64,000 bases of DNA, from the NCBI RefSeq assembly GCF_036711975.1, contig NC_091973.1:14508001-14572000 (forward strand), read 5' to 3'. Position numbers and translations under genes: made by a program. The notes under the pieces were generated by a model. That model saw nothing but the letters and a program-made list of their open reading frames with translations. It was not told the origin of the DNA and did not search any database. This document shows, piece by piece, positions 1 through 64,000 of this stretch; position 1 is the stretch's first letter; every line of letters starts with the position of its first letter. This DNA comes from Onthophagus taurus (taxonomy: Eukaryota > Arthropoda > Insecta > Coleoptera > Scarabaeidae).

Positions 1-545
1 AAGTAGGGAAATTGAATACCGTCAAATGTTAACACTCCATCTTAAAGGGTTCACACATTTTCTTGGGAGTTACATTGGGTTTTAGAAGCATCGTTCAGCA
101 TTCTTCGAAAATCATCAAATGTTGATTAATTAAACTCCAAATCTTGACTAAATTTTCTTTAAAACTTTTTGAATTTAATTGTGAAATTGAAAAATTTTTT
201 GAAATATAAGCCGAAACATTTGAAAAGTTATTAAAATTTTTAAAATTTTTCAAAAAACATCCTTGAAATATTAACCATCCAAGACATTATGAAGATAAAA
301 CATTAATTAGTTTTATAAAATTGAAAAAACTGTAAAAAAGTTAAAAGAAAAATTATTTATAGGTTATATGACTTTAAATATCGTATAAATAATTCTAATG
401 ATTTGATACATAAAATAAAAGATATAAAAGTGAATAATAATACTAAGTTGGTTTCATTCGACATCAAAAACTTATACACTAATGTACCCATTGACAGAAC
501 TATTGCTATTATTGAAAAATATTTACAAAGAAATAAAAATACGCT
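1..545 (+). repeat. PLE-1 pLTR/RT segment, first copy
   Basis: Near-identical direct copy of 2107-2651. The part 1-360 is also the reverse complement of about 4043-4437. The first 360 bases hold no coding sequence and the rest is the start of the RT palm. It marks the tandem arrangement of partial Penelope copies. Confidence 0.8.
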
Positions 546-1939
546 AATACCAACTTAGTATTATTATTCACTTTTATATCTTTTATTTTATGTATCAAAT
601 CATTAGAATTATTTATACGATATTTAAATTGGGGCTTGAAAATGCGATATAAGAATTGTTGAACTATTTTAGCTACTTTTTCTGAGGGTGTATTTTTGTT
701 ACTTATTATAGGTCTGATAGTTTTATGAGGTTTATCCAGTTTTATTAAACATTTCAGAGTGGGTATCATAGGATTCATTACTGTGGAATTATTATTGTAT
801 ATGTTGAATTTAGTTAAATTCGTATCTTTAATGATTTTCTTTAATTTATTGTTAAATCTAATAGTAGGATTGGTTTTTATTTCAAATATATCATTTTTTT
901 TAAAGAAATTTTCTGTTTTTTGTATATACTCATTTTTGTTTAACATCACAAGACCAGCGTTTTTATCTCCAAAAGTTATAACCAAATCCTCATTCTTTAT
1001 TCTTCGTTGTAGGTCCTTCAAGTTAGCTTGAATAAATTTATAGTATTTATGAACTTTGTTGTTTTTATTTTTATTAATGTTTTTGATAACGTGAAAATTA
1101 TCATTAAAGATATTTTTTATAAATGGATTTTTTCCTAGTTGAGATTCAATATCAATGGCTAACTCTATAGGACTCACAACTGAAGGAATCGCGAACTTAT
1201 GTCCCAAATTAAGCAAATCTGTATCCTTTTTGGTTAAGTTAAAACTGCTCAAATTTGTAAAGCGTGGAGCAAAGGTAAAGCCTTCCAAATTATCCACTTT
1301 AATAGTTTGAAATGGTTTGACAATATCTATTTTCTTAATTTTGAAAAAATCTTTATCTTTTTTATTTGAAAGTTTTTTAACCCCCTGTATCTTATCCCCC
1401 CCGTCATCATCCCGAGCCGACTCATCATTTACATTAATTACCTCTGTGTTATGTTTTCTAAAAAATTCATCACTCAACGACCTACTAATCAGATTTAAAC
1501 TTACTTGTTTATTACTATTGCATTTATCTTTAATCAATCTATCAAGCTTTTTACGTTTTGTTTCCTTACTTTTAACGGTCTTAAAGAATACTTCTTCCCG
1601 TATCTTCTCCAGAACTTCTTCATGTTCGACGTAATGTAGTTTTTCACCCAGAATTCGGTGTATGAATTTCAGAATCGAATCTTGTATAGTTTGTTCTTCA
1701 TAATGTCTCCTCAACTCCTTTCTCATTAGACGTTTCTCGAGGCTGAAGCGTTGATTCCTAAATATTTTCGGAACTTTTACTTTGAAGGCGTTGGGTGTAA
1801 CTTGTATTTCTATGGATTTATGTAGAAATTCAATGTGATCTTTTGTGTTCTCCCTTTTCAATGAAATGCTCCTCAAATTTTGGAGTATAGTGGATAACTC
1901 CACATTCTTTAATTTAGCAATAGTCTCCTCCAGGTTCAT
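546..1939 (-). pseudogene. PLE-1 protein, N-terminal half
   Basis: Open frame of about 460 residues beginning MNLEETIAKL just inside the pLTR. It contains the conserved N-terminal Penelope block with GDKNAG followed by PTLKCLIKLDKPHKT, the segment that precedes the RT palm in this family, and it aligns by eye with the same region of PLE-2. It stops at an inversion junction near 545, where the plus-strand copy of the next RT segment begins, so the palm and endonuclease are absent from this strand. It is rich in Lys and Asn, as is typical of AT-rich Penelope copies. Confidence 0.75.
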
Positions 1940-2015
1940 CGTCTTATGATATATATAGAAGAAAAACAACTTGTGTTTGTATTGAACGATGACAATTTAT
2001 TTATTTATAAAATCG

Positions 2016-2061
2016 GTGCTACAGACTGTTTCGGCTACTTCGTGTAACCGTCTTCAGGCAC
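2016..2061 (-). ncRNA. hammerhead ribozyme motif in PLE-1 pLTR
   Basis: On the minus strand: stem I GTGC/GCAC, core CTGAAGA, a stem II hairpin, then GAAAC, a short stem III and GTA before the second stem I strand. This matches the minimal hammerhead layout (CUGANGA, stem II, GAAA, NUH). Hammerhead motifs are established in Penelope-like terminal repeats. One extra base sits between the core and stem II, as in the other copies here. Confidence 0.7.
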
Positions 2062-2466
2062 GACTAAAATTTAAGGAAATAACATTACTAATACTGACTT
2101 AAACAAGTAGGGAAATTGAATACCGTCAAATGTTAACACTCCATCTTAAAGGGTTCACACATTTTCTTGGGAGTTACATTGGGTTTTAGAAGCATCGTTC
2201 AGCATTCTTCGAAAATCATCAAATGTTGATTAATTAAACTCCAAATCTTGACTAAATTTTCTTTAAAACTTTTTGAATTTAATTGTGAAATTGAAAAATT
2301 TTTTGAAATATAAGCCGAAACATTTGAAAAGTTATTAAAATTTTTAAAATTTTTCAAAAAACATCCTTGAAATATTAACCATCCAAGACATTATGAAGAT
2401 AAAACATTAATTAGTTTTATAAAATTGAAAAAACTGTAAAAAAGTTAAAAGAAAAATTATTTATAG

Positions 2467-3826
2467 GTTATATGACTTTAAATATCGTATAAATAATTCT
2501 AATGATTTGATACATAAAATAAAAGATATAAAAGTGAATAATAATACTAAGTTGGTTTCATTCGACATCAAAAACTTATACACTAATGTACCCATAGACA
2601 GAACTATTGCTATTATTGAAAAATATTTACAAAGAAATAAAAATGCGCTAAATTTAAATGCAATAGAAATTTGTAATTTTTTAAAGATTTTAGAACACGT
2701 TTGTAGACAGAACTTCTTTCTGTTTAACGATAAATTTTATTGCATGAATGATGGTCTCCCTATGAGCTCTCCCATATCAGGTATCCTGGCAGATATATAT
2801 GTTAACTGGTTTGAACAAAAGCTCTTTTCAAAGAAATATAAATTGTTTACAGATGATATTAAATACTATGGACGTTATGTCGATGATATAATAATAATTT
2901 ACAACGGTAACAATGCTAAACTTTCAGCATTGAATAACATTTTTAACAACATTTCGAATTTACAATTCACTAATGAAATAGAAATTAATAATAAAATAAA
3001 TTTTCTGGATCTGGTAATTCATAAAAATTTAAATAACCATTCATTGTTTTTTGATATATACTGAAAGGAGACCTATACGGACACCATCATCCCCAAGTTT
3101 TCATATCATTGCCATCAGCATAAGGAGGCCGCCTTCAGATATATGTTCAATAGACTCAGTACCATACCTTTAGATAATGAACTTTATATTACTGAATTAA
3201 AGAAAATAATCAAAATAGGTTTAAATAATTGCTATAAAATATCAGATTTACAAAATATTTTCAACAAAGTACATAGGAACACATTAAACAACATCATTTA
3301 TCCCAGACACAATGAAAAACAGAAATATATTGCTTTACCATTTCACCCAGATTTACAGTTACATTTCAAAGATAATATTCAGAAATATAAAATTACACCC
3401 GCGTTTAAATCCAACAACAAAATAGGTCAGGAATTAATTAACAATAAACATAAATTCGAAAAACTAGAAAAAAGCGGTATTTACAAGGTGTCATGTAATG
3501 ATTGCAATAAGTTTTACATTGGTCAAACCGGTAGGAATCTAAAAACCAGATATAAGGAACATATAGGAAAGAGCAGCTCCGCTTTCAATAAACATTTAAA
3601 GGAGAATGGCCACGGTTCTGTCTTGGGTAACATCGACCTATTAAAACCTCTTCTTAAATCCAAGAAGATGGATTTGTTTGAAGAATTTTATATCCGTAAT
3701 AGTGAAAAAGAATTGTTAATTAACGATAACATAGAATTTAGCGATCACAGATACTTCTTGAAATTTATTGAAAACTCCCGCCCGCAAACCGACCCGATTC
3801 GTCATGCGCAATCCGAAACCTTGTAA
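2467..3826 (+). pseudogene. PLE-1 reverse transcriptase core and GIY-YIG endonuclease
   Basis: Plus-strand continuation of the Penelope protein. RT motifs are SFDIKNLYTNVPI (motif A), GLPMSSPISGILADIY (motif B) and YGRYVDDIIIIY (catalytic YVDD, motif C). A GIY-YIG endonuclease follows: GIYKVSCNDCNKFYIGQTGRNLKTRYKEH in outline, with the CxxC knuckle typical of Penelope elements (about 3475-3570). The reading frame is interrupted between the two domains and the N-terminal domain lies elsewhere, so this is a non-functional copy. RT-GIY-YIG order identifies the Penelope group; LINEs use other endonucleases. Confidence 0.85.
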
Positions 3827-4465
3827 GTGCAGTCTGCACCGAACTCTCATAGGGGAAGCGACTCAAATTTTATAGTTATTTTTAGAATAAATTTTAAGGT
3901 AGGCATATTCAGATTTTTTGTCAGTTTAATTGATTTTTGTATTTTTCAACAGTTTGAAGGCAGTTTACATTACATGCCACTATAAAATCTTAAGAAAATA
4001 GTTTTTTGCACTGAACGAACACGATGTAAGTGACGCCATTTTTTGCAAAGTCATATAACCTATAAATAATTTTTCTTTTAACGTTTTTACAGTTTTTTCA
4101 ATTTTATAAAACTAATTAATGTTTTATCTTCATAATGTCTTGGATGGTTAATATTTCAAGGATGATTTTTTGAAAAATTTTAAAAATTTTAATAACTTTT
4201 CAAATGTTTCGGCTTATATTTCAAAAAATTTTTCAATTTCACAATTAAATTCAAAAAGTTTTAAAGAAAATTTAGTCAAGATTTGGAGTTTAATTAATCA
4301 ACATTTGATGATTTTCGAAGAATGCTGAACGATGCTTCTAAAACCCAATGTAACTCCCAAGAAAATGTGTGAACCCTTTAAGATGGAGTGTTAACATTTG
4401 ACGGTATTCAATTTCCCTACTTGTTTAAGTCAGTATTAGTAATGTTATTTCCTTAAATTTTAGTC

Positions 4466-4511
4466 GTGCCTGAGGACGGTTACACGAAGTAGCCGAAACA
4501 GTCTGTAGCAC
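4466..4511 (+). ncRNA. hammerhead ribozyme motif in PLE-1 pLTR
   Basis: Plus-strand counterpart of the motif at 2016-2061. Stem I is GTGC (4466-4469) with GCAC (4508-4511), and the core is CTGAGGA (4470-4476). Stem II is GGTTAC/GTAGCC with one G-U pair, followed by GAAAC and a GTA cleavage triplet. The variable seventh core base is G here and A in the minus copy, which the consensus allows. Confidence 0.7.
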
Positions 4512-4611
4512 CGATTTTATAAATAAATAAATTGTCATCGTTCAATACAAACACAAGTTGTTTTTCTTCTATATATATCATAAGACGATGAATCTGGAGG
4601 AGACTATTGCT

Positions 4612-5011
4612 AAATTAGATTGATGGATTTCGTAAATTTCTTTATGACAATTTTGAAAATTTGGGTAGATAGCTAGTAATTTTGTTTCACAAAAAGTTAA
4701 GTTGGTAGCTTTATATTTCATTTTACTGTATTCAAATAATATTGTTTAAATAGTTTTTCTAGTCATCGGGTATTTCTTTTTTATTTAGTGTTATTGCTCC
4801 ATTATTAATTTCATAGTTTATTATATAATATTATAATTTATTACATTTTTCATTGCGGCGACGGCGACGTCCCCGCTGGCAAATCCGCGGCCGACACCGC
4901 TACTAAGTGACGATGCCCGAATGCTTAGATTCTGGGTCATCCACCATCATCCCATTTCCAAGGGGTTGGTACATGAAATAAGATTTTGCAGAAAAAGTTA
5001 ATCTGTAACAC
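4612..5011 (-). repeat. possible LTR of the old Ty3-like element (Ty3-A)
   Basis: No coding sequence. Read on the minus strand, a purine tract (AAAAAAAGGG) is followed by TGTGTTACAG at 5012, the arrangement of a polypurine tract and LTR start. The stretch contains a short GC-rich block (about 4855-4905) in otherwise AT-rich DNA. No second LTR copy was found in the window, so the call is tentative and the left end, next to PLE-1, is unclear. Confidence 0.35.
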
Positions 5012-5468
5012 ACCCTTTTTTTATTTTAACCTAATTATAATTAAATAGAAGGCGCCAAATTAGGTTAAGCATTAGTATGCTTAACCTAATTTGTCTTAGT
5101 TGTTTAAAGCTAACCCTATCCATTTACTTGCTAGATCTAATTTTAACTATTTGTTACGTAGAGTAATCTTAACTACTTGCTGCATAAAGTAAGCCCAAAT
5201 ATTTGCTGCTTAAAGTAACCTTAATCATCTGCGTACGCTTTTACATGTTCGGCCTTTAATCTCTATTTGTGGTGACACCTGAGAAGTTCCTTTTACAGGA
5301 GTAGGCTCATTTGATGGAATTTCAGCCACTTCACAGTCGGTACTTTTTACCTTTTTTAGTAATTGAAATTTTTTATAATTGCGTAAATACACCAAATAAT
5401 AAAAATTATAAAAGAGTTCTCTAACGAATTCATAAACTATTACAAAAACATCACATGACTCGTTTACC
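5012..5468 (-). mobile_element. Ty3-A fossil, 3' segment
   Basis: Minus-strand remnant that continues, beyond PLE-2 and the foldback element, into 9409-9464 and 30967-32446. This piece holds a short open stretch (5228-5468) that resembles a hydrophobic segment followed by a charged tail, as at the end of an envelope-like protein, and then about 200 bases of non-coding AT-rich DNA up to the putative LTR. Old, broken and fragmentary. The env reading is inference. Confidence 0.4.
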
Positions 5469-5570
5469 ACGTACTGCCATTTTTTGGCAATGATCGATTC
5501 CAAATTCATCGTGAGTTGTAATAAAATTATACTCGAAGAGAAACGATGAAAGAAATTTATTTTTATATAA

Positions 5571-5611
5571 GTGCTACATGTTTCGAGACTTAAAGTCTCT
5601 TCCTCAGGCAC
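5571..5611 (-). ncRNA. hammerhead ribozyme motif, PLE-2 pLTR
   Basis: Minus-strand copy of the motif described at 9305-9345: stem I GTGC/GCAC, core CTGAGGA, a five-pair stem II GAGAC/GTCTC, GAAAC, a two-pair stem III and a GTA cleavage triplet. All conserved hammerhead core bases are present. Confidence 0.75.
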
Positions 5612-6118
5612 AACTAGAAACAAAAAACAAGGTAATGACTAAGTTACAACATTATATCTATTATTTACCGTCAAGTTTTTAGGAAACAAAATCAGAAAAG
5701 GGAAAAATATTCATCGTCGAATGAATTCGATTACTTCAAAAATATATAAGTTTGGACAGATCAACGGTTAGATTTAAAATGTAAAGCCTTAAGGGATGTT
5801 AATAACAATTATTGTACGTGTCGAAAATTATTCCAAAAATTAAAAAATCTAAAAAAACCTAAAAAAAAACACATGGTGCATTTCTGCAAGGTCACGTTGA
5901 AGAAGTCAAAATGGCTACTTACTTGTTTCATCGCTAAAATTCTTTTGTATTTCTAGGATATCAAAAAGTTTTGAAAAGTTATACTGTAAGAGAAAAGGTT
6001 AAACTTTAAAAATGATTCCTTTGAAATTGTTTCTAACTATAAACTTACAGAATGAGATTTTATTCTGGGGCAAAGTGCGGGTCCAACCACGACGTAAGAA
6101 AAATTGTGGTGGACTGAA

Positions 6119-8614
6119 TTATGGGTAGTTAGTCGTTATTTGTGAGGGAAATTTAAAATTAGTAGGGGGGGGAAATTTATTTAAAAACTTTAATTTTTTA
6201 AAAAACCTATCTTTTATAAATTTTGATGTTATGGAAAAAAAATATATAGAGAAAAAGTTGGGGAAGAGGGGAAATCGAAATACAAAAAAACTTCCATCAG
6301 GGTGAAAAAACCTCATAAATTTCAAAAAATTTCTGAAGTTGTTTAGTTCAGTAATATCATTGATTAGTCTGTTATTGTTATTATTAACATTAATATGTAA
6401 CTCTTCGTAGAGATCCATTTCTCTTGACTTCTTCAAGTGTAACAAAAGTTTCATGTTTTCAAATTCTATTTTATGATTACAACTATTAATATGTTTATAA
6501 ACAGCTGATGAGGGTTTAGTTAAATGTTCTTTAAAACGTTTAGAAATGTTACGACCGGTCTGTCCGATGTATACTTTATCACATTCTGGGCATTTAATTT
6601 CATATATACCACTCAACTCGTTACTGTTAAATTGATGTTTATTGTTGAAAATGTGTTTGTGAATCTTATTGTTGGAGACAAAGGCGGGGGCAAGGCCAAA
6701 TTTTTCTAAATTTTGTTTTAAGGGGTTAATAATTGTGGGGTGGTATGGTAATCCTATAAATTTTCTCTTGACTTTAATTTGTGGGTATATCAATTTATTA
6801 ACCTGGGAATTGTGAACTTTAAAGTAAATGCTCTGCATATCCTCTAGGGAATATCCGTTATTGAATCCCATTTTTAAAATCTTTTTTATTTCTTCTGTGA
6901 GATTATGGAGATTTAAGGGGATGTTATATATTCTATTGAAAAAGAATCTAAAACATGCCATTTTATGTTGTTCACAAGTAAATGACTTTTTTGGGATTAT
7001 GGTATCGGTGGCGGTTGGCTTTCTAAATATATTAAATTCAATAGACCGTTTATTCATGTCTCTAGTAATTTCCAGGTCTAGGAAGTTAATGCTTTGGGAC
7101 TGTTCCATTTCCAAAGTAAATTCTAAATTACTGATATTGTTAAAGAGGTTGAAAAGACCTTTAAGTTTGGCAGGACATCCTTCATAGACAACAAGAATGT
7201 CATCCACATATCTAGCGTAGAATGCTATATCTTTATTAAAAAGGTGATTTTTATTTGAGAAAAGTTCGGTTTCGAAATGATCAACAAAAATGTCAGCTAG
7301 TATTCCAGATATGGGGGATCCCATGGGTATACCATCTTTCATTCTGTAAAATTTGTTTTCAAAGGTGAAGAAATTTTGATTGCATACTATTTCTAAGAGA
7401 CCAATAAAGCTATTAATTTCTAATATATTTAATTTATTGTGGTCCTGAAAGTTGATTAAATGTTTTTTAATAAAATCAAGAGTTTGGTTGATGGGAATAT
7501 TGGTATATAAATTCTTTATGTCAAATGAAACGAGTTTGCTGTTTTTATTTAGTTTAAAGTTTTTTAGTTTATTGATCAAATCTGTAGAATTCTTAATAGT
7601 ATGAGTAAATTTGTTGTGGAAATGTTTGTATAGAAAATTTTGAATTAGTTTAGAGACTCTATTTGTTGGGGTATTTTGGTTGCTAATTATTGGTCTAATA
7701 GTTTTTTCGGGTTTGTGTAATTTTATAAGACATTTTAAAGTAGGTATGAGAGGATTCATTTCATTAGAATTAAATGAGTTAATATTAAATTTAGCTAGGT
7801 ATGTTGAATTTTCTCTTAAATATTTCCTGATTATATTACTGAATGTGATGGTGGGATTGTTTTTGATTTCGACAATATTGTTGTCCATAAAGAAGTCCGA
7901 AGCCTTTTTATTATAAGTGATTCTGTCTAAAATGACCGTGCCCGCACCCTTATCTCCTAGTGTGACTATTAAATTGTTATCTCTAATTTTTTCTTTGAAA
8001 AGTTTTAGATGTTTAATAAGAGTTGTGTGGTTTACATTATTAGACTTAGGAACTTTATCGATATCTTCTATAAGTTTTTTGTTTTCTGTAAAAATTTGTT
8101 TAATATTAGGATTAAAGTTAAGTTGTGCTTCCATCTTTATTGCAAAATCTACTGGTTTAATTTTATTAGGGAGGGCAAATTTGTGTCCAAGTTTGAGGAT
8201 GTCAATATCTTTCTCTTCGAAAGAGAAATCACTAAGGATGGTGTAACGTGGTGCAAATTTTATATCTTCGAGGTTAGTTATATCTATAACAATGTTAGGC
8301 TTTGAAACATCAAATTTTTTAACAATAAAGGATTTATTTGTGTTTGATGGAGAGGTATTTTTTATTATTGGAGAGGTATTTTTTCTATTGTGTTTGTTTT
8401 TATTATGGTGGTTATTAATATTTAATGGTGTGTTATTTTTTAACTGTCTACTATTATTGATTTTTTCTTTTACTAACCTATTGAGTTTATCTGTCTTCCT
8501 TTTCTTATTTTCCATGGTTTTGAAGAAGATTTCTTCTTCGATTTTCTTGTGTAGATCTTCAGAAGAAAGAAACAACTTCAGAAATTTTTTGAAATTTATA
8601 TGAGGTTTTTTCAC
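6119..8614 (-). CDS. Penelope-like RT/GIY-YIG protein, 5'-truncated
   Basis: 831-residue open frame. RT motif A SFDIKNLYTNIPI lies near residue 363, motif B GIPMGSPISGILADIF near 430, the YVDD box (YARYVDDILVVY) near 466 and the GIY-YIG domain (GIYEIKCPECDKVYIGQTGR) near 668. The enzyme copies RNA into DNA at a nick made by the endonuclease. The first dozen and last 70 residues are translated from the inverted pLTRs and are probably not native; the authentic N-terminal portion seen in PLE-1 is missing. All catalytic RT residues visible to me are present, so this is the best-preserved Penelope frame in the window. Confidence 0.85.
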   Translation of the reverse strand: MKKPHINFKKFLKLFLSSEDLHKKIEEEIFFKTMENKKRKTDKLNRLVKEKINNSRQLKNNTPLNINNHHNKNKHNRKNTSPIIKNTSPSNTNKSFIVKKFDVSKPNIVIDITNLEDIKFAPRYTILSDFSFEEKDIDILKLGHKFALPNKIKPVDFAIKMEAQLNFNPNIKQIFTENKKLIEDIDKVPKSNNVNHTTLIKHLKLFKEKIRDNNLIVTLGDKGAGTVILDRITYNKKASDFFMDNNIVEIKNNPTITFSNIIRKYLRENSTYLAKFNINSFNSNEMNPLIPTLKCLIKLHKPEKTIRPIISNQNTPTNRVSKLIQNFLYKHFHNKFTHTIKNSTDLINKLKNFKLNKNSKLVSFDIKNLYTNIPINQTLDFIKKHLINFQDHNKLNILEINSFIGLLEIVCNQNFFTFENKFYRMKDGIPMGSPISGILADIFVDHFETELFSNKNHLFNKDIAFYARYVDDILVVYEGCPAKLKGLFNLFNNISNLEFTLEMEQSQSINFLDLEITRDMNKRSIEFNIFRKPTATDTIIPKKSFTCEQHKMACFRFFFNRIYNIPLNLHNLTEEIKKILKMGFNNGYSLEDMQSIYFKVHNSQVNKLIYPQIKVKRKFIGLPYHPTIINPLKQNLEKFGLAPAFVSNNKIHKHIFNNKHQFNSNELSGIYEIKCPECDKVYIGQTGRNISKRFKEHLTKPSSAVYKHINSCNHKIEFENMKLLLHLKKSREMDLYEELHINVNNNNNRLINDITELNNFRNFLKFMRFFHPDGSFFVFRFPLFPNFFSIYFFSITSKFIKDRFFKKLKFLNKFPPPTNFKFPSQITTNYP

Positions 8615-9304
8615 CCTGATGGAAGTTTTTTTGTATTTCGATTTCCCCTCTTCCCCAACTTTTTCTCTATATATTTTTTTTCCATAACATCAAAATTTAT
8701 AAAAGATAGGTTTTTTAAAAAATTAAAGTTTTTAAATAAATTTCCCCCCCCTACTAATTTTAAATTTCCCTCACAAATAACGACTAACTACCCATAATTC
8801 AGTCCACCACAATTTTTCTTACGTCGTGGTTGGACCCGCACTTTGCCCCAGAATAAAATCTCATTCTGTAAGTTTATAGTTAGAAACAATTTCAAAGGAA
8901 TCATTTTTAAAGTTTAACCTTTTCTCTTACAGTATAACTTTTCAAAACTTTTTGATATCCTAGAAATACAAAAGAATTTTAGCGATGAAACAAGTAAGTA
9001 GCCATTTTGACTTCTTCAACGTGACCTTGCAGAAATGCACCATGTGTTTTTTTTTAGGTTTTTTTAGATTTTTTAATTTTTGGAATAATTTTCGACACGT
9101 ACAATAATTGTTATTAACATCCCTTAAGGCTTTACATTTTAAATCTAACCGTTGATCTGTCCAAACTTATATATTTTTGAAGTAATCGAATTCATTCGAC
9201 GATGAATATTTTTCCCTTTTCTGATTTTGTTTCCTAAAAACTTGACGGTAAATAATAGATATAATGTTGTAACTTAGTCATTACCTTGTTTTTTGTTTCT
9301 AGTT

Positions 9305-9345
9305 GTGCCTGAGGAAGAGACTTTAAGTCTCGAAACATGTAGCAC
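9305..9345 (+). ncRNA. hammerhead ribozyme motif, PLE-2 pLTR
   Basis: Stem I is GTGC (9305-9308) with GCAC (9342-9345). The core CTGAGGA starts at 9309, stem II GAGAC/GTCTC has five perfect pairs, and GAAAC follows with the pair AC/GU as stem III and GTA as the cleavage triplet. This is the cleanest of the hammerhead motifs here. The very short stem III is typical of Penelope hammerheads, which are thought to act as dimers. Confidence 0.75.
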
Positions 9346-9408
9346 TTATATAAAAATAAATTTCTTTCATCGTTTCTCTTCGAGTATAATTTTATTACGT
9401 ACTGCCAT

Positions 9409-9464
9409 GCCTCTACGGTAAGAGTTGCCGCCAGATATATCAAAGTCGGATTTCTGAGAATTAT
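9409..9464 (-). mobile_element. Ty3-A fossil, sliver between PLE-2 and the foldback element
   Basis: Short minus-strand remnant left between two insertions. It follows the right copy of the PLE-2 target duplication and ends at the left copy of the foldback target duplication (AAGAAATAC, 9465-9473). It shows that both younger elements entered the same older sequence. Confidence 0.5.
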
Positions 9465-9473
9465 AAGAAATAC

Positions 9474-9814
9474 ACTGGTGTGAAGTTATCCATAAATCCC
9501 AGCAATAAACTTAAAACATTAATAATTCCGTAACCAATACGATTTGGGTAACCAAATTTCACACACAGGTCACTCTTACCCTCAAGAACAGCTAACCACC
9601 CCCATTTGGTAAAAAAAAAATTTTTCAACCCTCACCCCCGAAAAAGGGATGTTTTCGCCCTGATGGGCACCTTCGAATTAAACGAAATTCTACCACATAA
9701 TAGAACACACTTCTAAGTATTTTTATCAATTTTCAAAACACCTGAATTTGACCCCGTTGGGCACCTCCAAAATTGACGAAATTTTAGGATGATTTAGAGG
9801 ATGCCTTTAGCGAT
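9474..9814 (+). repeat. foldback left arm, outer part
   Basis: The outer 131 bp match the right end. After that comes a diverged and then a standard fragment of the 172-bp monomer, up to AGCGAT (9809-9814), the Polinton target duplication. The arm resumes at 27315. Confidence 0.85.
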
Positions 9815-10470
9815 AGTAGTATAGATTCGCCGATTCAAGAACCTCCTCCTCGAACCTGCGTTCTAGGAGGAGGTTCTTGAATCGGCAAATTTTTTGGGGG
9901 TCAGAGGAGGTTCGATGAGGAGAGGAGGTTCTTGAATCGGCGATTCTTTTGAGGGTCGGAGGAGATTCGATGAAGAGAGGAGGAGGTCAATTAACTTGAG
10001 AAGGTCATGTTATTTTGACGAAATTATTAAAAATTTATCTTTATTAAAAATGTATCTTTATTTAGATTATGTTATTAAAAATTTATCTTTATATGTAACC
10101 TGTTTACCTAGATGAAAACAATTACTATGTTTATCCTTCGACGCTTCTCAATGAACTGGTAATGTTTTCGATATATCTCTTAACTTATTGTACACAAAGG
10201 TATACGGTTTTGGGACATGTAGGTATACAAATAAGTGAGTCATGATCTACCTGCGGGATATTTTTTAAAATTTATTGTGTAAAGGTATACGGAGCTTTAA
10301 AATATGCGAGGAGGTTCTTGAATCGGCAAATTTTTTGGGGGGATACGTTCGAGGAGGAGGTCAATTAACTTAATACTAGTAAGTGAGTCATGATCTACCT
10401 GCGAGATATTTTTTTAATTTATTATGCAGAGGTATACGGAGTTATAAATATACATGTATACAAACGCACT
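9815..10470 (+). repeat. Polinton left terminal inverted repeat
   Basis: Pairs with about 26650-27314. It carries several dispersed copies of the submotif AGGAGGTTCTTGAATCGGC (about 9834-9960 and again near 10311), and beyond these an AT-rich part with repeated ATTAAAAATTTATC. The outer part matches the other end almost base for base, and the inner part is less alike. Confidence 0.85.
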
Positions 10471-10517
10471 CGATGCATCCTCCTCCCCCCCAATAAGTTT
10501 CAGGAGCGGTGAGGGTT

Positions 10518-10525
10518 TATAAACG
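10518..10525 (+). promoter_or_regulatory. possible TATA box for the Polinton polymerase transcript
   Basis: TATAAACG lies about 75 bp ahead of the zinc-finger start codon, just inside the left terminal repeat. No convincing initiator is visible at +1, so this rests on the TATA match and position alone. Confidence 0.35.
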
Positions 10526-10592
10526 CCTGCGAAATGTGGTATTGACGTAGTTCTTTCATAACAAGTAGAAGTGTACAACATTAAATTGTAAA

Positions 10593-11168
10593 ATGGTCGT
10601 GTGTGAGGATTGTGGAAAAAGTTTTACTCGAGTTGACAATTTAAAAAGACATCAACGATTATCTTGTATTGGCAAGAGAATCAAGCTTGACGCACCGCAA
10701 ATTCCAAAAGCAGTAAAATGTGAGGCTTGCGATGATTATGTAAATAGACAATGTTACTCTGCACATTTACGAAGCAACGCACACAAGCGTAACGCTTTTG
10801 TTATAATCGATGACGGAGTGGAGAGAATAGCTGGAGCATTCGGTGACAAAATTGTCAGTTATCGAATAAGTGAAGAAGGTTTTTTTGTGGATTTGGATGA
10901 ATTTTCTCATAGAATTCGAGAAAAAATACTAAATCTAATACAAAGCGCAATCGATATTCACCGAAATGTAAAATTAAATATGGAATGTTTTGGTTTGTAT
11001 TTTTTACAATCAAAGGAAGACTGTGAAATAAAATCATTCAATACGAAAAATAAGGTAGTATCATTAGCGTCGGATCTGTATAAAATATATAAGGAATTTA
11101 TTGATGAAATTTCATCAAAAATGTCAGAATTCCAGGAACGAGATTCAGGTAAGCGTAATGTGACATAA
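10593..11168 (+). CDS. Polinton zinc-finger protein ahead of polymerase
   Basis: 191-residue frame. Residues 4-25 form a C2HC-type finger (C4, C7, H20, C25), and a second Cys/His cluster (CEAC...H...H) lies near residues 43-63. The rest is acidic/amphipathic and probably helical. It sits directly upstream of, and in the same sense as, the polymerase region. Zinc fingers at or just before the N-terminus of Polinton polymerases are common, so it is probably part of the same gene or a DNA-binding partner. No catalytic domain is visible. Confidence 0.7.
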   Translation: MVVCEDCGKSFTRVDNLKRHQRLSCIGKRIKLDAPQIPKAVKCEACDDYVNRQCYSAHLRSNAHKRNAFVIIDDGVERIAGAFGDKIVSYRISEEGFFVDLDEFSHRIREKILNLIQSAIDIHRNVKLNMECFGLYFLQSKEDCEIKSFNTKNKVVSLASDLYKIYKEFIDEISSKMSEFQERDSGKRNVT

Positions 11169-11223
11169 TATACCTATATATTAAAAAATAAATGTTTCAA
11201 TATTTTATTTAGGATGGACTTTA

Positions 11224-14200
11224 ATGCAAATTCTCTATATGGAGTTAAATTTAAACAAATATAATCCTATCAGAGCATCTAATTACATCGATCTACCATC
11301 GCAAATAAAAGCAAAGCGTGCTGTGATAAATATACAAAACGCGGATGATGCATGTTTTGCATGGGCTGTAACATCCGCACTACATGAACCGAACGGTTTA
11401 CCACAGAGGACATCTTCGTATCCGAATTACCTAGACTGCGGCTTAGACTATTCAAATATTGTTTTTCCAGTTAAATTACGAGATATACCTGTATTTGAAA
11501 AGCAGAACAAACTATCTATTAATGTATATGGAATAAATGAGTATTTTAAAGACGGTGTTATGAATTATGACATAATTACAATGTATATATGTCGACAAAA
11601 AGAAGAAAGACATATAAATTTATTATTGGTTACAAATGATTCCGGGAATAGTCACTATTGTTGGATAAAAAATCTGTCTCGATTACTATCATCGCAAGCA
11701 TCGCAGAATGGTCATGAAAAGTATATTTGCGACGGATGCTTGGTATTCTTTACGTCAGAAAATAAACTTATCCGTCATCAAAGTGACGATTGCAGCAAGG
11801 TAAGGGCAATTTTACCAACAACAAATTTAAAAATAAATAAATATGGAAATGAAGAAAAGGAAAATATACTACAGTTCGAAAATTTTGAACGACAATTAAA
11901 AATACCGTTCGTGGTGTATGCAGATTTTGAAGCATTACAGAAACCGATCGCCGATGCGGAAGCAACAGAACTTAACGATGATAATTCATACTCCGTCAAA
12001 TGTTTCAAACACGAACCTTATGCATTTGCATATTATATAAAATGTTCATATGACGAATCATTGTCGAAGTTTGAAATATATCGCGGATGTAATGCTGCTC
12101 AAATTTTCATGAGCAAGTTGGAACATGACGTTCTGAATATATACAAAAATTATTTAAGCCAACCAAAAGAAATGCTCCCATTACCACCTATTGATAGATT
12201 AATACATGAGATGCAGGATATCTGTCACATTTGTTCGCACAAAATAAAAGAAGGTAATAAAGTGTGCGATCATGATCACCTAACTGGGTTGTATAGAGGA
12301 CCCGCACATGCTGTATGTAACATCAATTATCAATTACCAAAGTTCATACCGATATTCTTTCACAATCTTTCGAACTACGATTGTCATATGTTTGTGAAAG
12401 ATATGGCATTAAAAGAAGAAGACGTGGACGTTATAGCACAGAATAAAGAAAAGTATATATCATTTTCCAAAAAAAATTATCGTAGGAGAAAACATTGACA
12501 GCAAGGGAAAGCTAAGGCGGGTTCATATGAAATTGAGATTTGTGGATTCATTTAGGTTTATGGCTTTATCGCTAGAGAAGTTGGGTTCATTTTTGGAAGA
12601 CAACCAATGCGTTCAAATGAGAAAATATTTTAGGAACGAAGAACAGTTTCGACTTATACGTCAGAAAGGAGTTTTTCCGTATTCCTTTGTGAATTCATTC
12701 GAAAAGCTGAATCTTACCGCTCTGCCAGATCGAAGTAGTTTTTACAATACTTTATGCGACGATAGTATAACCGAAGAAAATTATTGTCGTGCACAAACGG
12801 TGTGGAACTTATTTAACTGTCGCACTTTAGGCGAATATAGCGACATTTATTTAACGTCTGACGTTTTACTTTTGGCGGACGTATTTGAGAATTTCCGAAC
12901 CATCTCGATGAAGTATTACTCTTTAGATCCATGTCATTACTTCACAGCGCCGGGCTTCGGTTGGGATGCATTATTACGAATGACAGGGGTAAAATTAGAA
13001 TTATTAACGGACATAGACATGTTACACTTCTTTAAAAATGGTATTCGCGGTGGATTAAGTATGTGCACTAAACGCAGTGCGAAGGCTAACAATAAATTAA
13101 TGATGGAATTTGATGAAACCAAAGACCCATCTTATATTTTGTATCTCGACGCTACGAATTTGTATGGACACGCAATGAGACGAAAATTACCGACGGGGGG
13201 ATTTCGATGGCTATCAGATGAAGAGATTCAAAAGTTAGATATTTACAATACGGAAGACGATTCCGAAAAGGGTTACGTGTTCGAGGTAGATTTAGAGTAT
13301 CCGGAAGCAATACATGATGAACACAACGATTTGCCATTTTGTCCAGAACGGATTGTACCCCCAGGTTCAAAAAATGCAAAGTTAATAGCAAATTTGGAAA
13401 ATAAAACAAAATACATCATTCATTACGTGAATCTAAAGCAGTGTATCAAGTTCGGATTGAAACTAACGAAGATTTACAGAGTATTAGAATTTAAACAATC
13501 CAACTGGATGCGGAGCTACATCGATTTCAATTCCGATAAACGTGCGAAAGCTAAGAATGAATTTGAAAAAAATCATTACAAAGCAATGAATAACATCGTA
13601 TACGGTAAGACAATGGAAAATGTGGAAAAGCGAGTGGATATAAGACTAGTTACCCACTGGGAATGTCGTCATAAGAAACCGGGCGTGGAAGCCCTAATAG
13701 CTAAACCAAATTTTAAATCTTCGAAAATATTTTGCGATAATTTGATAGCCGTTCAATTGAACGTCGCGGAAGTTCGTTATTGCAAACCGCTGTATGTGGG
13801 TTTCAGTATATTAGAGCTTTCGAAAACCGTAATGTACAGCTTCTTCTATGATTACTTAAAAGTTAAATATGGAAATAACATAACACTTTTATACACCGAT
13901 ACTGATTCCCTAATCCTAGAAATTACTACTCCCAATGTATATGAGGATATAAAAGAAAATATTGAATTTTTTGACACGTCCAATTATCCGTTAGAGAATA
14001 TACACAATATACCTCGCGGTCGATCTGTGTTGGGAAGAATGAAAGATGAATATCCAAACAGGTGCATAACGTCATTTGTTGGAACAGGAGCTAAGGCGTA
14101 CTGCATCACCTTGTTGAATGATAATGTAAAGAAGGCTAAAGGAGTAAAGAAATATGTTATAGATAAACATTTAAGCGTGACCGATTATAAACGTGTGGTT

Positions 14201-14386
14201 GAATGTGGCGGATCGGTTCATAAAAAAATGTACATTTTTAAGTCAGAATTTCATACTATGTATACCGAATTAAAGAATAAAATTGCTCTTTCATCGTGCG
14301 ATGATAAACGATACATATTACCGAACGGATGTAATACTTTGGCGTGGGGTCATTGGTTGATAAAAAGATTGAATGCAAATAAATGA
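11224..14386 (+). pseudogene. Polinton protein-primed DNA polymerase B (pPolB)
   Basis: Family-B DNA polymerase of the protein-primed type, which would replicate the element. In order: exonuclease motif I (YADFEAL), an endonuclease-VII-like His/Cys segment (CHICSHKI ... VCDHDHLTGLYRG), ExoII (HNLSNYDCH), ExoIII region (YLTSDVLLLADVFE), polymerase motif A (YLDATNLYG), motif B (NNIVYGKTMEN) and motif C (LLYTDTDSL). All catalytic carboxylates I look for are visible. The region carries about one break, so this copy is scored as a fossil although otherwise well preserved. It ends about 100 bp before the convergent integrase gene. Confidence 0.9.
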
Positions 14387-14488
14387 ATTTAATTTAAAAA
14401 AAATTGTAAAGAATAATAATAATAATGTATTTGTAATGTTCGATTGTTAATAAAGTCTTGTAAACTTTTAAATAGGTCTTTATACGTT

Positions 14489-15424
14489 TTAAAGAACGTT
14501 AGTTTTTGAGATCCAAGAATTATGAGACGGACCTAATCCTAACCATTTCACAAACACTTGATTTCCTTTTCGCCGTAGCACTTTTTCCACCAAGTAGACG
14601 TCAGGATATTTAACTTTTTGTAATTCCTCTCGATAAAAACCACCCATAATTTTTTCATTGGATGCATCTTTGAGCAGATATGTTGTTGGGAAAGTATTAC
14701 GAACAGAATGTATTGTAAACACTTCGTTAGACCAATTGGGAGTATAGTTTTTGGTGAAGGCGTGTCGATGCTTGCTCACTCTGACGTGATCACCGACATT
14801 AAATTTTTTGGTATAAGGATCGACAATTTTTATGTAATTATATACAGTTTTTAACAGTGTCGATGCGTTTCTGTTATTTACCTCGCTAGGTTTCATTCCT
14901 ATCGTCCTGTGAACTTGGTTGTTATAATCCAGAATTAATTTGGGAAGCAATTCCAACCAACGATAGTTACCTTGCATACTAAATTCTTTCCACATTTTTT
15001 CTTTTATTGTTCTATTAAACCGTTCAACAATAGAACTCTTTAAATTGGAAAATGAACTGTAGTGATTGATGTGATATCGTGACATGAGCTTTTTAAAATC
15101 CTCATTGTAAAATTCTTTTCCGTTATCCGTTTGCAGATTCTTCGGTATGTTTTTCCGCTTTTCCGATAGAATTGTTTCCATAGCTCGCGTAACTTCTTTG
15201 CCAGTTTTGTTTTTTAGTGGTACAGCCCATCCATACTTTGAGAAAGCATTAATAACTGTTAGAATATATTTAAAATTACCATTTGCTTTTGAATAAGGTA
15301 TCATCTCCACTAAATCAGCTTGAAATAAGTCCGTTAAACCTTTTATAATAACACGTCTGCGTTTATACTTTTTCCTCGCGGACGCGTGCAACTCGTTTAC
15401 GACGGACCTTTTAATATCGCTCAT
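14489..15424 (-). CDS. Polinton retroviral-type integrase with chromodomain
   Basis: 311 residues. The RNase-H-fold core shows the DDE triad: D37 (FQADLVE), D100 (LQTDNGKEF) and E134 (SIVERFNRT). The N-terminal HHCC zinc finger is short or absent. The C-terminal 35 residues (YLVEKVLRRKGNQVFVKWLGLG...SW) form a chromodomain, which in retroelement integrases binds histone marks and steers insertion. The enzyme makes the 6-bp staggered joining seen at this element's ends. The gene runs opposite to the polymerase and overlaps the start of the next minus-strand frame by four bases. Confidence 0.93.
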   Translation of the reverse strand: MSDIKRSVVNELHASARKKYKRRRVIIKGLTDLFQADLVEMIPYSKANGNFKYILTVINAFSKYGWAVPLKNKTGKEVTRAMETILSEKRKNIPKNLQTDNGKEFYNEDFKKLMSRYHINHYSSFSNLKSSIVERFNRTIKEKMWKEFSMQGNYRWLELLPKLILDYNNQVHRTIGMKPSEVNNRNASTLLKTVYNYIKIVDPYTKKFNVGDHVRVSKHRHAFTKNYTPNWSNEVFTIHSVRNTFPTTYLLKDASNEKIMGGFYREELQKVKYPDVYLVEKVLRRKGNQVFVKWLGLGPSHNSWISKTNVL

Positions 15425-15846
15425 TTTCTGGATATTTCAATGAGCAGTTCTACCATAAATGGTTTCTTGAGTAAAATGGTCTTCGTTGTGGGTTTGCAAA
15501 CTATTTTATCTCCAAAGAAGAGAACATTTAACTTTTTATTTGGATCGAAGATACTCCCGTTAATAATCATTTCAACGTCTCCTTCAAATCGGTATTTCAC
15601 TATTTCACCAATATATAAATAGTTTATATATTTACTTACGTAACCTAAATTTTGAATAATGTAATAATTATCCGTTGTATCCGTAGTTCCATCTCCGCTA
15701 AACGTAAGTATAGTTGGTTGTTTGAAATATCGTTGTAAGTTTTCACGTTTATTAAAATGAGCAGCAATGTTGTGTCCGTGTACGTGTTTACCAAACTTAT
15801 CGATCGTCATACTAGACGAATGTTTTCCGAACTTGCTTAAACTCAT
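15421..15846 (-). CDS. Polinton protein of unknown function (141 aa)
   Basis: Compact frame immediately upstream of the integrase on the minus strand, overlapping it by four bases. The N-terminus has a duplicated FGKHSSSMTIDKFGKHVHG motif, and the remainder looks like a beta-rich fold with several aromatic residues (NYYIIQNLGYVSKYINYLYIG). No enzyme motif is recognisable. Position and overlap suggest co-expression with the integrase. Function unknown. Confidence 0.65.
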   Translation of the reverse strand: MSLSKFGKHSSSMTIDKFGKHVHGHNIAAHFNKRENLQRYFKQPTILTFSGDGTTDTTDNYYIIQNLGYVSKYINYLYIGEIVKYRFEGDVEMIINGSIFDPNKKLNVLFFGDKIVCKPTTKTILLKKPFMVELLIEISRK

Positions 15847-15915
15847 CTGCTCTAGTTCACAAACGTCGGTGTTTTAAAACAAAAAATGTGAGAGACGTAT
15901 ATTTATGATAATATT

Positions 15916-17079
15916 TTAACGTATAATCTCGGCCTCTGTTAGCTCCGATATTATTGATGATATTTCATTGACATGTGCAGAATGACCTGCAGTTTGCGAG
16001 GCCATCAACAAACGCAGTCTGTCGACAAGTTCGTTGGGATCGTCCCAATACTCGTATTCGATAAGAGCCCCAGGAACGACTTGTTTTTGTAATGCACCAC
16101 CGACTTTTTTCTTCGGATTCGGCCAGTATTTAGCCCAATGCACCTTGGGTTTGTTACCTTCAACGATAGGCTTGATAATATTCTGAAATTTCCCACTGTC
16201 GTCCTCAGTAGTCATACCTGCCTCTGGAATGTAATTAATGTACGGAGCATTTGAACGTAGTAAGATATCTTTGTAGTTGCGCATGTCCTGAATTGTAAAT
16301 TTGCCCGGTTCGTTTTTAAATAGTAAATCATATAAACCAACGGTTCCCGTATATTTGAAGTTTCCAACGTGAATATCCTGATCCTCAAAGTGAACAGGAC
16401 TGACTCCAATGTAGAAACCTTCGGGAGTTTCGCGAACACCGTATAAACGATCATAATCATCTTTTAAATCAGTTGTTAAACCAACAATATACGTTCTGGG
16501 CAAAGGATGAAACTGACTCAAAGCGGCTTGTACCTCTGGAGACTCCAATCTTTCTTCTATTTCATCTTTAAGTCGTTCTATTCGATTATGTGCGTCCGAA
16601 ATAAGAGCTCCGGTATCCTCGCTAGAATCGAGGAGTTCTTCTTCTTCGCCCGGCGGAACTTCATATACTTCTTCTTCTGCATGAGCTAATGGACCAAGAG
16701 GAGAAGACGTGGGAGAAGATACCAACCTTTTTTCAGGAGTCGATGTAGCAAATTTTCGTCGTTGTTCTTTTAATGGAACTTTCGGTTTTCGAATAAAATA
16801 TTCGGTCTCGGTTTTAGCTGGTACGTCAGAAATATCCGGCGAGTAGCGTTGTATCTTAGATATCAATTTTTCTTCTTTTGGAGATAAACTTCGTTTTGGA
16901 ATGGATAGTAAAGGCGCAGTGTCAAGTTTTGCGATAATATCCTGTAAGGGCCTTGCGATGGGTGCATATGCGGTTTCCGACCGAATCCTTGACTCCTCTA
17001 AGTCTTCTTTTAAAGAACGAATTTTGTCTCTCACGACTTCTCGTGCCGCGATAAGTTCTGCAGCTATCGTCTTGTTCAT
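15916..17079 (-). CDS. Polinton protein with DUF8207-like C-terminal domain
   Basis: 387 residues. The N-terminal 60 residues are a coiled-coil-like helix rich in Arg, Glu and Leu, followed by a Pro/Ser-rich linker and a very acidic stretch (EEEVYEVPPGEEEELLDSSED). From about residue 235 there is a conserved domain with FKYTGTVGLYDLLFKNEPG and later YINYIPE, which I recognise as the pattern of insect proteins with DUF8207. The biochemical role is unknown. Placement between the ATPase and integrase, and its recurrence in insect Polintons, suggest a structural or packaging role, which is inference. Confidence 0.65.
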   Translation of the reverse strand: MNKTIAAELIAAREVVRDKIRSLKEDLEESRIRSETAYAPIARPLQDIIAKLDTAPLLSIPKRSLSPKEEKLISKIQRYSPDISDVPAKTETEYFIRKPKVPLKEQRRKFATSTPEKRLVSSPTSSPLGPLAHAEEEVYEVPPGEEEELLDSSEDTGALISDAHNRIERLKDEIEERLESPEVQAALSQFHPLPRTYIVGLTTDLKDDYDRLYGVRETPEGFYIGVSPVHFEDQDIHVGNFKYTGTVGLYDLLFKNEPGKFTIQDMRNYKDILLRSNAPYINYIPEAGMTTEDDSGKFQNIIKPIVEGNKPKVHWAKYWPNPKKKVGGALQKQVVPGALIEYEYWDDPNELVDRLRLLMASQTAGHSAHVNEISSIISELTEAEIIR

Positions 17080-17130
17080 TGTATGATGTATGTGAAGTTA
17101 CTACGAACTGTACAGCTGAAGTCGTTAGTT

Positions 17131-17883
17131 TTAAACTTCAATGAATTTATCAAAACCCTTACGGTAACGTCCCTTAGATACACTACAATCTAAATCAATA
17201 ACTAGGATGCCGTGTCTATTCTCCCAACAAGCATCGCTAATTTCCTTTAGCCGATGAAACTCCATATCGCTCATTATGTGATCTTCAAATACGTGTTTTA
17301 AATTTGTTAAGTCTTGTTTAAATAACACCAAAAAGTTACAATTATCGCGAACTAATTGTTTTGGAATTGCACTATAACTTTGACAAATTAGAAAACAATC
17401 AATGTTTTTATGTCGACCATACGAAAAAAATTCCTTAATGACATTTTGACCTGTACAGGAAACATCGTCAAATACGACTACCGAATATTCTTTCGCATCT
17501 TCCGGTCGAATGAACTCGTCTATATTAGAAAATTCATAGTAACCGCAATCTTTTATAGGTTCAATTAAACGTCTTAAAAAATCGTACTTATTTTGGTATA
17601 ACGAATTAGAGCATAAGTACAAGTTTAGGAAGCGCAACCCATTACGTGCAACTAAAAGCGATAACATAGCATTTGTTTTTCCGACACCTGAGGGTCCTAC
17701 AATTAAACCTCGCTTACATTTTCCACCAAATAAATTGCTGTGTCTTGTAAAGTGTTCTTCGACCGAACCATTACTAAAATTTACTATAGGCAGTGTTAGA
17801 AGTTGCGGTAAACATTTTAATTTCTCGTCGATCATGATTCTCGTACTAAATGAATTGGATAAGACTGAATGAAAATATAGCAA
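17131..17883 (-). CDS. Polinton FtsK/HerA-type packaging ATPase
   Basis: 250 residues. The Walker A loop GPSGVGKT lies at 63-70 and Walker B VVVFDD at 135-140, followed by a downstream sensor-like region (FLICQSYSAIPKQLVRDNC). This is the genome-packaging ATPase shared by Polintons, virophages and adeno-like viruses, and it would pump DNA into the capsid. Length is normal for the family. No damage is apparent. Confidence 0.92.
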   Translation of the reverse strand: MLYFHSVLSNSFSTRIMIDEKLKCLPQLLTLPIVNFSNGSVEEHFTRHSNLFGGKCKRGLIVGPSGVGKTNAMLSLLVARNGLRFLNLYLCSNSLYQNKYDFLRRLIEPIKDCGYYEFSNIDEFIRPEDAKEYSVVVFDDVSCTGQNVIKEFFSYGRHKNIDCFLICQSYSAIPKQLVRDNCNFLVLFKQDLTNLKHVFEDHIMSDMEFHRLKEISDACWENRHGILVIDLDCSVSKGRYRKGFDKFIEV

Positions 17884-17918
17884 AAGAAACTATATATACA
17901 TATATTTAAGAAGAAGAA

Positions 17919-17998
17919 TAATAATAATAATAATAATAATAATAAGTATAATACCTTAACCATTTAACCTAACATAACCTAACCTAACCTAACCTAAG
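17919..17998 (+). repeat. AAT microsatellite and short CCTAA array
   Basis: A (AAT)n run at about 17919-17943 is followed by AACATAACCTAACCTAACC and more, giving at least four perfect CCTAA units (about 17975-17996). CCTAA/TTAGG is the insect telomere pentamer. A run this short inside a Polinton is probably just simple sequence. Confidence 0.7.
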
Positions 17999-18016
17999 GA
18001 AGAGGAGGAAAAATGG

Positions 18017-18190
18017 TTACCACTCCTCCTCCTCTTCCTGCTCATCCCGCACTTCATACGGGGGAGGAGGCGCTGCAGGTGTCGGTGTCGGAGGTTCTAT
18101 CCCAGTCGAACAATGGTGTATGTGCATGTTTTGAACATGCACCTGCCCTCTCACCACTGCCGACTCTGAGACAATACTGTTTACCTAAGA
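18017..18190 (-). CDS. small Polinton frame with proline-rich PPPPYEV and acidic tail
   Basis: Minus-strand open stretch. From the ATG at 18127 it encodes 36 residues, with PPTPTP, then AAPPPPYEV, then an acidic end (EEEEEW) and a stop at 18017-18019. PPxY is the motif that recruits Nedd4-type ubiquitin ligases and occurs in capsid-associated proteins of several viruses; its use here is inference. The open frame continues upstream of that ATG without an obvious start. A 9-bp inverted repeat, GTGCATGTT/AACATGCAC, overlaps it at 18122-18142. Confidence 0.45.
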
Positions 18191-18193
18191 AGA

Positions 18194-18328
18194 TTATGAA
18201 ATTAAAAACGTGCAAAAAAGATTATAGATATAGCCTACCAGCTGAAACAGGGTATCTACTTTGACCTCCAAAGACGCAACTCTTCGCTCCAACGTGAGCA
18301 CCCTCCCGAAGTTGTTGCTACCGGACAT
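18194..18328 (-). CDS. small Polinton frame with heptad-like helix (44 aa)
   Basis: ATG at 18328, nine bases past the stop of the 18337-19314 gene. The product has the segment LERRVASLEVKVDTLFQLV, with hydrophobic residues at heptad spacing, so a short coiled coil is likely. It is followed by another hydrophobic stretch. No homologue is recognised. The close spacing to the gene before it favours a real reading frame over chance. Confidence 0.45.
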   Translation of the reverse strand: MSGSNNFGRVLTLERRVASLEVKVDTLFQLVGYIYNLFCTFLIS

Positions 18329-18336
18329 CTTTTTAG

Positions 18337-19314
18337 CTAGGAAGGGAAGTTATTAGTATGTAAAGAAGACAAAATGAATTCTGCTTTTTTCATTTCAACG
18401 GTTAATGTTGCAACGGTGATGTCGAGTGACGTTGTTAAAGAGTGGTTAGAACTCGACGCCAGCCCTTCCCTAAACTGTGCAAGTTCTCTCAAAGAGGTCT
18501 GCAATTGAAGTACCTTTGCATGAAGGTCTTTATAAAAATTTTGATACAAAATATTAATTTCGGTCAAAATCTCCTCTTTGGTTGTTTCTACTGCTGCACA
18601 CATTGCATTTGAAAAAAGGCTGGCAGGTACATCGGAAATGACTGAAGTAGCGGGAATTGTGTCCACCCTTAAGATTTGTACTTTCGGGCTTAATGAGGGA
18701 ACTTCTATGTTAGGAATGTTTATGTTAGTAGGGGGAGTGGGAATCGACGAAGCTTTAGAAGAAGAAGCCTTAGAAACAAAAGCTGCATTAATAGCTTTAA
18801 GGTATGTCCGGTTTTCGGTGCAGTGTTGGGATACCGCCATTAAAGAAAGAGAGTCGTTGGACTCATCGCCGCTAGCCACTTCCGAGTGTGTCACTTCAAC
18901 CTTTGACAGAGTCGCAGGTTCAACTGACACACGCTTGTGTTTGGTACTTCGCGAACGAGCACGGGTCTCCCGTCGAAGCTCTCTATACTTATCTGGCGGT
19001 AACCACACACCTGCACCCTTCTTCCGGTGTTCACGGTTCCCCGACTTTCGACGAAGTGAAAGTGAAAGGTGTTTCACATTCTTATCGTCGACTTTCGAGG
19101 AACCTACGATGTTTGGAAGCGCCGTAGCTTGCTGCACATTAGATTCAACGTTTGGATCCATCGGCTGCTCATTAGGCTGCACGTTTGGATCCAGAGCCTT
19201 CTCAACAGTCGACATGTTCAACAGGTTTATGTCAAAACTGTTTAACAGAAAGGATTCCTGGCTGGCGAAACCCGGAGCAGTTAAATCAATTTGACTAAAA
19301 CCGTCTTGAGACAT
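18337..19314 (-). CDS. Polinton protein of unknown function (325 aa)
   Basis: Starts at the ATG at 19312-19314, directly after an acceptor-like sequence (TTTTCTTATCAAG). It is Ser/Thr-rich, with a repeated PNVQPNEQPMDPNVESN segment near residue 40, a basic patch at about 80-130 (RRKSGNREHRKKGAG, RSRSTKHKR) and a C-terminal amphipathic helix region. No enzyme motif is seen. The basic low-complexity middle could bind nucleic acid. It lies downstream of a TATA/initiator pair and a ladder of donor-like motifs. Function unknown. Confidence 0.6.
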   Translation of the reverse strand: MSQDGFSQIDLTAPGFASQESFLLNSFDINLLNMSTVEKALDPNVQPNEQPMDPNVESNVQQATALPNIVGSSKVDDKNVKHLSLSLRRKSGNREHRKKGAGVWLPPDKYRELRRETRARSRSTKHKRVSVEPATLSKVEVTHSEVASGDESNDSLSLMAVSQHCTENRTYLKAINAAFVSKASSSKASSIPTPPTNINIPNIEVPSLSPKVQILRVDTIPATSVISDVPASLFSNAMCAAVETTKEEILTEINILYQNFYKDLHAKVLQLQTSLRELAQFREGLASSSNHSLTTSLDITVATLTVEMKKAEFILSSLHTNNFPS

Positions 19315-19365
19315 CTTGATAAGAAAAGAAAATTAATTAATTTTATTTTAATAAAAAAAAACATG

Positions 19366-20012
19366 TATACTTACATCGCTTGATGAAAAATACAGTTGCA
19401 CGTTAAAATCTAACTGCAGAGGGTGCTTGTCAACAAAGTGCTGAATGATAGGATATGAATGATAAAACGTTCGAAAAAATAAAGTTATGCTTACCAATAA
19501 AAGTTAACTTGAAAAAATAGAAGGAGCTATAGGAATGAAAAACACAAGATTAAAAACAATATATGTCAAGAAAGGAGACTATACTTACCAGAAAAAAGTT
19601 GCAAAGTTGCTGAAATTACGATGTTAAAAACTGATCGGTCTAATCGAACTGATCAGCAGTAAGCTCCTGTAGGAATTGGGAAAAAAATATCAATTTAACA
19701 TAACAAACAAATAAACAAGTTGTACTCACAAAAACAAAGTAGAACGAGCTGTCATGATGAAATAAAGCAAGAATATATTATATAAACATGGAAGTAGAAA
19801 AGGTTACTTACCAAATAAAACACAGCAAAAAAAGAGAAAGCTGAATGAGCAAGGATGTCTAGGAGTGGAAAAAACAATTTTAAATATTATATAAACATGC
19901 AAAACAAATATAGTTTTACTCACCAAAAAAGAGAAAGTTGTAGAAAGAGCTGTAGTGATGGAGAGAAAATGAACGTTATATAAACATGATAATAAAGAAG
20001 GTTGTACTTACC
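19366..20012 (-). other. ladder of seven splice-donor-like motifs
   Basis: GTAAGT/GTGAGT-type motifs on the minus strand begin at 20011, 19923, 19811, 19729, 19588, 19494 and 19374, spaced 82-141 bp. Between them lie acceptor-like ends (for example CATCATGACAG, CATCACTACAG, AATTCCTACAG). The units share loose sequence similarity (ATATAAACATG, GAGCTGT), so they probably arose by tandem duplication. There is no long reading frame. The simplest reading is a multi-exon untranslated leader ahead of the 18337-19314 gene. Confidence 0.55.
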
Positions 20013-20041
20013 AAAAAAACTGAAGAACACAAACACTTAAG

Positions 20042-20074
20042 TGACTTTCAAAGGCTGGGAGGTGCCTTCTTATA
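20042..20074 (-). promoter_or_regulatory. TATA box and initiator in the Polinton
   Basis: On the minus strand TATAAGAAGG begins at 20074 and an initiator-like GTCACTT places +1 at 20042, 32 bases downstream, the normal insect spacing. The first donor-like motif follows at 20011, which would make a first exon of about 31 bases. Confidence 0.55.
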
Positions 20075-20079
20075 CTAGA

Positions 20080-20400
20080 GTAATGAAGGGGGGCGTGGGG
20101 TGGGGCGTGACAAGGGGGAGGAGTGGGGGAATGGGCGGAGTTAGAGTGGGGGTACTTTTTTTCTGGCTCTACTTTCCTGGCAACCGGGGGGGGGGGGATT
20201 TTAGATTCCCCCACTCCCATCCCCACTCTTCCATCTCCACTTTGGGAGGAGCCTGAGGAGGAGCATGGGAGGAGCATAGGAGGAGCTTCAATAAACAATC
20301 CTTTTCCCTTTTTCTTTTCTTTTTTTTTTTTTCTTCCTTTTTTCTTCCTTTTTTTCCCCTTTCTTTCTTCCTTTTTTTCTTCCAATTTAATACTTTTTCA
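20080..20400. repeat. low-complexity G- and pyrimidine-rich tract
   Basis: Plus strand: G-rich runs at 20089-20200 including a G9-type run, AGGAGG clusters to 20290, then an almost pure C/T tract (20298-20390). Open frames predicted here are artefacts of composition. It separates two groups of minus-strand Polinton genes. Confidence 0.7.
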
Positions 20401-20557
20401 ATGTACAACCCAAGTCATACCAACCCAACCCAATGTATACATACCATGTATTCATTTAGATTAACTATTTTTTCTTTTAAATTAAAACAACTTTTTACAC
20501 TTTTTACAATCTTTTATTATTATTAATTTACAATCTATAACTGACAATGTTTATATA

Positions 20558-21001
20558 CTAAACCATACATAAAGAACAATCCTTTCTTGCCGATGGTGGA
20601 CCATCAATATGCGTTTCCCAATGAGGCAAATTATAATGTTCAAAACAGGGCAACTTGCTTTGTAATCGCTCATCGTTTCTATACTTCAACGGTAATTTAA
20701 ACCAAACCGCCGCCAAATTTAATGGCTTTACTTTATTGATATAATAATCGATTGGTAAATAACATAATTCGTAGTTTTTAATATTCGCAAAAGATAAATC
20801 AGATTCGTATCTTTCCATAATATCCCACACTTTATTAATTATAAAAGTTGAAAGTCCCAATCTGGTAACTAACCGCCAAAGACGTTCCATCTTGAACTGC
20901 TCTACCGCTACTACCCGTCTGCCTTTCTCAATTCGTTTACATATAGTTATAGATGTCTGAATACGTATGAAAATAAATAAAAAACATTCGATAAGGAGCA
21001 C
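20558..21001 (-). CDS. Polinton-associated protein of unknown function, downstream part
   Basis: Minus-strand frame. The segment from about 20940 down (RIEKGRRVVAVEQFKMERLWRLV ... KLPCFEHYNLPHWETH) looks protein-like, while the first 20 residues are probably non-native. It sits directly after 20947-21426 and may be its continuation. The conserved-looking C-terminal CFEHYNLPHW and CSLC suggest a metal- or nucleic-acid-binding end. Function unknown. Confidence 0.5.
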   Translation of the reverse strand: MLLIECFLFIFIRIQTSITICKRIEKGRRVVAVEQFKMERLWRLVTRLGLSTFIINKVWDIMERYESDLSFANIKNYELCYLPIDYYINKVKPLNLAAVWFKLPLKYRNDERLQSKLPCFEHYNLPHWETHIDGPPSARKDCSLCMV

Positions 21002-21426
21002 ATACTTGGTCTCTTTTTATGATAGGGACACATCGGCGCACCAACCTCCAATTTGCATTCATTTTCCGGCAATTCTTTTACCGGTATTGTTAAAATTCTT
21101 CTTAAAAATGTAGCTTTCTCACGTCCTTTTACGTACGCTACTTTTGTCGAACGACACAAATAATAAACGATCTCATCGAAACGAGACGCAGGAACAAACC
21201 CGTCGTTCCAATCAATACAATGATGATGACTCATTAACCAATTCGCCGTATTGCGAAATTTGGTAGATAGTGAAGAAAAGCTTCGACTAGGTTGAAACAC
21301 GTAATGACTTATACAATGATTACTGTCGTAAGAAGCCAGTTCCTTTGGGATAAATTCTTCATCGTTTATCGTGAAACCTTGAATGTCCAAAATAATAAAA
21401 TCCCTTTGAAAAACCATAATATCCAT
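20947..21426 (-). CDS. Polinton-associated protein of unknown function, N-terminal part
   Basis: 159-residue frame beginning MDIMVFQRDFIILDIQGF. It contains KELASYDSN, FSSLSTKFRNTANWLMSHHHCIDW and CPYHKKR-like segments that I recognise as a recurrent insect protein linked to mobile elements, without a known function. A GTATGT donor-like sequence lies near its end, so the next frame (20558-21001) may belong to the same transcript. The last residues are probably intronic. Confidence 0.55.
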   Translation of the reverse strand: MDIMVFQRDFIILDIQGFTINDEEFIPKELASYDSNHCISHYVFQPSRSFSSLSTKFRNTANWLMSHHHCIDWNDGFVPASRFDEIVYYLCRSTKVAYVKGREKATFLRRILTIPVKELPENECKLEVGAPMCPYHKKRPSMCSLSNVFYLFSYVFRHL

Positions 21427-21499
21427 AATATACCACTATATGCAAACGTTTCCTTCGATGTTTAGAGATACACTAAATGACGTTGCTTCAACAGTACCA

Positions 21500-22750
21500 C
21501 TATATTAATTGCTTAACCATTTTCGTAAGAGGCGAATACACAAATGCTCTGTCATGCAGAATTAATGCGTAAGCTGTCGTACCTTCCGGAATTGGATTTT
21601 TCGTTGAATACTCGATTTTTATTTCTACTCCGCTTTTATGTATTGCTTCCTGTTGATACGTGCAATCGATTCCAATTAACGGCGCGTAAGTTTTAAATTC
21701 TTCCGGTGAAAACAAAGGTTCGCTTTCTTGATAGTAGTATGCTTGCTGAAATCTTGAATACATATCATACAAAATCGCATAGTGATTGTTATCAAAATCC
21801 ACATTCAAATTATCGTACGGAAAACGTTCTCCATTCAAGAAAACGGTTACGTTCGTTAAGTTTATATTATCAAATAATGCCATGTTTCCTTTAAATATAC
21901 CCTTTCGATTTGTTTGAAATCCGATGATTATAAATCTAGGCGTTTCCAATTGTGGAGCAGTTTTGACGGCCCAAGATTGCTTCGTAGTTTGAGGTAATTG
22001 AGGGTACTCGTGTATTTCCCACGATCGAAAAGGAACGTGAATGTCTACGTTTCTTTCTGATAGTTTTGTTAATGCCAACTGTTCGCGTAATCCTACCGCC
22101 ACGTGAGGAACTCTCCATATAATTTTATTAATGATCAATTTCAATTTTTCGTCGTTCGGAGCGGCTGCTGGTTGAAAGATGACGTCCGTATCATCGTGTC
22201 CGCGAATTAGCACAAGTTCCTGTCGAACGTTCATCATGATCTTTCTGAAATCTTCTGCGAATCCTAGCAACGTTTTTAGCGGAACGCTAAGACCGAAATT
22301 TCCATTTTTATCTAAAGCCTTTGAAACACCCGCTATATCATCTTTCCAAGGTTTTATGTGCCAACCGGCGTTCTCTAATTTCACCACCTCGTTCTGCGTA
22401 GATGAGAAATAACCCTTCATGCATGAGCTTATACCGACGTTCCGCACACCATCAACATGTACTCCGTTAATAAGATATCGAATATCGCTAAACATAAATG
22501 CAACGGGATTGTTAACCAATTGCCCCGTTGCGCTGGCATCTTTTGTTATACTTCCGTCCGCGGCTAACTTACGAACGCTACCCTCGACGTATAGGTAACT
22601 CTCGCTCGGTAAAGTATAATTATCTATTTCCGGAATTGAAATTCTAATTTCGTCATTGTTATCGAACGTGGTCGATCCAAACGGTTGATGCGAATGGAAT
22701 TCATAACTTACGATAGAGTGATCTGTTTTTATCTTATCCGTTACTTTTAA
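21500..22750 (-). CDS. Polinton major capsid protein (double jelly-roll)
   Basis: An open minus-strand region of about 410 residues matches the insect Polinton major capsid pattern: SYEFHSHQPFGSTTFDNNDEI near the N-terminus, LPSESYLYVEGSV, then WRVPHVAVG and ETPRFIIIGFQTNRKG, and a C-terminal YALILHDRAFVYSP. The predicted fold is a double jelly-roll that would form the hexons of an icosahedral shell. The exact start is unclear because the frame is open upstream of 22750 and may begin in, or be spliced from, the 22759-22977 region. Confidence 0.85.
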   Translation of the reverse strand, partial: LKVTDKIKTDHSIVSYEFHSHQPFGSTTFDNNDEIRISIPEIDNYTLPSESYLYVEGSVRKLAADGSITKDASATGQLVNNPVAFMFSDIRYLINGVHVDGVRNVGISSCMKGYFSSTQNEVVKLENAGWHIKPWKDDIAGVSKALDKNGNFGLSVPLKTLLGFAEDFRKIMMNVRQELVLIRGHDDTDVIFQPAAAPNDEKLKLIINKIIWRVPHVAVGLREQLALTKLSERNVDIHVPFRSWEIHEYPQLPQTTKQSWAVKTAPQLETPRFIIIGFQTNRKGIFKGNMALFDNINLTNVTVFLNGERFPYDNLNVDFDNNHYAILYDMYSRFQQAYYYQESEPLFSPEEFKTYAPLIGIDCTYQQEAIHKSGVEIKIEYSTKNPIPEGTTAYALILHDRAFVYSPLTKMVKQLI

Positions 22751-22758
22751 AATGTCTA

Positions 22759-22977
22759 TTACTTTAACACTTCGTATCCTAACTGAACTAAATACCTTCG
22801 ATTGACTGGTGATAATCGATGAATGGATCGTCTTCTACTGCCGCTACGTTGACTGATGACGCGCGCTTTATAGTTTTCTCCATTAAACAATTTTCTCGCT
22901 CTGTCTCTTCTTGACCACCGCGTTCTTTTGTTTTGATATAACACTGTCATAACGTTAGTCAAATTTAAATAATTCAA
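22759..22977 (-). CDS. small basic Polinton protein (72 aa)
   Basis: Very basic (KRTRWSRRDRARK ... RRRSIHRLSPVNRRYLVQLGYEVL). The C-terminal pattern NxxYLxxLGYxVL resembles a tail shared by many small insect mobile-element proteins. It overlaps the start of the capsid region in another frame and overlaps the end of the minor capsid gene by four bases. Role unknown; DNA binding inside the particle is a guess. Confidence 0.5.
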   Translation of the reverse strand: MNYLNLTNVMTVLYQNKRTRWSRRDRARKLFNGENYKARVISQRSGSRRRSIHRLSPVNRRYLVQLGYEVLK

Positions 22978-23705
22978 TTTATCGATCTCAGGTGAACTCT
23001 CACTATTATTTCTTCTTCTCTGAAGTCTACCAAGTTTCCGTCCTGATCAAGTATACGTACTGTTAAGCTACTAATCACGTTCGTTAAAACCGGTAAATAA
23101 ACAGGTAGTTGTGGTGATTCGATTATTTTAAAACCTGCCGGAACGTTTGGGAAAAAATGATATAAAACGTGCACGGGAACTCCGTTATTATACGATCCCG
23201 TCACTAAATTACAATAAATTTGTAAGGCGTTCGTTTTATTTATGTTTACTACGAAATCGGATTCCACTTCCGTATCTCTAGGTAATATTTGAGGCTTGAA
23301 GCCAAGTAACGGCCCTATAGAATTATCGCATGCAAAATTAATTCGACGGGTACTTTTTATTAAAGAATGTTGTGTGTTATTATTCCCCTTAATCCTTATT
23401 ACGACACTTTTAGCGTGTCTTTTGTCTAGCTGTTCATTCACGAACTCGGCAATATCATCAATATCGTACGTTCCAACAGGTACTATTATATTGTTTTTAA
23501 AATGTCCTGTCTTATCTTCGTATTGGATTACGTTGTTGTTTTTATTAACGTTTGCTAAACTATTAAACGTTTCGAAATTCAAAAGAGCCAACTCGTAACT
23601 ACCAAATTCGTTCAAATAGATCGGAGGATTAAAATTACAAGTCAATTCAGATGACTTTCCAGTCAACGTAAATGTATATGTCGTGTGTATTGCTTCTTTC
23701 TCCAT
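22974..23705 (-). CDS. Polinton minor capsid (penton-like) protein
   Basis: 243 residues, beta-rich, beginning TTYTFTLTGKSSELTCNFNPP and ending SLTVRILDQDGNLVDFREEEI, the end pattern I recognise from Polinton penton-like single jelly-roll proteins. GPLLGFKP in the middle also fits the family. It would form the five-fold vertices next to the major capsid protein encoded just downstream. Looks whole. Confidence 0.85.
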   Translation of the reverse strand: MEKEAIHTTYTFTLTGKSSELTCNFNPPIYLNEFGSYELALLNFETFNSLANVNKNNNVIQYEDKTGHFKNNIIVPVGTYDIDDIAEFVNEQLDKRHAKSVVIRIKGNNNTQHSLIKSTRRINFACDNSIGPLLGFKPQILPRDTEVESDFVVNINKTNALQIYCNLVTGSYNNGVPVHVLYHFFPNVPAGFKIIESPQLPVYLPVLTNVISSLTVRILDQDGNLVDFREEEIIVRVHLRSIN

Positions 23706-23735
23706 TACTTCTGAACGTCTAAACGTCTCTAGACT

Positions 23736-24077
23736 CTAATAGGTTCTTTTATTACTTAGAAACTTCAGACACAACTGTCCGCAATTTTGATCTATTTCTC
23801 TTTGATATCGACAGTAATTATACTTTACTTGACCACCCCTACCGTCTGACAGCAAATATTGTTCAATTTCTAATAGCGGTCTTAAATCACCGTAACTGTC
23901 GAAATAGTATATGTCCTTGTCGTCTTTCTTATAGGCGACCCAATGAGTCCCTCGTCCTTTCAAGTTATCCAAGTTAACAATACCTCTTTCCTTCTTTTTA
24001 ATCTTACTCGGGAGATTGTCTCTCATAAATATACCCCGAAAATGTGGAATTTTTAGTACTTTCGCAAACTTTTCCAA
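23736..24077 (-). CDS. Polinton adenain-like cysteine protease
   Basis: 113 residues, Ulp1/adenain fold. The triad is visible as H45 (THWVAY), D60 (YYFDSYGD) and the Q97/C99-C103 segment (DQNCGQLC). It would mature capsid precursors. About usual length for the core of the family, though the N-terminus is short. It lies between the minor capsid and PLA2-domain genes. Confidence 0.88.
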   Translation of the reverse strand: MEKFAKVLKIPHFRGIFMRDNLPSKIKKKERGIVNLDNLKGRGTHWVAYKKDDKDIYYFDSYGDLRPLLEIEQYLLSDGRGGQVKYNYCRYQREIDQNCGQLCLKFLSNKRTY

Positions 24078-24112
24078 CTCGACGTTAGTTAACGCACGAC
24101 GAGGTATTCGAA

Positions 24113-25030
24113 CTAGTTTTTTGAACTAGTGGTTATACCGCAACCTTTCTTATAGGGCTTATTGAAGTAACCTGTGCCGCCAACATTATTCCCCTTTCCT
24201 TCAATAAACAAACCGCAACCTTTCTTATATGGTTTTATATAAAATCCGCTACCTACGGCCTTTGCTTCCATAGCCTTGTTATGTCTTCGTTCTTCATCTA
24301 ATTGCTCTCTAGCTGTTTTCGCGTTGTTTATAGTTCTTGCAATAGCGGCAGCACCACCGCCGATACTACCTAGGGCACCTAAAGCTGCGAACAGGGGAAT
24401 TAAAGGTAAAAATCCTCCCGTTTTCGGAATTCGAATAACTCGACCTCTAGGTTCGGAAATTCTTTTTCTTATCTTTTTCAAAGCTCCGTACGCCGCTTTA
24501 ACGTTTGTCAACAAATTCTTAGCACCTGATCTCGATATTGCGTTGCGAGCGAATCGAAGTGCATCTACAAAAGATATAGCTCCACCACGCTTTACACGCG
24601 TTCGGACTTTTTTTAAAGGTCGTCGACCCGTACGATTTCTTTTTCTACCTACGCCCATACCGACCGCTACTTTTGCTTTCATTAAGGCGGCAACTGCAGA
24701 CGATGCCACTTTTTCTCCAAGAGTAGACTCTTTATTTCGTATTCGTTCTTTCGCTGCTTTATATAATGCTCTGTCTGCGTCGTGTCTAAATTTTAAATTT
24801 GAACTGACCGTATATGCTATATCGTGTTTCTTACACGCTTCGTCTAATGGATTCACGCCTCGATCTCCTCTCGATAATCTCTTTTCCAACTTGGTACCCG
24901 GTCCACAAAAATTATATCCTGGCAAATGAAGTTCTATCGGAAGTTTATCTATCAACTTGTTAAAAAATCCTCGACCAATTCGTTTGCCTGTCAAACGATA
25001 ACTGTTACGATTAGGTTCTAACAAATTCAT
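24113..25030 (-). CDS. Polinton protein with parvovirus-type PLA2-like domain
   Basis: 305 residues. Residues 36-72 hold LPGYNFCGPGTKLEKRL ... NPLDEACKKHDIAY: the calcium-loop GPG and the catalytic HD pair of the phospholipase A2 fold seen in parvovirus VP1. In those viruses the enzyme breaches the endosome; here the role is inference. A basic, possibly DNA-binding middle (GRKRNRTGRRPLKKVRTRVKRGG in outline) is followed by a glycine/alanine-rich hydrophobic segment (GALGSIGGGAAAIARTI) that could insert in a membrane, and a repeated (K/N)KPYKKGCG tail. Confidence 0.85.
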   Translation of the reverse strand: MNLLEPNRNSYRLTGKRIGRGFFNKLIDKLPIELHLPGYNFCGPGTKLEKRLSRGDRGVNPLDEACKKHDIAYTVSSNLKFRHDADRALYKAAKERIRNKESTLGEKVASSAVAALMKAKVAVGMGVGRKRNRTGRRPLKKVRTRVKRGGAISFVDALRFARNAISRSGAKNLLTNVKAAYGALKKIRKRISEPRGRVIRIPKTGGFLPLIPLFAALGALGSIGGGAAAIARTINNAKTAREQLDEERRHNKAMEAKAVGSGFYIKPYKKGCGLFIEGKGNNVGGTGYFNKPYKKGCGITTSSKN

Positions 25031-25245
25031 TTTATAATTTCACTCCTTCTTCCTTTTCTTCACAGTTAAAAACTAGAAATGAAGCTCTGCTGTTGTGCTT
25101 TAAGCTTTTATTCCTTTTAAATATTTTACAAAAACAGTTTTGCTCTTAATTTATACTTAAATCTATTAATATTATTATTATTCAGCTACACTTAAATCTA
25201 CTAATATCCTAAAAATTAATTGTTACTCAGTTAAAAACATTTCGA

Positions 25246-25479
25246 TTACTCTACAATGCTAAAACGTTCTTGATATATATTTAATCTATAATCTACATCT
25301 AAATATTTTTCTAATAACTTATTTACGTTTCTTATCCTAGTCTTAAATCTAATTCCGTCCAACATCTTTTCTTCCCAGTCACTTATCCTTGATTGTCTGT
25401 AAGCAAACGTCCAAGTGTGCATTCGGTACACTCTATTTTTCGATTCGCAAAACGTCACTTTTTTTTCCATTTTATTCAC
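25246..25479 (-). CDS. small Polinton protein of unknown function (77 aa)
   Basis: Sequence KVTFCESKNRVYRMHTWTFAYRQSRISDWEEKMLD, with a conserved-looking M(H)xWxFAYRxxR core that recurs in small insect Polinton proteins as far as I remember. No known domain. It lies in the same direction as, and one base after, the 25481-26380 gene, so both are probably co-expressed. Confidence 0.5.
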   Translation of the reverse strand: MNKMEKKVTFCESKNRVYRMHTWTFAYRQSRISDWEEKMLDGIRFKTRIRNVNKLLEKYLDVDYRLNIYQERFSIVE

Positions 25480-25480
25480 T

Positions 25481-26380
25481 TCACATCTTCATTAATGCGT
25501 GCAAATCTAAATCCAGTAATACCTTATCCATACCGTATACGAGCAGTTCTTTAGTTACGCACAAATGTTCACTTGGTGCACCGTTTGGCGCAACCAATAT
25601 ATTCGATTTTATATCACCTTGCATTGTTGATACCACATCGATCACGCTATCGTAATAATTTTTATATTCCATACACTTTAATACTTCTACCCTACTCGAA
25701 ACTAAATCGCTAAGTTTCCACAATTCGTGTAACGAGTCGTAAGCCAGGTAAAATATTTCTGACCCCCTTTCCATTTTCAACACTTTTCGTACATTTTCTA
25801 TCCATTGGCTGCTGCAGGTCACGCCGCTTACAACGAAATGTGGTGGTGCCGATAAATCACCAACAAAACTATTCATAATCAATTGTCTGCTATTAATCAC
25901 ATTTTTCCATTCGTCTTCGGTAAAAGTTATGCATTGTCCTTTTCCCATTAATCTTATAACCGGATCAAAATGTACATTGGCAGACATGCCAACCGATATC
26001 CATTTCGTTCGACTTTTATTTAAATAATATGTACTCTCGGAGAATAATGGCGCTTGATTACCTTTTTGGAGATTATTTTTCACTGCCTCATTTAATACAA
26101 CGTTACTTGTGAAAGGTAACTTTCCACAATTTTCTACATAATGTTGTTGATTGCTAGGAAATACGTACTCCGCTAAGTCGGAAGCCAACAAATTAATTCC
26201 ATCGAATACCACATCCTTTTTTCTTTGATTATCACTTCCTAGCGACACATTTGTTGCAGTTGTCTCATTACAATTACCCTCCATTTTGATGTTTCGGGCA
26301 GGTTTTTTATTTTCACCCTTTTCAAATGAATTTACAGCAGCTCTCTTAGTTGGACATTTGGGGTTCGGTCTGGTTGCCAC
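25481..26380 (-). CDS. Polinton protein of unknown function (299 aa)
   Basis: First minus-strand gene inside the right terminal repeat. The N-terminal 60 residues are polar and probably disordered. The body contains WISVGMSANVHFDPVIRLM and ITFTEDEWKNVIN, a pattern seen in other insect Polinton proteins without assigned function, and two cysteines in GVTCSSQW. A TATAAATA box lies about 200 bp upstream (26573-26580). No enzymatic motif. Confidence 0.6.
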   Translation of the reverse strand: MATRPNPKCPTKRAAVNSFEKGENKKPARNIKMEGNCNETTATNVSLGSDNQRKKDVVFDGINLLASDLAEYVFPSNQQHYVENCGKLPFTSNVVLNEAVKNNLQKGNQAPLFSESTYYLNKSRTKWISVGMSANVHFDPVIRLMGKGQCITFTEDEWKNVINSRQLIMNSFVGDLSAPPHFVVSGVTCSSQWIENVRKVLKMERGSEIFYLAYDSLHELWKLSDLVSSRVEVLKCMEYKNYYDSVIDVVSTMQGDIKSNILVAPNGAPSEHLCVTKELLVYGMDKVLLDLDLHALMKM

Positions 26381-26649
26381 TAAACATCAATATTATTGTT
26401 TACATTAGTACATTATCTACTTGTATTACATTTGAATTACTTACTCGTTACGTTAAAAATCCTCTGTACTAAATGCACCAAAAATCTACACGATATTTTT
26501 AATATGTACTAAATACACAAAAACCTTACTCTGAAGCACAACACTCTGCGGTACAACTTCGACCAACGTTTGTATTTATAGCAATACATAAGGTTGCTGG
26601 TGGGGGGAGTAATATTTCACATCATTACCGAATATATCTATTATACATG

Positions 26650-27314
26650 TTCTAACACGTCATTATATCGTGAGACGTCAGACAAAACGCATGACAAATT
26701 TATTAAGAAGCTCTTAAAAAATATCTCGCAGGTGGATCATGACTCATCTACTAACAAGTTAGTTGACCTCCTCCTCAAACCTGTCCTCCCAAAAAATTTG
26801 CCGATTCAAGAACCTCCTCGCATATTCTTAAATACCCGTACACCTTTACATAATAAAATAAAAAATATCTCGCAGGTAAGTTATGACTCACTTATTTGTA
26901 TACCTACATATCTCAAAACCGTATACCTTTGTGTATAATAATAAATTAAGAGATATATCGAAAACATTAACAGTTCATTGAGAAGCGTCGAAGGATAAAC
27001 ATAGTAATTGTTTTCATCTAGGTAAACAGGTTACATATAAAGATAAATTTTTAATAACATAACCTAAATAAAGATACATTTTTAATAAAGATAAATTTTT
27101 AATAATTTCGTCAAAATAACATGACCTTCTCAAGTTAATTGACCTCCTCCTCTCTTCATCGAATCTCCTCCGACCCTCAAAAGAATCGCCGATTCAAGAA
27201 CCTCCTCTCCTCATCGAACCTCCTCTGACCCCCAAAAAATTTGCCGATTCAAGAACCTCCTCCTAGAACGCAGGTTCGAGGAGGAGGTTCTTGAATCGGC
27301 GAATCTATACTACT
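26650..27314 (-). repeat. Polinton right terminal inverted repeat
   Basis: Inverted partner of 9815-10470, ending CTATACTACT before the AGCGAT duplication. It contains the same GATTCAAGAACCTCCTC submotif repeats. The DNA between the 26380 gene start and the repeat (26381-26650) holds only the TATA-like box and AT-rich sequence. Confidence 0.85.
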
Positions 27315-28397
27315 AGCGATTGAAATCAACCATCCAAACACCGTAATGTATTACGGTTTCCGAGAAAAAAAATCTGTTATTAGACACTATCGGTATACAG
27401 CGCGGCGCGGACTTTGGGGGTGAATTTGACCCCGTTGGGCACCTCCAAAATTGACGAAATTTTAGGATGATTTAGAGGATGCCTTTAGCGATTGAAATCA
27501 ACCATCCAAACACCGTAATGTATTACGGTTTCGGAGAAAAAAAATGTGTTATTAGACACTATAGGTATACAGCGCGGCGCGGACTTTGGGGGTGAATTTG
27601 ACCCCGTTGGGCACCTCCAAAATTGACGAAATTTTAGGATGATTTAGAGGATGCCTTTAGCGATTGAAATCAACCATCCAAACACCGTAATGTATTACGG
27701 TTTCCGAGAAAAAAAATGTGTTATTAGACACAATAGGTATACAGCGGGGCGCGGACTTTGGGGGTGAATTTGACCCCGTTGGGCACCTCCAAAATTGACG
27801 AAATTTTAGGATGATTTAGAGGATGCCTTTAGCGATTGAAATCAACCATCCAAACACCGTAATGTATTACGGTTTCCGAGAAAAAAAATGTGTTATTAGA
27901 CACAATAGGTATACAGCGGGGCGCGGACTTTGGGGGTGAATTTGACCCCGTTGGGCACCTCCAAAATTGACGAAATTTTAGGATGATTTAGAGGATGCCT
28001 TTAGCGATTGAAATCAACCATCCAAACACCGTAATGTATTACGGTTTCGGAGAAAAAAAATCTGTTATTAGACACTATAGGTATACAGCGCGGCGCGGAC
28101 TTTGGGGGTGAATTTGACCCCGTTGGGCACCTCCAAAATTGACGAAATTTTAGGATGATTTAGAGGATGCCTTTAGCGATTGAAATCAACCATCCAAACA
28201 CCGTAATGTATTACGGTTTCCGAGAAAAAAAATCTGTTATTAGACACTATCGGTATACAGCGCGGCGCGGACTTTGGGGGTGAATTTGACCCCGTTGGGC
28301 ACCTCCAAAATTGACGAAATTTTAGGATGATTTAGAGGATGCCTTTAGCGATTGAAATCAACCATCCAAACACCGTAATGTATTACGGTTTCCGAGA
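27315..28397 (+). repeat. 172-bp tandem monomers, foldback left arm
   Basis: The reference hexamer AGCGAT recurs at 27315, 27487, 27659, 27831, 28003, 28175 and 28347, exactly 172 bp apart, so the period is constant. Monomers differ by only a few bases. Each includes the palindrome ACCGTAATGTATTACGGT and a GC-rich block (CAGCGCGGCGCGGAC). The left end is the Polinton insertion site. Confidence 0.95.
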
Positions 28398-28469
28398 TTG
28401 TCTGAAATTTTAGGATGATTTGGAGAGTGGATTTTTGATAGAAAAAAAAACTTTTGATAAAGAATGAAA

Positions 28470-28475
28470 TTTATT
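28470..28475 (-). terminator. poly(A) signal of the SGNH gene
   Basis: AATAAA on the minus strand, beginning three bases after the TAA stop (28479-28481), giving a very short 3' untranslated region. Confidence 0.6.
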
Positions 28476-28478
28476 ATA

Positions 28479-29230
28479 TTAATGGTCTGTTTTACTTATA
28501 ATTAAATTGTGTAATGGATTGAGAATATTATTATAATTAGTTGCTACCGCGTTCCAAACCGCTTCCAATCCTTGTTCATTTAAGTGAATGCCATCCCTGT
28601 GTAGAAATTTGTATTAAACACATAAGAAAAGAAAAATTTTCACGTTGTGTTACCCTTCCATCATGTTTCTGTTAACAATTGCTTCAATGTCGGTACAATT
28701 GATTTGCTTTTCAGCACAAAACCGTCGAATGTAATGATTGATTTCCTATAAAGGCATAGAGAGTATTTATTTATAGCATGACATAGAAATTATAATATCT
28801 TACGTTCACAGACTCGAAGTTTTTGCAGGGAGGAATTGTGCAAATTTGTATTCCTTTAGGATTTAAGGAAAGAAGGAAGCGGAAGAGGTGAGAATATTGG
28901 GACTTTAGTTGGGATGGTGATGTTTTGTGGAGTATATCGTTAGTTCCTATCATTATAACGATATGTCGTTCAACAATATCTCCACAAAACCAAGGGGAAC
29001 ATGTTTTTGGAATACACTTTGCGCGCCGCAAAAGTTTTAGTATTGTTTGACCGCCTACTGCTAAGTCGAGGAAATATTTTCCGTTGCTTGTCCGTTTTGA
29101 TTGTCGTCCTAAAAATATATACCATTAGTAGGAATTAACTTCATATCTGTTAAAACAAATACTTACTTTGTATAGTACGTAGCATTCGGCAAAAATTACT
29201 ATCGCCCAAAAACAGTAATTTCGTCGGCAT
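28479..29230 (-). CDS. SGNH/GDSL hydrolase, four exons, intact
   Basis: Four exons on the minus strand: 29167-29230, 28804-29108, 28654-28745 and 28479-28596. All three introns are GT-AG and short (55-58 bp), and phases agree throughout, giving 192 residues with no stop. Blocks of the SGNH family are in order: GDSN with nucleophile S11, the glycine of block II (AVGGQT, G40/G41), GTND with N78, and DGIH with D155 and H158. The family hydrolyses esters of lipids, sugars or other substrates; the substrate here is unknown. No signal peptide is evident, so a cytosolic enzyme is likely. It is the sole gene of the foldback transposon. It could be a captured host gene or a resident element gene. Confidence 0.85.
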
Positions 29231-29272
29231 CTTCGCTGGTCACTGGTTTTAACAAGAGATAAGCAGAACAAC

Positions 29273-29305
29273 TGATCTCTGCAATAGCTGAGGAACCTTT
29301 ATATA
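29273..29305 (-). promoter_or_regulatory. TATA box and initiator of the SGNH gene
   Basis: TATATAAAGG starts at 29305 on the minus strand, and ATCAGTT, a strong insect initiator, places +1 at 29273, 32 bases downstream. The 5' leader to the ATG at 29230 would be 43 bases. The exact spacing supports a working core promoter. Confidence 0.7.
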
Positions 29306-29309
29306 TTAT

Positions 29310-30061
29310 TAAGTTCTTACCTGTGTTACAGTAATATCGATGGCTATGATTGGTCAAAGCCGGTGTAAGTGTACTTACAATGCACTAACTCGTAAGCCAC
29401 GTACCTGCTTAAGTGACCTTTTTACTGAAAAGAAGTTAAAAAGGAATTCCCTGTACATTTATTAACATCAAAAATAAGTTTCTGAATATCACTATTTCTT
29501 TATTAACTTCGCGCTTCTAAATGAAGACGTCGTTACCTCGCCAAATATTAATATATATATATTATATATTTAATTAAATATAACTATATTTGTAATTTAT
29601 AATTTATATTATATATAAATATAATAACTTATTTATACACAATATATTATATACACAAAAATATTAACGAAAATATCGAAGCAGATTGATTCTAAAAAGA
29701 ACCGATAAAATATCCATAAAGCGCGAACTACAGCAAAATATATCAACTAGTGATCTCCGTCCCCAATAGAATAGTTTAAGCACATTTATAAGTTTACTCC
29801 TCACCCTTCTGGCAAAATCTAAAAAAAAACAAAGGCGCTCTAAAACAACGAATAAGTCGGCAACTATTTTCCCGGAATGCACTTATAATGCAAAAAATAT
29901 GGACATATTTTTTCCTTAATACCTGCGCCTTTTGTAACTGCACGTGGCGGAGTTCTTACCCTTTGTCAGTAACGACTAAAAGCTCATAAAACTACAAAAT
30001 GCCTTTCTTAACAAAATTTATTTTTTCCATGAAATATTAAGAGTTTCGCAGTTTTCATAAT
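29310..30061. other. foldback core, non-coding
   Basis: Between the SGNH promoter and the right arm I see no gene. About 29540-29660 is nearly pure A/T with TATATA runs. The rest has no convincing reading frame or repeat. Confidence 0.6.
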
Positions 30062-30957
30062 CTATTAAAATCGCTAAAGGCACCTGCTATCTGGTCTACA
30101 TACGTGTACAATTTAATAACAAATTTTTTTCTCTGAAGCCGTTAAGGGTTACGGTGTCTTGACGGTCGATTTAAATCGCTAAAGGCATCCTCTAAATCAT
30201 CCTAAAATTTCATCAATTTTGGAGGTGCCCAACGGGGTCAAATTCACCCCCAAAGTCCGCGCCGCGCTGTATACCGATAGTGTCTAATAACAAATTTTTT
30301 TTCTCGGAAACCGTTATACCTTACGGTGTTTGGATGGTCGATTTAAATCGCTAAAGGCATCCTCTAAATCATCCTAAAATTTCATCAATTTTGGAGGTGC
30401 CCAACGGGGTCAAATTCACCTCCAAAGTCGACGCCGCGCTGTATACCTATAGTCTAATAACAAATTTTTTTTCTCGGAAACCGTTATACCTTACGGTGTT
30501 TGGATGGTCGATTTAAATCGCTAAAGGCATCCTCTAAATCATCCTAAAATTTCGTCAATTTTGGAGGTGCCCAACGGGGTCAAATTCACCCCCAAAGTCC
30601 GCGCCGCGCTGTATACCTATAGTGTCTAATAACACATTTTTTTTCTCGGAAACCGTAATACATTACGGTGTTTGGATGGTCGATTTAAATCGCTAAAGGC
30701 ATCCTCTAAATCATCCTAAAATTTCGTCAATTTTGGAGGTGCCCAACGGGGTCAAATTCACCCCTAAAGTCCCATCCGCGGTTTATAAGAATGATTTTTT
30801 TTCTCGAAAACCGTTAGGGCTTACGGTGGGGGTGGTAAGCTGTTCTTGAGGGTAAGAGTGACCTCTGTGTGAAATTTGGTTACCCAAATCGTATTAGTTA
30901 CGGAATTATTAATGTTTTAAGTTTATTGCTGGGATTTATGGATAACTTCACACCAGT
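30062..30957 (-). repeat. foldback right arm with inverted 172-bp monomers
   Basis: Same monomer as 27315-28397 in opposite orientation. The reference position recurs at 30177, 30349, 30519 and 30691 (172, 170 and 172 bp), with one diverged partial unit near 30072. The outer 131 bp (about 30827-30957) match 9474-9604 inverted. Monomers here differ a little more from each other than in the left arm. Confidence 0.9.
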
Positions 30958-30966
30958 AAGAAATAC

Positions 30967-32446
30967 TACTATGGTTGTTATGACATTTAATACTTTCGTT
31001 ACGCTAAATAATTCATTATGTTTATTAAAATAGGTTCGATTTAATTTGTTCAGAATTGATCGTTGTAGCAACAAAATCAAAATGAGATATAGATGAATTC
31101 CAATTTTCTCACCAAAACTTGTCTATCACAATACAACTCACAAGCACAGGAAACATTGATCTCAAATGCACCCATGTCTAAAGGTGTAGGCAGAGACAGA
31201 TTGTTTGAATTTCCGTTGCACTATAACAAACTATCTTGGGGATGACTAAGAATAAATTGTTCATGTGTAATTTGGGTTATTGATGTTCTTGAATTATTGT
31301 AACGGAAAGGTACACAGATCAACTCATCGAGCAAGATTCTACTATTTTCGAAATCTGAGTTCCTGTGGCGAGATCCGTATAGCATGACACAGCTTCCGAA
31401 ATCACGTTATTACTCCTAGGAAGTAAACACAGTTTGCTAATATCCGGATTGCAATTTTTTAAAGATCCATTGTCCAAGATTTTTATCTTTGCACACCTGG
31501 CACGATTTCTCTTTCCAAGCGAAAGGTATACGGTACAAGCGAAAGTTAGCTCAAAAAGCAATTTAAAGTAACTAGATACTTGTGACGGGTTAATTAGTAA
31601 TTCGTACTCCGGATCGTTCAGGGTGTTTTGCAATGTTAACAGATCTTTTCTTAACGTTTCAGGCTGGATTACCTCCGTGGGGATTTTATGATCTCGACGG
31701 TTTGGTGGTCTCTTGTTTTGAGGTGTTATAAGCAAATGTTACAAGGGGAACATAGGTACACCAATCCTTTTGATTTGACGCAGTGTACATTGCCAACGTA
31801 CTTGCGATCGTTCCATTAAAATGTTCAGTTAATCCGTTGGTTCTGGGGGTAGTACAAGTAGGGTGATCACCTAAGGCTTTTAATAATTCCGTCAGTAACT
31901 TTGACACAATGCATTTTCCTCTATCGCTTAAGATGGTCTCCGGACAACCGTGTTTACAAATTATATTTTGCAATAAAAAGTCTGTGTGTCGCAGACTTTC
32001 ACCGTTGCAGCTGGTATCGTTCTCGCCGCTGCCCACTTAGTAGCGTAGTCCACTGCGGTCACAAATGTGTACGTTACCAAATTTTGACTTTGGGAACGGT
32101 CCCAATAAATCGATACCTATTCGATCAAATGGTTTCCCAACTTTTATGAGTTGAAGTAAGCCTTGTGGGGCCTATGGCGAATTTTTCTTCTACTGACACG
32201 AAATACACGACTTTACATATTTTCTACATCAGTATACATGTTTCCCAGAAATAACTATCTTTTTTTTTAGAGTTCTTCCATGATAACAACATAAAGGGAA
32301 TCAAAACTAGAGTTTAAGATTACGATCTCTAAATTCATGGTCGGCAATGCGTAAGACCCTATTTTTTATTCCTTTGAGGGTGTTGACCTTTATCTGAATA
32401 GGGTGGGAAGAAAAGGAATTAACAAACCGACCAGAATATGTAACTA
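30967..32446 (-). mobile_element. Ty3-A fossil, integrase and downstream part
   Basis: Minus-strand remains of a Ty3/gypsy-like element. About 31690-32400 reads as integrase: a zinc-region-like stretch, FDRIGIDLLGPFPKS, ETILSDRGK and NGLTEHFNGT. About 31000-31690 reads as a Cys-containing region that could be envelope-like, with a hydrophobic segment near 31000. Heavily broken (many interruptions) and old. It is the host sequence for PLE-2 and the foldback transposon. Confidence 0.6.
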
Positions 32447-32448
32447 TA

Positions 32449-34648
32449 CAGTGCTAGCGTAAAGTAACCCCCCCCTGTTTAACTTCCGAACAAATTGAGA
32501 TATCACTATGAACAAAAAAACGTCAGTTTCTATATTTTATCAGCACAAATATTTTCTTATGGAAAATTTTGCCATCACTTTTAGTTTTTCCGGAAAATAG
32601 ATCAACTTTGTTTTTTTAAATGGAACACCCAGTATATTATGGTATCTTCCGAAAGATGAAAACAATACGAATCCAACGGTACCTCACAATCAAATATCGG
32701 TTTATTAGTTTTTCGCATAAAAATTAAACAAAATGCGGAATTTTGCTGGAAAAACCAACGTATCTTCGTCGACTACCTGTCGAAATGCAATCGGCCAGGT
32801 AAATGGTGGACGGTAGGTTAACGGTCGGTATACGCTCGAGCTAAGACGGATTTAAAATTGCAAGTACAATTACTTATTTTTTTTAGAAATGAAATAAAAG
32901 TTGTTTGGAAGTATATTAAATTTATGAATTAATCATATTTTATCAAAAAATATTTATAAAGAAAAAAAGTCAATATAAGAAATGAAATTTTCTTATTAAA
33001 GATTTTGCTAGTATAGGTAACGGTTGAAAAATTTGCTTAGTGTTGTTATTGAATAATAAAAGAATTTTTTATTTATTAAGAATCAAATATTAAGTAAATT
33101 GTTCGATATGATTACCTTGAACTTCTAGGCAGTGGTACCATCTTTGTAGTGTTTCCTCTCTCACACGGCTTAACATGTGATCAATATTTTGGCAGACGTC
33201 AATAATTTTTTGTTTTAAATCCTCAATTTCATATACTACCCACTACCCAACGGAATTTCATATACCTTGGATTTTAAATAACCCCATAAAAAGAAATCTA
33301 AAGGTGTCAGATCTGGTGACCTTGTTGTCCATTAAAATTTTTATCAAGATAATTTCGTACCATTGGCGCATAATGTGGAGGTGCTCCGTCTTGATGAAAC
33401 ACTAGTTCCATTTCAAAATCGTCAGAATTCTGTTGTACAATTTGCAAAAGTCTTGAAAAAAAAACATTTACTTTCTAATGAAATTGAGTGATAACGTCAC
33501 GATATTCATGTGGATTAACATCACGCCGATGCAATTTTCCACCCAAAAAGAAAGTACATTCATCACTGAAACAAATATGTTTCAAGTATAATCGATTTCG
33601 TTCAACCATATTTGTCATTAGCTCACAAAATTCTGTTCTTCTATATCAGGGTCATCTTCTGTTAATTCATGAAGCATTTTTATTTAAAATGGATGATATT
33701 TATTCTTCTTTAAGTATTTCCACGTCTTCAAACAACGACGCGGAAATATTTAACACATCACACGTTGATGCGATAGCAGCAGACGACATCATGGGCACAT
33801 TAAATACTTCTGTTAATATCTGACGACCAGTTCTTTTGCGGTCTTCGACGCTTCCAGTTTCCAAAAACTTATTCACAAGCTCTCTTAAATATTTTCGACT
33901 AATTGAATGTTCAGGAAATCGTTCCTTAAATTGTCGCCCTGTTTCATGTAGATTTCTGTCAGCACGAGCGAACATTAAAATTGCTTCGATATTGTGCTCT
34001 AAACTCCTTCCAGCCATTTTGATCTCGCCTTTCTTTGGTTATACTTGGTCGGGTAGAATTCAAAGATAGAAATGAAGGAAAATATTTGCATGCTGCCTTA
34101 AATACAAAATTTCAAAGTACCTACAAACTTTAAAATTGTTGTTATGACAATTTTTTCTTAGAAGTTTTAAAAAGAACTTTCTTTTTATCCTTTTCTTGTA
34201 TTGATTGTTTCATAAAAACATTCTAAAAGAATTGCTGATTTTAACCCTGCTTATTCCGAGCGTAGACCGACCTTTAACTGACCGTCCACCATTTATCTGG
34301 CCCATTGTATCTCGACAGGTAGTCAACGAAGATACGTTGGTTTTTCCGGCGAAATTCCGCATTTTGTTTAATTTTTATGTAAAAAACTAATAAACCGATA
34401 TTTGATTGTGAGGTATCGTTGAATTCGTATTGTTTTATTCTTTCGAAAGATACCATAATATACTGGGTGTTCCATTTAAAAAAACAAAGCTGTTCCATTT
34501 TCCGGAAAAACTAAAAGTGATACCAAAATTTTCCATAAGAAAATATTTGTGCTGATAAAATATAGAAACTGACGTTTTTTTGTTCATATTGATATCTCAA
34601 TCTGTTCAGAAGTTAAACAGGGGGGGGGGTTACTTTACGCTAGCACTG
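32449..34648. mobile_element. mariner/Tc1-type transposon with about 390-bp terminal repeats
   Basis: Ends CAGTGCTAGCG and CGCTAGCACTG with TA on both sides (32447-32448, 34649-34650). The terminal inverted repeats run about 32449-32850 and 34255-34648, unusually long for a mariner, with moderate divergence. The interior holds a decayed transposase on the minus strand. It inserted in the terminal repeat of PLE-3: AACTATA on its left and TATAAGTCGG on its right match the uninterrupted copy near 35860-35875. Confidence 0.85.
33060..34017 (-). pseudogene. mariner-type transposase, decayed
   Basis: The N-terminal 105 residues (33700-34017) are an intact helix-turn-helix with the pattern EAILMFARADRNLHETGRQF ... 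SRKYLRELVNKFLETGSVEDRKRTGR, the DUF4817-like domain found in insect Tc1/mariner transposases. Downstream, catalytic-domain pieces are readable in shifting frames: DECTFFLGGKLHRRD near 33545 and QDGAPPHYAPMVRNYLD near 33380. At least three frameshifts and several stops separate them, so the gene is dead. The second and third catalytic acids are in the degraded part. Confidence 0.75.
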
Positions 34649-34698
34649 TATATAAGTCGGAAAAAACTTATTAATAATCAGTTAACGCTAATTACAAG

Positions 34699-35793
34699 CT
34701 AATTATTAACTAATTGCGTCGCGTTCGGTGTGAGGTGGGAAGAGGTCTTCGTGTTCACCACCATCTTCCATATTCTGCTAAGCTCCCAGCCATCCTCTCT
34801 GTTGACGTTATTTTTATGTCGGTGGATCTCTATGGCTTCTCTTGTCAGTCTTTGGTAGTATCTGTTGTCCCTAGCCAGCACCTTTGTTTGTTCGAAGTCT
34901 ATTCGGTGCTCCTCTGCATGGCAATGATCCGCAACCGCCGACTGCTGGATCTTCTTCAGCCTTACATCTCTCTCATGCTTCTTGATGCGGCACTCGACGT
35001 TGCGACCAGTTTGGCCAACATAAACCTTCCCACAGCTACACGATAGTCGATAGACTCCAGCTCCTTTTAATGAAGTTAGTTTGTCCTTGGCTATCGGGAG
35101 TGTGTTCCAAATTTTGCTGACCGTGCCGTACCGCACTAGGATGTCGTTCTTCTTGAGGTGCCTAGCAATTCGTTCCGTTACGCCTGCAACATAGGGAAGA
35201 CAGATAAATCCAAGTGGTTTTGTACTTACCGTGTCCTCTTTCTGCTTTCGCTGCTTGATGGCCTGATTGATGTCCCTCGAAGTGTATCCATTCTTCTGCA
35301 GCACGCCTCGTAGAAAGTGTTGCTCCTTCTTCAAGTTCTCTCTTTCACATAGTCTCGCTGCTCGCTGAAATAATGTACGGATCACGGACCTCTTCTGTTG
35401 GGGATGATAATGTGAACATGCCTGTAAATACCTGTTGGTATGGGTCTTCTTTCGATATACACCAAGTTTTATATCTCCATTTGTCGTCCTGGTGACCAAC
35501 ACATCTAGGAAAGGTAGTTTTTTGGCAGTTTCTGTTTCCATGGTGAACTTAATCATAGGATGTTGAGAGTTCAAGTGATCCAAGAACTCTTGGAGCCTTT
35601 TTTGACCATGTTGCCATATCACAAACGTGTCATCCACATATCGGAACCATAGTTTTGGTTTGAAGAGAAGAAGACTGACAAGAGAAGCCATAGAGATCCA
35701 CCGACATAAAAATAACGTCAACAGAGAGGATGGCTGGGAGCTTAGCAGAACATGGAAGATGGTGGTGAACACGAAGACCTCTTCCCACCTCAC
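34699..35793 (-). pseudogene. PLE-3 RT C-terminal part and GIY-YIG endonuclease
   Basis: 364-residue frame. The first 50 residues come from the inverted repeat. From about residue 50 it shows FRYVDDTFVIW (catalytic YVDD), the LPFLDVLVTR thumb motif and YRKKTHTNRYLQACSHYHP, followed by the GIY-YIG domain (GVYRLSCSCGKVYVGQTGRN with the CxC knuckle). RT motifs upstream of YVDD are missing, so this is a 5'-truncated, inactive copy, although the remaining frame is open. Confidence 0.8.
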
Positions 35794-35908
35794 ACCGGAC
35801 GCGACGCAATTAGTTAATAATTAGCTTGTAATTAGCGTTAACTGATTATTAATTAGTTTTTTCCGACATATATAGTTACCGATTTTTTGATCTCGTCACT
35901 TCGAACCA

Positions 35909-35950
35909 GTTTCTGAAGAAGGTTGCAACATGGCATCCGAAACGTCAAAC
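35909..35950 (+). ncRNA. hammerhead-like motif at PLE-3 end
   Basis: Stem I GTTT/AAAC (35909-35912, 35947-35950), core CTGAAGA (35913-35919), stem II GGTTGC/GCATCC with one mismatch, then GAAACGTC. Stem III is reduced to two adjacent pairs, so it could only form between molecules. Weaker than the PLE-1 and PLE-2 motifs. Confidence 0.45.
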
Positions 35951-37034
35951 CTTTTATTAAAAGACGCACGGCAAAACCCGAAAGTTTCTAGTGTTAGTTC
36001 TAGTTTTAGTTCTAATTTTAGTTTAATTCATCACATCTGTTCTGATCCTCCCTCAATTTCATCCATAATCTCAAAGTACACTCACCCGCATCATCTACAT
36101 CCTCCCAAAGAAGATAGTCCTACCTTGCCTTCCGTCGACCTACTTTTGGGCGCAGAATTAGTCCCTCAAATCTTTACCGAAGGCCGATACCATGAACCCA
36201 TCGCTGTGAATTCGGTCTTTGGATGGATCATCATGGGAAAAACATCTACTGCAACAACCACTTCAAATTCGACCTGTTTATCTACCACCAACTCTTCCCT
36301 TCAGAAGTCGATTCAAAGATTTTGGGAAATAGAATCTCCATTTGGCGAGACAGAACCCACTTCACTAGAAGAAAAATGTGAAATTCATTTCAAGGCTAAT
36401 TACCAACGTACCCCTACTGGCAGATTTATGGTATCCTTACCTTTTAAAAATTCAGAACCAGTTCTTGGTGATTCCAGCAAAACTGCAATAAAACAATTTC
36501 TCTCACTCGAACACCGTTTATTTTTCAATAAACGGTGTTCTTAAGGATGGATTGAAAAATCCATTATGTCCAATTTATGCAAGATTATCTACAATCAAAC
36601 CACATGTCAGTGAGTCCTGCATCAGAAAATCCTCAGCATCATTGTATCATGCAGTCAGATAATTCTTCATCCAAATTCAGAGTGGTTTTCGATGCCTCGG
36701 CCATAACTTCCAACGGCAATTCTTTGAATAACCAATCGGCAAAAAGCTACAACAAGACATTGTTAAAGTTTTACTAGCATTTAGATGTTTCACTTACGCT
36801 TTTACCTGCGACATTAAAGAAATATATAGACAGATCTTAATTTCACCTTCTGAGCGATCATATCAAAAGATCTTTTGGCGGTTTGATCCTGATGAGCCTA
36901 TCCAAGAATATATTAAATACGGTGACATATGGTGTGGCCTTAGCTCCATTCCTGGCTCTACGTACCTTACTAGAACTGGCCAAAATTTATGACAATAAAT
37001 ATCCTATGGCTGCTTCTGTATTGCGCAATCATGT

Positions 37035-40000
37035 ATATAATAATAATAATTATTTATTGTGCCAACACATGATACAACAAACCAAAAAAAAACAAATACA
37101 ATTCATAATATTCAATAAAAAAAATACAAATCAATAAAATAATTAAATTAATCAATAATAACTCAATTAGATATATTAGCACAAATGGTGAAAGAACAGA
37201 TAAAAATCTGGTTTAACTTCCACCGTGAGACAAAAAAAAAGAATAAACAAACAAAATAAAAATGCATAATATAAAATAAAAAATTGAAAAAACTGAGCAA
37301 TAATGAAACTTATTTACATAGTACCAAATTTCATAATCATTAAAACAAAACTAACCAAGCACGAAAAACCTATAGTCGACCATACAACCTGTCTCGCAAC
37401 ACTAAAAATCTAAATTTCGCGTTCCACATCCTAGCCACTTGATACGAAAACGATTGCTTAAATTTGGTAGATTTGTGCCTAGGAATGGTAACACAGGAAC
37501 GATGCCTCAAATTAAGGTGGTGAACATCAGTCCTGAACTTTATTTTATTAACCAGATAAGGAGGCTTCCCATGAAATAACACTGAATAGACCAGACACAG
37601 ATAGTGAATAGTGAATCTCTGTCCCATATTCAGCCGCCTACAGAGCAATAGCTTATCAGAAATATGCTCTCTACGCCCGATACCATAAATAAAACGTAAG
37701 CAAGAGTTTTGAACTACTTGCACCCTACGAGCACTGTCATACGATAAACACGGACTAAACACAGCACTACAATAATTAAAATGGGAAAGAACTAGTGAAT
37801 CACACAAGAGTCGTTTCAATTCACAAGAAAGAATATTCCTGTTACCATAAAGCGCCTTCAACGATCCAAATGCCCTACCACAAAGCATACTCACATGATC
37901 ACAAAAAGACAGCTGCTCATCAATCACCACACGCAGGCTTTTAACAGGAGTTTCAAATATTAATGGCTGATTTAAAATATCAATATTAATGTCAACTCTA
38001 TCAACATGTAACGCACCCTTTTGGTAAACAAGATACTTTGCATTTTATTAGGATTAATCAGCAATGAATGTTGCTCAATGCGAGCACACAGTTGCTGCAA
38101 TTCACCAGTTGCTCGACTGCATACATCCGGCAGCTCATGTGGAAAGAAGCTACATCATCCGCGTACAAATGATACGACAGGGTACTTAAATCAGAACACA
38201 AATTACAAGTAAAAATTGTGAAAAGTATGGGACCCAAGATGGACCCCTGTGGCACACCAGACGCAATTGCCATAGAAGACGAGATTATACCATTCACCCT
38301 AACTGACTGCCGCCTATCCTGAAGATAATTCCGAAACAACTCAACAGCCGCACCACTAATTCCAATGTAATGTAAGATTGACAGCAATAGATCATGATTT
38401 AAAATGTCAAAAGCCTTAGTGAAGTCCAAAAGAATCAACATTGTCGACCTTCCCTCATCAAGAGACCTAAAGACGTCATCAGTAAGGTCCAACAGCGCAG
38501 CAGCACAGCTATAGTGTCTTCTGAAACCCGATTGTCCGTCAGGTAGAATATTATTCTCATTCAAGTGGCCACAAGCTGTTCAACAATCACTCTCTCAAGT
38601 ACCTTGGACAACGCTGGAAGTATTGTCACAGGGCGTAAATCCTTCAGAACCTTTACAGATTTTGTCTTTGGTACTGGAGTTACACGACCATACTTCCAGG
38701 CAGATGGAAATACAGACTCCCGGAGACAGACATTAAATATGTGACACAAAACGTCAAGTATGCGAGGACAGCACAACCTTATCATATCCAAAGAAATCCC
38801 ATCAGAACCAATACCACCTGATTTTAAGGATGATAACAAATTCTCAATTTTATTAGCTGAGACAGGCTCAAACGTCAAGTCACCATTCACACTACCCATC
38901 CTATTGTCACGATAATATATTGTCACGATAATAACTCAACAAATCCTGATTAGGAGGAACCAGAACATTTTGAGCAGAATCAACAAAAAATTTATTGACC
39001 TTTTCAGGATCAGTTAAGCTACCCGGCAAAACAGCAGAAGATGAATTAATAACATTGTATCTTTTTAAGCGCTTCCATAAGTTACGAGAGTCACTTGTGT
39101 TACAGTTTTGTTCAAGAAAAACACGTTTCTCAGTACGGATGGCATTCGTAACCAAGTTGAGAAGATTCTTGTAATAAACAAAGTGTGCTTGTTCACGTGT
39201 TCGTTTATATTTCTTAAACGCAGCATTTTTTACTTTTATCATCTGTTTAATATTCCAGGTTATCCACGGTAAAGAGTTTTTCTTTACAACCCGAGTGACA
39301 GTAGGAGCATAAACGTCAAACAAAGCTAATAGTGTTTCATTAAAATAATTAACCTTCTCATCAATAGAGATCAACTCAAAAACTGCTTCCCAATTCATCT
39401 TGTTCAAATCATTATTAAAATCCTCGACATTAATATTACGTAAGTCACGATAGGTAATCATTTTAGGAGAAGGAATGTTTTTTTCAATCATAAGTGTACA
39501 GTTAACCAAAAAGTGATCCGAAAATCCAAGATCGTCAGTATCACTCTGAGCCACCAAAAGACCCTCCGACACAAAAACCAGATCAATTAATGACTCAGAG
39601 TCACCCGAAACTCTAGAGGGCTGGACAACAATCTGAGACAAGTTAAACGCTTGAAAAGCCGCCATAAGAGCTGACCTGGCATGCGAGTCAACTAAAACAT
39701 TAACATTAAAGTCGCCCACAACAACAATGTGGTCAACGGTAGGGTAAACATGGGACAGCGAATCACAAGATGCCTCAAGAAACAGATTTAAATCCACAGA
39801 AGGTGGTTTATAAAAAGCACCAAGCGCAACTTGAACACCGCGAAGAGTTAATTTCACCCATAACTGCTCAATTCCAGACCCATTCTGTACATCTATCATA
39901 CATGACAATTTCTAACATAAACTCCAACACCTCCTCCCCTAGTCGGCCTATCAATTCGAAAGAGGTTAAAGCCATGTATACCAACCCCATCGTCCCCAAC

Positions 40001-40254
40001 GTCACCACTCAGCCAGGTCTCCGACATTGCAAAACAATCGGTAGCAGACCCCAGAAGGTAACCTCTTAATTCACCGAAATGTGCCAGTAGCGATCTCACA
40101 TTTAAGTGCTCAACATGAAAACCAATCATTCTATTAAGAAAAAATCATAAAATAATATTTAAAAGAGAATATACTTATATATCATAAAATAATAAAGCCA
40201 TGCAAAACAATTATATGGTCAACATAATACAAATAAATACAATAAACAAATAAT
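37035..40254 (-). mobile_element. LINE (Jockey/CR1-like), inserted in BEL-1
   Basis: Minus-strand non-LTR retrotransposon of about 3.2 kb. It ends at its 3' side (37035-37060) in a short repeated AAT/TTA tail and carries endonuclease plus RT. BEL-1 pol resumes on both sides. No clear target duplication could be defined because the tail is simple sequence. The 3' untranslated region occupies about 37060-37370 and the 5' untranslated region about 40130-40254. Confidence 0.8.
37370..40129 (-). pseudogene. LINE ORF2: endonuclease and reverse transcriptase
   Basis: Starts at 40129 with the AP endonuclease (HVEHLNVRSL, SETWLSGDVGDDG, DRPTRGGGVGVYV), continuing with VVVGDFNVN and GFSDHFLV, the catalytic GDFN and SDH. 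RT follows: PVPKTKSVKVLKDLRPVTIL, MLILLDFTKAFDILNHDLLL, GVPQGSILGPILF and YHLYADDVASF, with the YADD catalytic box. The C-terminal part (37370-37930) has the usual RRVQVVQNSCLRFIYG segment. Frameshifts near 39900, 38920, 38560 and 38000 break the frame, so the copy is inactive though not very diverged. One ORF only is visible. Confidence 0.85.
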
Positions 40255-41842
40255 AAAGATTGTAACAGAAAATACTCCAAGGGAATATCTCGATGATATT
40301 GTCGCTGGAGCCCAGTTCATTAAAGAAGCACTTGATTTACAACAAGAACTAATCAATTTGTTGAAAGAGGGAGCTTTTGAATTGAGAAAATGGGCAAGCA
40401 ATTCCAGTACGGTTTTAAGAGCAGTATCCAGCACAGATCTATCTACGCCAATATCATTAGATTACGACGAAGGAAGTTATATCAAGATTCTTGGACTTCA
40501 GTGGAATCCAATCTCAGATGAATTTCAATATTCTTATTCCTCTCGTCCTGCTCCTTGTACCAAACGTTCCATATTATCGGAGATTGCACGTATTTATGAC
40601 CCTTTAGGGTTCTTAACTCCTTGCACGTTACAGGCAAAAATATTTATGCAACAGTTGTGGCAACTAAAATTTAATTGGGATGATCCTCCTCCATTATCGC
40701 TTTCTCACCATTGGAAAATTTTTAAAACCAATTTAATTCATTTATCCCACTGGAAGTTACCTCGAAGGATTGTTCCCGAGAAGATAAAATCCATTCAGCT
40801 GCATCTTTTCTGTGATGCCTTGCAGAAAGGGTATTGCGCAGTGGCATTTTTAAGATGTCAAGGTCAAGATAAATCGGTCACCACTTCATTCCTTTATGCA
40901 AAAGCTCGTGTAGCTCCTCTTAAACAGTTATCGATCCCACGGCTCGAACTTTGCAGTGCGGTTTTACTTGTTGATGTTCTCGACCATATCAGAAAATCTA
41001 TCTCTCCATTACTAATAATCGACTCAATTACAGCGTGGTCGGATTCTCAAGTCACGCTATCATGGATTGCAGCTTCTCCAAGCCGGTGGAAAACTTTTGT
41101 TGCCAACCGTGTAACATATATTCAAAATATCTTACCCGCTACTCATTGGAGATACCTTCCGTCATCGTGCAATCCGGCAGACTGTGGTTCACGTGGCCTT
41201 TTTCCTGACCAGTTAATTAAATCTGACCTGTGGTGGAAAGGCCCTCCATGGCTTTTAGATCTACCAGAAAATTGGCCTTCGCCCTTTCTTCATAAATTTG
41301 AGCTTTCTGATACAATTCCTGAAACTAAAGTACAACTTATCAATAACGTTGAAATTAAAAGTAACTGTATTGATTACCTTCTGAATAAATTTTCCTCGAT
41401 TAAGAAAATTCAACGCATTTTTTCATACATCAAAATATTCATAAACTGTTGCAAAAACCGTAATCAATTCCCAGATCTGTCATTATCGCAACAAGAACTC
41501 CAATCTGCTTTAACTTCTATCATTTTTCATATCCAACGACAAGAGTTCGCTAAATTAATTCAACAAATTGAAACCAATCAGCTGCCTGCTAAACCCCTTC
41601 GAAAGCTAGCTCCCTTCTTTGATGGGGATGGTTTAATCAGGGTGGGTGGTCGGTTAAAAAATGCTGTTATACCGTTTGATCATCGGCATCCAGTTTTGCT
41701 ACCAAAGAACAATCGGTTAAGTGAAGTAATTGTAGAAGACATTCACAAAAAATACGACGGTGTTGTCAGAGTGGCAGCTGTCAAAACCAACAATGGGTTC
41801 CTCACGCGGCCGGTAACAAAACTGTGTCCGTTACCGATGTAA
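40255..41842 (+). pseudogene. BEL-1 pol, RT/RNase H part
   Basis: BEL/Pao polyprotein part after the LINE. AGAQFIKEALDLQQELINLL and FELRKWASNSS belong to the RT thumb. KRSILSEIARIYDPLGFLTP is a Pao-family hallmark. RNase H is HLFCDALQKGYCAVAF and SDSQVTLSWI, followed by the connection to the integrase zinc region and the conserved C-terminal end VKTNNGFLTRPVTKLCPLP. Incomplete for the integrase. Fossil. Confidence 0.8.
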
Positions 41843-41986
41843 ATAATCACAATTGTAACTTTTTTTTTCCGTTATTTCAATTCAATGTTATTTTATATCT
41901 ATTTTATTACTGATAATTGATCTACATTCATTTTTTTTTTTTTATAAAGAACAGTTATTATTAACGTCTTCTTTTGCCGGGGAGAA

Positions 41987-42490
41987 TGTTCGGGCACGAT
42001 CAATCGCCCTCTCTTGAGGGGCGCCCAAGTTATGTTTTGTAATTTATTATGAGTGATTTAAAAATGTACCAATAGATGGTACACATTTTGTACGGGTTAA
42101 TAAGATGTAAAGTTCAAGCATCGAGATATACTATGTTTACTGGAGTGCGTGCTTTGAGCTAGAAAACGAGCCGGCCTCCCCCACCCCATAACGGCAAAAA
42201 GCTTCAACGTAACATACGTAACATTTATTATTTTTTTTTTTTTCCTAACTATAATAACTTAAATATGTATTATTTGGTGTTTTTCATCATTATTGAATAA
42301 CATTATTTGAATTACTTAGTAAATATTGAATAAATTCATGCTGAATTATATCCATTAGTTAGTACTATTTGTATTTCTTGCCGTTATAGGGTGGGGGAAC
42401 ATGCTGGCGAATCGGACCGTTTTTTCGACCAAGCGAATATCGTGAGCACGTACTCCAGTAAATTATATGTATCTCGATGAGTTCAAGACA
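41987..42490 (+). repeat. BEL-1 3' LTR (right end uncertain)
   Basis: Follows GCCGGGGAGAA, a purine-rich stretch typical before BEL LTRs, and starts TGTTCGGGCACG. No second copy exists in the window to fix its right end. Part of it forms the inverted repeat described at 42107-42495. Confidence 0.6.
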
Positions 42491-42495
42491 CACTC
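42107..42495. repeat. imperfect inverted repeat within the BEL-1 LTR region
   Basis: Left arm about 42107-42210 (CATCGAGATATACTATG ... CCCCCACCCCATAACGGCA) and right arm about 42375-42490 (TGCCGTTATAGGGTGGGGG ... TCTCGATGAGTT) are imperfect reverse complements around an AT-rich loop. It could be a MITE or an LTR-specific hairpin. No clear target duplication. Confidence 0.55.
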
Positions 42496-42514
42496 GGGAC
42501 ACACTCACTCTTTA

Positions 42515-42860
42515 GTAGTTCATAAGTGGACGAGTCACCGAGTAATGTTAAAGATTTGTTAACATATTGGGTTTGGTTGAGGACCACAGTAACTTGTCCC
42601 TTATCGGCAGAGATATATTGCCACCTAACTGAATTGTCCAAAAAACCGTCCGTGAATTCCTTCCTGTACGATTCCTCTTTGGGCTCTATACGGTTTTAAC
42701 TCTCGACCCCCCGTGCTTTTTCCCGTCATTGAGTTTTTCATCACCTTCGGGTGTCTAATTAACCAAATTAATTAGAAATTAAACTGGTTTTACCCAGTCC
42801 CACTGCTTTTTATGTTCAAAAATGTACACCGGGCATGTTTCGGCCTTTTGTCTTGCCCTT
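42515..42860 (-). pseudogene. Penelope-like fragment (PLE-4)
   Basis: Minus strand, about 42515-42700, reads EPKEESYRKEFTD ... VRWQYISADKGQVTVVLNQ and TQYVNKSLTLL, the ADKG-TVV-Y block upstream of the Penelope RT palm. Further 5' (about 42825-42860) is GGCCGAAACATG, resembling the GAAAC half of the pLTR hammerhead. Only this 5' portion survives; RT and endonuclease are absent. Confidence 0.6.
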
Positions 42861-42936
42861 TTAATTTTTTTTTCTAAATCCATTGATGTACAATACATCC
42901 ATTTTAAATGTAATATTAGCAGAGAAAAGACACCTG

Positions 42937-43685
42937 TATATACAGGTTGTCACACAAGAACGCCGCAAGCTGTAACTCTGTCATTTACCTTCCGATTTTT
43001 ATGAGCGAGGTATCGAACGAAATGGTTTGATGAATACTATGATTCATGCTACAAATAAACTTTTTCCAACGCCATTTTCAATTTCAAGCGATTATCGACT
43101 TTTGCTTTTCAAATTGCTCGGTTTGTTTTTCTTCACGTTATTGGATAGAGATTTTTTTCTGAACCCATTGCTGTACAATATATTAACATTAATTGTAATT
43201 TTAGCAGAGAAAAACAATTCAAACATTTTCCGAACATTTGAACATTGGTACCATGGAAAAAAATAACGCGCAAAACTGATAACGGTCATTAAATGATACT
43301 TCAATGCCTGAAGCAGTTGTAAATGATTATTTTGGTACACTACATGGCACACTACAGTATAACACAAGTGACTTTAAGAGAATGTTCGGAAACTATTTTA
43401 ATGTTTTTCTCTCTACTACAATTACAATTAATGTTGATGTATTGTACATTAATGTATTCAGAAAAGAAATTTCTATCCAATAACGTGGAGAAAAACATAT
43501 CGAGCAGTTTGAAAATCAAAAGTTGATAATCGCTTGAAATTGAAGATGGCGATGGAAAAAGATTATTTGTAGCATGAATCATAGTAGTCATAAAACCTTT
43601 TCATTTGATACCTCGCCCATGAAAATCGTAATGTAAATGACAGAGTAACAGCTTGCGGCATTCTTGTATGACAACCTGTATATAG
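42937..43685. mobile_element. non-autonomous DNA element with about 320-bp inverted repeats
   Basis: Begins TATACAGGTTGTCA and ends TGACAACCTGTATA; the arms (about 42940-43240 and 43380-43685) are imperfect inverted copies. TA dinucleotides flank the ends, fitting a Tc1/mariner-mobilised MITE. No protein is encoded; open frames inside are chance. At its left end another fragment of the same family (42862-42935, similar to 43150-43215) joins to give the palindrome ACCTGTATATACAGGT. Confidence 0.7.
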
Positions 43686-43785
43686 TGAAATATAATATTT
43701 TTGTATATCCCCGTTTGTGTTATCGTTTATTTGACTTTAAGTTAGTTTTTGTTTACCACGTGCGAGGTGGGGATGTAAATTTGTG

Positions 43786-43880
43786 AGGGTCCTTCGAGTC
43801 TGGTTTTGATTTGGTTTTCCACATTGGTTTGTGACACCAGACTCGAGTGACCTCTTGGGAATAGACAGCATATTTTTTGT
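43786..43880 (+). repeat. 95-bp repeat with 10-bp hairpin, copy 1
   Basis: Almost identical to 52625-52720. It contains TCGAGTCTGG and, 30-odd bases on, CCAGACTCGA, a perfect 10-bp inverted repeat. The start (GGTCCTTCGAGTCTGG) resembles the primer-binding site used by BEL-type elements. No coding potential. Confidence 0.7.
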
Positions 43881-43889
43881 AAAAGTTTC

Positions 43890-44430
43890 AACTTTTGGAA
43901 CAAAATTTTTTAATTTAATGTTTTGATTGTTAGTGTTTATATATTCTAACTGGTATTTTATTATCGTTATTAACCTTAACTACAGTATTTGCAACAAAAA
44001 CACCATCACTTATTTCCTCGTTCAGTACAACTAAATCTCCTTTTAAGTTAACTGGAAAATACTTAATTGTTTCGCATCGAGTTGGTAAAATTGTGTATAC
44101 TGACGCATCTGAGTTAATGGGTACAGAAACTTTAACATTGTCAATCCAAAGAGATAGTAAAAATGTTTCGTAATTTATTGTGGCAAAATATTTAAAAAAG
44201 AAATCTGATCCTAATATTCCCTGAAATTGACAATTTGGATTATTAATTACTATAAACTGATGTGTTATACATTTTTCGTTATTAATTTGTAAAAGGATAT
44301 CTGCTGATCCAAGCGAAGTTACTGAACCGCTAATGCCTTTAACCTCACGTTTATTTAATGGATTTATTACATGATCGTCATTTAAAAATTCTTGAAAAAA
44401 TATGCTGACAGAAAATATGCTCCCGTGTCA
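43890..44430 (-). pseudogene. Ty3-type aspartic protease fragment
   Basis: Minus strand. It shows a LIDTGA-type active site near 44430, then INNEKCITHQFIVINNP, ILGSDFFFKY, and later VVLNEEISDGVFVANTVVKV, the end of a Ty3/errantivirus-like protease domain. It is an isolated fossil fragment with no adjoining RT. The opposite-strand protease piece at 44640-44902 belongs to another copy. Confidence 0.6.
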
Positions 44431-44639
44431 ATTAAAAATAAAAAACATTTATTATTACTCCTAAAATTTACATAATTTAACCCGTTTAAATTGTAACTTC
44501 GTAACGCTTGTAACGCACTGTGAACGAATTCATAACTTCTTATCTGACTGTAAAGGAAGGTTTATTCTCGTATAGTGTAGCTGCGCCTTATAGACCCTGG
44601 TGGGAGTAGGTGCTTACATAACGAAGGAACCGACTACCC

Positions 44640-44902
44640 CTTTTTTGTAAGTACCTGTCACGGTGATTTACCACTGCACAAATTCGACGGCTCGACTATA
44701 GGTATGAATTTTTTGTGATACCTAATTTGTCATATCCAATAATTTTGGGAATAGATTTTTTGAGGTTTCACAATTCCAGTTTTGATTTTGAAAAACGGGA
44801 ATTAACCATCATTCATCAGAATCAGCGATTTCTCATTCCGGAAACAGTTTTTTTGTCATGAATTGAAACCGCCTGAATTATCTACTTTACGGTTATGCGC
44901 AG
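44640..44902 (+). mobile_element. Ty3-B fossil, protease segment
   Basis: Plus-strand piece reading ILGIDFLRFHNSSFDFEKRELTI in outline, a Ty3 protease C-terminal pattern. It ends at the CGCAG target duplication of the CsRn1-type element. Ty3-B continues at 49275. Old and broken. Confidence 0.55.
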
Positions 44903-45084
44903 TGTAGCGTACTGTGGCAGCAGCTCCATTTAAAAACATAAAATTGTAATTCATTTGTTATTATTTTTATATTTGCCACACAATTGTTTTTGATGCAAAA
45001 CACAACAGACGCAAAATAAAAGTCTGCCAAAAGTTAATTTTATAATTATTGTATTATTATGTTGGCTAATACCTCATAGCCACA
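44903..45084 (+). repeat. CsRn1-type 5' LTR
   Basis: 182 bp, TG...CA ends, about 99% identical to 49088-49269. AT-rich, no open frame. Confidence 0.92.
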
Positions 45085-45239
45085 TTTGGTGACCCCGATC
45101 AAAGTAACTCGCAACCTGGTAGATCCTTCCCCCAGTCCGATTAAACCAACTCACAACCTGAAAGTTATCCCTTCAACTCGACTAAACCAGCCCGGCAAAT
45201 GAGATTCAACTGAAAAATTCAAGAATCACCAATTCAAGA

Positions 45240-45908
45240 ATTAAGAAGAATCCATTCAACCGATTGAGCTTTATCATTAAATTGTCACCGATATCTGTGG
45301 TCGCCATATTGAAACAAAATTCAATTATATTCTCGCGAATTTACCAACTGATATTATTACAACCGTAGTTGATTTAATTCAATCTCCTTCGGATACAACT
45401 CCTTACTCTTCCCTTAAAAACGCTCTGATAGAAAGATTATCACTGAGCGAAGAAAAAAGGCTCGATGATATTCTTTCTGGGACTCAGATGGGAGTACAAC
45501 ACTACAACACGAACAACACCGCGACATGACGAGCTTTTGACGGCAATTCAAAATTTGACAGTAACTTGCCAAACATTATTAAAATCAGTTGTCCAACAAC
45601 AACAACAGGACTGCGTAACGAAACGTTTAGAGAGCCAGATAAATTCTTTATCTGCACAGTTTCAAAGCAATACACCTTCAACTACGTCAAATTATTGTAA
45701 TTGCCACCAGCGTCATACCTCTCGTAACAGATATCGTTCTCATAAAGTTCGATCAAGAAGTAATTCCAATTCAACTAATTTGAATCACGTATGTTGGTAT
45801 CATCGTAATTTTGGTAAAAATGCAACAAAATGCGATGGTGCCACATGCAGTTTTTATTCCGTATTTGCAGATAGAACCACCACCAATAATAATTCAAAAA
45901 ACCCGTAA
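45240..45908 (+). pseudogene. CsRn1-type gag region
   Basis: The capsid-like part contains YSSLKNALIERLSLSEEKRL, a hallmark of CsRn1 gag. It is followed by the unusual CHCC nucleic-acid-binding knuckle (CWYHRNFGKNATKCDGATC), which distinguishes this clade from other Ty3 gags with CCHC. The region carries about one break. Confidence 0.75.
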
Positions 45909-45931
45909 AGATTCGAAGGAAAAAAGAAGAA

Positions 45932-48900
45932 ATGTTTTCTAAATTCAAAATTAAGACTGATAGTCAACCTCAACTTTTGGCAAATTCATTTAATACAAGA
46001 CTTTTTATATTTGATAATCAAAATAATTTAAATTTTTTAATTGATACTGGCGCCGATATTTCGGTTTTACCATTTAAACTTTTTCCCAAACACAACCAAG
46101 ACACCGAATCAAGCCTTTCTGCAGCCAATGGTACTAAAATTAACACTTACGGAAAAAAATTACTCACGGTTTCGCTGAATTTAAGACGAAATTTTCCATT
46201 CGTCTTCACCATTGCGAACGTTAATAAACCAATCATTGGCGCAGACTTTCTTCATAAATTCGGTATCTTGGTTGATGTTAAAAACAAACGATTAATTGAT
46301 TCAAAAACAGAATTATACTCAATTGGTACCAGTATCAAAACAAATGAACCAACACCAAAACTTTTTTCTTTCGAATCCATATATACAACCCTTTTAAAAT
46401 CATTCCCAACACTAACCTCTACACCGGATTTTTCTTCACCAGTTAAACATCAGACAACACACAAAATTATAACTAATTCTCATTTACCGTTTTGTCGTCC
46501 TCGACGTTTAGATGTACATAAACACGCAATAGCCAAAAAGGAATTTGATCAGATGGTAGCCATGGGAATATGTAGACCCTCTTCTTCTTCAACAGCATCG
46601 CCTCTACACATGGTCCCCAAAAAGGATTCCAATGATTGGAGACCATGTGGAGATTATCGACAATTAAATAACGTTACTATTCCGGACCGATATCCCCTTC
46701 CACATATTCAGGATTTCAACTTACATTTGAATGGATGCAAAATTTTTTCAAAAGTGGATTTAGTAAGGGCATATCATCAAATTCCGGTGGAAGAAGAAGA
46801 CATTCCCAAGACAGCTATCACTACTCCTTTTGGTCTTTTCGAGTTTACTCGTATGCCGTTTGGCCTCCGTAATGCTGCTCAGACCTTTCAGAGATTCATA
46901 AATGAAGTTCTTTCGGGTCTCAACTTCTTATTCGTTTATTTAGATGACATTCTCATTGCAAGTCATAACGAAGAAGAACATTATGTACATCTCGAGAAGT
47001 TATTTGAACGGTTAAGTACATTCAATATCAACATCCAACCATCCAAATGTGTTTTTGGAGTTACTTCCATTGATTTTCTTAGTCATCATATCACTAGCGA
47101 TGGTATTCAACCTTCTAAGTCTAGGATTGATGCTATTTCAAAATTTCCCAAACCAAAAACATTGAATGAACTACAAAGATTTTTGGGCATGATTAATTTT
47201 TATCATAGATTTTTACCGAACATTTCTAATATTTTATCACCCCTTCATAATCTTTCATCATCGCTTTATTCAATTAAACAAAAACAAAAAATAACATCTT
47301 GGTCAGATGAACATGAAATTTCCTTCGCAACAGCTAAAGATCTTCTAACGAAATCTACCGTTCTGGCTCATCCATCTCCTCACGCTTCGCTGTTACTTAC
47401 CACAGACGCTTCTAATACAGGTATAGGAGCAGTTCTGAGCCAAATTATTGATGAAAAACCGCAACCATTAGCATTTTATTCACATAAACTTTCTCCAAGT
47501 CAAGTTAAATATTCAACGTTCGACAGAGAGCTATTGGCAATATATTCTGCCATAAAATTTTTTAATCATTTCCTACACGGAAACAATTTTACAGTTTTCA
47601 CCGACCACAAACCTATAACTACGGCAATATTTTCATCAACAGAAAAAACACCAAGACAAACCAGGTACCTAAATTACATAACACAATATACATCCGATGT
47701 GAGATACATTAAGGGAAATTCCAATATTGTTGCAGACGCTTTGTCCAGGACAAATATTGAATCCCTAAATTCTCAGTACCCCGACACACTTACACTTTAC
47801 AAAGCTCAAGTCACAGATATCGAATTGTCGAACCTACTACATAAACAATTTTCTCACACTCACACTACAACACCCTATCAGTTATTGCTACAACTCACAA
47901 CGCTACCTGATATCAAATTATGGTGTGAAATATCAACGGAATCTCCACGAATCTACATTCCGCAGCAATTTAGAGAAATAGTTATACAAAAATTTCATGG
48001 TTTATCTCACCCTGGCATTCGAGCAACCATTCATTTAATAAAAACAAAATTCTTTTGGCCTCATATGTCAAAACAAATTCGTATTTGGACAAAATCATGT
48101 TTACAATGCCAGAAAGTTAAGATACAAAGGCATACAAAATCGCCAATTCTCAAAATCAAAGTTCCAAAAGTTCGATTTGAACACATTCACATTGATTTGG
48201 TTGGCCCACTTGTTCCATCTCTTGGATGTACTTATCTGCTCACAGTCATTGAGTGTTTCACACGGTGGCCAGAGGCTTTTCCTCTAAAAGATATCTCTGC
48301 AGCCTCTATTGCAGATACTCTTTTCAGGCATTACTTCAGCCGTTTCGGTATTCCTACCATGATCACTCACAATCAAGGACGACGAAATCGAATCACTATT
48401 ATTTTCAAAATTCCAATTATTTTTAGGTACTCATCAAATACACACATCTGCTTATCACCCACAAAGTAACGGTATGATTGAACGATTTCACCGTACTTTG
48501 AAATCAGCGATTATTGCTCGAGGTAATTCTTCTAGATGGAACAATGACTTGCCTTTGATTCTCCTAGGTCTCAGGTCATCCCTAAAGGAGGATTTAGGTT
48601 GCTCATCCGCTGAATTGGTTTATGGTCAGCAACTCAGATTACCAGGAGAATTTTTCTTACCTACCGAACCATCAATTGAAACTGAACCATTATTATCACG
48701 TTTAAAATCATCTTTTGCTGACATTAAACCAGTTCAGTCAACCATACATTCCAGCCAAAAACCTTTTGTTCACAAAGAATTATTCAGGTCAAACGTTGTA
48801 TTTATTAATATTACTGGAATTAAACCTACGTTGTCTCCTAGGTACGAAGGTCCCTTCAGAGTGTTGAAGAGATTTTCAAAATTTTTCGTGGTATTGAAAG

Positions 48901-49025
48901 ACAGTAAAGAAATAAATGTAAGCCTCGATTTGCTGAAACCGGCTTTCTTTCTGAACGAAAACGTTTCTCCTGAAGTCAACAATTTAATAATTAATAAAAC
49001 TAAAAAAGTACATTTTAAATTTTAA
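45932..49025 (+). pseudogene. CsRn1-type pol: protease, RT, RNase H, integrase
   Basis: In order: protease [15 protein letters not shown] with [35 protein letters not shown] and [11 protein letters not shown]; RNase [15 protein letters not shown] and FTDHKP; integrase zinc finger (H...H...CLQCQ) and core with HIDLVGPL and MIERFHRT; and a C-terminal region with PRYEGPFRVL. Length is normal for the clade. Nearly whole, about one break. Confidence 0.88.
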
Positions 49026-49087
49026 TTCAAATTTTTGACTAAATGTTTTCCCTCTTTCTGTTCTTTCTTTATAGGAGGGGAAGTGGA

Positions 49088-49269
49088 TGTAGCGTGCTGT
49101 GGCAGCAGCTCCATTTAAAAACATAAAATTGTAATTCATTTGTTATTATTTTTATATTTGCCACACAATTGTTTTTGATGCAAAACACAACAGACGCAAA
49201 ATAAAAGTCTGCCAAAAGTTAATTTTATAATTATTGTATTATTATGTTGGCTAATAGCTCATAGCCACA
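49088..49269 (+). repeat. CsRn1-type 3' LTR
   Basis: Partner of 44903-45084, preceded by a purine tract and followed by the CGCAG duplication. Confidence 0.92.
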
Positions 49270-49274
49270 CGCAG

Positions 49275-50426
49275 TAAAGCAACCAGTTAATTATTATTTT
49301 TCCATTTTAAAATGTGAAACAGTCAGTAATAACGAATCAGATGTTTTCAATAATATCTTAAACAATTTAAATATAAGTTCTATGGAAAAAAGTAATTTCG
49401 TAATTTTTTCCGAAACACCGGGTCTTACCCAGGAATATGAGCATGAAATAATTCTCAACTCCGCAGATCCTTTCACGGTAAAACAATATCCGGTTCCCGT
49501 AGCTCACAGAGGTGTTATCCAGGACGAAATTAGGAAAATGGAAAAACGGGGTATCATTGAACGCGGCAGCACTCCATATTGTAGTCCTTTGGTTACGACA
49601 GTTAAGTCAGATGGCTCAGTTAGGGTCTGTTTGGATGCTAGGCGTCTAAATAAGGTTATGGTAGGAGATAATGAGCTTCCTAGAACCAAAGAAGATATAC
49701 TTATATGTCTACTTTCGACTTGACTGCGGGATATTGGCAGATTCCATTAAAGTTGGAACATCACAAATATACAGGTTTCCGTTTCGAAAATAAATGTTAC
49801 CAATTTAAGGTGCTACCTTTTGGTTTAAAGACCGCCATTTCGCCATTTACGAGATGTATTGATCGCATTTTGGGTCTTTCTTTCGCGGGATTTGAGAAAT
49901 TTTATCACGGGTAATTATGATCAACCTTCGTACGACTTACCTTTCGATGTACAATGTGACGCTAGCAATGTTAGTTTGGAAGCCATTCTCTTCCAGATGG
50001 TGAATGGTAAGAAAAAATAATTAGTTATGCTAGCCATTTATTGTTAGACAGGGAACGACGATACTCAGTGTCTGAGAAGGAACTGTTGGCAGTGGTATTT
50101 GCTTTGCAAAAATGGCGTACTTACCTTATCGGGAAACATTTTAAAATCTATACGGATCATCGAAGTTTGTCTTTTTTAAATACTTGGCGTTTGTTGAATC
50201 GCAGGATTGAACGATGAGTTCTTGCTCTCCAAGAATATTCCTATTCGTCCTATCGTTCCGGATAATATATGTTTTGCCGGGATGAGGTGTAGAATAAACA
50301 AATTGAACTCATTAATTAAAGATTTGCCTGAGGCTCAGAAAAGCGATCCAACTCTACCTAAAATAATTGAAGAGCTCCAAAAACCTAATAATAAAGAAAG
50401 TAAATTCATCTTGTTTCAGAATTTTA
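49275..50426 (+). mobile_element. Ty3-B fossil, RT/RNase H segment
   Basis: Continuation of Ty3-B: RT with VRVCLDARRLNKVM, FDLTAGYWQIPL and YQFKVLPFGLKTA, and RNase-H-like pieces (CDASNVSLEAILFQ, IYTDHRSLSFL) to about 50200, then a linker toward integrase. Several breaks. Interrupted on the right by the LTR element at 50427-52134. Confidence 0.75.
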
Positions 50427-50811
50427 TAAATTAGAATTTAGCAGAGGCAGTAGTATAGGCATTTAGTTATCGTTTATCTTTCTTATTTGTGTTCATAGTT
50501 ATATCATACTTATTATTCGTTATTAAAATATGATTAATTAAAATAATTAAATAATTAGTTAAAGTATAAGTGTATTTAAAAGTGTTGGTTTGAATAGTTA
50601 TTTAAGCATTCGAATTTAGAGTATGAGATCACGGTAATGTCGTGAGTCAGTTCAAATATTTCTTTGTTCCTTTGTTATCGTGTATTCCGTATCTACCTGA
50701 GTGCCTTATGTAAGAGAGGAAAGGAATCAGTATTAATAAAGTAGTGAACGAGAGAAGATGTTGTTTTATTTTGAAACTGAATAATTAATATAATACAGTT
50801 CCTCCGTTACA
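50427..50811 (+). repeat. Ty3-C 5' LTR
   Basis: Matches 51745-52134 over nearly all its length. The left boundary is within a few bases, because AATTTTA/AATTTA flanking sequence blurs the duplication. Confidence 0.8.
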
Positions 50812-51352
50812 ATTCAGAAGTGGGATGATGTTCTTAGCAATGTAGTATGGGGAATCAATAATATAATTAATTCGAATACGGGGTTTGCCCCTTACAAATT
50901 AATGTTTGGTTTTGATCAGATGAAAAAGCATGGGGATCTGTGCGCAAACGAAAATGTAAGCAATAGAGAAGAAGAAAGAGTGAAAGCAAAAGAAAACATG
51001 GATAAAAGATCATGTGAAGAGACAATTCGATTCAAAAAGGAAAAAAGCGAAAACATTCACAGTAAATGATTTGGTCCTTTGGAAGGGATCGGGTATTAAT
51101 AATGTAGATGCTACAAAAAAACAGGAATAAGATTCGGTGGTCCATATAAAGTGGTCAGTGTCATAGGAAATGACAGATATAAGATTACCTCGTTACGTGG
51201 TATGAAAGGGTATAAAAAGTACCAAGCAGTAGTTCCTGTGGATCAGTTACGAGAATATACTGGTGGAATTCTAGACGGAAGTGATAGTGACAGCGATATA
51301 AATAGCACAGATGAATTAATTGATTTATTAGAAGGTTAATAGCAAAGAAACA

Positions 51353-51526
51353 GTTGACCGGGCGGAAAAGAAATATCTGTCTGAATGCCATATGGCCACG
51401 TCTTAAAAATAATAAAATATTAGTTATATATTATGTTACGATAACTATAACAAATAAAATATATTTTCTTGACCGGGCAGAAGAAGTTCTGTGTGAATGC
51501 TATTAGGCCGGGTCTTAAAAATGAAC
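51353..51526 (+). repeat. duplicated 60-bp segment in the Ty3-C 3' leader
   Basis: TTGACCGGGCGGAAAAG near 51353 and TTGACCGGGCAGAAGAAG near 51470 start two similar blocks, each ending in GTCTTAAAAAT, about 117 bp apart. Non-coding. Confidence 0.6.
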
Positions 51527-51744
51527 AAATAATAAAAAATTATATTGTTGTAGACAGTTATAGTAAATAGCTGTAGAAACAAACGAACTTATCTATAAGT
51601 AAAATATAGATAATTTATACTCGTTTGGACCATAACATGGTATTAAGGTGCTGTGTATGTCCCTATTATAATTTGTTTCAGAAGCAAACCTTTAGACAAT
51701 GGAAAGAAGGCGACGAAGACGTCTCAAAGGTCAGGATGGTCGAT

Positions 51745-52134
51745 TGAAAATTAGAATTTATTAGAGGCAGTAGTATAGGCATCGTTTATCTTTCTTATTT
51801 GTGTTCATATTTATATCATACTTATTATTCGTTATTAAAATATGATTAATTAAAATAATTAAATAATTAGTTAAAGTATAAGTGTATTTAAAAGTGTTGG
51901 TTTGAATAGTTATTTAAGTATTCGAATTTAGAGTATGAGATCACGGTAATGTCGTGAGTCAGTTCAAATATTTCTTTGTTCCTTTGTTATCGTGTATTCC
52001 GCATCTACCTGAGTGCCTTGCGTAAGGGGTCACCTTGACGGGACGAAATGAATCAGTATTAATAAAGTAGTGAACGAGAGAAGATGTTGTTTTATTTTGA
52101 AACTGAATAATCAATATAATAGAGCTCCGTTACA
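51745..52134 (+). repeat. Ty3-C 3' LTR
   Basis: TG start at 51745 and GTTACA end at 52134; partner of 50427-50811. It has a short insert (GGGGTCACCTTGACGGG) relative to the other copy. Confidence 0.8.
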
Positions 52135-52624
52135 ATTTATTGTTTTGTCGTCAGGGTGGGGTCGAATTACGGTTGTGTATTCCTAAGAAACATACTGATT
52201 CTATCACAAAGTACTATCCGAACATTTGGGTCATTTTGGAGTATATAAAACTTGGTGTTCACTGTGTAGAGATTTTTGGTGGTCGGGTATGCACTCTAAT
52301 GTCAAGAAAGTAGTAAAGGGTTGCGAACTTTATCAATCATGTAAAACTTCCATTTTACCTAAACCGCCTTTAGAGTCGATTGTTCCGGAAGGGCCAAATG
52401 ATTTGGTGGCTATCGATTTTTATGGTCCGTTACCACGTTCAACCGGTGGTGTCTCTTATATTTTCGTCGCGGTTGACGTATTTTCTCAATATTTAGCATT
52501 GAAGCCAATTAAAAAAGCTACCGCCGCTGCCGCCTTAAATCGACTTAGGCAACATTATTTTTTACAAGTAGGTAAACCTAAAAGATTGCTATCTGATCAG
52601 GGTACACAATTTAAAGCTAGTGAA
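52135..52624 (+). mobile_element. Ty3-B fossil, integrase segment
   Basis: Reads MGHFGVYKTWCSLCRDFWW, CELYQSCKTSILPKPPLE, VAIDFYGPLPRS and PKRLLSDQGTQF: integrase zinc region and the first two catalytic acids of the core. It ends at the 95-bp repeat at 52625. Old fossil. Confidence 0.75.
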
Positions 52625-52720
52625 GTTGTGAGGTTCCTTCGAGTCTGGTTTTGATTTGGTTTTCCACATTGGTTTGTGACACCAGACTCGAGTGACCTCT
52701 TGGGAATGGATAGCATATTT
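52625..52720 (+). repeat. 95-bp repeat with 10-bp hairpin, copy 2
   Basis: Same as 43786-43880 with about four differences, including the TCGAGTCTGG/CCAGACTCGA pair. It directly follows the Ty3-B integrase piece. The next 120 bp (52721-52844) hold nothing I recognise. Confidence 0.7.
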
Positions 52721-52844
52721 TTTGTAAGCTGTTGGTCCTTGTACTTAGAGTGTGGTTAATAAACCAGTTTTCTTTTGGAATTTTAACATTTAATTCTTCC
52801 ACCTTATCCCGAAACCACATTCCACGGAATTTTCCGCAACAATA

Positions 52845-53148
52845 GGTTATTTAAATCTTAATTATTGATATACTTATATTTTATTTTTAATTATAATTGG
52901 AAGAATATTAGTCCTTTTCATTTATATAACTAGTGTAGTATCTAATGAAAAATTCTCCCCTTCAATTAAATTATTTATATTTATTATTACACTAATAATA
53001 TTTATATTTTTAAATTTACATTTTTAATTGATCTCTTTTATCTTACTCTTAATAATAACTACATAAATTTAGAATATTATAATTTTAATCTATCTTTAAA
53101 TAAATATTTTAATTTCCCTAATTTAATAATTATATTTATATTAATTAT
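52845..53148 (+). pseudogene. nad6: nuclear copy of mitochondrial nad6 (NUMT)
   Basis: Read with the invertebrate mitochondrial code (TGA Trp, ATA Met, AGA Ser), the segment gives NYWYTYILFLIMIGSMLVLFIYMTSVV-type sequence ending SNEKFSPS, the conserved membrane core of NADH dehydrogenase subunit 6, then further ND6-like sequence (FYLTLNNNYMNLEYYN, NKYFNFPNL) in a shifted frame. In the nuclear code it is full of stops. Base composition (over 80% A+T) contrasts with its flanks. The frameshift and lack of ends show a dead nuclear insertion. It stops abruptly at 53148, before the full C-terminus. Confidence 0.85.
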
Positions 53149-53460
53149 ACAGGGTGAGTTTTTTTCCATGTTTAGTATGGACATCTCGAAAACTAGCGAA
53201 GATAGAGAGACGGTTAAATAGGGAAAGAATTGCACTATCATGAACTCAATTTAATGAGCTTTTTGTTTTTTGGATGAAATGCATGGCTAACTAGATATCT
53301 CGAAAAAACCATTTTTTATGACACAAACTTGTAATTTTTCTAATGGAAACCATAGTTGGCCATGACTTTATAAAAAAATGTCTTTTCTCAACGATTCTAA
53401 TGATATACCACTTGACATAGATATTTTTATGAAAAAATAAATTATCGAAATTATCGAACT
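53149..53460 (+). other. possible DNA transposon end (CAGGGTG...)
   Basis: TATACAGGGTGAGTTTTTTTCC at the nad6 junction looks like a Tc1/mariner-type terminus with TA. The following 300 bp hold no coding sequence and no matching inverted end before the Ty3-D element. Confidence 0.35.
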
Positions 53461-53463
53461 GGA

Positions 53464-56400
53464 GTGGGATTTGTTGACTCCGGTGCACAAGTCAGCGTCG
53501 CAGGATTCAAGCTGTACGAGGTTTTGCGAGATTCCGGAAGCATCTTTACCCAGAAGAAGATGAAGATCTCCCTAGCCGACGGAAAGGAAGATGTACAAGA
53601 CGTGTTAGAAACGACGGTACATGTACAAATAGAAGATCATAAGTTCCAACAAAGATTTATCGTTCTACTAAACGCTACCAAGAATAAGACGTTGCTTGGA
53701 ATAGATTTTATGGCAAAGGCAGGAATCGTTTTAGATATCCCCCAAGGGAAATGGTGGTTCCGCGAGAACGCGAGTACGGTCCGCCCATTTGCCAAGTATG
53801 TTCCTCAAATCATTCCTAGGGATAATCCTAAGGAGGACCGGGTCGATACAACCAATAATAGATGATGAGGGTACGCGTTTAAACCGAGATGAACGAAAAC
53901 AACTTGATGCCGTCGTGCGAGAATTCAGAGATATCTTCGAACGAGGGGGAGAAGCGACTCCCTTTGCTGAGCACCGAATCGATACGAATGACAGCCCGCG
54001 TGCAGCAGTGCCTCCCTACAGGATGAGTCCCTTGAAGAAAGAAGTTCTACAGAGAGAATTAGAGAAGATGTTGGCCGATAATATAATCGAAGAGTGCGAG
54101 TCCCCTTGGGCCGCTCCAGTTGTACTCTACCCAAGAAGGGTGGTTTACAACGTGTTTGCATAGACTACCGAAAACTGAACGCGGTGACGGTTAGTGACAG
54201 CTACCCTCTTCCGCGTAGAGGATTTACTACATTTCGCTAAACGAACATTATTTATGACGACCATAGACCTACGATTGGGCTATTGGCAGGTGCGCGTACG
54301 GGAAGAAGACCGCGATAAGACTGCTTTCGTGACGCCTTTCGGTACCTACAGGTTCTTGAGAATGCCGTTCGGGCTTAAAAACAATGGCGCGACCTTCCAA
54401 AGACTAATCAACCGATTCCGAAGAGGTCTCAAAGACATCACAGTGTTATGTTACTTCGACGACATTATTGTTATATCCGAGACATTCCAAGAACACGTGA
54501 TGCATCTACAGGCAGTGTTCGACAGAATGCGCAAATTTTCACTTCGCGCCAACCGCGAAAAGTGTTCGATAGTGCGCGAAACGGTAAACTTTCTTGAACA
54601 TGTTCTGACCCGTGAAGGTATCTAGACCAATCAAGACAAGGTAAAAGCGATCATCCAGATGTCTCCTCCGAGTAACCTAAAACACCTAAGAACGTTCCTC
54701 CAAACATGCTCGTGGTATAGGAGATTCATCAAAGACTTTTTTGCAGTGGCAAGACCGCTCACCGACCTAACGAAGAAAAATGTAGTATGGAAATGGGGAA
54801 AAACCGAGCAAGCAGCTTTCCAACACCTAAAAGAGTTGTTGACGTCAGCACCAATCTTAAGGCAAGCTGAGGAGAACCAAGCATATATCCTTAGAACAGA
54901 CGCCAGCGCGTATGCGATAGGGGCTGTGTTGTTACAAGGAGAAGGACCAGATGAGCGACCAATAGAATACGCTAGCCGTCTGCTGACTGCAGCCGAGAGG
55001 AATTACTCGACCACAGAACGAGAGGCGTTGGCGGTGGTGTGGGCAGTTACCAGATTCAGAGGTTACATCGAGGGGTCGAAGATCCACATAGCATCAGATC
55101 ACCAACCGCTTCGGTGGTTGATGTCGTTAAAGTCGCCAAGTGGTAGACTGGCAAGGTGGGCGTTGACACTTCAGACGTACGATTTGCAAATTACGTATAC
55201 CCCCGGGAAGGCTAACGCCGTTGCCGATACTCTGTCGAGACCACCCTGCGGACAAGAGACAGAAAACGTTTGCGCATGCTATGTAGAGGTTGTCATCCCG
55301 AATCAGAAAGCAACAGAAATGAGACAAAAGCAGCTGCATGATCCCGAAGTGCCGAAAATAATAATGTCATTCGAAGATTCCAGTCCAGAGTTACCGAATT
55401 GGGCTGATCGTCGATATATTATTAGTAATGGAGTTTTGTATCGATATGTGCCTGAGGCTGACTCCGAAGATCCGCAACTAGTTATTCCTAGCGATGAAAG
55501 GGAAAGTATACTGCTTGAATATCACGACGCTCCGACAGCCGGACACTACGGCGTCGAGAAGACATTTCAGAGAATATCAGCCCGGTATTATTGGCCCGGA
55601 ATGAGAAGACAGATAGCGAGTTATGTAGCAAAATTCATTGATTGCCAACGGTATAAGCCTGATAATTTGAAACCCGCAGGATTGTTGAGGACACCGGTAA
55701 CTTCACAAAGGTTTGAAACGATTTCCGTAGACTTATTTGGTCCATTACCGACAACGCCAAACAATCACAGATGGATTTTAATTGTCGAAGATCTTGCCTC
55801 CAGATGGGTGGAATTGTTCCCGTTAATTGAAGCAACAGCGGAATGCTGTGCTCGTGTCCTGATAGATGAAATCGTTTTGCGATACGGTACGCCACGAAAG
55901 ATGGTGTCTGACAACGGAGTTCAATTTATTAGTGCGGTGATGCAGAAGATGACATATTGTCTTGGAATTAAGCAGTCTCTCACCCCGTTGTATCATCCAG
56001 AAGCCAATCCCGTCGAACGAAAAAACCGCGATCTGAAGACACAACTGTCTATTCTAGTAGCTGACGACCATGGCGATTGGGTGGAAAAGTTACCATCCAT
56101 ACGGGTGCCACTTCCTTATCTACGGGTGCGACACCTGCATACATGACTTTTGGTAGAGAGCTACCAAAAGTCCCCTGAGTGACCCCTGACGATGTCACGA
56201 GGGATTTGAGGGCCATCGTCGACGCAGAGAATTTCGTCCCTCAGATGACCCCATACTTAAAAAAATTGGCCGGAGTTCTAGCGGAAGCTAGAGAAAAGAG
56301 TGAACACCAACAGGACCGCAGAAAGATTTACGCGGATGCTAAGCGTCGCCCAACCGTCTGTTACCAGGAAGGGGATTTAGTCATGGTGAGAACACATTTC

Positions 56401-56935
56401 CTTAGCAACGCTAAGTTAGGGACTAGCGCAAAGTTTGAGCCACGAAGGGATGGTCCTTATCGCATCCTGAGACGACACTCACCTACTAGTTACGAGGTAG
56501 CAACCGTGAATGATAACAAAAATCCGATGGGTCGTTATCACGTATCAGACTTGACTCCCTACGTTGAAGACAAAGAAGCCGAGGTACTACCCACTCCAGC
56601 ACATCAATTGCGGAAAAGAAGACGGCCAAGGGGTAGCATCGTGAAGAAGGGTCCTGGTCCACCTTCGAGGACGAGCCGGCGGACCAGAGGGGGAGTCTGT
56701 AACGGACCGGATAAGCGGCGCATGCGCGATGACGCGTGTATCGATCGGTAGAGAACGGCCACGTGCTACAACCAGTAACCCCCGAGCCTTAGAGAGAAAC
56801 ACGTTGCACATAACGTAAAACCCCGCTCATTAATTTTTAGTAATTTTTTTACAATATCGTTTGTAACTTTCATTATGTGTTGTATACTTTTATCCTTCGA
56901 ATAAATCTATAATAACATAAGCTGCAATATGAATT
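53464..56935 (+). mobile_element. Ty3-D: Ty3/gypsy element lacking its 5' end
   Basis: Parts in order: protease (VDSGAQVSVAGFKLYEV, LLGIDFMAKAGI), RT (TIDLRLGYWQVRV, TPFGTYRFLRMPFGLKN, CYFDDIIVIS), RNase H (RTDASAYAIGAVLLQ), integrase (HH...CQR region, VDLFGPLP, MVSDNGVQF, NPVERKNRD) and C-terminal end (YHVSDLTPYVED) to 56751. A 3' LTR probably starts at TGTAACGGACCGG (56698). GC content is higher than the neighbours. About five breaks. No gag or 5' LTR is seen. Confidence 0.85.
56698..56935 (+). repeat. probable Ty3-D 3' LTR
   Basis: Starts TGTAACGGACC directly after a purine run (AGAGGGGGAGTC). AATAAATC near 56900 could be its poly(A) signal. No partner copy; the right end is a guess. Confidence 0.5.
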
Positions 56936-56939
56936 TTTC

Positions 56940-57192
56940 TAATCAATAAAAGCGTGATATCATTGAGTATTACATTTTATGCTATAAAAATGCAATACAA
57001 GCTGCAGAACAGTATTTTGATCGTCGCCAGCCTGCTCTACCTACTTTGAAGAGGCTGATAATTTGGGCGAGTTGGTTCTTTCTGTAAACCAACTAAAGAT
57101 GCAAGACAGAAGTAAATGTATTAACACGAATCCATCAAGATGCATCGGTTTCACCACAAGTTGCATCTAAAGCAGTCACGTCAGAACGTAAG
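56940..57192 (+). mobile_element. mariner-2 fragment, 5' part
   Basis: Helix-turn-helix part of an insect Tc1/mariner transposase: AAEQYFDRRQPALPTLKRL and EVNVLTRIHQDASVSPQVASK, the pattern of the DUF4817-type N-terminal domain. Degraded, with stop codons and a frameshift near 57075. It is cut by BEL-2 at the GTAAG duplication (57188-57192) and continues at 63685. Confidence 0.65.
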
Positions 57193-57498
57193 TGTTACAA
57201 TTTGTTCCGGAACTCTGGGTAGCGCCTTTTAAAACACTTCTTATTGTTTTAAATGATTTATTTATTGTTATTATGAATGTGATTAATACGAACGAATTGA
57301 AACTATTTTAAACGAAGTATTATTCGAAACGAAGTAATGATGCGAGTTTATTCGAGTGTGTATTTCATTCAAGCACGTAGGCTCTTTTACAATATTTTTA
57401 AAACCAAAAAACTTGTATTTTAATACACAGAATTACAAAAATAAAATAAAATTATGTAGGCAACCCTACTTGCATTAAATACAAAATAATTCTTAACA
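57193..57498 (-). repeat. BEL-2 3' LTR
   Basis: 306 bp, partner of 63370-63684, slightly shorter because of small indels (one copy has an extra TTTATTCGAGTG block). Confidence 0.9.
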
Positions 57499-57681
57499 TG
57501 CCCCCCACCTTGAAAGGATTCCCTTTCAATGTTAAAGAGCAACAAAAACAAAAAAGAAAAGTAACATGTTCGAAAGAAAAATTGATAATTATATAACAGC
57601 AAATAAACAATAAAGAAAAATTAAATGAAATGAAATAAAATTTACTGCGCACCCTGCGCATGCGAAACTAACTTCAAGCAA

Positions 57682-60600
57682 TTAGTTAACGGGTAACGGA
57701 CAAAGTTTTATGGCAACTCGTTTACTTACACCGTTATGTGTACGAACGGAAGCCACTCTTGTTATACCATCCTTTCCCTTGTGGAGTTCGGTGATTCTTC
57801 CAACAATCCATTTTAAGGTAGGTAAATTATCATCTTTTACCACAACTAACTGTCCTTCTTGAAGGTCGACGGCGTCGCTTGTCCATTTGTGACGCCGTTG
57901 CAGTTCCACCAAATATTCACGCGACCAACGAGATCAAAAGTGTTGTTGGACCATTTGAATATGCTGGTAGTGTGAAAGCCGATTTAAACCAATATGGGAT
58001 AAATTCGGATCCGGCAGTGAGGTAAGTGCTCGACCAATCAAAAAATGTGCGGGAGTTAGTAGTAGGGATTAAATCATTTGGATCGGATGATAGCGGGGTC
58101 ATAGGTCGGGAATTAAGGATAGCTTCGATTTGAATGAGCAATGTATAAAAATCTTCAAATACAAATGAAACATTTCCCGCCACCCTTTTCAAATGAAATT
58201 TTACCGATTTCACCCCGGCCTCCCATAGACCGCCAAAATGAGGCGAGTTAGGGGGTATAAAAGACCAATTAAGCTTATTAGCGGTGATCATGGTTGTCAA
58301 TTCATCAGAGTTCTCTAATAAAAATTTACCCAATCTATCTAATTCTTTACTCGCGCCCACAAAATTTGTTCCATTATCGGAAAACATTTGATACGGTCTT
58401 CCTCGTCTACTCACAAAACGCCTGAGTGCGGAAATAAAACACTCTGAACTTAATTCAGTCACCAATTCTAGGTGAATCGCTCTAGTAACAAAGCACACGA
58501 ATAGGCAAACATAGCACTTACTCATTTTTGATCCCCTACCCTTTCTATCTTTTAGGAGGAACGGACCTGCATAATCGACACCGGTTATGTAAAATGGAGG
58601 CGCTGGCTTTACTCTTTGGACAGGCAAGTTACCCATCGGTGGTTGCACAGGCTTCGGATTTACTCGACAACATCAAATACATTCGCGAACAACCTTTTTC
58701 GCCAGATTTCTGCCTCCGATTAGCCAATACCGCTCTCGTACGGATGCTAATAAATGCTGCGGACCGGCATGAAAAAGTATCTTGTGCTCAGCTTCGAAAA
58801 TTAAACGACCCAATGCATGTTTACTCGCGATAACGATAGGAAATTTTTGATCAAACGAATAATCCGTGTTACTTCCAAAAATCCAAAAACGCATTTAAAT
58901 TTGATAATCGACTCTTTTTTTGGAATGTTTTTACCGCGATCTAAATTTTCTAATTCTTCCGCGAATGCTTCATGCTGGCTACATTTAATAATAAATTTAA
59001 AAGCAATTTCTAATTCAATAGTTGTTTAAATAATATCTGGGTTTCTCTGGGTTGCACTGGTTGAAAAACTTCTTTCGTGAAAAATACCTTATTTTTATTT
59101 GTTTGCAACAGCCAAACATTGAAAGACGTGCGTTCGAGTTGTGAATAATTATTTTATATATTTTTGTTTTTTGTTTGTTATCGCGTTGACGACGACTGTC
59201 GCGTTGACGACGAATCAATTTTTACGCCGTGCAACGGATAACTTGATAACGTGAGGGTAAATACATATAATAAAAAATATATAATTAATAAAATAACAAA
59301 TAATTAACAATAGTTTTTAAAGGAGTAATAATTTTAGTTTTCCCCTTACAATTCTTTACAAACCGCAATACGTATGCGAAGGTTCTTTGCAAACGCTCCA
59401 AAGAAGAAAATCGTGAAAATTCAATTAAAGAATGGTTATTTAATTCTATTGTCAAAACATTTTTTTTTATTTCGGGAATATTTCCCATTCGAAATTCGCG
59501 AACCGGCCAGATGTTTTCATTTTTCGCAAGCCAATCTGGTCCGGACCAGTATTTACACAAAGAAGATAAATCTCGGGCATCGACCCCCCACGAAACTGGA
59601 TCTGCCGGGTTATCGTTTGTTGGTACATATCTCCATTCATCGAAACGCGTTTGTTCTAATATTTTAGCAACTCGATTTCCTACGAACGTTTGTAGTTTAG
59701 TCGGCTCAGTAGACAACCAGCCCAATACAACACTGGAATCCGTCCAGTACGTTAGTCTGGTACCGTTTAACTTTAACGCCGTTTTTACTTTACTCATTAA
59801 ATCCGTAAGCATGAGCGCACCCATCAATTCTAACCGCGGTACGGTAACTTGCTTTAATGGAGCTACCTTTGATTTAGCACAAACTAACCGAACAGCGACA
59901 CCTTCTTCAACGCTGGACGTTCGAAGATATATACACGCGCCGAGAAGCCGTGCAATTCGAAATAATCTGGTTGCCGTAACGAAATATGGCGTGAAATACG
60001 AATGGAATTAAGACTGGTCAACTGCTCACGAAATTTGAGCCAACTCGTATGAATTTTATTTGGTAATGGATCGTCCCAATTTATCCCGGATTGCCAAATT
60101 TCTTTTGAATATAACTTTTGCGGAAATTATGACCGGAGATAAAAAACCGATGGGGTCGAACACCTGCGCAATGTCCGATAATATCGACCGTTTTGTAATT
60201 TTTTGATAAGACATTTCGGTAATTTTATATCTAAATTGATCATCCCCGGGGTCCCACAACAACCTCAGCGTTCTGGTATTCTCGTATCTACCAAGATCTA
60301 CCAATTCTACGGATTGTGTAAATTCTCGAATTACTTGGGAACTATTCGTTGTCCATTTGGCTAGTTCAAAACCACCTTCACTCAATTTTGATTTTACCTG
60401 GTTAACGATTGAATTTAGCTCATCTATTGAATTAGCCCCCGTGAGCAAATCATCAACATAAAAGTGAGTGCCGATAACCTCAGCTATTACCGAATTCTTG
60501 CATTCATTGCTTAGTTCTTTCAGACAACGGGTTGCCAGATAACTTGCTGACGCAGTACCGTACGTGACCGTAAGCAACTCATAAGTGTCAATAGGACCCT

Positions 60601-61964
60601 GATCCGAATCACGCCAAAGAATCATTTGAAGCCGAGTTTGCTCTGGATTAACCAAACACGCGCGGTACATTTTACGAATGTCGGCGGCTACCACGTAGGT
60701 ATATTTCCGGTATCTAATAAGTGCACTAAACAAGTCTGGTTGTATAGTGGGAGCAATAAATTGCAAGTCGTTAAGTGAAAGGCCTATTGTAGTGGGACAT
60801 GAAGCATCAAAGACGACACGTAGCTTGGTGGTTAAGCTATTTTCATTGATTACACCATGGATGCGGTAAGTAATAGCAAGGATTTTCTATCGCCGGGTTT
60901 TCTATTTTGAGCATATGTCCCAAATCACGATATTCCTTCATAAAATTTCTATACTGTAGCTCGAATTCAGGGAATCTTCTAAATTTACGTTCTATGCTAA
61001 AAAGCCTATTTTCGGCACTTTTAAATGATTGGCCTAATTTACTTAAATCATCTTTAAAGAGGATTTTAACGATAAACAGACCATCAGATGCGCGCTGAGT
61101 GGTATCACAAAAATGTTTCTCGCATATTCTTTCATTTGCGGATGATAAAGGTGGACCTTGAAATGTTTCGACTTCCCACAAACGTTCAAGTTGTTTACTT
61201 ACAATATCTTTATTTATTTGGTTAAAAAATACCGACCGTGTAGTTAAATATGATGCACAAGAAGTTACAGGCCCTGAAATTATCCACCCCAAACGGGTGT
61301 TTTGCATAGTTGGCCCATTAGTAAGCTTTATTTGCCCAACACATAGTAGACCCCAAAAGTAATCGGCCCCAATCAACATATCAATCTTATTCTGAACATT
61401 AAACAAAGGATCCGCAAGACGGAGATGTGTTGGAATTTGCAAAGCTTTCGCATCTATTGAAAAATTCGGTAAATCATTCGCGATTGTGGAAATAACAAAA
61501 CAGTTCACTTTCCACGAAAAATCAGAAAAATGTGAGTATATTTTAAATGTGCATGAACCAGTTATTGTCGAATGATTTTGATTTATGCTAGAAATGCTAA
61601 TGTGTTCCTTTGTTTCAGATAACCGAAGTCTCTCACGGGTTTCTTGCGTGATAAAACTACTTTGACTCCCCGGATCCAGGAGTGCACGAAGCGAATATTT
61701 TTTGTTGTGACGATCGTACGCGTGAATGATAACAGTTGATAGTAGAAAGTTTGTTTGAGCGCTTGTTTGTGATGAAAGGTTTATGTTTGATGATTGCGTG
61801 GATGTGGATGCTTGTGGTGATATCTCCGGGGGGTTACGCTCGAAATGTAAAAGGGTATAATGTCGCGCCTTACATTTTTTGCATGAGCTTGACCGGCATT
61901 GTTGTAGGAAATAACCAGGACGAAGACAGTTAATACAAAATTTCAACCGTTTAATTTGCTCCAA
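57682..61964 (-). pseudogene. BEL-2 pol: protease, RT, RNase H, integrase
   Basis: Reading 61964 to 57682: Cys-rich knuckle (CINCLRPGYFLQQCRSSSC), DUF1758-type protease (ALLDPGSQSSFI, IDMLIGADYFWG), RT (VAADIRKMYRACLVNPEQ, TVTYGTASASYLATRCL, HFYVDDLLTGA, KRSILSDIAQVFDPIGFLSP), RNase H (YWTDSSVVLGWL, DNPADPVSWG), integrase (YAGPFLLKDR, MFSDNGTNFVG, PHFGGLWEAGVK) and the C-terminal domain (DNLPTLKWIVGRITELHKG). All Pao hallmarks are visible. Several breaks. Confidence 0.88.
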
Positions 61965-62143
61965 ACGACCTTGTACGGTGAGTTTTGCGAAGGTTGGGCA
62001 TTCTTGTATATAATGATTATTTTTACAGATACCGCAAGATTTTATGTTCGAGTCGCTGGCAACAAGAAATGATTTAGGACGACTTGCTTTAGTATGTTGA
62101 TTTGAACTTCAATCCAACGTTTCTAACAAATCCGCACGTTCCT

Positions 62144-62969
62144 TTAATACGTCTGAAAGTTGTCTAAATTAGGTTGAGCGACCGCTACTTTACGCTGCTC
62201 CCATTCGCGATTAGAACCGCTATCCATTTTTGTTGTCGCGAGGTAAATAATTAAGGTATCCCAATTGTCTGTGGGTTGATTTAGTGACGTTAAAGCTCTC
62301 ATATGTTTCCGAATATTATCGATAAAATTGCGAATGGATTTAAAACTTTCGGGTATAATTCTTTCTATGTCAAATAACGCTTTAACGTGATTTTGTATTA
62401 ACACCCTTGAATTATCGTAACGCGTGCGCACTAAACCCCACGCGACGTCGTAATTGGAGTTTGTTATTTCAAGGCTAGCGATAACCTGACGAGCATCACC
62501 GCTTAATGATGAGAGCAAATAATGAAATTTTTGAATTCCATTAATCGCGGAATTATTGTTAATTAATGATTCAAATATATCCCTAAATTCTAACCACGAC
62601 CCATAATTTCCATCGAATTTTGGCAGATCTATAACCGGAAGTTTCACGTTCTGTTCAGGTGTTGGACCAACGATAAACGCCGAATCAGCGCATATTTCTC
62701 TATTCGTGAGCATGCGCTTTGCCTTTGCGATAGATGAGAAAAAAAGCCGCCTTAAATGAATCCCTTTCTCCTAATTGTGTCTCATCACCGTCGGCACTTA
62801 ACCAATCGATATCCCCTTGAACCCCTTCAAATTCTTCGAGCAACTTACCGGCGCTATCATAACGCTCCTCTAATTCTATCGGCAACTCATGATCAACACG
62901 TTTTTCTTTCACCGCGGCCTCAAACTTCGTGACAAATTTTGAGAAATTAGTAAGTTTACCCTTGATCAC
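62144..62969 (-). pseudogene. BEL-2 gag region
   Basis: Contains LPKFDGNYGSWLEFRDIFESLI, the FxG(D/N)xxxWxxFxxxF pattern of BEL/Pao gag (DUF1759-like), and KFHYLLSSLSGDARQVI. It precedes pol in element order. About one break. Confidence 0.8.
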
Positions 62970-63369
62970 GCTTCACTTTTTAATTAAACCCTCTAATTGA
63001 CTCATAGTGAATGCGAAACTCTTTCAAATCGAATGAGGAGAAAAGAAATGGGGATAGGGACTTACAGCACGATGAGCAAAATGGAGTCGCTTCCGGTTTG
63101 GCTGGCACGTCGGTGGTTTCCAATTATGGGCTGCTAGAATCGGCGTGGGTATTCGTTCTGGTGGCCTGGGTACCTTGATGGGTTCAGGGCGGCTTCCTTC
63201 GGGATGAATTGAGTGAATGATTTGACACGATGTAATTGATGAAATATGTAATGTTGAATCAAACTCCAAATACCAAATTTGATTTTTACTTCTTATTTCT
63301 CGATATTTTCAGACAATGTTAACGATGACAAATTCTTCCCCCAAATATCCAGCTCGAAGGACCATTAGA

Positions 63370-63684
63370 TGTTACAATTTTTTCCGGAACGCTGGGTAGC
63401 GCTGGTTAAAACACTTCTTATTGTTTTAAATGATTTATTTATTGTTATTATGAATGTGATTAATACGAACGAATTGAAACTATTTTAAACGAAGTATTAT
63501 TCGAAACGAAGTAATGATGCGAGTTTATTCGAGAGTGTTTATTCGAGTGTGTATTTCATTCGAGCACGTAGGCTATTTTATAATATTTTTAAAACCAAAA
63601 AACTTGTATTTTAATACACAGAATTACAAAAATAAAATTATGTAGGCAACCTTACTTGCATTAAATACAAAATAATTCTTAACA
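63370..63684 (-). repeat. BEL-2 5' LTR
   Basis: 315 bp, followed on the minus strand by the BEL-type primer site. The leader (62970-63369) contains no convincing gene. Confidence 0.9.
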
Positions 63685-64000
63685 GTAAGAGAACTAAAAA
63701 ATCATAGATTTCATTCAGATAAAATGGCAGTTTCCCAAACACTACCTCCAGATGACTACAATAAGCGTGTAGAATGGTTTATTAACATGTGTGAAGCTGA
63801 TCATAGCTTAGATTAAAGTTTTGAGGACAGATTAAATACGATTTAAAAACTGCGGCATGTTTAATAGAAATAATCAACATTTATGGATGCAAGAATATCC
63901 GCATCATGTACAAGAGAGGAGACCTCAAGTTAAGTTTGGATTTAATGTTTGGTGCGGTGTCATTTGTTCAAGAATTCTTGGTCCGTACATTTTTTATGAT
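63685..64000 (+). mobile_element. mariner-2 fragment, catalytic part, runs off the window
   Basis: Continues the transposase after BEL-2: LKNHRFHSDKMAVSQTL, DDYNKRVEWFINMC, then in another frame NNQHLWMQEYPHHVQERRP and FGFNVWCGVI, the linker and catalytic core of an insect mariner-type transposase. Stops near 63815 and frame changes show it is dead. It extends past 64000. Confidence 0.75.

Follow-up and report, generated by a model that had tools for sequence, protein, structure and literature searches.

A foldback transposon family of the beetle Onthophagus taurus, probably of non-autonomous Rehavkus type, with a complete SGNH hydrolase gene as cargo

How does a complete, spliced enzyme gene come to lie between the ends of a transposon, and does the enzyme serve the element that carries it? 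These questions are raised by a locus in a window of 64,000 nucleotides (the whole stretch of DNA analysed; contig NC_091973.1, positions 14,508,001 to 14,572,000) from Onthophagus taurus, in which an initial annotation made from the sequence alone described a single foldback-type element with an SGNH hydrolase gene in its centre. The best explanation, to which a probability of about 0.83 is given, is that the locus holds a non-autonomous Rehavkus-type (Mutator-related) foldback transposon whose transposase gene gave way to a complete SGNH gene with a TATA/initiator-like promoter, introns, and a poly(A) signal of its own.

Structure of the window copy

The matched inverted ends of about 131 bp and the 9-bp duplication of the initial annotation were both confirmed (Table 1). 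However, the span between them is not a single element as was claimed, since a Polinton/Maverick of 17.5 kb was overlooked. This insert is distinct from the foldback transposon carrying the SGNH gene. Its inverted termini start with AG, are about 600 bp long (94%), and are multi-copy in the genome, and its ORFs include those of an integrase, a Pox_A32-like ATPase, a double-jelly-roll capsid, and a PLA2-like protein; the 6-bp duplication, the AG-starting termini, the integrase, the ATPase, and the capsid are features of Polintons/Mavericks. Two overlapping long ORFs (11185-12498 and 12437-14386) resemble a protein-primed DNA polymerase B by eye, and no Pfam polymerase match was found for them. 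The window copy is a compound, the Polinton/Maverick having been inserted later into a foldback element that measures about 4 kb without it. Three descriptions are thereby altered: the inverted arms of 172-bp monomers exist as arrays, but the left arm is mostly the insert; the gene is central after the insert is set aside, but off-centre in the span as it stands; and the reported lack of a transposase is true of the foldback element, but not of the whole span.

Table 1. Features of the locus in window coordinates
Feature	Position	Strand	Remark
Left 9-bp target-site duplication AAGAAATAC	9465..9473		same 9 bp at right flank
Left outer terminal inverted repeat (131 bp)	9474..9604	+	97.7% to 30827-30957
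138-bp subterminal segment	9605..9742	+	left arm of window copy
Partial 172-bp monomer, left array, broken by nested Polinton	9743..9814	+	identical over 72 bp to monomers in 27421-28352
6-bp duplication AGCGAT from Polinton, left copy	9809..9814		right copy 27315-27320
Nested Polinton/Maverick (17.5 kb)	9815..27314		separate from foldback element
Left 172-bp tandem array, remainder	27315..28397		second AGCGAT at 27315-27320
AATAAA poly(A)-signal-like motif	28470..28475	-	3 bases past stop codon
SGNH exon 4	28596-28479	-	DGIHLN block, stop
SGNH exon 3	28745-28654	-	
SGNH exon 2	29108-28804	-	GTND block
SGNH exon 1	29230-29167	-	start, GDSN block
TATA-like TATATAAAG (from 29305) and initiator-like TCAGTT (from 29275)	29270..29305	-	spacing 30 nt
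Upstream stretch	29638..30089	-	homologue with the same orientation precedes the transposase gene in three relatives
Right 172-bp tandem array	30114..30772		opposite orientation to left array
Right outer terminal inverted repeat	30827..30957	-	inverted match to left end
Right 9-bp target-site duplication AAGAAATAC	30958..30966		same 9 bp at left flank

In the right arm, the 172-bp array reaches directly to the outer end and the 138-bp subterminal segment is missing, although it is present in both arms of all 14 other two-ended copies. The 172-bp monomer has at least 525 matches in the genome, as counted from 40 scored of 177 candidates.

The gene between the arrays was correctly called complete: it has four exons on the minus strand, 579 nt of coding sequence, and GT-AG introns, and its product matches Pfam Lipase_GDSL_2 (E 2.9e-12). 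We read TATATAAAG and TCAGTT upstream of it as a putative core promoter. A profile (A1) had no match at E<=0.1 among solved structures, and a single-sequence structure prediction (P0001) gave a mean pLDDT of 36.8 and was not used. The blocks of SGNH hydrolases, named here after the excerpted text of PMC4021074, hold the catalytic Ser (GDS), Gly, Asn (GTND), and His (DxxH), and the window copy belongs to a class (A) with GDSN, GTND, and DGIH.

The element family and its transposase relatives

The first 26 bp of the end gave 113 forward and 119 reverse matches in the genome against none for a reversed control pattern, which rules out chance or artefact, and the family has roughly a hundred copies. 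The same architecture is present at 15 two-ended loci, and 14 of these have duplications of their own, which differ by locus (9 bp in 11, 8 bp in three, none in L019). Inverted arms with tandem repeats in both arms were seen in L009-L015, L016/17, L019, L021, and L025-L028. Foldback elements are characterised by duplications of 8-10 bp and by a loop enclosed by long inverted arms that contain tandem repeats. The SGNH gene lies inside 40 of the 41 complete pairs among 100 ends listed; one complete copy (L027) has the arms, but neither loop nor gene.

No transposase was seen in the SGNH-bearing elements read. In the large copies it is ruled out for the parts read, which consist of an array around the SGNH gene in the 11.5-kb copy (L016/L017), and of an array and an end in a 5.3-kb piece of the 11.75-kb copy (L024). 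From eleven of the 18 lone ends (L075-L085), about 3 kb of the adjoining inner sequence was read: L080 holds a short diverged SGNH copy, other repeats were seen at several ends, and L081 led to a relative that has a transposase. This same-ended relative (C6:30999869-31005324), with the 9-bp duplication CTTCGCAAG on both sides, carries only residues 1-209 of the transposase, in the position of the SGNH gene, and has the upstream DNA in common with that gene. The initial annotation had proposed a search for other loci with the same ends, the same gene between them, differing duplications, and a transposase-bearing relative; the first three were found, and the fourth exists with just a fragment of the transposase left. 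Its interpretation, that a spliced, promoter-bearing esterase gene is carried by a non-autonomous element, is supported because the ends are multi-copy, the gene is shared, the duplications differ, and such a relative exists.

An intact transposase copy bearing the family ends was not found. For a transposase ORF of 670 aa (L087), the surrounding sequence that was read shows no recognisable ends, and none of 7074 candidate public sequences matched at E<=0.001. The transposase gives a weak MULE match (E 0.055) that falls short of the Pfam cut-off. Its relatives in the same genome (28-30% identity) are scored with open frames of 1107-1436 aa at ten places. The two that were read (L092 and L093) are both flanked by inverted tandem arrays and match a Ulp1-like peptidase (E 2e-10 and 3.7e-4), with PHD matches under the Pfam cut-off (E 0.0015 and 0.47). 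The transposase relatives appear to be Rehavkus-like (Mutator-related). A common Pfam-type MULE was also considered as the mobiliser and rejected: there are 16 PF10551 matches in the genome, and the four that were read (L051-L054, about 3.3 kb each) lack the family ends.

Comparison with known systems

According to excerpts of PMC6446971 and PMC10218199, Rehavkus transposons make 9-bp duplications, and Rehavkus-1_TC of Tribolium has tandem repeats of about 164 bp in its inverted termini. The present family shares the beetle host, the duplication size, and the repeat-bearing termini; in addition, the own-genome relatives, themselves enclosed by inverted arrays, have Ulp1-like matches and weak PHD-like ones. 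Unlike Rehavkus, the SGNH family has the SGNH gene instead of a PHD-finger transposase of its own; therefore, it is claimed as a non-autonomous relative and not as an autonomous member.

Tetris of Drosophila virilis, as far as the excerpt of PMC4079207 describes it, has an outer domain, tandem repeats of about 220 bp in long inverted arms, and 8-10 bp duplications, and is reported there with three structurally complete copies, no known transposase copy, and no conserved ORF. The beetle family resembles it in arm structure, duplication size, and the lack of a known transposase copy, but has a gene in the middle of 40 of 41 listed complete pairs. For an insect element of this form, of which the initial annotation knew no example, Ssk-FB4, a Drosophila Pack-MULE, is a precedent: in the excerpt of PMC8277862, this foldback/MULE-like element carries an almost entire spliced gene, together with DNA from upstream of it, in several copies with different duplications. 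However, the parental gene of Ssk is still alive and its element copies number four, whereas the beetle family has no parental gene that was seen and dozens of copies in diverged classes. In fish, intron-bearing SGNH hydrolase genes (texim) are associated with DNA transposons, but these are Helitrons, the copies are few, and the gene adjoins the transposon (PMC4021074, in excerpt), while in the beetle the gene occupies the transposase's place in a foldback element. Overall, the architecture is already known (Tetris, Rehavkus-1_TC, Ssk-FB4), and the complete gene as a near-universal cargo is new.

Gene classes, alternative explanations, and meaning

Of 22 class A copies read, 18 have an intact gene. 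In class B, the catalytic blocks read RTKD and DGIY, and all 14 copies read have lost the Asn and His of the active site as well as the splice donor of intron 1; the class-B match pattern occurs at no fewer than 41 of the 89 gene places listed. The NCBI gene LOC111429034 has class-B residues. Judged by its residues, class B would be catalytically dead, yet it is common and mobile. Since class B has spread despite the loss of two catalytic residues and a splice donor, the enzyme is not needed in cis for movement. Between classes A and C, dN/dS is 0.40-0.49 (one-sided p 0.006-0.028), whereas between A and B it is indistinguishable from neutral (p 0.28), and 15 class-A copies differ from the window copy by five nonsynonymous changes and one synonymous change, with no sign of constraint. 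These values suggest mild purifying selection in old lineages and none in young copies. The suggestion that the gene is perhaps kept functional fits class A, but not class B.

The SGNH protein may instead be an accessory enzyme that selection on the transposon maintains because it helps the element to transpose, to be transmitted, or to escape silencing. The near-universal presence of the gene, the intact class-A catalytic blocks, the mild constraint in old lineages, and the recurrence of SGNH/esterase domains in mobile elements (fish texim with Helitrons, and kinship to CR1-encoded proteins; PMC4021074, in excerpt) all favour this role. Nevertheless, it is unlikely in view of the abundant class B, the gene-less complete copy L027, and the unconstrained changes among class-A copies.

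Ordinary Pack-MULE-type capture, by which a host gene copy sits in a Mutator-like element without any function for it, has the four-copy, multi-exon Ssk-FB4 as its model and is improbable here. The Pack-MULE analogy of the initial annotation does not hold within the range tested, since among the matches listed, with ends checked at 35 gene places on C1, C2, C3, and C5, a parental copy outside elements was not seen. When a firefly relative was used as the query, all 68 places matched were gene places already listed. Furthermore, classes A, B, and C separated after the gene had come to lie within such ends, as one class-C copy (L095) has one of the family ends and dS between class A and three class-C copies is about 0.2.

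Small stand-alone SGNH proteins related to the cargo, one of them from a firefly, have matches to the germ-plasm gene oskar as well, in its OSK domain. It is conceivable, although very improbable, that the gene is a true transposon gene from an element-resident esterase lineage akin to these proteins, so that Rehavkus-type foldbacks would follow CR1 retrotransposons and fish Helitrons as a further association of SGNH genes with mobile DNA. If so, transposons could be the source of the SGNH module behind Oskar's OSK domain, which is currently viewed as a direct transfer from a bacterium. Because the span does consist of two elements, it could be taken for a chimera, for an error of assembly, or for unrelated repeats that happen to be neighbours, but this is scarcely credible against the 15 two-ended loci of the same architecture, 14 with their own duplications.

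For the non-autonomous Rehavkus-type foldback transposon, the following scheme can be proposed. A Rehavkus-like transposase, supplied in trans, would bind the ends, excise the element, and re-insert it with duplication of 9 bp, while the arrays would expand and contract through recombination. The SGNH gene may have entered an element ancestral to classes A, B, and C, at a site downstream of what had been the upstream region of the transposase, been mildly constrained in the founder lineage, and then become cargo, intact in class A and dead but mobile in class B. The Polinton would have inserted into the window copy afterwards.

The finding describes a DNA transposon family in which a complete, spliced, promoter-bearing enzyme gene stands at a relative's transposase position in about a hundred copies. 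Predicted SGNH 'genes' in Onthophagus taurus, such as LOC111429034, can be transposon copies. Since a single genome holds intact and dead versions of the gene in elements that are otherwise alike, the family offers a natural test of whether such cargo is a passenger or a partner.

Anatomy and distribution of the foldback family

The initial annotation described matched outer ends, a 9-bp duplication, inverted 172-bp arrays and a four-exon SGNH hydrolase gene, all of which were found in the window; the ends are inverted copies (131 bp, 97.7%), and the duplication is AAGAAATAC. A second mobile element, a Polinton/Maverick, had gone unnoticed. It sits within a 172-bp monomer and was therefore inserted later than the foldback, which measures about 3.98 kb once the Polinton is set aside (21,484 minus 17,506). 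A 138-bp segment is absent from the right arm. Open reading frames (ORFs) of the Polinton match rve integrase, Pox_A32, double-jelly-roll and PLA2-like domains; two overlapping polymerase-like ORFs, a weak chromo match at the integrase end and further ORFs were also seen. A genome search with its left terminus gave 202 candidate places; the 40 that were scored, the window included, match at 93-100%.

Features in the window and on contigs (C-numbers) of the same genome; L-numbers are stretches of DNA read from it
Feature	Location	Remarks
Foldback copy	window 9474-30957	ends 9474-9604 and 30827-30957
SGNH gene	window 29230-28479	minus strand
Polinton/Maverick	window 9815-27314	17.5 kb; inverted termini ~600 bp; 6-bp duplication AGCGAT
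DNA shared with transposase copies	window 29638-30089	upstream of SGNH gene
Separate element	window 5518-9398	829-bp inverted termini, 99.8%; just left of foldback's insertion site
Repeat of 375-570 bp	window 1-4617	~99%; direct and inverted order
Pair without SGNH gene	C3:9696169-9699316	arrays join directly, no core
Class-C-like SGNH copies	C7:30796903, 30809432, 30821646, 30835056	~12-13 kb apart
Transposase-bearing relative	C6:30999869-31005324	
Transposase copy seen most clearly	C11:7619907-7621916	L087
Third transposase copy	C8:20327213-20354130	broken
Further foldback nested in transposase-bearing relative	joined L081+L086, 1136-3560	~900-bp arms, 91.5%
Palindrome-like stretch after nested foldback	joined L081+L086, 3710-4626	
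Long-frame relatives with equal scores	C7:28721715, 28789003	
Polinton-like ORFs (by eye) adjoining family end	C5:2190200-2193370	L078
Polinton-like ORFs (by eye) adjoining transposase copy	C8:20322800-20327700	L091

When the genome (290.8 Mb, 33 contigs) was searched with the first 26 bp of the end at up to 3 mismatches, 113 forward and 119 reverse matches were obtained, and none with the reversed control. Pairing was based on 100 listed places, all exact and the last ones within contig C7; these form 41 complete pairs spanning 2.76-11.75 kb, with 30 kb as the upper limit for a pair, and leave 18 lone ends. Among them, 40 of the 41 pairs enclose an SGNH exon-2 match. Fifteen copies were read at both ends, namely the window and 14 drawn from the 40 best end matches. 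Target-site duplications are exactly 9 bp in eleven, 8 bp in three and absent in one, and their sequences differ from locus to locus. The 14 other copies follow the order end, 138-bp segment, array, core, inverted array, 138-bp segment, end, with varying array length and core orientation; L027 has no core between its arrays, L010 and L028 are interrupted, and L021 contains a second partial core.

No separate host SGNH gene of this kind was seen among the matches listed, with ends checked on contigs C1, C2, C3 and C5, since 33 of the 35 gene places there (of at least 89 in the genome) lie inside a complete pair and two beside a lone exact end, and since two public proteins led back to gene places. 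P0003, a relative from the firefly Aquatica leii, matches 68 places in the genome, all already listed, and P0005 matches 23, of which those compared by eye are likewise gene places. A more distant host relative may exist among matches too weak to be listed. Near one gene fragment (L070, C6:30181126), no exact end was found among those listed.

Classes of the SGNH gene and selection

The window's coding sequence (579 nt, 192 aa) encodes the GDSN, GTND and DGIHLN motifs that characterise SGNH hydrolases, and its protein matches Lipase_GDSL_2 in Pfam (47.9 bits); the closest public protein is LOC111429034 of Onthophagus taurus (94% identity over 89%). Upstream, a TATA-like box lies 30 nt ahead of an initiator-like TCAGTT, a stretch which we take to be the core promoter, and AATAAA occurs three bases past the stop codon.

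Thirty-six full gene copies, the window included, were read, selected by rank and availability rather than randomly. Among the 22 class-A-like copies, which resemble the window's gene, 18 are intact and four frame-shifted; 15 class-A copies have at most two changes relative to it, exons and introns together, and seven of them are identical. All 14 class B copies read have RTKD in place of GTND and DGIY in place of DGIH and lack the intron-1 donor, and splicing at the next visible GT would, as judged by eye, break the frame; three have an additional stop. Class B is frequent, its exact pattern being present at 41 of the 89 exon-2 places listed. Twenty more diverged places (L055-L074) are mostly broken or partial, and include five class C members (L058-L060, L062, L068), in which exon 3 is absent, exon 1 has no match, Asn and His are kept, and DDIH replaces DGIH in three. 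In L095, the sole class-C copy read so far out, one side has an end matching at 90.7% over 107 bp, together with the 138-bp segment (93.5%); a second end was not found in the 3.5 kb fetched. The spacing of the class-C-like copies on C7 suggests a tandem duplication carrying the element.

When class A is compared with three class-C copies that are not independent of one another, dN/dS is 0.40-0.49 (one-sided Fisher p 0.028, 0.008 and 0.006), and between A and L057 it is 0.40 (p 0.04); A versus B shows no difference from neutral (p 0.28). Ratios exceed 1 for short pieces against A (L069, 1.24; L070, 1.75) and range from 0.86 to 1.63 among pairs of C-like copies. Young class-A copies, with 5 nonsynonymous and 1 synonymous changes, show no sign of constraint. 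Overall, this fits a constrained founder lineage with drifting offspring copies.

A transposase-bearing relative and possible mobilisation

Reading inward from lone ends reached a relative on C6 with the same ends as the SGNH family (97.7% and 95%), flanked on both sides by the 9-bp duplication CTTCGCAAG; its middle is a piece of another protein, with further repeats nested. This protein is seen most clearly on C11 as a 670-aa open frame, and its core shows a weak match to the MULE transposase domain (E 0.055). In all three copies, the DNA upstream of the transposase gene matches that upstream of the window's SGNH gene in the same orientation (67-85% in pieces), stopping ~150 bp before the transposase start on C11 and ~400 bp before the SGNH start.

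Ten places in the genome encode relatives of the transposase at 28-30% identity, with open frames of 1107-1436 aa (the tool's figures); two have a stop within the match. L092, on C3, runs to 977 aa and continues in line for another 257 aa after a stop; it matches Peptidase_C48 (Ulp1-like; E 2e-10) and, weakly, PHD (E 0.0015). L093 (C1; 1380 aa) matches the same domains at E 3.7e-4 and 0.47. Both, the two relatives read, are flanked by inverted tandem arrays, and L092, L093 and L094 gave no SGNH match. The two C7 relatives score equally, which may reflect recent activity or duplication within this Rehavkus-like group. PMC6446971 lists a PHD finger, a 9-bp duplication and a minisatellite as Rehavkus features, and PMC10218199 gives 164-bp repeats within the inverted termini of Rehavkus-1_TC of Tribolium.

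We infer mobilisation in trans: the likeliest agent to recognise the ends and move the element would be a Rehavkus-type transposase produced elsewhere. In the probable order of events, the SGNH gene would have taken the transposase's place, downstream of the old transposase upstream region, bringing its own core promoter, and it may be expressed. Since class B multiplied without the catalytic site, the enzyme is argued not to be needed in cis.

Known systems and resemblance to Oskar

The Drosophila foldback-type elements Tetris and Ssk-FB4, Rehavkus-1_TC, and the fish texim genes with Helitrons each have part of these features. No element of this form is described in the titles or abstract openings that searches of open-licence full text listed, and neither Onthophagus nor hydrolase occurs in the main text of a paper on arthropod MULEs (PMC13359780).

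Against solved structures, a profile of the SGNH family alone gave no match. With four public relatives added, the profile matches Oskar's OSK domain (5a4a, E 7.8e-9) and a bacterial GDSL lipase (3p94, E 2.8e-9) about equally well; it also matches 4c1b (E 5.9e-5), the ORF1 protein of a retrotransposon. P0005 alone has Oskar as its top match (E 4.2e-6); P0003 alone matches bacterial enzymes, with Oskar not found at E<=0.1. The SGNH family's own OSK match falls short of the Pfam cut-off (25.2 vs 27). The public proteins P0002-P0005, one of them from Aquatica leii, are small stand-alone SGNH proteins that pass the Pfam OSK and GDSL_2 cut-offs, and P0003 and P0005 keep GTND and DGIH. According to Blondel et al. 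(PMC7250577), BLAST gave no eukaryotic hits resembling the OSK domain, and among eukaryotes their profile search gave fungal ones only. The resemblance of the SGNH family to Oskar is a lead and not a result; P0002-P0005 bear on the origin of oskar.
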